This document shows positions 1-41,967 of a stretch of 41,967 nucleotides of DNA, piece after piece. Source of the stretch: Bacteroidaceae bacterium. Its GTDB lineage: Bacteria > Bacteroidota > Bacteroidia > Bacteroidales > Bacteroidaceae. Location of the stretch: NCBI GenBank assembly GCA_017960985.1, contig JAGCYD010000023.1, positions 1-41,967 on the forward strand, read 5' to 3'. Under the pieces are notes generated by a model, which was not told the origin of the DNA, did no database searches, and was given only the letters and a program-made list of their open reading frames with translations. Numbering within the stretch: position 1 is the stretch's first letter; each line of letters starts with the position of its first letter. A program made the position numbers and the translations under genes.

Positions 1-43
1 AAAATCCGTCTTTGTAAATTTGTTGTGAGAGCCTCCCTCGTCA

Positions 44-51
44 TAGTTTTG
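44..51 (+). promoter_or_regulatory. Bacteroidota -7 box upstream of left DUF3244 gene
   Basis: TAGTTTTG fits the TAnnTTTG consensus. TTTG at 19-22 lies 21 nt upstream and serves as a -33 box. Transcription would start near position 58, giving an AT-rich leader of about 28 nt. The same promoter is present in the right copy. Confidence 0.7.
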
Positions 52-86
52 CATCATCTAATTTCTATTATTTAATACAAAAAGCT

Positions 87-455
87 ATGACAAAAAAGAC
101 ATTTATTTCATTTGCAATGCTCTTGATTATGGGCATCGCAACGGCGTTCGCGCAAAATGGAGGTAACACACTACCTTTTATTATTAAACCAACAAATCCT
201 GGAGGAATTCAAATTCCACCTCCCAAGTCCCCCATTATTGTTCCCGAAGTATATCTGGACGGGAATACGCTGTCGTTCGATAGTGCCATCGAGGGCTGTA
301 CGGTACAGTTGTTGGACGAGGACGAGACTGTTGTCTATTCCTCTGTCATCAGTGTCGGTCAGACCACGCTTGTCCTGCCCAGTACACTCTCGGGTGAATT
401 TGAACTACAGATAGTCAGTGGCGACATCACTTTCTACTGCTATATAGAATTGTAA
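87..455 (+). CDS. DUF3244 family secreted protein (left copy)
   Basis: This 122-residue protein starts with a clear signal peptide (MTKKTFISFAMLL..., cleavage expected after AFA-Q at about residue 22). Residues 52-122 form the DUF3244 domain, recognisable from the segment VYLDGNTLSFDSAIEGC and the ending that contains LQIVSGDITFYC. Family structures have an immunoglobulin-like beta fold and are exported; the function is unknown. Residues 28-51 are a proline/glycine-rich linker that differs almost completely from the second copy at 40761-41129, while both flanks are nearly identical. The stop codon overlaps the next start (TAATG), so translation is probably coupled to the downstream lipoprotein and the gene heads the left operon. 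The start is supported by the promoter at 44-51 and the signal peptide. Confidence 0.9.
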   Translation: MTKKTFISFAMLLIMGIATAFAQNGGNTLPFIIKPTNPGGIQIPPPKSPIIVPEVYLDGNTLSFDSAIEGCTVQLLDEDETVVYSSVISVGQTTLVLPSTLSGEFELQIVSGDITFYCYIEL

Positions 456-2134
456 TGAAATTATTACGGATTATATCATCCGGAGTAATCATTTGTATGA
501 TAGGTATCTTTATCTCATGTAACAATGAGAATAAAGATACCACATACTATATACCAAAGCATGTGGAATCTTTGGAGATTCCATTAAACTTATGGAATAT
601 AAAGACAAAAAGTCCTTCTTTTGACAGTCTCTATATTCCATTATATAATCAACTGGACTTAAGAGAAATAGGAATAGATTCTTCTACAAATGTTCATTTA
701 TCCTGTACCATAGAGGCAAAACATACGGTACAACTTTATCTGGGAGTAAAGTGTGAGATGCCCCAATCTTTCCTCTTAAATGAAGACTCCTTAAGTAGAA
801 TTGATATTCAAGGACTCAACATATACCCCATACTGCTTAAAAAGGGGAAGAGTACACTACAAGCAGAAGTGAACACTACGGGAGAAGACTGGTCATTTGA
901 AACAACTCTGTATGACAGCCTTTCTATTGCCCAACTTTATGCGGAAGGACAAAGTTGCAACATTATCTATCCTTTGATTCCGACAGAGACCAAGGACATA
1001 ATGCTGACTAATGCACATCAGAATGTGCTATCATCTCCTGTGGTACTTACATTCAATGATGTACAAGGAAAAATGGTATCGGAAATAATCTTAAAAAAGG
1101 ACTCTTTTATCTATCATGTCCCTGAACTGGAGGAAGATATCTCTTATATGTGTAGTATGAAAATCGGCAAGACCCTTGTACGACAACCTGTATTATGCGG
1201 ACAAGACGACAATTCCTTGGTAAAATTTCAGAGACTTCGTCAGATGCTCCCTAAAGGACATCCCCGACTGCCTGAAATAGATGGGGCTCTTTATCGCCTT
1301 CAGTTCCTTCTTAACCATCCCACACGATATGAGGGTGATTGGTGGTGGCAGTTTAAGATTACCCCGCTAACCTATCAGTTAGAACATCTCTTCTCACATT
1401 TAGAAGAAACCTATGGTACAAGTGATACAGAATTTAATGTAAACTTCATATCCTATCGGTCTGTCATAGATGATAGCATACAACACTATTTATTAGTTAC
1501 TCCCAATAGCATCCATCAAGATGAGCCGTTACCATTGGTTGTTATTGTTCGCCCATTTTGTGAAAACTATCATCATTTCTTTGCCTCCCCTCAATTGGTA
1601 CGACAATGGGCTTTGAATATAGTTCAAGGACTGGCTAACCATCATCGATTCATAGTCATGATGCCAGAAGGGAGAATGCCAAAAAATGAAGACCTGACAC
1701 CAATGGCAGAAAGGGAAATCAAACTGGCTATTGAAGATGTCAAGTCACATTACAATATAGATGAGAGCAAGATGTATTTGCAGGCCAATTGCACGGGCGG
1801 TTACCGGGCGTTGAAGTTTGCTGAAGCCAATCCGAAACTATTTGCTGCCATTGCCCTGTATGCACCTGTTTATAAAGTGAACTATGCTTTGTCGTGGTCG
1901 AAACAATATACGGCAAAAAGTCAGCTTGCCAAACTGAAAGACATTCCACTAATGATTCACTATGACCCATTGGATGAACATAGTACGCCTGAACAGTTTG
2001 AGGAATTGGTGGCTGACTGCGAACATAATGGCATACCCTTGACTCTATCCGTAAAGCGGAATTCAGGAAAGTTTTACAATGTAGTCATTGCTGGGTGTGA
2101 AGCTTTTGAGTTTTTTCATGGAAAACAAAAATAA
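455..2134 (+). CDS. Predicted lipoprotein with divergent alpha/beta-hydrolase-like domain
   Basis: This 559-residue protein has a lipoprotein signal ending in IFISC (Cys22), so it should be anchored in the membrane, probably facing outward. The N-terminal half matches no family I recognise. Residues about 340-559 resemble the esterase/PHB-depolymerase type of alpha/beta hydrolase: a strand with PLVVIVRPFC, then the nucleophile elbow QANCTGGYRALKFAEANP. There the usual Gly-x-Ser-x-Gly reads Asn445-Cys446-Thr-Gly-Gly, so the nucleophile position is Cys446. Asp507 in HYDPLDEHSTP and His555 near the C-terminus could complete a triad. It overlaps the DUF3244 stop by one base and is AT-richer than the core genes. 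It could be an active Cys hydrolase, a pseudoenzyme or a binding protein; the fold is moderately sure and activity is not shown. Confidence 0.75.
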   Translation: MKLLRIISSGVIICMIGIFISCNNENKDTTYYIPKHVESLEIPLNLWNIKTKSPSFDSLYIPLYNQLDLREIGIDSSTNVHLSCTIEAKHTVQLYLGVKCEMPQSFLLNEDSLSRIDIQGLNIYPILLKKGKSTLQAEVNTTGEDWSFETTLYDSLSIAQLYAEGQSCNIIYPLIPTETKDIMLTNAHQNVLSSPVVLTFNDVQGKMVSEIILKKDSFIYHVPELEEDISYMCSMKIGKTLVRQPVLCGQDDNSLVKFQRLRQMLPKGHPRLPEIDGALYRLQFLLNHPTRYEGDWWWQFKITPLTYQLEHLFSHLEETYGTSDTEFNVNFISYRSVIDDSIQHYLLVTPNSIHQDEPLPLVVIVRPFCENYHHFFASPQLVRQWALNIVQGLANHHRFIVMMPEGRMPKNEDLTPMAEREIKLAIEDVKSHYNIDESKMYLQANCTGGYRALKFAEANPKLFAAIALYAPVYKVNYALSWSKQYTAKSQLAKLKDIPLMIHYDPLDEHSTPEQFEELVADCEHNGIPLTLSVKRNSGKFYNVVIAGCEAFEFFHGKQK

Positions 2135-2167
2135 CAGGATTAATAACTAACTTTAAAAACAACAAAA

Positions 2168-2689
2168 ATGAAAAGAATGCGTTTTATTAGTATAATGACT
2201 TTTGTGACCCTCTTTATGATGGGTTGTAGTAATGACATCGTAATAGATGACATGGAGACAGAGAATGTCACCACAAATGCACGAAGAAAGGTGCAAGGTA
2301 CAGGTGAAGGGAACGAACCAGATACATGTGCCTATTGGACATGGGCAAGTCTTGATACCACAATTATAGAAGATCCGATAGAAGTGACTTCTTTCAGTTT
2401 CCATATTACATGTAATGGAGGCCTTCTTAATGCATTGAATCCGAGTGCAAGTGTGATAGTAAATAATATAATGATAAATAATCTTGAGAATAATTCTACT
2501 GCTATAATAACTAGGACCGAAATTGGGAATAATGGTCAAATACATTGTTATTATCATGCTCATGTTCTCGATTATTTTCGCAGTATGTCATTAAACGCTG
2601 AATACTATGATGATTATGATGATTTTGTTACAGCACAAATGCATCAAGAAGAAAATAGAATACCAGAGTGGCCTGATGGCATGAACTAA
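2168..2689 (+). CDS. Small lipoprotein of unknown function
   Basis: This 173-residue protein has a lipoprotein signal peptide with lipobox FMMGC (Cys20), followed by an acidic stretch (SNDIVIDDMETENV). I recognise no domain in the mature part. It contains CAYWTWASLDTTIIEDP and an Asp/Tyr-rich segment near the C-terminus (EYYDDYDDF). It lies 33 nt after the hydrolase-like lipoprotein and 13 nt before the macroglobulin-like gene, so it probably belongs to the same operon and acts at the envelope with those proteins. The function is unknown. The composition is AT-rich, like the other accessory genes. Confidence 0.75.
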   Translation: MKRMRFISIMTFVTLFMMGCSNDIVIDDMETENVTTNARRKVQGTGEGNEPDTCAYWTWASLDTTIIEDPIEVTSFSFHITCNGGLLNALNPSASVIVNNIMINNLENNSTAIITRTEIGNNGQIHCYYHAHVLDYFRSMSLNAEYYDDYDDFVTAQMHQEENRIPEWPDGMN

Positions 2690-2702
2690 TAACAATAGAC
2701 CA

Positions 2703-5513
2703 ATGCCTTTCCGCCGAATCATATTTCTGCTGTTCTGTATCTCAAGTCTAATAGGGTGGGGACAGAATCCGCTGAACCATCCTTCAACCCTTCATGACTG
2801 GGCGGAGCGGCTTGATGTGCAGTCGCGCCTGTTGCCTCAGGAGATAGTGTTCGTCCACATGGACAACTCAAGCTACTTTCAAGGTGACACCCTCTACTAT
2901 AAGGCCTATGTGTTGCGGAGCGATGGTCGCCCGTCCGATTTGAGCCGTGTTCTCTACATGGAATTGCTGGACAACGACGGGTACCTCATCGAGCGACAGA
3001 TATTGAAGTTGGAGAACGGACAGGCCTGGGGCTCTTTCTGTCTTGCAGACACCCTCTACTGCGGATATTATGAACTAAGGGCCTATACGCGTTGGCAACT
3101 GAACTGGGGCAGTTATGAGCATGACCACAGCAGGTATACGAAAACATGGTTCTTCAACGAAAAACTGGAGCAGGAATATTTCCGTGACTACGATAAACTC
3201 TACAGCCGTGTGTTTCCCCTATACATGAAACCCTCCTCTCCTGGTGACTATGCGCAAAACATGGCACTGCGTCCCCTGCGCCGCTATTATCGCACCCGTG
3301 AAGAGCGCCCGACTACCAATGTGTCCTTCTATCCCGAGGGTGGCGACTGGGTAGCCGGCTTCCCCCAGCGCATAGCCTTTGAAGCCTGTTCCGAAGACGG
3401 AGAACGCCTCAACGGCCGTCTTGTTGTGACAGAGGGAGAAGATACTGTGACCATAGTACCTACGGTACATCGCGGAAGGGGGGTGGTGACACTGGATGGT
3501 GCAAGAAGGAACAGGTATAAGGCTTGGTTTGAGTGGGGTGATGGAAACAGGGAGAAGGTAAACTTGCCCAAAGAAAAAGACGACGGTGTAATCCTATGTG
3601 TAGAACAGAATGAGGACAGCCTATGTCTGAATGTCCGTTCCATGGGGCTTCCGTCTGCAGACTCACTCGGCATGACAGTCATGTCCAACGGAATCCTACG
3701 ATACAGGACAGTTGTTACGGAATCTCATATATCCATACCGCTCAGTGTATTGCCCGACGGCATTGCCCAGATAACCGTGTACGACCGAGCCGGCAGGGTG
3801 TGGGCCGACAGGATAACATTCGTGCGTCATCATACCTTGCCGACAGAGACTGTCCGCTTTAAGGGTATTAAAGAGATGTATGAGCCTTACGAGGAAATAA
3901 GTATGAGCATAGAGGCAGGCCGTTCCGGGAGCATATCGCTTGCCATACACGACAAGGCTCTTTCTGCCCTGACGAACGACGACGGCACGCTGCTGACAGA
4001 ACTACTCCTTTCAAGTCAGATAAAGGGATTCGTAGAACAGCCAGGTTATTATTTCGAGAAAGACGATGTGGAGCACCGCAACCGTCTCGACCTTCTGCTG
4101 ATGGTACAGGGCTGGCGACGATACAGTTGGGAGAAAATGACACAGCCCTTTACGGTGATGGAACCCATGGAGAAATACCGAATCCTCTCGGGGGAAGTGT
4201 ACCGGATGGATTTCTACCCTAAGGAACGCTATGACCCTTCGGGAATAGATTTATTAGGCTGGGGTAAAACAACTGCGACACAGTACATCAACATGGAATC
4301 TCATCGCGGTTCGGGCCCTATCACGAAAAGTGGCGAAGTCCACTATTTTCTTTATAACCCCTTTCCCCCTAAGGAGGACAGAGAGTATAGTACGGAAGAA
4401 GGAAGGAACAAGGAAATAAACTATACCATTAACGACCAACAGGAGTGGAAAGGGAAGTCGGAACTCAAGCGCGAGGTTCTGGTACATACTGAGTTTATCC
4501 AACCGAAAGGCGGTATCGTGTATGGTGAGATGATGACGGAAGGAGGTAGGTTCACTATTCCCCTGCCAGAATTCGAGGGCTATAGCCTGATGCATGTGGC
4601 AGCGTCAGACAGTAGCCTGTGGAAGAAGCGCTTTAAGAAGAAGCGCAAGGGACTGGCACACCATGACAAGTATCCCTGGATATCTGTGGATCATGAGAAC
4701 AAACTGGATAATCTGCCCGAATTCTATGTTCGCCTGCACTTCCCCTATCCTCGTTTCGTTAAACCCTATGATTTCTACCAGACCAAGGAGCGGGACGATG
4801 TGGGGAAGGAATATTCTGGGACAGGAGACAATGCTGTGGAAATGAAGGAGGTCACCGTACGAACGCGTCGCGGTGGATTGAGAAGTTTTGACCGTACAAA
4901 ACCGGCCTTCAAACTGGATGCCTACGAAGCGTTTAACAATGTGGTGGATGCTGGGATGCACCCACCGACTTACTATTGGCCGGTAAATCTCGGTCTGGCG
5001 ATAGCTGCCGATTATATTGGCGAGATGGGAGTGAAAAGCCGTTCCTATACTACAGAACTAAGGCGAGACTATGCCCATGATACACATTTTATGGATTCAA
5101 AGAAACTCTATCACTATCGCCAGTTGTGCTATCTTGATAGTTTCTATGTTTTCACGGATTATTCTCCTCGAAAGGAAGGTGATCGCCGGTATAGGCAGTC
5201 GGATCAACCTACGGTAACGGTTGATTTTCATCTGATACCAGATGAAACAAGGCGTGTGACCTATCGTGATAGATTCCTTTTGCTCCCAGGCTACAATGTC
5301 TGCACAGAATTCTACCAACCGAACTACGACGGTCATCCTCTACCCGATATTCCACAGGACTACCGGCGTACGCTATACTGGAATCCCAACCTGCAATTGG
5401 ATGAAGACGGCTGCGCCACAGTTACTTTCTGGAACAACTGCCGGAAAAACACTCTTTCCATAAGTGCAGAGGGTATCACAGCAGACGGATATATCCTAAC
5501 GGGACGAGAATGA
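2703..5513 (+). CDS. Macroglobulin (MG2)/TonB-plug-like surface protein
   Basis: This 936-residue protein has a signal peptide (residues 1-20, ending before GQNP). The segment EIVFVHMDNSSYFQGDTLYYKAYVL (about residues 47-71) and the following strands look like the MG2 domain of alpha-2-macroglobulin-type proteins of Bacteroidota. A motif VEMKEVTVRTRRG near residue 717 resembles the start of a TonB-dependent receptor plug, but no outer-membrane barrel follows. The C-terminus (LYWNPNLQLDEDGCATVTF...) is another macroglobulin-like beta domain. Such proteins are usually periplasmic or outer-membrane associated, and their roles are mostly undefined. Its stop overlaps the next start by 4 nt (ATGA), which indicates tight coupling to the O-antigen-ligase-like gene. 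It is more GC-rich than its lipoprotein neighbours. Confidence 0.8.
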   Translation: MPFRRIIFLLFCISSLIGWGQNPLNHPSTLHDWAERLDVQSRLLPQEIVFVHMDNSSYFQGDTLYYKAYVLRSDGRPSDLSRVLYMELLDNDGYLIERQILKLENGQAWGSFCLADTLYCGYYELRAYTRWQLNWGSYEHDHSRYTKTWFFNEKLEQEYFRDYDKLYSRVFPLYMKPSSPGDYAQNMALRPLRRYYRTREERPTTNVSFYPEGGDWVAGFPQRIAFEACSEDGERLNGRLVVTEGEDTVTIVPTVHRGRGVVTLDGARRNRYKAWFEWGDGNREKVNLPKEKDDGVILCVEQNEDSLCLNVRSMGLPSADSLGMTVMSNGILRYRTVVTESHISIPLSVLPDGIAQITVYDRAGRVWADRITFVRHHTLPTETVRFKGIKEMYEPYEEISMSIEAGRSGSISLAIHDKALSALTNDDGTLLTELLLSSQIKGFVEQPGYYFEKDDVEHRNRLDLLLMVQGWRRYSWEKMTQPFTVMEPMEKYRILSGEVYRMDFYPKERYDPSGIDLLGWGKTTATQYINMESHRGSGPITKSGEVHYFLYNPFPPKEDREYSTEEGRNKEINYTINDQQEWKGKSELKREVLVHTEFIQPKGGIVYGEMMTEGGRFTIPLPEFEGYSLMHVAASDSSLWKKRFKKKRKGLAHHDKYPWISVDHENKLDNLPEFYVRLHFPYPRFVKPYDFYQTKERDDVGKEYSGTGDNAVEMKEVTVRTRRGGLRSFDRTKPAFKLDAYEAFNNVVDAGMHPPTYYWPVNLGLAIAADYIGEMGVKSRSYTTELRRDYAHDTHFMDSKKLYHYRQLCYLDSFYVFTDYSPRKEGDRRYRQSDQPTVTVDFHLIPDETRRVTYRDRFLLLPGYNVCTEFYQPNYDGHPLPDIPQDYRRTLYWNPNLQLDEDGCATVTFWNNCRKNTLSISAEGITADGYILTGRE

Positions 5514-6958
5514 AGCGAGCAATAAATACATTTATTTGGCTATTGCTCCTTTTTGTATGTACCTTTCCTCCAACAGATTTATACCCGGAAATTTATATAC
5601 AGCCCAAATGGGGTGCTACGGTATGGGTCGTATTGCTTTGTTGTATCTTTGGCAAACGACCGAACGAGAAATATCTGCCTTGGGCTACTTGTCTTATGGC
5701 TGTGTATCTTTGTATTTATTCTCCCTTTGAAAATAATTCTGTACGCGCACTGCACCTGTGCCTGTTGTTGCCATTTGTGCATCAGGCACATCTATCTAAA
5801 AGGAGGGTACTACGAAGTGCTGTATGGGCAGTGGAAGGTATAGTGATAATTACATTAATCCTGATACAATGTCGGACAGCTTATTTGTGTTTAATGCTTT
5901 TCTTGCTGCTCTATTGCCTGCCTTATCGTCGCTTGTATCAAAGAGTATTTGTTATAATATTCTTTGTTGTAGTCTTACTATTTTTATCCATCTTTGGCAT
6001 GAAGACAGAATCTTCCCGAGGGCGATGGTTTATTCTGGGTAATACGATAGAGTTGGTCAAGGAGCATCCTTTGACTGGGTATGGGAAACATGGATTCCGA
6101 AAAATCTACATGAAGAAGCAAGCCGAATATTTTAAAAGCCATCCCGATTCTACATATTCCATGCTTGCCGATGAAGTCCGTCATCCATTAAATGAGTTTC
6201 TCTATGTAGCTGTAAATTGGGGTATTATTGCGAGCATACTATTATTTATAGTAGTGGTAACGCCTCTGTTTTGTTATTCAAAGGTCAGTAATTCCCTATG
6301 GCGATACGCCTTGATGGCCGTTTTTGTGTTCTCCATGTTTTGCTATCCACTTTGTTATCCTTTGGCATGGTGTGTTATTGTTGGAAACTGGGTGAGGTTG
6401 TTTAGCAATATCCCGCTATCCTCTGTTTCTCGTCTTGTATTTTGCATCCTTTTTCTTGTACTTTTCGCTTATAACGACTATTATTTACGGCGTTGGGGGT
6501 GTATCTCCCATCTATCCAAGAGCGGACATCCTAAAGCCATGATGAAATATTATAAAGAGTTATATCCAAAACTTTATCATTCTCCAGACTTCCTCTATGA
6601 CTATGCGATAGAAAGTTTTTATGCCATGAAGTTTATGCAAGCGTATAATTTGGCAGAGGAATGCGGAAAGGAGATAAGTTCATACGATCTCAGCCTACTG
6701 AGAGGGGATATATGCTTTCAAAGACACAGATACGAAGAGGCTTTGATGCACTATCAAGAAGCAGAGTGGATGTGTCCAGTTCGTTTCGCGCCACTTTCAG
6801 GAATGTGGGAAGTATATATTCGGCAAGGTAATAGCCTTTCAGCCGATTCTATAAGAAATATCATACTTAATAAACCTGTAAAAGTATTGTCTCCTGAAAT
6901 CTTAAGAATAAAGCGAATGGTAAAGGTTAACGGGAATGAACTCGAACGAAGCATATAG
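5510..6958 (+). CDS. O-antigen ligase family membrane protein with C-terminal TPR-like helices
   Basis: This 482-residue protein has about ten hydrophobic segments in residues 1-335. A large loop reads SSRGRWFILGNTIELVKEH, then TGYGKHGFRKIY, then RHPLNEFLYVAVNWGI, which is the Wzy_C pattern of O-antigen ligases, polymerases and protein O-oligosaccharyltransferases. Residues about 350-470 are soluble and helical, with tetratricopeptide-like units (SFYAMKFMQAYNLAEECGKE; HRYEEALMHYQEAEWMCP). The family transfers or polymerises lipid-linked glycans on the periplasmic face of the inner membrane. No glycosyltransferases surround it, so a role acting on the adjacent lipoproteins or macroglobulin-like protein is possible but inferred. 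It is the last gene of the left operon. Confidence 0.85.
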   Translation: MKRAINTFIWLLLLFVCTFPPTDLYPEIYIQPKWGATVWVVLLCCIFGKRPNEKYLPWATCLMAVYLCIYSPFENNSVRALHLCLLLPFVHQAHLSKRRVLRSAVWAVEGIVIITLILIQCRTAYLCLMLFLLLYCLPYRRLYQRVFVIIFFVVVLLFLSIFGMKTESSRGRWFILGNTIELVKEHPLTGYGKHGFRKIYMKKQAEYFKSHPDSTYSMLADEVRHPLNEFLYVAVNWGIIASILLFIVVVTPLFCYSKVSNSLWRYALMAVFVFSMFCYPLCYPLAWCVIVGNWVRLFSNIPLSSVSRLVFCILFLVLFAYNDYYLRRWGCISHLSKSGHPKAMMKYYKELYPKLYHSPDFLYDYAIESFYAMKFMQAYNLAEECGKEISSYDLSLLRGDICFQRHRYEEALMHYQEAEWMCPVRFAPLSGMWEVYIRQGNSLSADSIRNIILNKPVKVLSPEILRIKRMVKVNGNELERSI

Positions 6959-6968
6959 TTTAATAGTT

Positions 6969-7133
6969 TAAAGTGAGCCTTTTTCTGCCCTATAATTACC
7001 CTCTCAAAAATCAATATCGTCTCGTTGAAAAATCAACACCGTTGATTTCGAAAATCATTAGTATTAAATTGCAAAATCATTACCGTTGATTTTGCAAATC
7101 ATCAGTGTTGATTTTTGAAAGCATTATTGGTGG
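6969..7133 (+). repeat. Inverted repeat B, left copy (165 bp, without the 110-bp insert)
   Basis: The reverse complement reappears at 35568-35843. The inner 143 nt (6991-7133 against 35568-35710) align without gaps and with very few mismatches. It contains three variants of a palindromic 17-mer, such as AATCAACACCGTTGATT and AATCATTACCGTTGATT, which can form overlapping hairpins. It begins 11 nt after the upstream stop codon, so it may also act as a transcription end point. Confidence 0.9.
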
Positions 7134-7155
7134 GGGAAATATGAGAGGCAAAAAT

Positions 7156-7260
7156 TTTGTATTTCGCTCGATTTGCACTATCTCTGAGATAAATCTCTAA
7201 AATACTCCCATTCGGAAACACAAAATATATTTTGCGTTTCTCTCATTTATTCGTATCTTT
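7156..7260 (+). repeat. Promoter-like direct repeat, copy 1
   Basis: This segment shares nearly all bases with 7318-7420, offset by 160-162 nt. It contains TTTGTATTTCGCTCGATTTG, a small palindrome GAGATAAATCTC, a hairpin around ACAAAATATATTTTG, and ends in GTATCTTT, one base short of the TAnnTTTG -7 consensus (next base T). Confidence 0.85.
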
Positions 7261-7317
7261 TATCTACTCCGTAGCTTGAAAATAGGCGGCATCTCGGAAA
7301 TATAAAGAATGAAATTC

Positions 7318-7420
7318 TTTGTATTTCGCTCGATTTGCACTATCTCTGAGATAAGTCTCTAAAATACTCCCATTCGGAAAAGCAAAAAATTTTGCTTTTC
7401 TCTCATTTATTCGTATCTTT
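7318..7420 (+). repeat. Promoter-like direct repeat, copy 2 (adjacent to miaB)
   Basis: This is the second copy of the 7156-7260 element. Differences are concentrated in the short hairpin (GCAAAAAATTTTGC here). Unlike copy 1, its 3' end forms a perfect -7 box together with the next base (TATCTTTG). Confidence 0.85.
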
Positions 7421-7421
7421 G
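7391..7421 (+). promoter_or_regulatory. miaB promoter
   Basis: TTTG at 7391-7394 and TATCTTTG at 7414-7421 are separated by 19 nt, a full match to the Bacteroidota housekeeping promoter. It gives a leader of about 20-40 nt, depending on which miaB start codon is used. Confidence 0.8.
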
Positions 7422-7448
7422 TCGGCGATATTGGGGTAGTATGCCCCA

Positions 7449-8792
7449 ATGGGAATGCACAACGACATGAAGAAACTGCTGATAGAGACTTACGGATGCC
7501 AGATGAATGTGGCGGATAGTGAAGTGGTGGCTTCTGTCATGGGAATGGCGGGATATACGCTCTGCGAAAATGAAAAGGAAGCAGATGCCGTTTTCCTGAA
7601 TACTTGTTCGGTACGCGACAACGCCGAACAGAAAATCATCAGCCGACTGGAATACTATAACTCGCTGCGCCGACACGGACGAAAGCTTATCATCGGCGTA
7701 TTGGGCTGTATGGCGGAGCGCGTCAAAGAGGATTTACTGGAGAAGTATCATGCCGACCTTGTGGCTGGTCCCGATAGTTACATGGCATTGCCTGACCTGA
7801 TTGCCCAGGCTGAATTGGGGCATAAAGCCATCAATGTAGAATTATCACTGACAGAGACTTACCGCGACATCATTCCACAGCGTGTTTGCGGTCCACACAT
7901 CGGAGGTTTCGTTTCCATCATGCGTGGATGTAACAATTTCTGTCACTATTGTATTGTACCCTATACGCGAGGCCGCGAGCGTAGTCGCGATGTGGAGAGT
8001 ATTCTGCGCGAAGTGCGCAACTTGGCGGAACAGGGCTACAAGGAAGTGACTCTGCTGGGACAGAATGTGAACTCGTATAATTGTGAATTTGTAAATGGTC
8101 AAACGGTCAAATTCCCAGACCTCTTGCGAATGGTGGCGAGGGCCGTTCCCGAAATGCGAGTGCGCTTCACGACTAGTCATCCGAAGGACATGAGCGACGA
8201 GACGCTGCGGGTGATTGCGGAGGAACCAAATGTATGCCGCCATATCCACCTGCCCGTACAGAGCGGAAGTAATGAGGTGCTAAAACGGATGAACCGCAAA
8301 TATACCCGTGAGTGGTATCTGGACCGTGTGGCGGCCATTCGCCGTATTGTTCCCGACTGTGGCCTCAGCACCGATATCTTCGCTGGATATTGTGGCGAAA
8401 CGGAGGAGGATCATCAGCAGTCGCTTTCGCTGATGCGCGAATGTGGGTACGATAGTGCTTTCATGTTCAAATATTCTGAACGACCGGGGACCTACGCCAG
8501 CAAACATCTGCCCGACGATGTACCCGAAGAAACCAAGATACGACGACTGAACGAACTGATTGCTCTGCAGAACCAACTGTCGGCAGAAAGTAATGCGCGA
8601 TGTGTCGGCAAGGAATTTGATGTGCTACTGGAGGGCGTGAGCAAACGGTCGCGCGAACAACTCTACGGACGAACGGAGCAGAACAAGGTGGTCATCATCG
8701 ATCGCGCTGGACACCATATCGGCGAAACTGTCCGTGTCCGCATTACAGAAAGTAGTAGTGCGACATTGAAAGGGTTAGAGATTAAAGATTAG
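7449..8792 (+). CDS. miaB: tRNA-2-methylthio-N6-dimethylallyladenosine synthase MiaB
   Basis: This 447-residue radical-SAM methylthiotransferase converts i6A37 to ms2i6A37 in tRNAs reading UNN codons. The N-terminal MTTase domain carries the auxiliary-cluster cysteines Cys17 (ETYGC), Cys53 (LNTCSV) and Cys87 (VLGC). The radical-SAM motif is Cys161-x3-Cys165-x2-Cys168 in RGCNNFCHYC, and a TRAM domain occupies about residues 380-447. Homologues often start at the internal MKKLLIETYGC (7467), which would remove six residues; the promoter at 7414-7421 allows either start. It is the first gene of a + strand run continuing through ftsX and uppP. The length is normal and no defect is seen. Confidence 0.97.
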   Translation: MGMHNDMKKLLIETYGCQMNVADSEVVASVMGMAGYTLCENEKEADAVFLNTCSVRDNAEQKIISRLEYYNSLRRHGRKLIIGVLGCMAERVKEDLLEKYHADLVAGPDSYMALPDLIAQAELGHKAINVELSLTETYRDIIPQRVCGPHIGGFVSIMRGCNNFCHYCIVPYTRGRERSRDVESILREVRNLAEQGYKEVTLLGQNVNSYNCEFVNGQTVKFPDLLRMVARAVPEMRVRFTTSHPKDMSDETLRVIAEEPNVCRHIHLPVQSGSNEVLKRMNRKYTREWYLDRVAAIRRIVPDCGLSTDIFAGYCGETEEDHQQSLSLMRECGYDSAFMFKYSERPGTYASKHLPDDVPEETKIRRLNELIALQNQLSAESNARCVGKEFDVLLEGVSKRSREQLYGRTEQNKVVIIDRAGHHIGETVRVRITESSSATLKGLEIKD

Positions 8793-8800
8793 AGATAAAA
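8773..8800 (+). repeat. Short AT-rich GATTAGAGA-type array before ftsX
   Basis: Imperfect copies of TTAGAGATTAAAGATTAGAGA lie between the miaB 3' end and the ftsX start. A related array sits at 9711-9738 before the next gene. Confidence 0.6.
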
Positions 8801-8801
8801 T

Positions 8802-9671
8802 ATGCCACAAAAAAGAAAGAAGATATCCCTGCGATGGCAGGCGCTAACAAGTACGATTAGCACAACCTTTGTGTTGGTGCTTATGGGTTTGGTCATTCTC
8901 TGTGCCTTCACGGCAAGCCGACTGAGCGAAAGTGTAAGGCAGAGTCTGACGGTAACGGTCATGTTCAACGACGATGCCACCAACCAGAATGCCATCGACT
9001 ACAAGAAGAAAATCATGAAGCAGGCATGGGTGAAAGAGATTATATTCATCAGTCGTGAACAAGCCTTGGCAGAACAGGCCGAAGCCATGGGGACTGACCC
9101 GACAGAATTTCTCGGGGAGAATCCTTTTACACCATCGCTCGAACTACATTTGGCGGCAGACTATGCCTGTACCGACAGCTTGCTGTGGATTAGCAAGGAA
9201 CTGAAGAAGAACAAACTCATCACGGATGTTATCTATCAGAAAGACTTGATTGACAACCTTAACCGCAACCTGCACAAAGCCACTTACCTGCTGTTGGGCT
9301 TGGCTATCCTGCTCTTGTTGGTGACACTGGTTCTCATCAACAACACCGTGCGATTGAGTGTGTATTCGCGCCGCTTCACCATCCATACCATGCGACTCGT
9401 GGGTGCCAGTTGGGGCTTTATCCGCCGACCCTTTATGATTCGTTCGATGTGGATTGGTTTGGCTGCAGGTTTATTGGCCGATGCCTTGTTGTTCCTCGGC
9501 GTACGGACTTTATGGAATTATGACCCCTCGACGGAGGCATATATCACGACTGGAGATGTAGGCATAACGCTATTGGCCGTACTTTGCTCCGGTTTGCTGC
9601 TGACGCTGGTATGTACCTTTATCAGCGTAGGACACTTCCTCAATATGCGCGAGGGACAGATGTATAGGTAA
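8802..9671 (+). CDS. ftsX: Cell division protein FtsX
   Basis: This 289-residue protein has the FtsX layout: a cytoplasmic N-terminus, a membrane segment at about residues 17-37, a periplasmic domain of about 120 residues, then three membrane segments (about 165-185, 212-232 and 255-278). The segments RRFTIHTMRLVGASWGFIRRPF and NNTVRLSVYSRR fit the FtsX/permease region before the later helices. FtsX partners with the ATPase FtsE to couple septation with peptidoglycan hydrolase activation. ftsE is not in this window, which fits the separate location often seen in Bacteroidota. It lies 9 nt after miaB, separated only by a short repeat array. Confidence 0.93.
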   Translation: MPQKRKKISLRWQALTSTISTTFVLVLMGLVILCAFTASRLSESVRQSLTVTVMFNDDATNQNAIDYKKKIMKQAWVKEIIFISREQALAEQAEAMGTDPTEFLGENPFTPSLELHLAADYACTDSLLWISKELKKNKLITDVIYQKDLIDNLNRNLHKATYLLLGLAILLLLVTLVLINNTVRLSVYSRRFTIHTMRLVGASWGFIRRPFMIRSMWIGLAAGLLADALLFLGVRTLWNYDPSTEAYITTGDVGITLLAVLCSGLLLTLVCTFISVGHFLNMREGQMYR

Positions 9672-9687
9672 GAGACAAGAGTCGCGA

Positions 9688-9712
9688 GTGAGGAAGACCG
9701 ATAGGTCAAACG
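9688..9712 (+). repeat. 25-nt dispersed word, copy 1
   Basis: The 25-nt word beginning GTGAGGAAGACC and ending GGTCAAACG occurs here and, as its exact reverse complement, at 35544-35568, where it abuts inverted repeat B. It contains the near-palindrome GACCGATAGGTC. Confidence 0.85.
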
Positions 9713-9738
9713 AGATTAGAGATTAGAAAATAGAGAGA
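9711..9738 (+). repeat. Short AT-rich GATTAGAGA-type array before the DUF3098 gene
   Basis: GAGATTAGAGATTAGAAAAT is related to the array at 8773-8800 and lies directly in front of the next start codon. Confidence 0.6.
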
Positions 9739-9740
9739 TT

Positions 9741-9965
9741 ATGGATAAGAAAGATTTTGCGTTTGGGAAAACAAACTACATTCTGCTGGCTATCGGTATG
9801 GTCGTAATCATTCTGGGACTGATACTGATGTCGGGCTCGGGTAGCAGTGAAGGAACTTTTGACCCTGAGATTTTCAGCGTACGCCGCATCAAAATTGCAC
9901 CGGCAGTATGTTTTCTGGGGTTCATCTTTATGGTGTACGGTATATTATATAAGAAGAACGAGTGA
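9741..9965 (+). CDS. DUF3098 family small membrane protein
   Basis: This 74-residue protein has two membrane segments (about residues 13-31 and 51-69) separated by a loop with [20 protein letters not shown]. The motif [15 protein letters not shown] and the loop are typical of DUF3098, which in Bacteroidota regularly lies between ftsX and uppP. The function is unknown; the location suggests a link with division or undecaprenyl recycling. Its TGA stop overlaps the ATG of uppP by one base, so the two are probably translationally coupled. Confidence 0.9.
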
Positions 9966-10768
9966 TGAATGAGATACAGGCTTTCTTACTGGGACTGATT
10001 CAGGGACTGACGGAATATCTGCCCGTGAGTAGCAGTGGACATCTGACCATTGTTTCCCACTTCTTTGGCATCGACGGAGAGCAGAACCTGACATTCACCA
10101 TTGCCGTACATGTGGCTACGGTGCTTTCCACCTTGGTTATCCTGTGGAAGGAAATCGTGTGGATACTGAAAGGACTATTCCGTTGGAACGGCACGCTGAA
10201 TGCAGAACAGCGTTATGCGCTGGCCATTCTGGTGTCGATGATTCCCGTGGGCATTGTGGGCGTGTTCTTCAAGGATGCTGTGGAGGAAATCTTCGGGGCA
10301 GGTCTGCTGATTGTAGGCTGTTGCTTGCTGATAACGGCAACTCTACTTATTTTCAGTTACTATGCCAAACCCAGACAGAAGGAAAACATCTCTCTATGGG
10401 ATGCTTTCGTGATTGGTGTAGCACAGGCCGTAGCCGTATTGCCTGGACTGAGCCGTTCGGGTTCAACGATTGCCACGGGACTGCTCTTGGGGAACAAAAA
10501 GGAGAATTTGGCACAGTTCTCTTTCCTGATGGTCATTCCACCGATTCTCGGTGAGGCACTATTAGACATTATGAAGGCTATGAAAGATGGTGCTGAGACA
10601 GCAACGGCAGGCATCGGGTTCGGTCCCCTTGCCGTCGGTTTCATTACGGCATTCATCAGTGGCTGCATTGCCTGCAAATGGATGATAAGCATTGTCCGTC
10701 GGGGCAAACTGGTATATTTCGGCATCTACTGTGCCGTGGTGGGACTCCTACTTATCCTTTTCAGTTAA
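9965..10768 (+). CDS. uppP: Undecaprenyl-diphosphatase UppP (BacA)
   Basis: This 267-residue integral membrane enzyme dephosphorylates undecaprenyl diphosphate to regenerate the lipid carrier for peptidoglycan and surface polysaccharide. Both family signatures are present: [14 protein letters not shown] near the N-terminus and [14 protein letters not shown] in the second half, with multiple hydrophobic helices. A GTG at 9962 could extend it by one residue, but the ATG at 9965, overlapping the upstream stop (TGATG), is more likely. It may supply carrier for the MreB elongasome enzymes encoded further along and for the ligase-like protein at 5510. Confidence 0.96.
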
Positions 10769-10788
10769 AAGACTTATTCAGACTACAG

Positions 10789-11490
10789 ATGACAGACTTC
10801 CAAGAAGGACAGATTCTATACTTCGATAAACCACTCAGATGGACCTCGTTCAATCTGGTGGCGAAGGTGCGCTGGTTGCTCTGTCAGTATCTTGGTGTGA
10901 AAAAACTGAAGGTGGGGCATGCCGGTACACTGGATCCATTGGCAACAGGTGTATTGATAGTCTGCACAGGAAAGGCCACAAAACGCATCGATGAACTGCA
11001 GGCACATACAAAAGAGTATGTCGCCACCTTGCAACTGGGAGCCACTACGCCATGCTTTGATCTCGAAAAGCCTATTGATGCCACCTATCCTACGGAGCAT
11101 ATCACGCTGGAACGCATCCAACAGGTGCTGTCCCAATTTATCGGGCAGATAGAACAAGTTCCGCCTTCGTTCTCTGCGTGCAAGGTGGACGGACATCGGG
11201 CGTATAAACTGGCACGCAAGGGCGAAGAGGTAGATTTGAAACCCAAAATCCTCGTCATCGACGAATTGGAACTACAACATTTCGATGCCGAGAAGATGCA
11301 ACTGACACTGCGCATCGTATGCAGCAAAGGGACTTATATCCGTGCGTTGGCACGCGACATCGGCAAGGCCTTGGACAGTGGTGCCCACTTGATAGCCCTC
11401 CGTCGAACCCGCGTAGGCGATATCCGCGTAGAACAATGTATGCAGATAGAAGATTTCGAGCCGTGGCTCAAGAACCAAACGAACATCTGA
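10789..11490 (+). CDS. truB: tRNA pseudouridine(55) synthase TruB
   Basis: This 233-residue enzyme makes pseudouridine 55 in the T-loop of tRNAs. The catalytic Asp49 is in GHAGTLDPLATGVL, and the later CSKGTYIRALARDIG motif is present. The open frame extends back to 10678 inside uppP, but the ATG at 10789 begins MTDFQEGQILYFDKPLRWTS, which is the family N-terminus, so this start is preferred. It lies 20 nt after uppP in the same operon. The compact C-terminus is normal for Bacteroidota. Confidence 0.96.
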   Translation: MTDFQEGQILYFDKPLRWTSFNLVAKVRWLLCQYLGVKKLKVGHAGTLDPLATGVLIVCTGKATKRIDELQAHTKEYVATLQLGATTPCFDLEKPIDATYPTEHITLERIQQVLSQFIGQIEQVPPSFSACKVDGHRAYKLARKGEEVDLKPKILVIDELELQHFDAEKMQLTLRIVCSKGTYIRALARDIGKALDSGAHLIALRRTRVGDIRVEQCMQIEDFEPWLKNQTNI

Positions 11491-11514
11491 CATTAAACAT
11501 TTGATATTTATAAT

Positions 11515-12579
11515 ATGAAGCTTTCACAATTCAACTACAAACTGACAGAGGATCGTATTGCACAGTATCCAACCCGCTACCGCGACGACTGCCGACTGAT
11601 GGTCGTTCATACCAAAAGTGGTGTCATCGAACATCGCGAACAATTCAGTGACATACTGGAGTACTTCGACGAGAAAGATGTGTTTGTCTTCAACGACACC
11701 AAGGTATTCCCCGCCCGCCTGTATGGCAACAAGGAAAAGACGGGTGCAAACATCGAGGTGTTCCTGCTGCGCGAACTGAACGAGAAGTTCCGCCTGTGGG
11801 ATGTACTGGTCGATCCCGCCCGAAAGATTCGTATCGGCAACAAACTATATTTCGGAGAAGACGACTCCATGGTGGCCGAGGTTGTAGATAACACTACGAA
11901 CCGTGGCCGCACGCTCCGCTTCCTATACGACGGTGACCATGAAGAATTCAAGCAGTCGCTGTTTGCCCTGGGAGAACCGCCATTGCCCAAGGAGATGATT
12001 TTCCGCCCATGCGAGGAAGAGGATGCCGAGAACTTCCAGTGCATCTTTGCCAAGAACGAAGGTGCCGTGACCGTGCCTTGTGCCGGACTGCATTTCTCAC
12101 GCCAACTGATGAAGCGCATGGAGATAAAGGGTATCGATATGGCTTATGTCACCCTGCACTGCGGACTGGGTAACTTCCGCGACATCGATGTGGAGGACCT
12201 CACGAAGCATAAGATGGACAGCGAAGAAATGCGCGTGGGAGCCGAGGCTTGCAACATCGTGAACAACGGAAGAGCCAACGGACATAAGATTTGTGCCGTA
12301 GGCACCACCGTGCAGCGCGTACTGGAAACAGCTGTAAGTGCCGATGGTAAGCTGAAGGAATACGAAGGTTGGACCAACCGTTTCATCTTCCCTCCCTACG
12401 ATTTCCATATTGCCGATGCCATGGTGGCCAACTTCTATATGCCACAAAGCACGATGCTGATGCTGACTTGTGCGTATGGCGGTTACGAACGCATCATGAA
12501 AGCATACAAAGAGGCGCTGTCCGACAAGCGCTACCGATTCGGTGTGTATGGCGACGCCATGCTCATCATCAACGACTAA
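11515..12579 (+). CDS. queA: S-adenosylmethionine:tRNA ribosyltransferase-isomerase QueA
   Basis: This 354-residue enzyme transfers the ribosyl group of SAM to preQ1 in tRNA, forming epoxyqueuosine. The N-terminus [18 protein letters not shown], the central [17 protein letters not shown] block and the [11 protein letters not shown] segment are characteristic. It follows truB by 24 nt and precedes folK by 5 nt in the conserved Bacteroidota order truB-queA-folK. It consumes SAM made by MetK, encoded 0.6 kb downstream. Length and motifs are normal. Confidence 0.96.
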
Positions 12580-12584
12580 TTCCT

Positions 12585-13001
12585 ATGGAGCATAAGCTCT
12601 ATATCAGTTTGGGAAGCAACCAAGGCAACCGCAAGGCTCTCATCAATGAGGCCTTGCGGTTGATTGGCCTTTCAGTAGGACAGGTAGAACGAGTGTCCTC
12701 GATGTACGAAACGGAACCGTGGGGGTTCGAGTCACCACATAAGTTCCTGAATGCCGCAGCCCTTGTACTGACTTCCCTGTCTCCCTGGGAGTGTCTGACC
12801 GAGACTCAACGCATCGAACGAAAACTGGGAAGGCGAAAGAAAAGTTCCGACGGGAAATACCACGACCGACCCATCGATATCGACCTGTTGCTGTACGACG
12901 ACTGGGAAATCAATACCCCTGAACTTACCATTCCACACCCATTGATGGAAGAGCGCGACTTTGTGAAAATTCCCTTAGCAGAGATTCGCGCCGAAAAATA
13001 A
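12585..13001 (+). CDS. folK: 2-amino-4-hydroxy-6-hydroxymethyldihydropteridine pyrophosphokinase FolK
   Basis: This 138-residue enzyme pyrophosphorylates 6-hydroxymethyl-dihydropterin in folate synthesis. Visible motifs are LYISLGSNQGNR at the N-terminus, YETEPWGF, FLNAA and the signature DRPIDIDLLLYDD. The ATG at 12585 sits 5 nt after the queA stop and begins MEHKLYISLGSN, matching family N-termini; the frame continuing upstream inside queA is not used. The protein is at the short end for FolK but complete. Confidence 0.95.
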   Translation: MEHKLYISLGSNQGNRKALINEALRLIGLSVGQVERVSSMYETEPWGFESPHKFLNAAALVLTSLSPWECLTETQRIERKLGRRKKSSDGKYHDRPIDIDLLLYDDWEINTPELTIPHPLMEERDFVKIPLAEIRAEK

Positions 13002-13039
13002 AATCAAGGTTTTCTGTATTTACTTAATCGGAATTTTCG

Positions 13040-13047
13040 TATCTTTG
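13040..13047 (+). promoter_or_regulatory. metK -7 promoter box
   Basis: TATCTTTG is a perfect -7 box, and no perfect TTTG -33 box is seen. Transcription would start near 13054, leaving a leader of about 135 nt before the metK start codon. Confidence 0.7.
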
Positions 13048-13054
13048 CACCCGA

Positions 13055-13150
13055 AAACCAATGTGGATAGATTTGGGCTGCTTGCAACCACAATAAAAAA
13101 TGCTAAAACGACGATAAGAAATCGTCACGCATTCCCACCGACAGCCTTTT
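13055..13150 (+). promoter_or_regulatory. S-box-like (SAM-I type) riboswitch candidate upstream of metK
   Basis: The leader carries the two most conserved S-box strings in order: GCAACC (13084-13089) and TGCTAA (13101-13106). P2 would be GTGG 13063-13066 with CCAC 13088-13091. P3 would be AATGC 13099-13103 with GCATT 13129-13133, an asymmetric TAAAAC loop, then GACGAT 13110-13115 with ATCGTC 13121-13126. GGCTG 13076-13080 in the P2 loop can pair with CAGCC 13142-13146 after P3, as the S-box pseudoknot does. P1 and P4 were not identified, so the exact class is unsure. Control of metK by SAM is expected for this class. Confidence 0.6.
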
Positions 13151-13158
13151 TCAAACCA

Positions 13159-13188
13159 CACAATTATTAATTATTAAATGTAATTGTG
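13159..13188 (+). promoter_or_regulatory. Hairpin directly before the metK start codon
   Basis: CACAATTA (13159-13166) pairs perfectly with TAATTGTG (13181-13188), ending 2 nt before the ATG at 13191. It would cover the ribosome landing region and is a plausible translational expression platform for the upstream riboswitch candidate. Confidence 0.55.
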
Positions 13189-13190
13189 CT

Positions 13191-14450
13191 ATGAATTATT
13201 TATTTACATCCGAGTCGGTATCCGAAGGACATCCCGACAAAGTGGCGGACCAAATTTCGGACGCCGTCCTAGACAAACTACTCGCTTTCGACCCCGAATC
13301 GAAGGTAGCATGCGAAACGCTTGTCACAACAGGACAAGTGGTATTGGCTGGAGAAATCAAGACCAATGCGTATGTTGACCTACAGCGCATTGCGCGTGAA
13401 ACCATCAACCGTATCGGATACACCAAGAGCGAATATCGCTTCGATGGAGATTCGTGTGGCGTATTCTCGTCGATTCACGAACAAAGTGCCGACATCAATC
13501 GTGGTGTGGACCGCAAAAAACGCGAAAAGCAAGGTGCCGGTGACCAAGGCATGATGTTTGGCTATGCCACCAACGAAACGGAAAACTACATGCCGCTTCC
13601 GCTGGATTTGGCACACCGGCTGATGAGCGTGTTGGCCGACATCCGTCGTGAGGGCAAAGTAATGACTTACTTGCGTCCCGATGCAAAAAGTCAGGTGACC
13701 ATCGAATACAACGAAAAGAATCAACCCATACGCATTCATACCATTGTCGTGAGCACGCAACACGATGAGTTTGCTTCGAATAATACTATGAAGGAAACCA
13801 TCAAGAATGATGTGGAGAACATACTGATTCCCCGTGTGAAGGAAACCATTCACGACGAACGCATCCTGGCGCTTTTCGACAATAAAATCAAGTATTTGGT
13901 GAACCCCACAGGTAAGTTCGTCATCGGCGGACCGCACGGAGATACAGGTTTGACGGGACGCAAGATTATCGTAGATACCTACGGTGGAAAAGGCGCACAC
14001 GGTGGTGGTGCTTTCTCGGGCAAAGACCCCTCGAAAGTGGACCGCTCGGCAGCCTATGCCGCACGCCACATTGCCAAGAACATGGTGGCTGCTGGAGTGG
14101 CCGATGAAATGCTGGTGCAAATCAGTTATGCCATTGGCGAAGCCAACCCCGTGAGCATCTTTGTGAATACCTATGGTACAAGTCATGTAAAGGCTTCAGA
14201 TGCTGAAATAGCGAAAAAGGTGGAGAAACTCTTCACCCTAACACCCTATGCCATCGAGCAACGACTGAAACTACGCCAACCCATCTACGAGGAAACTGCA
14301 GCCTATGGTCACATGGGGCGTCAACCCGAAACGAAGATTAAGAAATTCGAGTCGGATTACTACGGCACGAAGAAGATTAAGGTGGAACTCTTCACCTGGG
14401 AGAAACTGGACTATGTGGACTGCATCCGCAAGGAATTTGGCATAAAGTAA
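13191..14450 (+). CDS. metK: S-adenosylmethionine synthase MetK
   Basis: This 419-residue enzyme makes S-adenosylmethionine from ATP and methionine. The N-terminus [20 protein letters not shown], the ATP-binding signature [12 protein letters not shown], the block [20 protein letters not shown] and the phosphate-loop signature [19 protein letters not shown] are all present. It has its own promoter and a long structured leader, consistent with feedback by its product. SAM serves MiaB and QueA encoded upstream. No defect is seen. Confidence 0.98.
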
Positions 14451-14456
14451 ACACAA

Positions 14457-15044
14457 ATGAACGATATCAAATCGGTTGCCATCTACTGTGCTTCAAGCAC
14501 AAAGATAAAGGAATGCTACTATCAGGTTGCACACGAACTGGGGCACGGATTGGCTCAAAGAGGCGTAACCCAAGTAAACGGGGCGGGCAATATGGGACTG
14601 ATGCGAGCTGCATCCGATGGCGGTCTTGAGGCAGGCGGTAAAGTGGTCGGCGTTATTCCTTCCTTTATGGTCGAACAGAACTGGCACTATCCTGAACTGT
14701 CCGAAATCATCGAGACTTCCGACATGCAGAGTCGCAAGCATACCATCAACAACATGACCGATGCTGCTATTGTGTTGCCTGGCGGTTGCGGAACCCTCGA
14801 TGAATTGTTCGAGATTATCACCCTCAAGCAACTGGGTGTCTATCTGAAACCCATCATTATCCTGAATGTCGAGGGGTACTACGACTTGCTGCTACAACAT
14901 CTGGAGCGGTCGATGGAGGAGAACTTCATGCGCGACGAGCATCGCGACATCTGGCGAGTGGCCACGACTGCCGAGGAAGCCATAGACTTGGTGTTTAGCA
15001 CACCGCTTATCGATGAAAGCGTACGCCGATTTGCTAAAATATAA
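14457..15044 (+). CDS. LOG family protein (TIGR00730), nucleoside-monophosphate phosphoribohydrolase-like
   Basis: This 195-residue Rossmann-fold protein carries the LOG signature LPGGCGTLDELFEIITLKQL (PGGxGTxxE) and an N-terminal VAIYCASS strand. An ordered AGNMGLMRAASDGGLEAGG loop and SRKHTIN further support the family. Plant LOG enzymes release cytokinin bases from their 5'-monophosphate ribosides; bacterial members often hydrolyse AMP or related nucleotides, so the substrate here is uncertain. It begins 6 nt after metK and ends 3 nt before the DUF4271 gene, so it is part of the metK operon. Confidence 0.9.
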   Translation: MNDIKSVAIYCASSTKIKECYYQVAHELGHGLAQRGVTQVNGAGNMGLMRAASDGGLEAGGKVVGVIPSFMVEQNWHYPELSEIIETSDMQSRKHTINNMTDAAIVLPGGCGTLDELFEIITLKQLGVYLKPIIILNVEGYYDLLLQHLERSMEENFMRDEHRDIWRVATTAEEAIDLVFSTPLIDESVRRFAKI

Positions 15045-15047
15045 AAG

Positions 15048-16082
15048 ATGAACCAGACAGATTCGATTGTTGCACGAAAAGACGACCTGTCGGCATGGAA
15101 TACCGATAGTCTGGGTGGCGACTCCGCCACACATCATGGTTTCAGTGTGTGGCGTATCGTCCAGAATATGCAGGGCTGTACTCCGCAACAAATCGACTCG
15201 GCCATTCAGGCGAACCTGCCCCAGCGCGAAAGGTTCAGGAGCGAGCGCCCCGATACCCTTTCCATTCCCGGACTTCCAGGGCGAAAGCCTTACGAGGCAG
15301 AAGGACAACTGATTAGTTTCGACCAGAGTTTCTTCAGTCAGAGCAAGATGTTCCACCCCGAACTCCCTTACCAAAGTCAAGGGTTCAGCGCCGTGCCGCT
15401 ACCTTACACGCTTTATCGCGACAACATCGTAACGGGCGGTCTGTTGCTTTGCCTCATTATCCTTGTATATGTCCAAAACAAAACCCGATTGCAACTCAAA
15501 CAACAGACAAAGGATTTCTTCTTTGCTCCTCGGGAACAAACGGGATTATTTGCTGTGGAAACCAGCATAGAGAGTAGCGCCCGACTGCTCTCCATGCTTG
15601 AATTATGCCTTATGGGAGGCATCGCCATGTTTGCCTATGTCCAATATAAACTCGATTTCTTTCTCGGTCAACTTTCGCCACGATGGTTGTTGAGCGTGTA
15701 CATTGGCAGCTTTATCTTGTACTTTTTAGTCAAGCGTATATTAAGCGAATTTGTGAACCGGGTTTTCTTTCCGAAATCTCAACAAAAACTTTGGCGTGAC
15801 AGTTATTTTTATCTTATTTCTGTCGAATCTTTTCTCTTTTTCCCGTTAGCCTTGATTTTTGTTTATTTCCGTCTTTCCTTCATAAAAGCGGCTTGGATTT
15901 TCCTTTTTCTGCTGCTAATAACTAAAACTTTGCTGGCATTTAAGACCTATCGAATCTTTTTCTCAAAAACCTATTGCCTTTTCCATCTTTTTGCGTACCT
16001 TTGCGCACTGGAATTGATGCCACTGCTCGCTTTGTGGAAGACTTTGGCCGTTTTGACAGAAAACTTGATAGTAAAATATTAG
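15048..16082 (+). CDS. DUF4271 family membrane protein
   Basis: This 344-residue protein has a polar N-terminal region of about 125 residues, followed by hydrophobic segments near residues 127-145, 183-203, 215-232, 262-280, 285-303 and 310-335. The segment NIVTGGLLLCLIILVYV and the placement directly before hemD are typical of DUF4271 in Bacteroidota. The function is unknown; the membrane localisation is clear. Its last 90 bases contain a promoter-like TACCTTTG that probably serves hemD. Confidence 0.85.
   Translation: MNQTDSIVARKDDLSAWNTDSLGGDSATHHGFSVWRIVQNMQGCTPQQIDSAIQANLPQRERFRSERPDTLSIPGLPGRKPYEAEGQLISFDQSFFSQSKMFHPELPYQSQGFSAVPLPYTLYRDNIVTGGLLLCLIILVYVQNKTRLQLKQQTKDFFFAPREQTGLFAVETSIESSARLLSMLELCLMGGIAMFAYVQYKLDFFLGQLSPRWLLSVYIGSFILYFLVKRILSEFVNRVFFPKSQQKLWRDSYFYLISVESFLFFPLALIFVYFRLSFIKAAWIFLFLLLITKTLLAFKTYRIFFSKTYCLFHLFAYLCALELMPLLALWKTLAVLTENLIVKY
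15996..16003 (+). promoter_or_regulatory. Internal -7 box, probable hemD promoter
   Basis: TACCTTTG matches TAnnTTTG within the 3' end of the DUF4271 gene, 87 nt before the hemD ATG. It could uncouple hemD-rnpA-yidD expression from metK. Confidence 0.5.
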
Positions 16083-16090
16083 GACAAAAG

Positions 16091-16834
16091 ATGGTAAAAA
16101 AGATACTGGTTTCACAACCCAAACCTACTTCGGACAAGTCTCCGTACTTCGATATTGAGAAAAAATACGGTGTACAAATCGTTTTCCGTCCGTTTATTAA
16201 AGTAGAAAGTCTCACACCCCGTGAGTTTAGGGCACAGAAGATAACCATCCTCGACCATACGGCCGTTATCTTCACTTCGCGCCATGCTATCGACCATTTC
16301 TTTAATCTTTGCAAGGAGATGCGTATAGTCATCCCCGAAGATATGAAGTATTTCTGCATCACCGAAACGGTGGCTCTCTATATCCAGAAATATGTCCAGT
16401 ACCGTAAGCGCAAAGTATTCTTCGGAACAACGGGCAAAATCAACGACCTCTTGCCTCAGATGGTGAAGCATAAGACCGAGAAGTTCTTTATGCCTGTCAG
16501 CGATGTACACACCAGCGATATAGAGGAACTTATGGCCAGCAAGAATCTGGCACTTACCGAAGGCGTTATGTATCGTACCGTAAGCAACGACTTTGCCGAG
16601 GGCGAGCCCTTCGATTATGACATGCTCATCTTTTTCAGTCCCAGCGGTATCGCCTCGTTGCTGAAGAACTTCCCCAACTTCAAACAGGACAAAATTGCCA
16701 TAGGCACCTTTGGTACAAATACGGCAAAAGCGGCTAAGGATGCCGGTCTGACCGTGAACCTCGAAGCTCCCACGCCCCAGTTTGCCAGCATCACCGCAGC
16801 CTTGGCCGACTATGTGAAGCATGTCAATGCCTGA
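16091..16834 (+). CDS. hemD: Uroporphyrinogen-III synthase (HemD family)
   Basis: This 247-residue protein closes hydroxymethylbilane to uroporphyrinogen III in haem and corrin synthesis. The N-terminus MVKKILVSQPKPTSDKSPYF and the block AVIFTSRHAIDHFFNLC are characteristic of the Bacteroidota HemD group; later, MLIFFSPSGIASLLKNFP and KIAIGTFGTNTAKAAKDAG form the second domain. The frame extends upstream to 15974, but the ATG at 16091, 8 nt after DUF4271, matches family starts. Its 3' end overlaps rnpA by 14 nt. The HemD family is poorly conserved, so activity rests on family assignment. Confidence 0.9.
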   Translation: MVKKILVSQPKPTSDKSPYFDIEKKYGVQIVFRPFIKVESLTPREFRAQKITILDHTAVIFTSRHAIDHFFNLCKEMRIVIPEDMKYFCITETVALYIQKYVQYRKRKVFFGTTGKINDLLPQMVKHKTEKFFMPVSDVHTSDIEELMASKNLALTEGVMYRTVSNDFAEGEPFDYDMLIFFSPSGIASLLKNFPNFKQDKIAIGTFGTNTAKAAKDAGLTVNLEAPTPQFASITAALADYVKHVNA

Positions 16835-17225
16835 CACCCCCAAACAGACCTTCCGCAAAGCCGAACGCCTGTGCAGTAAAAAACGCATTGAGCAACTTTT
16901 TGCGGGCAGCAACCATTCTTTTGCTGCTTACCCCCTACGGACTATATATATGGAATGTGCCGAAGCAAAGGCCCCCGTTGAAGTCCTCATCTCAGTATCC
17001 AAGCGACATTTCAAACACGCCGTGGACCGCAATCGCATCAAACGGCTTGTACGGGAAAGTTATCGCAAGAACAAACATATCCTGATTGACAACCTGCAAG
17101 GAAAACAACTCTCCCTGGCCTTTATCTGGATGGGAGGCAACCTTGTTCCCTATACTATTGTCGAGGCAAAGGTAAAGAACCTGCTACAGCGTATCGCAGA
17201 ACATATCACAGAAAATGGGCAATAA
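16821..17225 (+). CDS. rnpA: Ribonuclease P protein component RnpA
   Basis: This 134-residue basic protein is the protein subunit of RNase P, which matures tRNA 5' ends. It shows [17 protein letters not shown] near the N-terminus and the signature [18 protein letters not shown]. The start at 16821 overlaps hemD by 14 nt; a second ATG at 16827 is equally possible. It overlaps yidD by 11 nt. The rnpA-yidD pair is widespread in bacteria, though rpmH is not next to it here. Confidence 0.95.
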
Positions 17226-17478
17226 GTTCTCTCTATCCGCCATCCTTCATGCTATCAGCAAGGCCCTCAGTTCCCTGTTGATTCTGCCCATTCGCTTCTA
17301 CCGCCATTTCATATCTCCACTGACTCCACCTTCGTGTCGGTTTACCCCCACATGCAGCCAATACGCCATCGAAGCCCTGCAGAAGCATGGTCCCATCCGT
17401 GGCTTGTGGTTGGCCATTCGCCGTATCCTTCGTTGCCATCCTTGGGGAGGCAGTGGGTACGACCCCGTGCCAGATTAA
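17215..17478 (+). CDS. yidD: Membrane protein insertion efficiency factor YidD
   Basis: This 87-residue protein has an amphipathic N-terminal region and the unmistakable YidD signature: [18 protein letters not shown], followed by [17 protein letters not shown]. YidD aids insertion of inner-membrane proteins together with YidC. It overlaps the end of rnpA by 11 nt, the usual arrangement. Confidence 0.95.
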
Positions 17479-17504
17479 GTAAAAGAACCCATTGACCGTA
17501 TAGG

Positions 17505-17530
17505 AAATTATTTTGAATTTTGAATTGAAT
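17505..17530 (+). repeat. AATTTTGAATT-type repeat spanning the tatD-family start
   Basis: The direct copies AATTATTTTGAATTTTGAAT resemble, in the opposite orientation, the array at 19631-19665. The likely TTG start codons of the next gene lie inside it. Confidence 0.6.
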
Positions 17531-18133
17531 TACATCGATTTCCATACGCACCACCCTTCGTTGAATGGCGAGCGTGTTATTCAGGACGGCGTTGATACCC
17601 AAGGTCGTCATCCCTGGGAACCTCTCCCCAGCCCTCCCCATAAGGGAGGGAGTAAATCTTATCCCCCCTCTTTGGGAGGGGACAGGGGGAGGTTGTTGGC
17701 CTTAGGCGAAAGCGGTCTCGACCGCCTGTGTGATACCCCCTACGACCTCCAGTTACAAGTCTTTCGTGAGGAAGTCAGCCTCAGCGAAGAACTCCAAAAG
17801 CCACTTTTCCTGCATTGCGTTCGTGCTATCGACGATGTACTCCGCATTCGTAAAGAGTTGAATGCCCGTCAACCTTGGATATGGCACGGCTATCGTGGCA
17901 ATGCAAAACAATTGCAACAACTATTGCCCCATGGTTTCTACTTTAGTTTCGGCACAAAATTCAACCCCGAAGCCCTGCTCGCCTGTCCCCTTGACCGCCT
18001 ACTCCTTGAGACGGATGACGACACCACAACACCTATTGCCGACCTCTATGCCCGAGTCGCACAATTGCGTGGCATTTCTCTTGACGCCCTCATCCGCCAG
18101 ATGCACGACAATTTCCATGTACTCTTTGAATAA
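17513..18133 (+). CDS. TatD family metal-dependent hydrolase with in-frame repeat insertion
   Basis: This 206-residue member of the TatD/amidohydrolase family probably acts on DNA or RNA ends. Metal ligands are in place: HTH (His11, His13), Glu in LGESGLD, His in LFLHCV, His in IWHGYRG and Asp in LLLETDDD. No ATG lies in frame before the HTH motif, so translation must start at TTG 17513 or TTG 17525, both inside an AT-rich repeat. Bases 17621-17692, encoding about 24 residues rich in Pro, Gly and Ser, are a palindromic C/G-rich element inserted in frame where relatives have a short loop after HPW. Since all ligands survive, the gene may still be functional, although the unusual start leaves some doubt. 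Confidence 0.8.
   Translation: MNFELNYIDFHTHHPSLNGERVIQDGVDTQGRHPWEPLPSPPHKGGSKSYPPSLGGDRGRLLALGESGLDRLCDTPYDLQLQVFREEVSLSEELQKPLFLHCVRAIDDVLRIRKELNARQPWIWHGYRGNAKQLQQLLPHGFYFSFGTKFNPEALLACPLDRLLLETDDDTTTPIADLYARVAQLRGISLDALIRQMHDNFHVLFE
17621..17692 (+). repeat. 72-bp palindromic C/G-rich element inside the tatD-family gene
   Basis: The two 30-nt arms are imperfect inverted copies (5' arm begins CCTCTCCCCAGCCCTCCCC, 3' arm ends GGGAGGGGACAGGGGGAGG) around AGTAAATCTTAT, and each arm can form its own CCTCCC/GGGAGG hairpin. The length is a multiple of three, so the frame is kept. Confidence 0.8.
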
Positions 18134-18247
18134 CAACGCAGCATTTAACTTTTATGTTAGCTGTGCTTATGCGTTGTCCATCTTGAAGGACTACTTTGTT
18201 TGGGCCCTTGCTTCCCTTCGTTCGGATTGAAGGTGCACGCACCTGTC

Positions 18248-18271
18248 CTTGCGCCACAATTGTGACGCAAG
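18248..18271 (+). repeat. Near-palindromic 24-mer, copy 1
   Basis: It begins CTTGCGCCACAATT and ends GTGACGCAAG, palindromic except for one base pair. Its exact reverse complement is at 18314-18337, so the pair can form a 24-bp stem with a 42-nt loop, or two separate short hairpins. Confidence 0.85.
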
Positions 18272-18313
18272 GGAAACATAGTGTCTCTTTTGGCAATCAT
18301 TAGTTATTCATTG

Positions 18314-18337
18314 CTTGCGTCACAATTGTGGCGCAAG
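18314..18337 (-). repeat. Near-palindromic 24-mer, copy 2 (exact inverse of copy 1)
   Basis: It reads CTTGCGTCACAATT...GGCGCAAG on the + strand, the exact reverse complement of 18248-18271. It lies 12 nt beyond the tadA stop codon. Confidence 0.85.
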
Positions 18338-18349
18338 AAGAGATATACT

Positions 18350-18796
18350 TTATCGGCGACTGCGGAAGAATTCCTGCATCAGGTTACGACACTCCTCTTC
18401 CATTACTCCAGAAACGACTTGCGTTTTCGGGTGTAGTGCTTCGGGAGCAAAACGCTGATAGCCGCGCTTTTCATCAGCCGTGCCAAACACCACACGACCG
18501 ATTTGTGCCCAGCCCAAGGCTCCGGCACACATAATACATGGCTCGACCGTAACATACAGTGTACATTCATTCAGATATTTCCCTCCCAAATGGGCAGCAG
18601 CGGCTGTGATAGCCTGCATCTCGGCATGTGCCGTTACATCCGTCAGCATCTCCGTCAGGTTATGTCCACGGGCAATAATCTCGTCACGACAGACCACTAT
18701 TGCCCCAATAGGAATTTCGCCTGCGTCAAAAGCCTTACGAGCTTCTTCCAAGGCCTGCCCCATATAGAAATTATCGTCGCGCTTCATCGTTTCCAT
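18350..18796 (-). CDS. tadA: tRNA adenosine(34) deaminase TadA (nucleoside deaminase family)
   Basis: This 148-residue zinc deaminase converts A34 to inosine in tRNA-Arg(ACG). Zinc-site motifs TAHAEMQAI (His-Ala-Glu) and PCIMCAGAL (Pro-Cys-x2-Cys) are present. The open frame runs upstream to 18925 across the birA start, but the - strand promoter TAACTTTG at 18809-18816 lies just before ATG 18796 (METMKRDDNFYMGQALEEA) and ATG 18787, so translation starts at one of these. It is divergent from birA and convergent with the tatD-family gene. TadA is preferred to guanine deaminase on motif grounds, but the families are related. Confidence 0.9.
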   Translation of the reverse strand: METMKRDDNFYMGQALEEARKAFDAGEIPIGAIVVCRDEIIARGHNLTEMLTDVTAHAEMQAITAAAAHLGGKYLNECTLYVTVEPCIMCAGALGWAQIGRVVFGTADEKRGYQRFAPEALHPKTQVVSGVMEEECRNLMQEFFRSRR

Positions 18797-18808
18797 AGGT
18801 TTGCGTTG

Positions 18809-18816
18809 CAAAGTTA
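18809..18816 (-). promoter_or_regulatory. tadA -7 box (divergent promoter pair)
   Basis: On the - strand this reads TAACTTTG. The birA -7 box on the + strand lies only 12 bp away, so the two promoters overlap and polymerases probably compete. Confidence 0.7.
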
Positions 18817-18828
18817 GTAAAAATACAC

Positions 18829-18836
18829 TATCTTTG
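18829..18836 (+). promoter_or_regulatory. birA -7 box
   Basis: TATCTTTG lies 19 nt before the birA ATG, giving a very short leader of about 12 nt. Confidence 0.7.
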
Positions 18837-18855
18837 CTCCAAAAAGTTCGACGAA

Positions 18856-19629
18856 ATGAACGACATCCATTTCTGCCTCGACAATTCACCGCAATTCCAA
18901 ATGCTGGAACTGGAAGAGGTGACAAGCACGAACGACTTCCTGCGTGACTATCATCCCATTCGGGAGCAGGAGATAACGCTTGTCACGGCAGAGTATCAGA
19001 CGACGGGTCGTGGGGCTGGCGACAATCATTGGGAGTCGGACAAGGGCGAGAATCTGTTGTTCAGTTTGCTGGTGCATCCACGACATATTGCTGCCCCCGA
19101 GATGTTCTTGTTGTCGGAAGTCCTGGCTTTGGCTGTCAAGGACGGATTGGAGGAAAATGGAAAGGGAACTGCCTTTAGCATAAAATGGCCCAACGATATC
19201 TACTACAAAAACCAGAAGATTTGCGGGTTGCTCATTGAAAACGAGTTGCAGGGTAAAACCATAGAACGCTGTATCATGGGCGTGGGTGTCAATGTGAACC
19301 AGACCCGATTCCATAGCGATGCCCCCAATCCCGTATCGCTGGCACAGATACTGGGCATGCAGGTGGAACGCCGCTTCGTGCTCGAAGACATCATGAAACA
19401 CTTCACCCGTTACTACGCCTGGACAAAGGAAGGACGCAACGAGGAACTTCACCAGATGTATCTTGCCCACCTCTATCGCAAAGGCGAAACCCACCGATTC
19501 CAGGACAAGACAGGAGTATTCTGTGGAACCATCGTTACCGTAGAGCCTACGGGACACCTTATCATACGCGACGAAGAAGGAGAGCAAAGGCGATATACCT
19601 TCAAGGAAGTGGAATATTTGGGGAAGTAA
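18856..19629 (+). CDS. birA: Biotin--[acetyl-CoA-carboxylase] ligase BirA (no DNA-binding domain)
   Basis: This 257-residue biotin protein ligase attaches biotin to carboxylase carrier proteins via biotinyl-AMP. Motifs are EVTSTNDFLRDY, the substrate loop TTGRGAGDNHWESDKGENLL, KWPNDIYYKNQKICGLLIE and GVGVNVNQ. It lacks the N-terminal helix-turn-helix of the E. coli repressor, so it is the monofunctional class. Transcription starts from the divergent tadA/birA promoter pair. pyrH follows 40 nt later behind an AT-rich repeat. Confidence 0.95.
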   Translation: MNDIHFCLDNSPQFQMLELEEVTSTNDFLRDYHPIREQEITLVTAEYQTTGRGAGDNHWESDKGENLLFSLLVHPRHIAAPEMFLLSEVLALAVKDGLEENGKGTAFSIKWPNDIYYKNQKICGLLIENELQGKTIERCIMGVGVNVNQTRFHSDAPNPVSLAQILGMQVERRFVLEDIMKHFTRYYAWTKEGRNEELHQMYLAHLYRKGETHRFQDKTGVFCGTIVTVEPTGHLIIRDEEGEQRRYTFKEVEYLGK

Positions 19630-19630
19630 A

Positions 19631-19665
19631 AATTCAAAATTGAAAATTCAAAATTAAAAATTATA
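19631..19665 (+). repeat. AATTCAAAATT-type short repeat array before pyrH
   Basis: Imperfect copies of AAAATTCAAAATTGAAAATT lie between birA and pyrH and include the likely ribosome-binding region. Confidence 0.65.
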
Positions 19666-19669
19666 GATT

Positions 19670-20380
19670 ATGGCAAAGTTTAAGCGAATCCTGCTGAAAC
19701 TCTCGGGTGAGAGTCTGCAGGGAGAACAAGGGTACGGTATCGATGTGAACCGTCTGAACGACTACGCACGACAAATCAAGGAGGTGGCCGACATGGGTGT
19801 GCAGATTGGCATCGTCATCGGAGGAGGCAACATCTTCCGTGGACTGACTGGTGCCGGAAAAGGCTTCGACCGTGTGAAAGGCGACCAAATGGGTATGCTG
19901 GCAACTGTCATCAACAGCATGGCACTCTCCAGTGCATTGGGAGCCATCGGACAGAAGGCTACCGTGCTGACGGCCATTCGCATGGAACCCGTCGGTGAGT
20001 TTTACACCAAATGGAAGGCCATCGAGGCATTGGAACGCGGCGAAGTAGTCATCATGAGCGGTGGCACGGGTAACCCCTACTTCACGACAGACACAGGTTC
20101 GTCGTTGCGCGGCATCGAAATCGAAGCCGATGTCATGCTGAAAGGCACTCGTGTGGATGGCGTTTATACTGCCGACCCTGAGAAAGACCCCACTGCCACG
20201 AAGTTCAAGGAAATCACCTACGACGAAATCTACAATCGTGGCCTGAAAGTAATGGACCTTACAGCCACCACCATGTGCAAGGAAAACAATCTCCCCATCT
20301 ATGTGTTCAACATGGATGTCGTGGGTAATCTGAAGCGGGTGATGAACGGTGAGGAAATCGGTACGCTGGTACACAATTAA
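19670..20380 (+). CDS. pyrH: Uridylate kinase PyrH
   Basis: This 236-residue hexameric UMP kinase of the amino-acid-kinase fold phosphorylates UMP to UDP. Motifs are KRILLKLSGESLQG, VIGGGNIFRGL, VIMSGGTGNPYFTTDTGSSL and GVYTADPEKDPTATKF. It sits after birA in the same direction, separated by 40 nt of AT-rich repeats. Normal length and no oddities. Confidence 0.97.
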   Translation: MAKFKRILLKLSGESLQGEQGYGIDVNRLNDYARQIKEVADMGVQIGIVIGGGNIFRGLTGAGKGFDRVKGDQMGMLATVINSMALSSALGAIGQKATVLTAIRMEPVGEFYTKWKAIEALERGEVVIMSGGTGNPYFTTDTGSSLRGIEIEADVMLKGTRVDGVYTADPEKDPTATKFKEITYDEIYNRGLKVMDLTATTMCKENNLPIYVFNMDVVGNLKRVMNGEEIGTLVHN

Positions 20381-20416
20381 TTCGTCATTTGTGACTCTAA
20401 TTTCGTAATTATTCCG

Positions 20417-20424
20417 TACCTTTG
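20417..20424 (+). promoter_or_regulatory. -7 box for the CoA-transferase gene
   Basis: TACCTTTG lies 38 nt before the ATG, which suggests a leader of about 30 nt. Confidence 0.65.
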
Positions 20425-20462
20425 CACCCGTTAATAAAAATCTTTAATCAGTTCAACTTACA

Positions 20463-21974
20463 ATGAGTTTCAATCGGATTACCGCTGCCGAAGCTGCAGC
20501 ATTGGTAAAGAACGGCCAAACGATTGGCCTGAGTGGATTTACACCTGCCGGAACAGCCAAGATGACTACGGCAGAAATAGCTAAGATTGCCGAGGCAGAA
20601 CATGCCGCAGGGCGTCCCTACAAAATCAGCATCTTCACGGGTGCCAGCACGGGACAAAGTACCGACGGTGCTCTGGCAAACGCACAGGCTATTGATTTCC
20701 GTGCGCCCTATACCACGAACCCCGACTTCCGCAAGCATGTAAACCTAAACGAGGTGAACTACAGCGACCTGAACCTTTCGAACATGGCAACACAGATTCG
20801 TCAGGGCTATCTGGGTCCGGTAAACTGGGCCATCATCGAGGCTTGTGCCATAGAGAAGGTGGGTGACAAGGCTCACATCTACCTGACAGCAGCTGGAGGT
20901 ATTGCTCCTACCGTGTGCCGTCTGGCGACCGAGGGTATCATCATTGAACTGAATGCTTTCCACGAGCGTAGCGGTATGGGTATGCACGATGTGTATGAAA
21001 TCGAGGACCATCCCTATCGCACCCCCATCATGATTACGAAGCCCAGCGACCGTATCGGAAAGCCTTATATTGAGGTGGATGCCAGTCGCATTGTGGGTGT
21101 CGTAGAGGGCAATGTGCCCGATGAGGCTCGCTCGTTCAAAGACCCCGACCCCATCACGACACAGATTGGTCAGAATGTAGCCGACTTCCTGGTGGCTAAC
21201 ATGAAGTGTGGCAAGATTCCTCCCACATTCCTCAACTTGCAGAGTGGTGTGGGTAGTGGTGCCAATGCTGTGTTGGGTGCCCTAGGTCATAGTACCGAAG
21301 TGCCCAACTTCAACATCTATACTGAGGTGTTGCAGGATGCACCCGTACAGTTGATGCGCGAAGGCCGTGTGCTCAGCGCTTCGGCTTGCTCACTGACCGT
21401 GACCAACGAATGTATGAAGGGCATCTATCGCGATATGGATTTCTTCAAGGACAAACTTGTATTGCGCCCCTCGGAAATCTCCAACAATCCCGAGGTTATT
21501 GCCCGCATCGGTGTATGTTCTCTGAACACCGCCATTGAGGTTGACCTCTACGGACATGTAAACTCCACCAAGATTTGCGGCACGAAGATGATGAACGGCA
21601 TTGGTGGCTCTGCTGACTTCACGAACAATGCCTACCTCAGCATCTTCACCTGTGGTTCTACCACCAAGGGCGGTGCCATCTCTAGCATCGTGCCTTTCGC
21701 CAGCCACATCGACCACACGAATCACTTCGTGGATGCCGTCATCACCGAATACGGCGTAGCCGACCTGCGCCACAAGAGCGATATGCAAAAGTCTTTGGAG
21801 CTTATCAAGGTGGCACATCCCGACTACCGTCCTTTGCTACTGGATTACCTGAAGTATGCCGAGAAGGGTGGCGGACATACCCACCACTGCCTCAGCGCAG
21901 CCTTCGCCATGCACGACACCTTCCTGCGCAAGGGCGACATGCGCTTAACTGATTGGGCTGAGTATCTGAAGTAG
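20463..21974 (+). CDS. Acetyl-CoA hydrolase/transferase family protein (succinate-type CoA-transferase)
   Basis: This 503-residue protein belongs to the class I CoA-transferase group of succinyl-CoA:acetate (AarC/Cat1) and propionyl-CoA:succinate (ScpC) enzymes. Visible motifs are LSGFTPAGTAKMTTAEIAK near the N-terminus, SGVGSGANAVLGALG, the glutamate motif IYTEVLQD expected to form the glutamyl-CoA intermediate, and the ending region with STKICGTKMMNGIGGSADF. In Bacteroidales it fits succinate/propionate/acetate fermentation, recycling CoA between succinate and acetate or propionate. Acyl specificity cannot be read from motifs. It has its own promoter and a short duplication around its stop codon. 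Confidence 0.93.
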   Translation: MSFNRITAAEAAALVKNGQTIGLSGFTPAGTAKMTTAEIAKIAEAEHAAGRPYKISIFTGASTGQSTDGALANAQAIDFRAPYTTNPDFRKHVNLNEVNYSDLNLSNMATQIRQGYLGPVNWAIIEACAIEKVGDKAHIYLTAAGGIAPTVCRLATEGIIIELNAFHERSGMGMHDVYEIEDHPYRTPIMITKPSDRIGKPYIEVDASRIVGVVEGNVPDEARSFKDPDPITTQIGQNVADFLVANMKCGKIPPTFLNLQSGVGSGANAVLGALGHSTEVPNFNIYTEVLQDAPVQLMREGRVLSASACSLTVTNECMKGIYRDMDFFKDKLVLRPSEISNNPEVIARIGVCSLNTAIEVDLYGHVNSTKICGTKMMNGIGGSADFTNNAYLSIFTCGSTTKGGAISSIVPFASHIDHTNHFVDAVITEYGVADLRHKSDMQKSLELIKVAHPDYRPLLLDYLKYAEKGGGHTHHCLSAAFAMHDTFLRKGDMRLTDWAEYLK

Positions 21975-21997
21975 CGAGTCAAATCTGAAGTAGCGAG
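21964..21997 (+). repeat. 15-nt tandem duplication over the CoA-transferase stop codon
   Basis: ATCTGAAGTAGCGAG occurs at 21964-21978 and again at 21983-21997, with a period of 19. The first copy contains the stop codon, so the last codons appear twice, once as coding sequence and once beyond the stop. Confidence 0.8.
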
Positions 21998-22044
21998 AGT
22001 CAACAAAAACAAAGGAATTGTATAGCGGTATTAAATAAAATCCG

Positions 22045-22052
22045 TATCTTTG
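22045..22052 (+). promoter_or_regulatory. corA -7 promoter box
   Basis: TATCTTTG predicts transcription from about 22059 and a leader of about 147 nt before corA. The leader contains a short ORF and a pairing of ACAATTTCAC (22131-22140) with GTGAAATTGT (22179-22188). Confidence 0.65.
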
Positions 22053-22086
22053 CAGGCAGAAACTAAAACCAAACTATAAACCCATT

Positions 22087-22119
22087 ATGGACGATTATCC
22101 GGCGGAGAACGCTAACTGA
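22087..22119 (+). CDS. Candidate leader peptide MDDYPAENAN in the corA leader
   Basis: A 10-codon ORF starts 28 nt after the predicted transcription start and ends before the hairpin that precedes corA. It begins with two acidic residues and contains a proline. It is short enough to arise by chance. Its position, its composition and the Mg2+ transporter downstream recall the MgtL leader peptide of enterobacterial mgtA, but no homology is claimed. Confidence 0.3.
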   Translation: MDDYPAENAN

Positions 22120-22204
22120 TTGGCAATTGGACAATTTCACGATTGGACAATTAGCCGCGAGATTGATTGAAGTAAATTGTGAAATTGTAAAATTGTAAAG
22201 TTAC
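22120..22204 (+). repeat. AATTG/CAATT-rich repeat array and hairpin before corA
   Basis: Three CAATT-type copies on the left (CAATTGGACAATTTCAC, then GGACAATTA) face three AATTGT copies on the right (AAATTGTGAAATTGTAAAAT). The longest perfect pairing is ACAATTTCAC 22131-22140 with GTGAAATTGT 22179-22188, and alternative registers are possible. The array ends at the corA start codon. Confidence 0.65.
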
Positions 22205-22205
22205 A

Positions 22206-23132
22206 ATGCGTACTTTCTGGAATACAAATCATGGTCTGCGTACCATCGACCAATGGGAACCCAACTGCTGGGTTCAGGTGACTTGCCCTTCACAGGACGA
22301 CATCGATTTCCTTCAGAACGAACTTCATGTGCCCGACTATTATATCAGCGATATCGCCGATACGGACGAGCGTGCCCGTTACGACATTGATGAAGGTTGG
22401 ATTCTGATAATCTTGCGTATCCCGTATGTAAAGGAAGTCCGCTCGCGCACACCCTATACCACCATCCCTCTGGGTATCATCCTGAAAGGAGATGTGTGTA
22501 TCACGCTGTGCAACTTCGAGACGAACATGATGATTGACTTCGTCACCTATCAGCAGAAGCGCGGGTTGGGCTTTACCGACTCCGTAGATATGGTGTTCCG
22601 CCTGTTCCTGTCTTCTGCCGTGTGGTATCTAAAGCGACTGAAGCAAATCAGTGCGCGCATTGACCAAGCCAAGCAGAATCTCGACCACAATGTGGACAAT
22701 GTGGATCTCATCGCCTTGTCGCGCTTACAAGACAGTTTGACCTACTTCGTCACTTCGATTCGTGGCAACGAGAACTTGCTCTCGAAACTGAAATTCAAAC
22801 TGCCTGTCGATGAACTGGATGCAGACATGATTGAAGATGTCAACATCGAGATGAGCCAGGCACGGGAAACGACAAACATCTACTCGAACATTCTTGAATC
22901 GACGATGGAGACCTACGCCAGCATCATCAACAACAACATGTCGAAGGTGATGAAGATGCTGACCAGTATCTCCATTATGATGATGTTCCCTACGCTCATC
23001 GCCAGTTTGTTCGGAATGAACCTTATCAACGGTATGGAGACCTGGGCATGGGGATTCCCCATTGCACTGCTTATCTCGGTAGGCGTGACGGCAGTCTTTT
23101 TCTGGTACTTCAAGCGTAAATCGTGGTTCTAA
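22206..23132 (+). CDS. corA: CorA family magnesium/divalent cation transporter
   Basis: This 308-residue protein has the CorA layout: a soluble N-terminal domain, a long helix (about residues 135-255) and two C-terminal membrane helices. The selectivity motif Gly270-Met271-Asn272 (SLFGMNLING) lies at the end of the first helix. Pentamers move Mg2+, and sometimes Co2+ or Ni2+, through the inner membrane. It is transcribed from its own promoter with an unusually long leader. The DUF349 gene follows 45 nt later with no clear promoter and may be co-transcribed. Confidence 0.93.
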   Translation: MRTFWNTNHGLRTIDQWEPNCWVQVTCPSQDDIDFLQNELHVPDYYISDIADTDERARYDIDEGWILIILRIPYVKEVRSRTPYTTIPLGIILKGDVCITLCNFETNMMIDFVTYQQKRGLGFTDSVDMVFRLFLSSAVWYLKRLKQISARIDQAKQNLDHNVDNVDLIALSRLQDSLTYFVTSIRGNENLLSKLKFKLPVDELDADMIEDVNIEMSQARETTNIYSNILESTMETYASIINNNMSKVMKMLTSISIMMMFPTLIASLFGMNLINGMETWAWGFPIALLISVGVTAVFFWYFKRKSWF

Positions 23133-23177
23133 ATACGATAGAACATCTATTATTCAACCTACTTAAATCCTAAAAAC

Positions 23178-25085
23178 ATGGGAAAAAAGACCAATTTGAA
23201 TGAGGCCGAAGTGGAAGTAATTGTCACCGAGACCGTAGCCCCCGCAACTGAGCAACAGACAGAGCCCATCGAAGAAACAACAACCACACCTGTTGAAGAA
23301 ACGGCTCAACCAGAACCTGCAGTAGAAGAGGAAGAAACCATAGTCGTAGAAGAGGCTGCTCCACAAATCCCCCTGATGAAAACCAAGGAGGAAGTATTGG
23401 CACGCGCCAAGGAAATCGCCGAAAAAAACGATGGTGGAGACAAGCAGGAACTGGACTTGCTGAAACAATTGTACTATAAATATAACAGGGCCGATCTACT
23501 TGCTGCCCGCGAGGCATACATCGAAGCAGGAGGCGACCCCGAAACCTATACTCCCGAGCCCGACCCGACAGAAGAGGCTTTTAGGGAGATTATGCAACAG
23601 ATACGCCAGCGCCGTGCAGAACTGCAGGCAGAGGCAGAGCAGCAGCGTGCTGAGAACCTAACCAAGAAACTCGAAGTTATTGAGAAAATCAAGCAGTTGG
23701 CAACCACACCGGAAGAGGCTGGGAAATCATACGACACCTTCAAGGAACTGCAAAACGAATGGAGAGAGATTGGACCTGTACCCGCAGAGTATGCTACTGA
23801 GGTCTGGAAGAACTACCAACTCTATATCGAGCAGTTCTACGACATGCTGAAAATCAACATCCAGTTCCGCGAGTACGACTTCCGCAAGAACCTCGAAGCC
23901 AAGACCATTTTGTGTGAACAAGCCGAGAAACTGAGTGAGGAAAAAGATGTCGTGTCGGCTATCAACAAACTGCAGCAGCTGCATCAGGAGTGGAAGGAAA
24001 TCGGTCCCGTTGCCAAGGAACTGCGCGAACAAATATGGGAACGCTTCAAGGAGGCCAGCACCATAATCCGTAAGCGTCATCAGGAATTCTTCGAAACCCG
24101 CAAGGCACAGGAAGAAGAAAACCTGACCAAGAAAACTGAACTTTGCGAACAGGTGGAAGCCATTGATACAAAAGACCTCCATACCTTTGCCGACTGGGAT
24201 GCAAAGACCCAGGAAATCATTGGCATACAAGGTGTGTGGAAGACCTTGGGAATGGCTCCGCAAAAGTTTAACAACCAAATATACGAACGCTTCCGTACCG
24301 CTTGTGACAAGTTCTTTGCACTGAAGACAGAATTCTTCAAGAGTCTGAAGGAAGAACTCAGCAACAATCTAGCCAAGAAAAAGGAACTTGTCGAGAAGGC
24401 TGAAGCCCTGAAAGATAGTACCGAATGGCAGGCTACCACCAATGCTCTAATTGAACTGCAGAAGCAGTGGAAGACCATCGGCGCTGTGCCCCGCAAGGTT
24501 TCCGAGGACCTCTGGAAGCGTTTCCGCGAAGCCTGCGACCAATTCTTCGAGGCAAAGAAAAATGCTACAGCCGAGGAACGAGGCGAACAAAAGGAAAATC
24601 TGGAAAAGAAGAAGGGTATCATCGAACAACTGAAGCAACTCGTAGAAGATACCGCCGAAGCCACTGCACAGAAAGTCCGCGACTTACAGGCAGAGTGGAA
24701 TTCTACAGGATTCGTGCCCATTCGCGACAAAGACAAACTATATAAGCAATATCGTGAAGTGGTGGATGAACTATACAAGAAACTGAACCTGAGTCAGGCC
24801 GAACGCCGTCTCAATAGTTTCAAGACCACCCTGAAGGTGACGGCCGAGAAGGAAGGTAATTCGCTTTTGCGTGAGCGCGACCGTCTGGCACGCGCCTACG
24901 ATATTATGAAGAACGAGTTGCAGACCTACGAAAACAACCTTGGTTTCCTTTCTGCAAGCAGTAAGAAGGGCAATACGCTGGTACAGGAAATCCAGAAGAA
25001 AGCCGAAAAACTGAAAGCCGAACTGGATTTGCTTCGCGAGAAAATCAAGGCCGTTGAAACGGAGATGAAGAAGCAACAAGACTAA
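23178..25085 (+). CDS. DUF349 repeat protein
   Basis: This 635-residue acidic protein has a low-complexity N-terminus rich in Glu, Thr, Val and Pro (residues about 7-60), followed by five DUF349 helical repeats. The repeats are marked by LQNEWREIGPVP, LHQEWKEIGPVA, IQGVWKTLGMAP, LQKQWKTIGAVP and LQAEWNSTGFVP, each followed by a W/Y-x-R/Q-F/Y segment. The C-terminus (about 545-635) is a predicted coiled coil. There is no signal peptide, so it is cytoplasmic. DUF349 proteins have no settled function in Bacteroidota. A strong hairpin follows the stop codon. Confidence 0.93.
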   Translation: MGKKTNLNEAEVEVIVTETVAPATEQQTEPIEETTTTPVEETAQPEPAVEEEETIVVEEAAPQIPLMKTKEEVLARAKEIAEKNDGGDKQELDLLKQLYYKYNRADLLAAREAYIEAGGDPETYTPEPDPTEEAFREIMQQIRQRRAELQAEAEQQRAENLTKKLEVIEKIKQLATTPEEAGKSYDTFKELQNEWREIGPVPAEYATEVWKNYQLYIEQFYDMLKINIQFREYDFRKNLEAKTILCEQAEKLSEEKDVVSAINKLQQLHQEWKEIGPVAKELREQIWERFKEASTIIRKRHQEFFETRKAQEEENLTKKTELCEQVEAIDTKDLHTFADWDAKTQEIIGIQGVWKTLGMAPQKFNNQIYERFRTACDKFFALKTEFFKSLKEELSNNLAKKKELVEKAEALKDSTEWQATTNALIELQKQWKTIGAVPRKVSEDLWKRFREACDQFFEAKKNATAEERGEQKENLEKKKGIIEQLKQLVEDTAEATAQKVRDLQAEWNSTGFVPIRDKDKLYKQYREVVDELYKKLNLSQAERRLNSFKTTLKVTAEKEGNSLLRERDRLARAYDIMKNELQTYENNLGFLSASSKKGNTLVQEIQKKAEKLKAELDLLREKIKAVETEMKKQQD

Positions 25086-25097
25086 GAAAAAGTTGAA

Positions 25098-25141
25098 CGA
25101 AAAAGAATAAGCCGCTCACGAGAGCGGCTTATTCTTTTTCG
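25098..25141. terminator. Bidirectional terminator hairpin
   Basis: A perfect 20-bp stem (25098-25117 with 25122-25141) encloses the loop ACGA. The A-run and T-run within the stem provide a U-rich 3' end for either direction. It lies between the DUF349 gene and the facing tRNA-Gln, so it can end both transcripts. Confidence 0.9.
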
Positions 25142-25212
25142 TTGGGCTACCCGGACTCGAACCAGGAAAGGCAGGACCAGAATCTGCAGTGTTACCATTA
25201 CACCATAGCCCA
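25142..25212 (-). tRNA. tRNA-Gln (anticodon CTG)
   Basis: The 71-nt cloverleaf has acceptor stem TGGGCTA/TAGCCCA with U1-A72, typical of tRNA-Gln, a D-arm with GTGT/ACAC, an anticodon loop TTCTGGT giving anticodon CTG, a 4-nt variable loop and a T-arm CCTGG/CCGGG around TTCGAGT. The anticodon stem has one A-C mismatch next to the loop. CCA is not encoded. The specific CTG isoacceptor implies that a TTG isoacceptor lies elsewhere. Confidence 0.95.
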
Positions 25213-25230
25213 ATCGCATGTTAAGCGGCA

Positions 25231-25261
25231 CAAAGGTAAGGACTTTTTATGAATCAGCAAA
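25231..25261 (-). promoter_or_regulatory. tRNA-Gln promoter
   Basis: On the - strand, TACCTTTG (25231-25238) has TTTG (25258-25261) upstream with exactly 19 nt between, a full Bacteroidota consensus. The tRNA 5' end lies 19 nt downstream of the -7 box. Confidence 0.75.
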
Positions 25262-25323
25262 ACATTTTCTTCTAATTTTACCTTTTTGCCCATTTATCAG
25301 CCTACTATTTCGATTTTATTTCG

Positions 25324-25331
25324 TATCTTTG
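25324..25331 (+). promoter_or_regulatory. -7 box for the EEP-domain protein gene
   Basis: TATCTTTG lies 40 nt before the ATG. This is the only promoter-like site I find ahead of the EEP-purH-mre run. Confidence 0.65.
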
Positions 25332-25370
25332 CCACGCATTTAATTTTATAAAAATTAAAATCATAGCACA

Positions 25371-28300
25371 ATGAAAAGAAGTCTTTATGTTTTTGCGGCT
25401 CTCGTGGTTGCTCTGCTATGTGGCACCACTTCTATGAAAGCCAGCATAAATGGAACCACCCCTGTGATCGGTGAAAACTACTATCTTTTCAATGTCTATC
25501 AAGCAAAATTCCTTTCTTACGGCAATTCCTACGGCACACAGGCATCATTGGCCCCAATGGGCGATAGTTCGATTCTGCTCTGCACGCTGGAGGATGCCGG
25601 AAGCAACAAGGTAAAAATAAACACCCATTTCAGTCTTACCTATCTAACGGGTGTCATCTCTGTGAACAACTACCTGTTCTGGTTCGAGAATGACAATCTG
25701 ACCTATGTAAACTCCAACTGGGGCAATAGCGATGCTGAGATTTTAGGCTCGCGTGAGCCTACCACTTTCTCCATTAGTCCAGCCGACGAGGGATATTATC
25801 TAACCAACGAGACCCTTGGCAACCTGATGTTTGACAAAGGTTCGGCATGTAATATTGCCGCCCGAGGCAGCAGCACCTTAATGGCCGACAAATCTTTGTG
25901 GCGCTTTGTTTCGGAAGACGAGTACAGTGCCTTGTTGGCTAAGAAGCGTTTCACAGCAGCAGCCATGAATGTGGACGGTATGCCTAAGAGCCTTTCAGTC
26001 TATGGTGTGTACAATATAGATTTGAATCCCGACGCCAAGGAGTCTGCCGGTGCAACGGCCATCGGACAGAAACTGGTTAATATGGGTTACGACTTTATCG
26101 GCGTCAGCGAAGATTTCAACTACAACAACGAAATCTTGGCAGAAATCAATAGCACCTATAATGCTGGAACCCATCGGGGCAAGTTGGAGTCTTATGCAGG
26201 TATTGTTACAAAATACTTAGCACAAAACACCCTGTTTGATACCGACGGACTGAACTTCTTCTGGAAAAAGGCCCTCAATGCCACCGGTGAATCATGGTCG
26301 GCATGGAATACCCACTACGGCTATACGGATAACGGAGCCGACGGACTGATAGAAAAAGGCTATCGCTACTATATGGTGACTTTGGCCGACGGTACGGAAA
26401 TCGATGTCTATACCCTGCACATGGATGCAGAGGACTCCGACGGCGACATCTCCGCCCGTGCCAGTCAGCTTACCCAACTGGCCAATGCCATTATTGCTAC
26501 CAACAACGGCCGTCCCATCATTGTCATGGGCGACACCAATTGCCGTTACACTCGCGATGTATTGAAATCTTCGTTCATCAATGTCATCAATGCCGACGAG
26601 CGATTCACCATCAAGGATGCCTGGGTGGAATACGGCCGGAAAGGCATTTATCCTACAGGTTCCAGTACCTTGTGGTGGGAAGACTTGGGTTATCGCAAGG
26701 CCGAAGTTGTGGACAAGGTATTCTATATCAACAATACGGCTTCTGACATTCGCATTGTGGCAGAAACCTACGCGCAAGACCTTTCGTTTATCAACGACGA
26801 AGGAGAACCTCTGGCAGACCACTGGCCCTGTGTTGTCACCTTCTCCTACCACGACTACGACCCCGCCATTGACGACAATGAAGCAGAAGGCAACATGAAG
26901 AATGTATATCTGCGTAATCGAAAAACCGGTGCATTCCTGAAGGCAGGCGGTACTTATGGAACCCATGCCACACAGGGTGAATACGGCAAGGCATTGAATT
27001 TTACACAGGTTTCCGACGAGAAATACCTTATCCAAAGCGAAATGGGATTCCTTTCTCAGGGCACCGAGCCATACCTGAACGGTACTACTCCCGACGAATG
27101 GACTGTCGCCAAAGACAAAGATGGATATTATCTGCTGACCTACAAGAGTGGAGGTAGCACCAAGGCACTGACGGGCAACGATAGTCGGACCTTCCCCTAT
27201 GGCCCTAACACCAAATATGTGAAATGCGAAAGTTATAGTTCCCGTAGCCAGTACCAGCAATGGGAGATTCTGACCGCAGAAGATTTGATGATGGAAATGC
27301 TCACCAATGCTTCGGAGGACAATCCCTATAATTGTACTTATTTGCTGGGTGGCGCGAACTTCGACCCCGAAGACCCTGATGCCGCACCAACAGACTTGGG
27401 AGGCAAGTGGAATGTCAGCATCACTTCGTCGGCTACGGCCATGTCGTACATGCTCGGCACATCCTCAACCAATCCTACCTCGGGCGATGGAGGCAAGATA
27501 AACTGGGACTATGGCAACTATGTGGCCGAAGTATATAACAGTTCCTATAGCGGTGTATCCTCAAAGGCCACAACTTGGGAAGTGGCACAAACCATAACTG
27601 GACTGCCCAACGGATACTACAAGGTAACTTGTCAGGGTTTCTATCGCGATGGCGAACTGGATGCCAACAACCCAGGCACCATACATTCCTACTTGTATGC
27701 CCGCACCGATGGAGACGAGGTTCAGACACAACTCCAATCCATGTATGCGGCTAATTGTACGGAAAATCTTTCCACCACCACCGATGCTAATGGTTATTAT
27801 ATTCCGAACAGCATGTCGGATGCTTCGGTATTCTTCTCCTATGGATATTACAAGAACGAGGTATTTATTCATGTCGTAGGCAATGTACTGACGGTACTTG
27901 TCGGTAAGCCTGATGAAACCAAAAGCACCAGCGGATGGACTTGCTTCGACAACTTCCAGATTTATTATCTCGGCACTCCCATGGAAACGGGAACCGAAGG
28001 CTACCTGTACAATGTCGATGCCGGAGCATTCTTGAACCGTAGTGATGTGTGGGATGGCGAATGGTACACGCGCATTGTGCTCTCCAACGAAGGCCGTAAG
28101 TGGACTGCCGAGGAAAGCAACGGCAAATACAAACTGCACTGTATTGACCAGGCCGACGGACTCTATTTGGGTGCCACCGACAACCTCAGTGCATGGGTGG
28201 ACCGTACCGATGCCAGTGAAACGGAATTCTACCTGAATCAAGGTTCCGATAATTGTTACACCATACAAAATGCAGCAAACGGTGGCATCCTCTGCTGGAC

Positions 28301-29237
28301 GGGCGAAAAAGACTACAACTACTTCGTAGCACCCACACTGAACTCCAACGACAAGGAACAACGCGGTAGTCGCTGGATGTTCTTGAACGACACACAATAT
28401 GCACAGATACAACCTAATGCCAGCGCACAACGCGAAGCGAGGATGAACGCTTGGCCCGTTATCCGTTCGGCACGCAACACGGTTTGCAACATCGACTTTA
28501 CCGCACAGGAAACGCTTTGGCAGAACTCGGTAATTACGGGAACCCAACCGTCAACCATTGCCGACCAAATCAATAATAAACTGTTGAACGCCCTCAATGA
28601 GGCTACGGCAGAAGCACCCATCGACCTCAGTTATTATATCAGGAATGCAGACTGCAGTGCCGACCTAAACACAGATTGGACAAACAGTGGTTTCGAAAAC
28701 CATATTGCCTACTATGCTGCCGACACCAATAATGGTCCGTCATTGGGAGCGAACTTCTTCGAGCGCTGGGTTTCTTGGGGCAATGCTCTTCCCAACTCAA
28801 ACATTTATCAGGTTCTTTCCGAACTTCCCAACGGTAAGTACATGTTAGGCCTGGATATCCGCGCCAGCGTATGGGATGGTTATCCAGCAACGGGTCTTGA
28901 ACTCTATGCCCAGGCAGGAAGTGAGGAAGAGAACACCTATACCTGTGCCCTCAATACGGAAAGCAACACCTATGTACAGGTTCCCTTCCAGATTACGACC
29001 AGTGGGGAAGAAGTTAAGATAGGTTTCCGCATAAACAACACCAGCAATGTCAACTGGGTAGCCTTCGACAATTTCAAATTACTCTATTTGGATTCCGATG
29101 TCTCCGATGGCATTGAGGACCTAAAAGCCGATACAAGTGTTGCAAAGAAGCGAGACATCTACGACCTCACGGGTCGGCGTGTAATGCAACCCGCAAAGGG
29201 TATCTATATCATCAACGGAAAGAAAATAATTAAATAA
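25371..29237 (+). CDS. Secreted multidomain EEP-family protein with T9SS C-terminal tail
   Basis: This 1288-residue protein has a signal peptide (residues 1-25). Residues about 194-497 form an endonuclease/exonuclease/phosphatase domain: MNVDGMP, IGVSEDF, YTLHMDAE, IVMGDTNCRYT (near 380) and the final ADHWP carry the expected Asn, Glu, His, Asp/Asn and Asp-His residues. Three trefoil-like segments (starting GENYYLFNVYQAKFLSYG, NVYLRNRKTGAFLKAGG and GYLYNVDAGAFLNR) and two galactose-binding-like segments (ITGLPNGYYKVTCQGFYRDG; LSELPNGKYMLGLDIRA) surround it. The last 45 residues end RDIYDLTGRRVMQPAKGIYI, a T9SS type-A-like sorting tail. It could be a nuclease or a phospho(di)esterase such as a sphingomyelinase; the substrate is unknown. 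It lies 21 nt before purH. Confidence 0.88.
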   Translation: MKRSLYVFAALVVALLCGTTSMKASINGTTPVIGENYYLFNVYQAKFLSYGNSYGTQASLAPMGDSSILLCTLEDAGSNKVKINTHFSLTYLTGVISVNNYLFWFENDNLTYVNSNWGNSDAEILGSREPTTFSISPADEGYYLTNETLGNLMFDKGSACNIAARGSSTLMADKSLWRFVSEDEYSALLAKKRFTAAAMNVDGMPKSLSVYGVYNIDLNPDAKESAGATAIGQKLVNMGYDFIGVSEDFNYNNEILAEINSTYNAGTHRGKLESYAGIVTKYLAQNTLFDTDGLNFFWKKALNATGESWSAWNTHYGYTDNGADGLIEKGYRYYMVTLADGTEIDVYTLHMDAEDSDGDISARASQLTQLANAIIATNNGRPIIVMGDTNCRYTRDVLKSSFINVINADERFTIKDAWVEYGRKGIYPTGSSTLWWEDLGYRKAEVVDKVFYINNTASDIRIVAETYAQDLSFINDEGEPLADHWPCVVTFSYHDYDPAIDDNEAEGNMKNVYLRNRKTGAFLKAGGTYGTHATQGEYGKALNFTQVSDEKYLIQSEMGFLSQGTEPYLNGTTPDEWTVAKDKDGYYLLTYKSGGSTKALTGNDSRTFPYGPNTKYVKCESYSSRSQYQQWEILTAEDLMMEMLTNASEDNPYNCTYLLGGANFDPEDPDAAPTDLGGKWNVSITSSATAMSYMLGTSSTNPTSGDGGKINWDYGNYVAEVYNSSYSGVSSKATTWEVAQTITGLPNGYYKVTCQGFYRDGELDANNPGTIHSYLYARTDGDEVQTQLQSMYAANCTENLSTTTDANGYYIPNSMSDASVFFSYGYYKNEVFIHVVGNVLTVLVGKPDETKSTSGWTCFDNFQIYYLGTPMETGTEGYLYNVDAGAFLNRSDVWDGEWYTRIVLSNEGRKWTAEESNGKYKLHCIDQADGLYLGATDNLSAWVDRTDASETEFYLNQGSDNCYTIQNAANGGILCWTGEKDYNYFVAPTLNSNDKEQRGSRWMFLNDTQYAQIQPNASAQREARMNAWPVIRSARNTVCNIDFTAQETLWQNSVITGTQPSTIADQINNKLLNALNEATAEAPIDLSYYIRNADCSADLNTDWTNSGFENHIAYYAADTNNGPSLGANFFERWVSWGNALPNSNIYQVLSELPNGKYMLGLDIRASVWDGYPATGLELYAQAGSEEENTYTCALNTESNTYVQVPFQITTSGEEVKIGFRINNTSNVNWVAFDNFKLLYLDSDVSDGIEDLKADTSVAKKRDIYDLTGRRVMQPAKGIYIINGKKIIK

Positions 29238-29258
29238 TAAACCAAATAACAAACAACT

Positions 29259-29852
29259 ATGAACGAAAAGAAAGCAATACGCCGTGCATTGGTCAGCGTA
29301 TTTCATAAAGACGGGCTTGACGAGATTCTCCACCTGCTCCATGAGCAGGGAGTTGAACTGTTAAGCACTGGTGGTACCCAGTCCTTTATCGAAGGACTCG
29401 GAATCCCATGCAACAAGGTAGAGGATGTAACGGGTTATCCCAGCATTTTGGGTGGCCGTGTAAAGACCCTGCATCCGAAGGTATTCGGTGGCATTCTGGG
29501 TCGTAGGGAACTGACAGGCGACCAAGCCGAAATGAAGAAATATGAAATCCCCGAAATCGACCTCGTCATCGTTGACCTCTATCCTTTCGAGGACACCGTC
29601 AAGAGTGGAGCATCCGAGGCCGACATTATCGAAAAGATAGATATCGGTGGTATTTCCCTCATCCGTGCCGCAGCCAAGAACTTCAAGGATGTTGTCATCG
29701 TTCCTTCTAAGGCTGAATACGAACCCCTGAAGAAACTGCTGAAAGAGCAGGGTGCAAACACCACACTCGAACAGCGCCGCTGGTTCGCCGCACAGGCTTT
29801 TGGCGTAAGCAGCCACTACGATACCGCTATTCACGCATATTTTGTAAAGTAA
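29259..29852 (+). CDS. purH: IMP cyclohydrolase domain protein (N-terminal half of PurH only)
   Basis: This 197-residue protein corresponds to the MGS-like IMP cyclohydrolase domain that closes FAICAR to IMP. Motifs are RALVSVFHKDGLDEI, LLSTGGTQSFIEGLGIP, VTGYPSILGGRVKTLHPKVF and GGISLIRAAAKNFKDV. The usual bifunctional PurH is about 510-530 residues and continues into the AICAR transformylase domain. Here a clean stop follows the inter-domain boundary (SSHYDTAIHAYFVK) and mreB begins 22 nt later, so no remnant of the second domain exists. The AICAR transformylase step must be encoded elsewhere. It is placed directly before mreB. Confidence 0.9.
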   Translation: MNEKKAIRRALVSVFHKDGLDEILHLLHEQGVELLSTGGTQSFIEGLGIPCNKVEDVTGYPSILGGRVKTLHPKVFGGILGRRELTGDQAEMKKYEIPEIDLVIVDLYPFEDTVKSGASEADIIEKIDIGGISLIRAAAKNFKDVVIVPSKAEYEPLKKLLKEQGANTTLEQRRWFAAQAFGVSSHYDTAIHAYFVK

Positions 29853-29874
29853 GAACATAAAAATAGGATAAAAA

Positions 29875-30894
29875 ATGAAATGGTTTTCTCTGAATAAGGA
29901 AATCGCCATGGACCTTGGCACGGCCAATACCATCATCATCTCCAATGGTAAGATTATGGTGGACCAGCCCAGTGTTGTGGCACTCGACCGCCGTACCGAC
30001 CGCATGATTGCCGTTGGAGAACGCGCCAAACTGATGCACGAAAAGACGAATGCAGAAATCCGCACGGTACGCCCCTTGCGCGACGGTGTGATTGCCGACT
30101 TCGATGCCTGCGAAAAGATGATTCGTGGTTTGATAAAGATGGTACATACCAACCGCAGTCTTTTCAGCCCATCCATGCGTATGGTTATCGGTGTGCCCAG
30201 TGGAAGTACGGAAGTGGAACTCCGTGCTGTACGCGACAGTGCCGAGCATGCTGGTGGTCGTGAGGTGTACCTCATCTACGAACCTATGGCTGCCGCCATA
30301 GGTATCGGTCTGGATGTTTTGGCTCCCGAGGGCAACATGGTGGTAGATATCGGTGGTGGTAGCACCGAAATTGCCGTCATATCTCTGGGTGGTATCGTTG
30401 TAAACAAGAGCCAGCGTGTAGCCGGTGACGAACTAACTTACGATATCCAGGAATACATGAGTCGCCAGCACAACCTGAAAGTTTCGGAGCGCATGGCCGA
30501 GCGTATCAAGATTAATGTCGGTGCTGCCCTGACCGATTTGGGTGAGGAAGCCCCCGAAGACTATATCGTGTTTGGTCCTAACCGTATTACGGCTCTGCCT
30601 ATGGAGGTTCCTGTATGCTATCAGGAAATTGCACATTGTCTGGAAAAGACCATTGCAAAAATCGAGGCCGCCATCTTGAGTGCCCTCGAAGCCACACCCC
30701 CCGAACTATATGCCGACATCGTGAAGAACGGTATCTGGTTGACGGGTGGCGGTGCCATGCTGCGCGGTCTGGACAAGCGTCTGACCGACAAGATTAACAT
30801 CCCCTTCCATGTAGCCGAAGACCCCTTGCACAGTGTGGCAAAGGGTACGGGTGTAGCACTGAAGAACATACACAAGTTCTCATTCTTGATGTAA
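29875..30894 (+). CDS. mreB: Rod shape-determining protein MreB
   Basis: This 339-residue actin homologue polymerises under the inner membrane and positions the elongation machinery. Visible motifs are EIAMDLGTANTIIISNGKI (phosphate 1), VGVPSGST/ELRAVRDSAEHAG, NMVVDIGGGSTEIAVISLGG (phosphate 2) and IWLTGGGAMLRGLD (adenosine). It is the first of five elongasome genes, 23 nt before mreC. Normal length for the family. Confidence 0.98.
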   Translation: MKWFSLNKEIAMDLGTANTIIISNGKIMVDQPSVVALDRRTDRMIAVGERAKLMHEKTNAEIRTVRPLRDGVIADFDACEKMIRGLIKMVHTNRSLFSPSMRMVIGVPSGSTEVELRAVRDSAEHAGGREVYLIYEPMAAAIGIGLDVLAPEGNMVVDIGGGSTEIAVISLGGIVVNKSQRVAGDELTYDIQEYMSRQHNLKVSERMAERIKINVGAALTDLGEEAPEDYIVFGPNRITALPMEVPVCYQEIAHCLEKTIAKIEAAILSALEATPPELYADIVKNGIWLTGGGAMLRGLDKRLTDKINIPFHVAEDPLHSVAKGTGVALKNIHKFSFLM

Positions 30895-30916
30895 TTTAAG
30901 GTAATTAAAGGAGAGA

Positions 30917-31735
30917 ATGAGCACCCTTTTGAGTTGGATTAGAGCGTGGGGGCACTGGCTTGTCTTCCTTCTATTGGAGGGAATCAGTTTAGTGCTTCTA
31001 CTTCGATTCAATTCCTATCAGGGTAGTGTGTGGTTCACACAAGCTAATACAGTCACGGCCAAGATTTTGTCGTGGGGAAGTCAAGTCAGTGCCTATTCAA
31101 ATCTGGGCGAAGTCAATCGCCAACTGACTGAAACAAATATCAGCCTACAAACAGAAAATGAAACACTACGGCAGCGTCTTGCTGTATTGGAACACGATTC
31201 GTCGCTGACAGAACGAACCGTTTCCCGACAGTTGGCAGGCATTAAGCGTATTCCTGCACAAGTTATTGACAACTCTATCCGCAACAAGGACAATTACATC
31301 ACCATCAATCGAGGTTACAAAGACGGAGTACAGAACGAGATGGGAGTGGTTTGCGGAACGGGCATTGTGGGTATCGTTTGCGAAGCCAACAAACACTATG
31401 CTGTGATTCAGCCCGTCCTGAATTCAAAGAGCAGCATCAGTTGCCGACTGAAGAACTCCGAATATTTCGGGTATCTGAAATGGGAAGGCGGAAATCCCCT
31501 ACGCGCTTTCATCGATGACATTCCCCGTCATGCACGCATCAAAATTGGCGAACAAGTCGAGACCAGCGGTTTCAGTAGTGTCTTTCCTCCCGGTATTTTC
31601 ATCGGTAAGGTAAAACGCATCCTGAACTCCGAAGATGGGCTCTCCTATAAACTGGAAATCCGACTGAGCACCGACTTTGCCAAATTGCGGGAAGTGAATG
31701 TGATTGAGTATAAGACAAGGACAGAAGCAGAATGA
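30917..31735 (+). CDS. mreC: Rod shape-determining protein MreC
   Basis: This 272-residue protein has a short cytoplasmic N-terminus, one membrane segment (about residues 12-32), a coiled coil (about 60-95, NRQLTETNISLQTENETLRQ) and a periplasmic beta domain with NYITINRGYKDGVQNEMGVV and GTGIVGIVCEANKHYAVIQP. MreC activates PBP2 in the elongasome. It overlaps mreD by 4 nt (ATGA). Confidence 0.95.
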   Translation: MSTLLSWIRAWGHWLVFLLLEGISLVLLLRFNSYQGSVWFTQANTVTAKILSWGSQVSAYSNLGEVNRQLTETNISLQTENETLRQRLAVLEHDSSLTERTVSRQLAGIKRIPAQVIDNSIRNKDNYITINRGYKDGVQNEMGVVCGTGIVGIVCEANKHYAVIQPVLNSKSSISCRLKNSEYFGYLKWEGGNPLRAFIDDIPRHARIKIGEQVETSGFSSVFPPGIFIGKVKRILNSEDGLSYKLEIRLSTDFAKLREVNVIEYKTRTEAE

Positions 31736-32235
31736 TAGTTATATTTATCGAACGGCTATTGCAGATACTGGGGTTGATAGCCCTGCAGGTATTGGTTTGT
31801 AATCATATCTACCTTTGGGGCTTGGCCACACCGATGCTGTATCCGCTCTTCCTCGTCTATCTTCCCTTGAACTCCAATCGCATCGGCAACATGCTCTGGG
31901 CCTTTGTATTGGGAGTCGCCATCGATACCTTTTCCAATACTCCCGGCGAAGCCGCTGCTGCCATGACATTCACGGCATTCATCCAGTGGCCTCTGCTCCA
32001 CGCCATGGCTCCAAAGGACTGCGTCGAAAGCATGGTTCCTACCTACCACACCATGGGTCGATGGAACCATATCCGCTATGTCACCATACTGACAACAATC
32101 CACCATATCGTATTCTATTTGTTGGAGAGTTTCTCTTTCTTCCATGCGCAGGATACCCTGATAGCCTTTGGGGCAAGTCTTATGCTCTCCCTTGTGCTGA
32201 TGCTTACTTTGGAGACCCTGCGCCATGGAAAATAA
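31732..32235 (+). CDS. mreD: Rod shape-determining protein MreD
   Basis: This 167-residue, strongly hydrophobic protein has about five membrane segments. It is recognised by LLQILGLIALQVLVCNHIYL at the N-terminus, GVAIDTFSNTPG in the middle and its position between mreC and PBP2. MreD is the integral-membrane partner of MreC and modulates PBP2 activation. It overlaps mreC by 4 nt and mrdA by 11 nt. Confidence 0.92.
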   Translation: MIVIFIERLLQILGLIALQVLVCNHIYLWGLATPMLYPLFLVYLPLNSNRIGNMLWAFVLGVAIDTFSNTPGEAAAAMTFTAFIQWPLLHAMAPKDCVESMVPTYHTMGRWNHIRYVTILTTIHHIVFYLLESFSFFHAQDTLIAFGASLMLSLVLMLTLETLRHGK

Positions 32236-34075
32236 CCGCCAATACGACAACCGTAGATATGTATTGGGGGGTGCTGCGGTACTCATCATCATCGTCTATC
32301 TCATTCGTTTGTTCACGCTCCAGTTGATGAGCGACGACTTCAAGCGCAATGCCGATAGTAATGCCTTTCTGAAGCGTATTCAGTTTCCCGCCCGCGGTGT
32401 GATAAGCGACCGCAACGGCAAATTGCTTGTCTATAACCAGCCCGCCTACGACATCATGATTGTCATGTCGGAGATTGCAGGTATCGACACACTCGACCTC
32501 TGTGAAAGTCTGGGCATCACCCGCGACTGGTTCGACCGTCGAATGGTGGAAATCAAGGACAGATACCGCAACCCTGGCTACAGTTCCTACACGCAACAGA
32601 TTTTCATGAGCCAGTTGTCCGCCGAGGAGTTCTCCAGTTTTCAGGAAAAACTCTTCCGCTTCCCCGGCTTCTACATCATCAAGCACAGCATTCGCCAATA
32701 TGCAACTTCTAACGGAGCCCATATCCTCGGAGATGTCGGCGAAGTCGGACCTGCCGACATCGAGGCCGACGATTACTACCGCAGTGGCGACTACATCGGT
32801 AAACTCGGTGTGGAACGCAGTTACGAGAAACAATTGCGCGGAGAAAAGGGAGTGGAGATTCTTTTGCGGGATGCCCGTGGTCGTATCAAGGGAAAATATC
32901 AGGACGGCAAGTTCGACCGTGCCCCAATTCCCGGAAAAAACCTTACGCTGAGCATCGACGCAGAACTGCAGGCCTTGGGCGAAAGGCTGATGAAGAACAA
33001 ATTAGGCAGCATCGTCGCCATCGAACCCTCCACGGGCGAAGTGTTGTGTATGGTGTCCTCGCCCACCTATGACCCTCGTATTATGGTGGGTCGTCAGCGC
33101 GGAAAGAACAATCAGATATTGTCGGCCGACCCCTACAAGCCCTTGCTCAACCGTGCCATCATGGGACAATATCCTCCTGGTTCTACCTTTAAGACCAGTC
33201 AGGCGCTGACCTTCCTTCAGGAAGGCATCATCACCCCCGAGACATCCTACTCGTGCAGTCACGGATTCCATTTTGGTCGTCTGACCGTAGGCTGTCACGG
33301 ACATCCCTCACCGCTGCCGTTGATACCCGCCATCGGAACCTCGTGCAACGGCTATTTCTGTTGGGGACTCTACCACATGTTTGGCAACCGCAAGAAATAC
33401 CCCAATGTGCAAACCGCCATGAACACCTGGCGAAACTATATGGTCAGCATGGGCTTCGGCTATCCGCTGGGCATCGACCTGCCCGGAGAGAAACGAGGCA
33501 TGATACCCAACGCCGAATACTACGACAAATATCTCCACGGCTCATGGAACGGCTTGACGGTCATTTCCATTTCCATCGGCCAGGGCGAAGTGAACCTTAC
33601 CCCCCTACAAATCGCCAATCTGGGGGCTACGATAGCCAACCGCGGTTACTATATTACGCCCCATGTGGTGAAGGGAGTGCAAGGCGAGAAACTGGACACT
33701 ACCTATACCACCAAGCACTACACGATGGTATCTCCCGAGAACTACGAAATCGTGGTCAGCGGTATGCGCCGTGCTGTGGAGGGCGGAACCTGCCACAGTG
33801 CCAACAACCCCTGGTACGAGGTTTGCGGAAAGACGGGAACCGCCCAGAACCGTGGACACGACCACTCCGTATTCATGGGATTTGCGCCCAAGGATAAGCC
33901 CCAGATAGCCGTAGCCGTATATGTCGAAAACGGCGGTTGGGGTGCCACCTACGGAGTACCCATCGGGGCGCTGATTATGGAGAAATACATCAACGGCACA
34001 TTGTCTCCCGAGAGCGAGGCAAAAGCCGAAGCGTTTGAAAACAGAACAATATCCTATGGTAGCGGGCAGAGGTAA
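32225..34075 (+). CDS. mrdA: Penicillin-binding protein 2 (elongasome transpeptidase)
   Basis: This 616-residue class B penicillin-binding protein crosslinks peptidoglycan during elongation. It has one N-terminal membrane segment (about residues 13-35), a pedestal domain with the block FPARGVISDRNGKLLVYNQP and a transpeptidase domain. Active-site motifs are Ser320-Thr-Phe-Lys323, Ser373-Cys-Asn375 and Lys536-Thr-Gly538. It overlaps mreD by 11 nt and rodA by 20 nt, so the complex partners are translationally linked. Beta-lactams are expected to acylate Ser320. Confidence 0.97.
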   Translation: MENNRQYDNRRYVLGGAAVLIIIVYLIRLFTLQLMSDDFKRNADSNAFLKRIQFPARGVISDRNGKLLVYNQPAYDIMIVMSEIAGIDTLDLCESLGITRDWFDRRMVEIKDRYRNPGYSSYTQQIFMSQLSAEEFSSFQEKLFRFPGFYIIKHSIRQYATSNGAHILGDVGEVGPADIEADDYYRSGDYIGKLGVERSYEKQLRGEKGVEILLRDARGRIKGKYQDGKFDRAPIPGKNLTLSIDAELQALGERLMKNKLGSIVAIEPSTGEVLCMVSSPTYDPRIMVGRQRGKNNQILSADPYKPLLNRAIMGQYPPGSTFKTSQALTFLQEGIITPETSYSCSHGFHFGRLTVGCHGHPSPLPLIPAIGTSCNGYFCWGLYHMFGNRKKYPNVQTAMNTWRNYMVSMGFGYPLGIDLPGEKRGMIPNAEYYDKYLHGSWNGLTVISISIGQGEVNLTPLQIANLGATIANRGYYITPHVVKGVQGEKLDTTYTTKHYTMVSPENYEIVVSGMRRAVEGGTCHSANNPWYEVCGKTGTAQNRGHDHSVFMGFAPKDKPQIAVAVYVENGGWGATYGVPIGALIMEKYINGTLSPESEAKAEAFENRTISYGSGQR

Positions 34076-35537
34076 AAGACAAAGCATATTCAGGTCGGTG
34101 GACTGGCTGACCATCATCATCTACATCGCCCTGCTTGGGCTGGGGTGGATGAGTGTATGCGGAGCCTCTTATGATTTCGAACAGGGTACTAACCTCATCG
34201 ACTTCTCTTCCCGTACTGGCATGCAAATCGTATGGATTGCCACATCGCTCCTGCTGGCCTTGTTCATCCTCGGCATAGACGAACGCTACTTCGACACCTT
34301 CTCCTATGTCCTTTATATCGCCTTCATGGCGTTGTTGTTTGCCACACCATTCCTGGCACACAACATCAAGGGCTCCATGTCGTGGATTAAGATAGGTTCG
34401 TTCAGCATCCAGCCCGCAGAGTTTGCCAAGTTTGCCACAGCACTGTGCGTGGCGAAATACATGGGGAGCCACGACTTCAACATCAACAAATGGTGGCACT
34501 TCCTGCTGGCCTGCATCCTCATCCTTTTGCCGATGGTGCTGATTATACTACAACGCGAAACGGGTAGTGCATTGGTCTATACGGCATTCTTTCTCATGTT
34601 CTACCGCGAAGGCATGCCGGGTTCCATTCTCTTTGCCGGCATTTCAGCAGTCATCTATTTTGTGGTCGGTGTACGGTTCGAGCAAGACCCTCTTTGGGGA
34701 CTGAAGGCCGTCAGTCTGGGCAAGTTCTGTGTACTCCTGATTATCCTGCTCTTCACCGTGGGCATGATGCGTACCTATACCACTCTGCTCACCCCCATAC
34801 TGAGAATCCTTGGCTACGGACTGGGACTTACCCTGTCCGTACTGTTGTTTGCCAAGTATGTCATACCCTTCGACATCACATGGGTACAACTTGCCATTTG
34901 TATTGCCACCATCGGCTATCTTTTCTACCTAGCCGTAAAGCAGCGCATGGTTCGTTATGCTTACATCGCCCTGTTCGCTTTGGGATCACTCACGCTCTAC
35001 TATTCCGTAGATTATGTCATGGATCATGTCATGCAGCCTCATCAGCAGACCCGCATCCGTGTACTCTTGGGCATGGAGGACGACCCACGCGGAGCGGGCT
35101 ACAATGTCATACAGGCCAAGATTGCCATTGGCTCTGGCGGATTGAGAGGCAAGGGCTTCCTGAACGGGACACAGACCAAACTGAAATATGTGCCCGAACA
35201 GGATACCGATTTCATCTTCTGCACCGTGGGCGAGGAAGAAGGTTTTCTGGGTTGCACCATCGTACTGCTGCTGTTCCTGGCACTCATACTCCGCCTCATC
35301 CATTTGGCCGTACGACAACCCTATGCTTCTGGGCGCATATACGGTTATTGTGTATTGAGCATCTTCCTGTTCCATGTCTTCATCAATGTCGGCATGGTAC
35401 TCGGACTGACGCCCGTCATCGGCATTCCGTTGCCCTTCTTCAGTTATGGCGGTTCGTCCCTCTGGGGCTTCACCATGCTGCTGTTTATCTTCCTCCGCAT
35501 GGATGCAGGGCGTAACCGCTTCGTCCACAACCGCTGA
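34056..35537 (+). CDS. rodA: Peptidoglycan glycosyltransferase RodA (SEDS family)
   Basis: This 493-residue SEDS protein polymerises lipid II into glycan strands with PBP2. It has about ten membrane segments. Motifs are GSMSWIKIGSFSIQPAEFAK, IGSGGLRGKGFLNGTQTKL, YVPEQDTDFIFCTVGEEEGF and IGIPLPFFSYGGSSLWGFT. A TTG at 34035 could add seven residues, but the ATG at 34056, overlapping mrdA by 20 nt, is more likely. There is an extra-long central region (about residues 200-320) of added hydrophobic segments, as common in Bacteroidota. It is the last gene of the operon and is followed by a 25-nt dispersed word and repeat B. Confidence 0.97.
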   Translation: MVAGRGKRQSIFRSVDWLTIIIYIALLGLGWMSVCGASYDFEQGTNLIDFSSRTGMQIVWIATSLLLALFILGIDERYFDTFSYVLYIAFMALLFATPFLAHNIKGSMSWIKIGSFSIQPAEFAKFATALCVAKYMGSHDFNINKWWHFLLACILILLPMVLIILQRETGSALVYTAFFLMFYREGMPGSILFAGISAVIYFVVGVRFEQDPLWGLKAVSLGKFCVLLIILLFTVGMMRTYTTLLTPILRILGYGLGLTLSVLLFAKYVIPFDITWVQLAICIATIGYLFYLAVKQRMVRYAYIALFALGSLTLYYSVDYVMDHVMQPHQQTRIRVLLGMEDDPRGAGYNVIQAKIAIGSGGLRGKGFLNGTQTKLKYVPEQDTDFIFCTVGEEEGFLGCTIVLLLFLALILRLIHLAVRQPYASGRIYGYCVLSIFLFHVFINVGMVLGLTPVIGIPLPFFSYGGSSLWGFTMLLFIFLRMDAGRNRFVHNR

Positions 35538-35543
35538 TTTTCC

Positions 35544-35568
35544 CGTTTGACCTATCGGTCTTCCTCAC
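35544..35568 (-). repeat. 25-nt dispersed word, copy 2
   Basis: This is the exact reverse complement of 9688-9712. It starts 6 nt after the rodA stop and abuts repeat B. Confidence 0.85.
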
Positions 35569-35706
35569 CACCAATAATGCTTCAAAAAATCAACACTGAT
35601 GATTTGCAAAATCAACGGTAATGATTTTGCAATTTAATACTAATGATTTTCGAAATCAACGGTGTTGATTTTTCAACGAGACAATATTGATTTTTGAGAG
35701 GGTAAT

Positions 35707-35816
35707 TATACCCCATGTCGAGCATATGGTACTCATCGAAAAATTGCTTACTGCAAATTCAAAAAGAATACGGTATTCACCACATGGTGATTACCGTATT
35801 CTCAATATGGGGTATA
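35707..35816. mobile_element. 110-bp MITE-like insertion in repeat B
   Basis: It is bounded by perfect 10-bp inverted ends (TATACCCCAT at 35707-35716 and ATGGGGTATA at 35807-35816). It contains a strong 36-nt hairpin and no ORF, and the left copy of repeat B lacks it, acting as an empty site. A second TATGGGGTA just outside the right end leaves the exact border uncertain by about 5-15 bp. It is too short to encode its own transposase. Confidence 0.65.
35766..35801. terminator. Strong hairpin inside the MITE-like element
   Basis: GAATACGGTATTCACC pairs with GGTGATTACCGTATTC around a short loop, with one internal T-T mismatch. It lies between converging rodA and the - strand accessory gene and may end transcripts from both. 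Confidence 0.55.
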
Positions 35817-35835
35817 GTTATGGGGTAGAAAAGGC

Positions 35836-37092
35836 TCACTTTACCATGACCTTCTTCCTACCCTTAATATAAATCCCCTTCTTCAATCTTAGGCTGTTAA
35901 GGTTAGCGTTCCCGTTAGCGTTGACCTTTCGCCCGGAAAGGTCATATACACCTCCTTCTCCTTGGGAAACCGCTGGGGCAAGGGCAATCCCGTTTGTCGG
36001 ATTGCACACCAGCGCCTGATGTGCCCCTCCTTCAAGACCAACCTGATAGGTACCGGCCGCAAAGCCTGGGATTTTGAATTCGAACTCACAATAACAATAC
36101 ATACCAATTTCAGAGGAATAACTTATTATCGTATAGACACCACCCAAAACCATATCTATATTGTTATCAAACACTGTACATTCTGCATACATAGGAGAGG
36201 ATATGGAGCCAACATATATCCCCGAGACGCAAAGAGTGTCTTGCAGGAAGGTATATGTCAGTTCTGTTTCCATCTCATCCCATAGAAGGTTCCACTTTGA
36301 ACGAAAGGCTTTAGTCTTGTAACTATTCTTGTTTATGTCAAACACTCCCCATATATCAGTTCCCGTGGCGCAAGTCACTTTAGAACAGGTCGGAGTTGCC
36401 GTAAGTGTCTTCAATTTCTCCGTCAGGAACAAGGGCGTTATTCCCCAGTTCACCGAGCCAAGTCCCTCTATCCACACATCTTCCTGCCCTCCGTTTTCGG
36501 CTACAAGGCGTAGCATCTTGGGCAAGGCTGAACCTTCACGGTATTCAACACTTTCATTATACTCTTCAAAAAAGCCAGTCTCTGTCACGGTGAATCGTTC
36601 GCCGGCGGCATTCGTAAAAACATCACCCACGGACAGCGAATAGTCCAGTATCAAGGACTCCTCACCTTCTTCGGAGCGGTAATAGACCTTGTCACCTTCC
36701 TGCCTATACAACAAGGTATCTACACAATCAGGGCGAGTATCATAACAAACCCCAATAGGCTTAGGCCAAGTTTCATCCTCTACGATTATATCTTGCCTTG
36801 CTATGAAAGTCACTTTTTGGTAGTGGTTGCCTCCCACCAATGTGTCACCATACTCGATAAAACACCCTCTTTTCACATCGCTACCATCTTCAAGGTGGAG
36901 ATAAAGATTCCAGCCCTTAAAACAGCTGTACATATGTATCTCCTTCATAGCCTTCCACGCTTCATCATCAAAGTCATAAAAATAAGCATTATAATTGTCG
37001 TCGGTGAAGATCGTTGGATAATCAACACTCGTATCTGCATAGATGCTTCCCATCCATAGACAAGAAAAAAGTAACAATAATGTTTTTTTCAT
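35836..37092 (-). CDS. Secreted protein of unknown function with T9SS-like C-terminal tail
   Basis: This 418-residue protein has a signal peptide (MKKTLLLLFSCLWMGSIYA, cleavage after residue 19). The mature region is acidic and rich in short beta-type segments; no catalytic family is recognised. The C-terminus GGVYDLSGRKV...LKKGIYIKGRKKVMVK matches the type-A T9SS sorting tail pattern, so it should be exported through the outer membrane. The frame is open back to 37152, but ATG 37092 gives the signal peptide and lies 4 nt after the C25 peptidase stop. It is the last gene of the right operon, and its stop codon lies within inverted repeat B. Confidence 0.8.
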   Translation of the reverse strand: MKKTLLLLFSCLWMGSIYADTSVDYPTIFTDDNYNAYFYDFDDEAWKAMKEIHMYSCFKGWNLYLHLEDGSDVKRGCFIEYGDTLVGGNHYQKVTFIARQDIIVEDETWPKPIGVCYDTRPDCVDTLLYRQEGDKVYYRSEEGEESLILDYSLSVGDVFTNAAGERFTVTETGFFEEYNESVEYREGSALPKMLRLVAENGGQEDVWIEGLGSVNWGITPLFLTEKLKTLTATPTCSKVTCATGTDIWGVFDINKNSYKTKAFRSKWNLLWDEMETELTYTFLQDTLCVSGIYVGSISSPMYAECTVFDNNIDMVLGGVYTIISYSSEIGMYCYCEFEFKIPGFAAGTYQVGLEGGAHQALVCNPTNGIALAPAVSQGEGGVYDLSGRKVNANGNANLNSLRLKKGIYIKGRKKVMVK

Positions 37093-37096
37093 GGCT

Positions 37097-39397
37097 TTAC
37101 TGATTTGTAAATTCAAAATTAGATTCAATATAGACACCTGACTGTAAATCAAGTTCCTTTCCTATTATGGTTATGGTTGAATTCAGAATATTGACATCGC
37201 CCGTATCTTTGGTATTGGTAACATGGTTTCCTATATGAATCGTATTTCCTTTATAGAGGCGAACCTCCCCGTCTATATTCTCATTTTGTATGTAAACATC
37301 CTTCGAGTAATCCCATATATATGGAATATAATTATGCCTGTCTAAGCAAATTACCAAACTATCCGATGGGTTGGCATATCCTGCATAATTCCCTTTATAT
37401 GACACTGCATTTTCTGTCGTTTTATCATAGAATGTTATCTTACAATCTCCATCTTCTACATGCACAAAGATAGAATCATTCCGCAAAAATACCAAAGGTT
37501 CAGCAAAGTTTTGTGGCGTATCTGTCCAGATTTGCATTGTCGGGTCACCAAAACAATGAAAAAGTTTCCATGTTTCTCTCTTATAATTACTCATTCTTTT
37601 TCCAAAAGTCTCTCCCATCCGAATTAATCCTTGGTCTAATATTCTTCCCAATTCATATATTGGAGTGGAAATATTAGAATATTTTCTATAAAATATAAAA
37701 TGATAATGGGGTTGTAAATTAGGCCATATAGCATCAAACATACCCAATGCCATCGCATCATTATAACCTGTAAAACTTGTTTCTGTAGCGGCAAAGACAC
37801 CTACACATCCCCCTCCCTCTTTTTTCAAGAAAGCTTCTGCAAAACAATCTCCAGTCTCATTATATTTCCCTGTTCGACAGTTAATACTAAAGACAACGGG
37901 GTACTTATTACCATTATTCAACTGTGATATATGTGCACTATTGAAAAAGGGTCCCAACCATCCTTCTTTGTACCCATGCCCATTATGTAAAACATACAAA
38001 GTTCCATTATCTATTATGGAGCGTATCTGTGTACTATTTCCATCCCATAAAAAAGAGTCTGGCTGCAAATCAACTGGCAAACTCATACCAAGACTATAGA
38101 ATTTACTCCAATAAAGCGATGGTGAAGTATTTGTTGTTTTAGCATATTGACGACTTATTTGTAGTCCTTTGGATTGTAGATGTCGGCGTATATTCTCAGA
38201 TGTAAGTATAAAACCCCAATCTTCATACCCATCTTTAGGGGCTTCATCTTGAAACTTACCACAATGCAAGGCTGTATGATAAAACAAACTATCTATAATA
38301 GGATTCCTCTCATACTGAATAACTTTATCTAATATAACACTTACTTGGTGAGAATTATCTGCAGGAATCCTGCCTCTTGATATTTGAGGAATTTCAGCAT
38401 CTAATACTGGCAATCCATATTCTACATCGGTAACAGCATTTATGGTTACTGTTTGTTGATTATCGTTGATATATGTGTATGAAAAAGGTCTGGCTGGTAT
38501 ATCATCTACGCCTCCTATTATTAATAAATATTGTAGTCCATATTGTTGGAAGTAGTTTTCAACGCTATCTCGCACTTCACTTGCCGTCCAATTTCCTCTA
38601 TTTTTCGTTGTCACATAAACCCTATTCCCTTTCATCCGTTTCCATTCAACAAAATTCTGGATAGAATCCAAATATTCATTGGTTGTAACAATCAATAAAC
38701 TCTGATTATTTAATGATGAATGCCATATACTATCCTGTGAATGGACTCTATTTAAGCCACCCTGGAGCCCATAATTTAGGGTAATGTTTGACAGGAAGTC
38801 CTCTTCTATGAGATTTGTATATGTGGGAGAATCTCCTCCTGGGGAGGCTGCCTGCTCAGGTATAAAGTTCACTCTATATTTTATTGTTGTATATACACGC
38901 GCTATATGATGTTCGTTGTCGTATTGTACAGGCACAATGGTAACTCCTTGTAACCCAGCCCCTCGATAATGCTGCATAGTATCCGCCTCAATAGTTGCAG
39001 AGGGAAAGAACCCGACATACGGTGATATGCTGTCTATAATAAAGGGAATGCTAATCTCAGGTAAGTTAGGAACTGCCGGTGACATCATAAAGGCAGTATC
39101 AGTATATTCTGCTTCAATGATATTTACAATCGTTGTATGGTTGGCAGGAACATAAAATAAGTCATTCCGGAATGGAACAGCTGGTTCTCCCGATTTGTCG
39201 TTAATACCGAATCCTATATATTGCCAGAAAAATGTATTTGGGACAAGACTATTAGGATGTATAATTGGGTTTGCGAATTGGTAGGTAACAATAACCCCGT
39301 TTGAAACAAATTCCACACTTCTCTCTGGAAGCGTTTCTGTTTGAGCCAATAATATTGTTGGCAGAATCAGCCAAAATATTGTCAATAGTTTTTTCAT
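37097..39397 (-). CDS. Peptidase C25 (gingipain-like) family protein
   Basis: This 766-residue protein has a signal peptide ending LLAQ-TET (about residue 19). An N-terminal propeptide-like region of about 200 residues precedes a C25 domain (about 235-590): LLIVTTNEYLDSIQNFVEWK, QYLLIIGGVDDIPARPF, the His motif LHNGHG (His474) and the Cys motif SINCRTGKY (Cys507), followed by GGGCVGVFAATETSFTGYND. The C-terminus (VNILNSTITIIGKELDLQSG) resembles the coat-hanger stack found in surface proteins rather than a standard sorting tail. C25 enzymes are secreted cysteine proteases or, as PorU, the T9SS signal peptidase; at 766 residues it is shorter than PorU. It is AT-rich compared with core genes and lies 18 nt after the upstream T9SS cargo gene. 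Confidence 0.88.
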   Translation of the reverse strand: MKKLLTIFWLILPTILLAQTETLPERSVEFVSNGVIVTYQFANPIIHPNSLVPNTFFWQYIGFGINDKSGEPAVPFRNDLFYVPANHTTIVNIIEAEYTDTAFMMSPAVPNLPEISIPFIIDSISPYVGFFPSATIEADTMQHYRGAGLQGVTIVPVQYDNEHHIARVYTTIKYRVNFIPEQAASPGGDSPTYTNLIEEDFLSNITLNYGLQGGLNRVHSQDSIWHSSLNNQSLLIVTTNEYLDSIQNFVEWKRMKGNRVYVTTKNRGNWTASEVRDSVENYFQQYGLQYLLIIGGVDDIPARPFSYTYINDNQQTVTINAVTDVEYGLPVLDAEIPQISRGRIPADNSHQVSVILDKVIQYERNPIIDSLFYHTALHCGKFQDEAPKDGYEDWGFILTSENIRRHLQSKGLQISRQYAKTTNTSPSLYWSKFYSLGMSLPVDLQPDSFLWDGNSTQIRSIIDNGTLYVLHNGHGYKEGWLGPFFNSAHISQLNNGNKYPVVFSINCRTGKYNETGDCFAEAFLKKEGGGCVGVFAATETSFTGYNDAMALGMFDAIWPNLQPHYHFIFYRKYSNISTPIYELGRILDQGLIRMGETFGKRMSNYKRETWKLFHCFGDPTMQIWTDTPQNFAEPLVFLRNDSIFVHVEDGDCKITFYDKTTENAVSYKGNYAGYANPSDSLVICLDRHNYIPYIWDYSKDVYIQNENIDGEVRLYKGNTIHIGNHVTNTKDTGDVNILNSTITIIGKELDLQSGVYIESNFEFTNQ

Positions 39398-39415
39398 GGG
39401 AACTCCCTCCTTTCC

Positions 39416-40669
39416 TTAGATGTTCTGTACAATCATCTTACGGGTGGCTCGTATTTTCCCATCCACGATAAGGCTGTAGATGTACATGCCCGGGGTAAGT
39501 CCTGCGGCATATACCGTGATGTTCGTCGCGCCGCGGTCGGACACTTCCACGGTCTGTACCTGCTTGCCGTTCATGTCGTAGATGTTGATGGTGGCGCGGC
39601 TGGCGGTCTCGGGAACGGTAAGGCTGATGACGGTGCTCTGACTGAACGGATTGGGGCGGTTCTGGCTCATCGTCACCATGTCAATATCTGAAAAGGCATC
39701 CTCTATGGCCGTGACCTCGCCCTTGACATTTGCATCCGACTGGCTTTCGCTGCTGAGTTGCTGTTCCAATGTGGCGACCTTGGCCGACAGTTCCCTGATG
39801 CTCTGTACGAGCAGGGGCACCATCTCTATGTAGTTGATGCTGTAGTTGCCCTCGCTGTCCTCATACACCAGTTCGGGATAGACCTGCTTCAACTGATCGG
39901 CTGCCAGTCCGTAGCTGACATCGGACAGGCGGGTCTGGATAGGGTCTTCCTCTTCCAACTCCTCGTCTTCCGAAAGAGATATTTTTGTTTCAATCTTGTT
40001 GGCAGCCAGACTGCCGTTCTGATTCACGCGCTCCATTTGGAGCAAATCCACCTGCTGGAGTTTATCCGTTACCGTTTCTCCTCTGTTTGTTGTAGTAGAT
40101 AAGTTTATCGTACTTCCTCCTCCCGAAGGGGATGACACGGAGGAGGGGCTTACCAAGGTCCCGTATATGGTACCTGTTGCCTTTACATCGCCCCAAAAAT
40201 AACCAGCATAATCTCCTGTGATTCTATTATGACTTGTTGTAGATGACCCTGCTATCCCAGCACCACCTGAACCATAGGTGTTTTTTCTTCCGCCAAAAAC
40301 CCCATACTGATATCCTGCCCCTTTGGCTATACCTTTTACTCCACATGAAACACCTGAAGAATGGCTCTGGCTTTTACTTTCTACTATGGACACCACTCCA
40401 TGTGGAGAACCATTCGTTACAAAGTCTATTTCTATTCCTTTTGTTACATTCGGATTTACGGTTGTGTCGTTACCCAGAAATAAAATGCCTGTATCCGTAG
40501 AATCAGCAGAAAGCATAATACCTCCAAACTTTTTATTTTTATATTTATTAGGAGTAGAACTCTTTATGCCGACTCCCATCCTCCCCAAAGAATCTACTCT
40601 TAACTGTGCATAGCCTCCAAAAGTGAACAAGGTAAATAAACTCAATACAAAAAATCTTTTTGTTTTCAT
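39416..40669 (-). CDS. Secreted protein with endosialidase-chaperone-like region and T9SS C-terminal tail
   Basis: This 417-residue protein has a signal peptide (about residues 1-21, ending GGYAQ). Residues 22-190 are a glycine/serine-rich beta region reminiscent of tail-fibre shafts (GVSCGVKGIAKGAGYQYGVF). Residues about 245-310 (DVSYGLAADQLKQVYPELVY ... IEMVPLLVQSIRELSAKVAT) resemble the intramolecular chaperone (S74) module with its coiled coil. Residues about 340-417 (NRPNPFSQSTVISLTVPE ... GMYIYSLIVDGKIRATRKM) are a typical T9SS type-A sorting domain. A fibrous trimeric surface protein is inferred. The N-terminal part is AT-rich and the C-terminal part GC-rich, as if the domains had different histories. 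Confidence 0.85.
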   Translation of the reverse strand: MKTKRFFVLSLFTLFTFGGYAQLRVDSLGRMGVGIKSSTPNKYKNKKFGGIMLSADSTDTGILFLGNDTTVNPNVTKGIEIDFVTNGSPHGVVSIVESKSQSHSSGVSCGVKGIAKGAGYQYGVFGGRKNTYGSGGAGIAGSSTTSHNRITGDYAGYFWGDVKATGTIYGTLVSPSSVSSPSGGGSTINLSTTTNRGETVTDKLQQVDLLQMERVNQNGSLAANKIETKISLSEDEELEEEDPIQTRLSDVSYGLAADQLKQVYPELVYEDSEGNYSINYIEMVPLLVQSIRELSAKVATLEQQLSSESQSDANVKGEVTAIEDAFSDIDMVTMSQNRPNPFSQSTVISLTVPETASRATINIYDMNGKQVQTVEVSDRGATNITVYAAGLTPGMYIYSLIVDGKIRATRKMIVQNI

Positions 40670-40722
40670 ATATTAGTTTTTAAGGTTTAGGTGTTATATG
40701 TAAAAGGTATAAATAAGAAGAA

Positions 40723-40746
40723 GAAGAAGGGGAGTCCCCCTTCTTC
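40723..40746 (-). terminator. Hairpin between right DUF3244 gene and the T9SS cargo gene
   Basis: GAAGAAGGGG (40723-40732) pairs perfectly with CCCCTTCTTC (40737-40746). On the - strand it is followed by a pyrimidine-rich tract. It lies 14 nt after the DUF3244 stop, so it may attenuate read-through into the downstream genes. Confidence 0.7.
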
Positions 40747-40760
40747 CATTTTCAGTTTTA

Positions 40761-41129
40761 CTATAGTTTTATATCACAATAGAAGGTGATGTCGCCACTG
40801 ACTATCTGCAGTTCATACTCTCCTGAGAGCGTGCTGGGCAGGACAAGCGTGGTCTGACCGACGCTGATGACGGAGGAATAGACGACAGTCTCGTCCTCAT
40901 CCAACAACTGCACCGTGCAGCCCTCGATGGCACTATCGAACGAAAGGGTGTTCCCGTCCAGATATACTTCGGGGATTTGTACTAAGGATTTAGGAAAACC
41001 CGTAGACCCACCACCCGTTGTCGTCGGTTTAATTGAAAGAGGAAGATGATTTCCTCCATTTTGCGCGAACGCCGTTGCGATACCCATAATCAAGAGCATT
41101 GCAAATGAAATAAATGTCTTTTTTGTCAT
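40761..41129 (-). CDS. DUF3244 family secreted protein (right copy)
   Basis: This 122-residue paralogue of the protein at 87-455 is identical in residues 1-27 (signal peptide and NGGN). It is divergent in residues 28-51, which read HLPLSIKPTTTGGGSTGFPK here, and almost identical from VYLDGNTLSF to the end apart from three substitutions (Phe to Tyr, Tyr to Asp, Glu to Lys). It should be exported; the DUF3244 function is unknown. It uses the same promoter sequence as its left twin (- strand TAGTTTTG at 41165-41172) and is followed by a hairpin, then by a T9SS cargo operon. A membrane-anchored regulator gene lies upstream in the same orientation. Confidence 0.9.
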   Translation of the reverse strand: MTKKTFISFAMLLIMGIATAFAQNGGNHLPLSIKPTTTGGGSTGFPKSLVQIPEVYLDGNTLSFDSAIEGCTVQLLDEDETVVYSSVISVGQTTLVLPSTLSGEYELQIVSGDITFYCDIKL

Positions 41130-41164
41130 AGCTTTTTGTATTAAATAATAGAAATTAGATGATG

Positions 41165-41197
41165 CAAAACTATGACGAGGGAGGCTCTCACAACAAA
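41165..41197 (-). promoter_or_regulatory. Promoter of right DUF3244 gene
   Basis: On the - strand, TTTG at 41194-41197 and TAGTTTTG at 41165-41172 mirror the left promoter exactly. Just upstream, GATTGTGC (41218-41225) and GCACAATC (41235-41242) form an 8-bp inverted repeat that could be an operator or the end of the regulator transcript. Confidence 0.65.
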
Positions 41198-41287
41198 TTT
41201 ACAAAGGCGGATTTTTGGATTGTGCCACGAAAATGCACAATCTTTAAGGTCTATAAATAAATGAATTAAAGCGAGTTAAAACAAATT

Positions 41288-41967
41288 TTACACCAGATTA
41301 CACCAAAAGAGCCGTTTTAGGTTACGGTAGAGCGAATCTGCGCTTTCCTGATGGAATAGTTTGCGATTTGCCTTTGTTTTTGAGTTGGTAATGCTTTGAG
41401 GACTCTTTCCCAATAGCTGTACAATCTGATATGTATCAAAATTCAATAGCAGCAGGACGCTGACGAGAATCTCCTGGTGGGAAAGCCGGGCTTCTTCCAA
41501 CCGGGCATAGACACGAGAATAATGGCCTTCATATATTTGCAGAACCTTGTTTAAGTCTTTTGTCGTGATTCCTTCGGTTTCTTTGTGTTCTACAAAAGCA
41601 CGACACTTCCTCACAATATGGAATCTATTTAGGAATTCCTCTTTCTCCAGGGCTTTGGGGAGACCTATCCGTGCTTCATATTCTGTAATCCGAATTCTGT
41701 ATTCTTCCAATTCTTCATCCCGTCGCCTAAGTTCTTTCTCTGTTGCCTCGGCTACAGCGGAAGCCTCAGCCGTTGTTATTTGTCGGAGAATTTTGAGGTT
41801 TTGTTGCAGGAGTTCCAAGTCATTACATTTCTGCTGATACTCTTGCTGAGTTTTTTCATATTCTGCGATTAGTTGCCTATAAGCTTGTTCTTTCTTCAGA
41901 ATTTTGGCTTTATAATGGCGATACCCTTGATAAGATAACAATACAATAAGAACAAGTAGAAGCAATA
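41288..41967 (-). CDS. Membrane-anchored HTH regulator, N-terminus beyond the window
   Basis: Only the last 225 codons are present; the gene enters from the right edge. The visible part begins in a membrane segment (LLLVLIVLLSYQGYRHY), followed by a long coiled coil (about 75 residues, rich in Glu, Gln and Arg) and a C-terminal domain with LLNFDTYQIVQLLGKSPQSI, which resembles the LuxR-like helix-turn-helix of Bacteroidota regulators that carry N-terminal TPR repeats and a membrane helix. Such proteins probably sense envelope or periplasmic cues. It lies directly upstream of the DUF3244 gene in the same orientation, so it may control that gene, but this is inferred from position only. Confidence 0.75.
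   Translation of the reverse strand, partial: LLLLVLIVLLSYQGYRHYKAKILKKEQAYRQLIAEYEKTQQEYQQKCNDLELLQQNLKILRQITTAEASAVAEATEKELRRRDEELEEYRIRITEYEARIGLPKALEKEEFLNRFHIVRKCRAFVEHKETEGITTKDLNKVLQIYEGHYSRVYARLEEARLSHQEILVSVLLLLNFDTYQIVQLLGKSPQSITNSKTKANRKLFHQESADSLYRNLKRLFWCNLV

Follow-up and report, generated by a model that had tools for sequence, protein, structure and literature searches.

Opposed regulator–leader units on a Bacteroidaceae draft contig, probably paralogous and kept alike by recombination

Introduction

The two facing stretches of near-identical DNA at the ends of one Bacteroidaceae contig are probably paralogous units of regulator and leader, kept alike by recombination, with a separate operon for secreted proteins behind each. 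The material analysed, here called the window, is one whole contig (41,967 nt) of a draft MAG with 82 contigs and 83.8% completeness. The repeat is present in it, units of the same architecture recur across the genus, the right end of the contig forks over 141 bp, and rodA, a GldH-like gene and a PSP1 gene keep their order in most of the relatives compared. The first-pass annotation of this DNA had proposed that the repeat could act as a switch exchanging two envelope operons. Nothing here shows the arms flipping as a switch, although on an evolutionary time scale recombination between such copies seems to take place.

The inverted repeat and its genes

The inverted repeat is real, and its true extent is probably greater than first reported. 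A repeat search within the window recovered two pairs of inverted arms, 1-193/41023-41215 at 93% identity and 243-460/40756-40973 at 89%, while BLAST gave 85% identity across 1-460, with these two stretches as the sole matches in the MAG; the similarity is far beyond chance. Both searches confirm that the same unit lies at 1-455 and, opposed, at 41215-40761, as first annotated, and the two mismatches reported within the first 163 nt were found again, at positions 9 and 134. At most, the arms match without interruption for 124 bp (10-133). From about 164 to 242 the two leader genes diverge and gaps are needed in the DNA alignment, and the homology stops around the leader stop codon (455/40761). 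Arms of this kind, long, inverted and near-identical, are what a large inversion through homologous recombination of paralogues would need.

The earlier view that the repeats carry a promoter is also supported, with one mismatch between the left promoter/5' UTR copy (1..86, + strand), truncated at the contig end, and the right copy (41130..41215, − strand). The sequence TAAATTTG, which we take to be a -7-like promoter box, occupies 15-22 in the left copy and 41201-41194 in the right. Upstream of the right box, the dyad GATTGTGC-N9-GCACAATC (41218..41242) is a possible operator; its left counterpart, if one exists, lies beyond the contig. The end of the left arm at position 1 is an assembly cut and not a biological boundary. 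The right arm very probably continues through the C-terminal half of a regulator gene to the opposite contig end, and the full shared length is likely about 1 kb.

Behind the promoters lie two 122-aa DUF3244 leader genes, the left (87..455, + strand) with a start resembling a signal peptide and the right at 40761..41129 (− strand); their proteins are 86% identical. Against the Pfam gathering cutoff for DUF3244 (PF11589, 25 bits), the right copy scores above (25.7 bits) and the left just below (23.2 bits). The structure model of the right leader gave 4g5a (E 0.013) and 3sd2 (E 0.025) as top Foldseek matches, with no match at E 0.001 or better in that search. Mismatches inside the leader gene are uneven (7/170 vs 24/213, p 0.013), as are synonymous differences, less clearly (3/27 vs 20/70 codons, p 0.11); this contrast in identity along the gene is modest, which counts against an explanation based on conversion.

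The left cargo, on the + strand, comprises a hydrolase-like lipoprotein (455..2134; weak S9/S33 Pfam matches below cutoff, 66% homologue in genome G066), a small lipoprotein-like protein without Pfam match (2168..2689; 45% G066 homologue), a large secreted MG2-like protein (2703..5513; MG2 E 0.004, below cutoff, 63% in G066) and an O-antigen-ligase-like membrane protein (5510..6958; Wzy_C, Pfam E 1.3e-14). In one contig, the G066 relative of the left cargo was not seen beside the MiaB-like gene, a point against the explanation proposed below. On the − strand, the right cargo begins with a T9SS-sorted secreted protein (39416..40669; Por_Secre_tail), followed by a C25 peptidase with C25 propeptide (37097..39397; Pfam E 1.2e-47) and, as last gene of the operon, a secreted protein with a weak T9SS sorting tail (35836..37152; TIGR04183 16.1 bits, cutoff 23). 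The Pfam scan also placed a weak DUF3244 match on the Por_Secre_tail region of 39419-40669. The gene names first assigned hold for the most part. Scores above the Pfam cutoff back Wzy_C, C25 peptidase and Por_Secre_tail, and DUF3244 in the right copy alone; those behind the hydrolase and MG2 names fall below it. The repeat search further found a 143-bp repeat, one copy of which borders the left unit on its inner side (6991..7133), while the other, inverted and 98% identical, does so for the right unit (35568..35710). As an inner switch site this pair was rejected, being a dispersed repeat with related stretches at more than 12 other places in the MAG.

The regulator and the assembly fork

Beyond the right promoter lies the C-terminal half of a putative TPR membrane regulator (41288..41965, − strand), with a TM helix, a coiled coil and an HTH-like end. 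The TPR-TM-coiled coil-HTH layout is seen in the alignment and the output half was modelled as helical, with weak fold matches to LuxR-type HTH proteins (e.g., EvgA and RcsB, E near 1); TPR matches are below cutoff in both of the MAG's own sensor halves and mostly so in relatives. The terminal 141 bp (41827..41967) recur unchanged at the beginning of two further contigs, C50 and C19, and on each of these lies a sensor half of a membrane regulator. Compared with each other, these contigs share the 141 bp exactly, show 3 mismatches in 241 bp and then diverge abruptly. Since the MAG contains two DUF3244 units and two sensor halves but a single output half of this type, a repeat spanning regulator, promoter and leader seems to have collapsed in assembly; one further, distant regulator-like match was found on C15 in the MAG search. 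Identity along the regulator alternates, from 93-98% near the N-terminus through about 56% in the middle to 100% in the membrane part, and the unit homology begins near the regulator start codon and stops at the leader stop codon. The fork, at the end of a single draft contig, is compatible with one or both orientations. No other contig of the MAG overlaps position 1, though a simple 141-mer fork would predict such an overlap. How far the left arm extends, and whether C19 belongs to it, can be judged only by elimination, the C-terminal half of the left regulator being unseen and the MAG 83.8% complete.

One of the two joinings is backed by relatives. On C50, GldH-like and PSP1 genes lie beside the regulator half, and because these genes directly follow rodA in 8 of the 10 relatives fetched, the window–C50 joining is the syntenic junction; in the other two, the rodA stretch retrieved shows neither GldH nor PSP1. 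Among the relatives compared, the 28-kb core is not conserved as a block, its order and orientation differing, so that a two-state inversion is unreadable from synteny. The comparison first suggested, of the 1-41.2 kb block read either way round, was likewise not usable: in the close relatives examined, the MiaB/FtsX and RodA sides lie on different contigs or, in G139, face opposite ways at a distance of 131 kb. A left outer flank via MutS, suggested by G066, was rejected, the G000 MutS homologue being on C45 without an adjoining regulator. A search for a second genome of the same species found none.

Regulator–leader units across the genus

Among 89 DUF3244 genes recovered from 56 genomes, 81 adjoin an upstream match to the regulator profile, and they head varied cargo. 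A regulator stands upstream in 81 of the 84 units in which the upstream gene is visible, co-directional with the leader in 59 of those 81. Inversion had been expected to bring the left operon to the sole membrane regulator; because nearly all units have a regulator of their own, the effect would instead be a re-pairing of sensor halves with operons.

The leader copies group by genome and hardly by cargo. In multi-copy genomes the nearest DNA relative is in the same genome for 24 of 53 units (500 label shuffles: mean 0.94, max 5), and on the leader tree genome labels need 31 changes, compared with a mean of 44.8 and a minimum of 42 in 200 shuffles. Cargo labels need 14 changes (shuffled mean 16.8, min 13), a count inside the shuffled range and weak evidence either way. 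Cargo was compared in 15 same-genome pairs, chosen by eye out of 30 listed: it is visible for both members in 14 of the pairs, and in 12 of these the two cargoes are unrelated. In G008 the DUF3244 pair is in direct orientation.

Assemblies of related species tend to break at these loci. A contig end falls within 500 bp downstream of the DUF3244 gene in 20 of 95 cases vs 1.8 expected (95 of 114 DUF3244 matches covered; G149 C66 left out), and 17 of 114 DUF3244 genes lie within 500 bp of a contig start vs 5 of 260 RodA and FtsX genes (p 4e-6; RodA 3/133 and FtsX 2/127, hand-counted from strong rows with weak partial matches omitted). As proof of switching this pile-up was rejected, for near-identical copies or strain variety yield the same pattern. 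An 8+8 dyad occurs in 18 of 84 upstream stretches vs 4.9 in shuffled ones; the dyad sequences are unlike one another, and an operator common to all units is suggestive at most.

Proposed explanation and its alternatives

We propose that the two units sit opposed at two chromosomal sites, the left before the MiaB-like gene and the right between rodA and the GldH-like gene, with the C19 regulator presumably belonging to the left unit. Gene conversion or crossover would keep about 1 kb alike, namely the TM and output half of the regulator, the promoter and the 5' end of the leader, while sensor halves and cargo would differ between units. The regulator may sense an envelope signal, bind near the promoter dyad and turn on leader and cargo. 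If the arms crossed over, about 40 kb would be inverted and the sensor halves would gain new operon partners; such an event would be of RecA type, rare and not programmed.

Plain recent duplication of regulator and leader before a second operon, with selection later driving the sensor apart and the copies not recombining, is a fairly unlikely alternative. It accords with homology running from near the regulator start codon to the leader stop codon, and a recent duplication whose sensor then came under selection could look like conversion; the way identity rises and falls along the regulator and the same by-genome clustering throughout the genus argue against it. We regard as unlikely the broader idea that the units are recombination hubs, in which reciprocal exchange (inversion if units are opposed, deletion or exchange if direct) continually joins sensor halves to other surface operons within populations and so explains the assembly breaks just downstream of the leader.

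An active, reversible inversion, in which arm recombination flips about 40 kb, both forms exist in the population and sensor control of the C25 and the hydrolase/MG2/Wzy operons is swapped, is quite improbable. Part of the inversion reading stands: the arms are inverted and carry the promoter, and their patchy near-identity fits past exchange between them. In favour of active flipping are the 124 bp of visible exact identity, in what is likely about 1 kb, the window's right end, which joins two flanks through 141 identical bp each, and the breaks of related assemblies at DUF3244 genes. A collapsed two-copy repeat, however, yields an identical fork. A purpose-built switch is not supported: synteny backs one right-end joining (C50), unit orientation is not conserved, as G008 shows, and no recombinase was recognised among the 37 window proteins (Pfam scan, E up to 0.01 or 0.001). 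An inversion between the arms is possible, but it would re-pair sensor halves with operons, not turn them on and off. Finally, a false join at the repeat that put the C25 operon or its regulator end here, making the inverted layout unreal, is highly improbable: the MAG is a fragmented, incomplete draft, both contig ends fall in the repeat and the core varies in order and orientation among relatives, but both DUF3244 copies are continuous with their own cargo within the contig, the right side matches rodA-GldH synteny through C50, and the arms lie far from the operon–core junctions, though these hold the 143-bp dispersed repeat.

Significance and comparison with known systems

If sensors and surface operons are indeed re-paired through recombination in ruminant-gut Bacteroidales, this would amount to regulatory rewiring without invertases. 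Even without switching, a modular regulator–leader–cargo family helps explain why metagenome assemblies fragment at such loci, and it warns against inferring orientation from draft contigs. No description of a unit of regulator, DUF3244 leader and variable cargo was found in the literature searched; DUF3244 appears in gene tables of PMC10434189 and is mentioned in PMC6653060. The Bacteroides DUF3244 structures 4g5a (BT_1867) and 3sd2 (BT_3571) resemble the leader in belonging to PF11589 and in being the top matches of its model. T9SS C-terminal sorting domains (8qb1, mirolase CTD) have a similar small beta fold (TM-score by target 0.62-0.63), but the protein here is a stand-alone 122-aa secreted leader and the Foldseek E is only 0.13-0.23.

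The invertible promoters and global invertases of Bacteroides fragilis (Mpi and Tsr types) are alike in occurring in Bacteroidales, in concerning surface operons and in placing a promoter within inverted repeats. They differ in using short recognition repeats and a site-specific recombinase, whereas here gene-unit arms stand 40 kb apart in a window without a recognised recombinase. Mpi works on scattered promoters, according to passages in PMC5903667 and PMC12632263. Large inversions, as a passage in PMC5903667 has it, usually proceed via homologous recombination between rRNA operons or transposable elements. The present case shares long inverted homologous arms and unequal flanks with large homologous inversions between duplicates, but no inversion is observed here and the arms are regulator–leader units.

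Inverted repeat and its probable full length

The draft genome comprises 82 contigs and is 83.8% complete, and the window is one entire contig (C71). The inverted promoter-plus-gene repeat described in the first-pass annotation is present, with arms at 1–193/41023–41215 (93% identity) and 243–460/40756–40973 (89%), and the two mismatches that had been counted in its first 163 nt lie at positions 9 and 134. Each arm holds a promoter and a DUF3244 leader gene. The arms are 85% identical over 460 bp, with a longest exact run of 124 bp, and are the sole two matches in the assembly. Their homology stops approximately at the leader stop codon; at the other side, the left arm is cut by the assembly because position 1 is the contig end.

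In the left unit, the leader is followed by a hydrolase-like lipoprotein, a small lipoprotein, an MG2-like protein and a Wzy_C protein. The right unit consists of a regulator C-terminal half, the leader, a T9SS-sorted protein, a C25 peptidase and a further secreted protein, and a dyad, GATTGTGC-N9-GCACAATC, lies upstream of its promoter box. Both operons have a partly palindromic 143-bp repeat at their inner end (6991–7133 and 35568–35710), which is regarded as a dispersed intergenic element because related stretches match more than 12 other places in the genome. Before a MiaB-like gene, a promoter-like stretch is duplicated (7156–7231 and 7318–7393, 162 bp apart).

When this genome was searched with a profile built from 11 regulators, contigs C50 and C19 each proved to begin with a sensor half, the window to close on the right with a single output half, and contig C15 to hold a distant match. 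C50 and C19 both open with exactly the 141 bp that close the window; they differ from each other by 3 mismatches in their first 241 bp and diverge abruptly thereafter (about 56% on average), reaching 93–98% again near the N-terminus and losing homology at the regulator start. On a plain reading of these sequences, the fork would be a repeat collapsed in assembly, with two regulators having the same membrane and output part and different sensors. The arms would then share about 1 kb, provided that the left copy matches the right one as closely in its unseen part as it does where it is visible.

Among ten relatives whose rodA locus was fetched, eight carry two convergent genes, which we take from their sequences to be GldH-like and PSP1, directly after rodA; both are absent from the fetched rodA stretch in the other two. 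In the present genome C50 carries these genes, immediately upstream of its regulator half. The right unit is thereby placed with rodA on one side and the GldH-like gene on the other, which makes C50 its syntenic continuation and, by elimination, leaves C19 to the left unit. Genes preceding purH–mreB–rodA in relatives (locus L069) stand after GldH/PSP1 on C50 (locus L215, 6326–7759), and thus this block has moved.

A regulator–leader–cargo family

A 14-sequence DUF3244 profile gave 114 matches in 67 of 139 genomes of the genus. From fetched loci, 89 units of 56 genomes were recovered, the remaining matches being unfetched or lacking a usable reading frame. The upstream neighbour matches the regulator profile in 81 of the 89 (59 co-directional, 22 divergent), and in five of the other eight a contig end hides any upstream gene. 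Downstream genes are diverse, including T9SS/C25 cargo, a recurring ‘MRIVQTFWTAG’ family, lipoproteins and others. Given this recurring architecture, the window pair belongs to a regulator–leader–cargo family. Sequence searches also identified named relatives, among them Bacteroidales MAGs from the ruminant gut (roe deer samples, red deer samples and a RUG assembly).

Sites such as rodA–GldH seem to gain and lose units. On C50, no unit separates a TrmH-like gene from its neighbour (8532/8544), and in genome G017 a regulator–DUF3244–Wzy unit occupies this site; genome G014 has a C25 unit after the CorA gene, and the corresponding place in the window is empty.

Apparent recombination between copies and the proposed switch

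In multi-copy genomes, the nearest DNA relative lies in the same genome for 24 of 53 units, compared with a mean of 0.94 and a maximum of 5 in 500 shuffles of genome labels. Genome labels mapped on the leader tree (53 rows) require 31 changes versus a mean of 44.8 and a least of 42 in 200 shuffles, and cargo labels (36 rows) require 14 versus a shuffled mean of 16.8 and a least of 13; leaders therefore track genomes and hardly track cargo. Cargo was compared in 15 of 30 same-genome pairs, which were close pairs selected by eye, with some genomes contributing more than one; it was visible on both sides in 14, unrelated in 12 and related in 2. Genome G008, from another species, carries two 542-bp units with different cargo (locus L064, 6529–6954 and 13869–14294), 92.6% identical, in direct orientation and 7.3 kb apart; the regulator adjoins the first only. 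Cargo of the left unit shares 63–66% identity with that of genome G066, yet the respective leaders are only 33% identical, whereas the window's own two leaders match each other at 86%. These observations fit the leader part being converted or exchanged between units. Inside the leader gene alone, the unevenness of identity is modest, at p 0.013 for nucleotides and p 0.11 for synonymous codons. In the left-type operon of G066 (locus L059), a small lipoprotein gene is duplicated (784–1344 and 4224–4727).

The first-pass annotation had further proposed that inversion between the arms could swap the two operons; we consider active switching improbable. The arms are indeed inverted and long enough for recombination, the copies appear to have recombined with each other, and the assembly graph forks at the right end of the window. 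Contigs also end within 500 bp downstream of DUF3244 genes in 20 of 95 cases versus 1.8 expected (upstream side, 5), and 17 of 114 DUF3244 matches lie within 500 bp of a contig start versus 5 of 260 RodA and FtsX matches (p 4e-6), although repeats or strain variety explain this excess equally well. Examples of metagenome contigs that end just past a DUF3244 gene are seen in loci L128 (at its end), L129 (at its start), L123 and L124. On the other hand, no recombinase was recognised among the 37 window proteins scanned, the orientation of units varies between genomes, and synteny supports one joining. Since the promoter lies inside the repeat, inversion would turn neither operon off.

Proposed mechanism

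The best supported model is that a membrane regulator controls the adjoining leader promoter, with presumed sensing and binding roles. Its predicted layout comprises a TPR-like sensor, a membrane helix, a coiled coil and an HTH-like end; the TPR matches of the sensor halves fall below cutoff, and the HTH-like end gives weak LuxR-type matches. The leader would be a small secreted beta protein of the DUF3244 fold, after which the cargo comes, and its fold may also resemble T9SS sorting domains; the fold matches have weak E-values.
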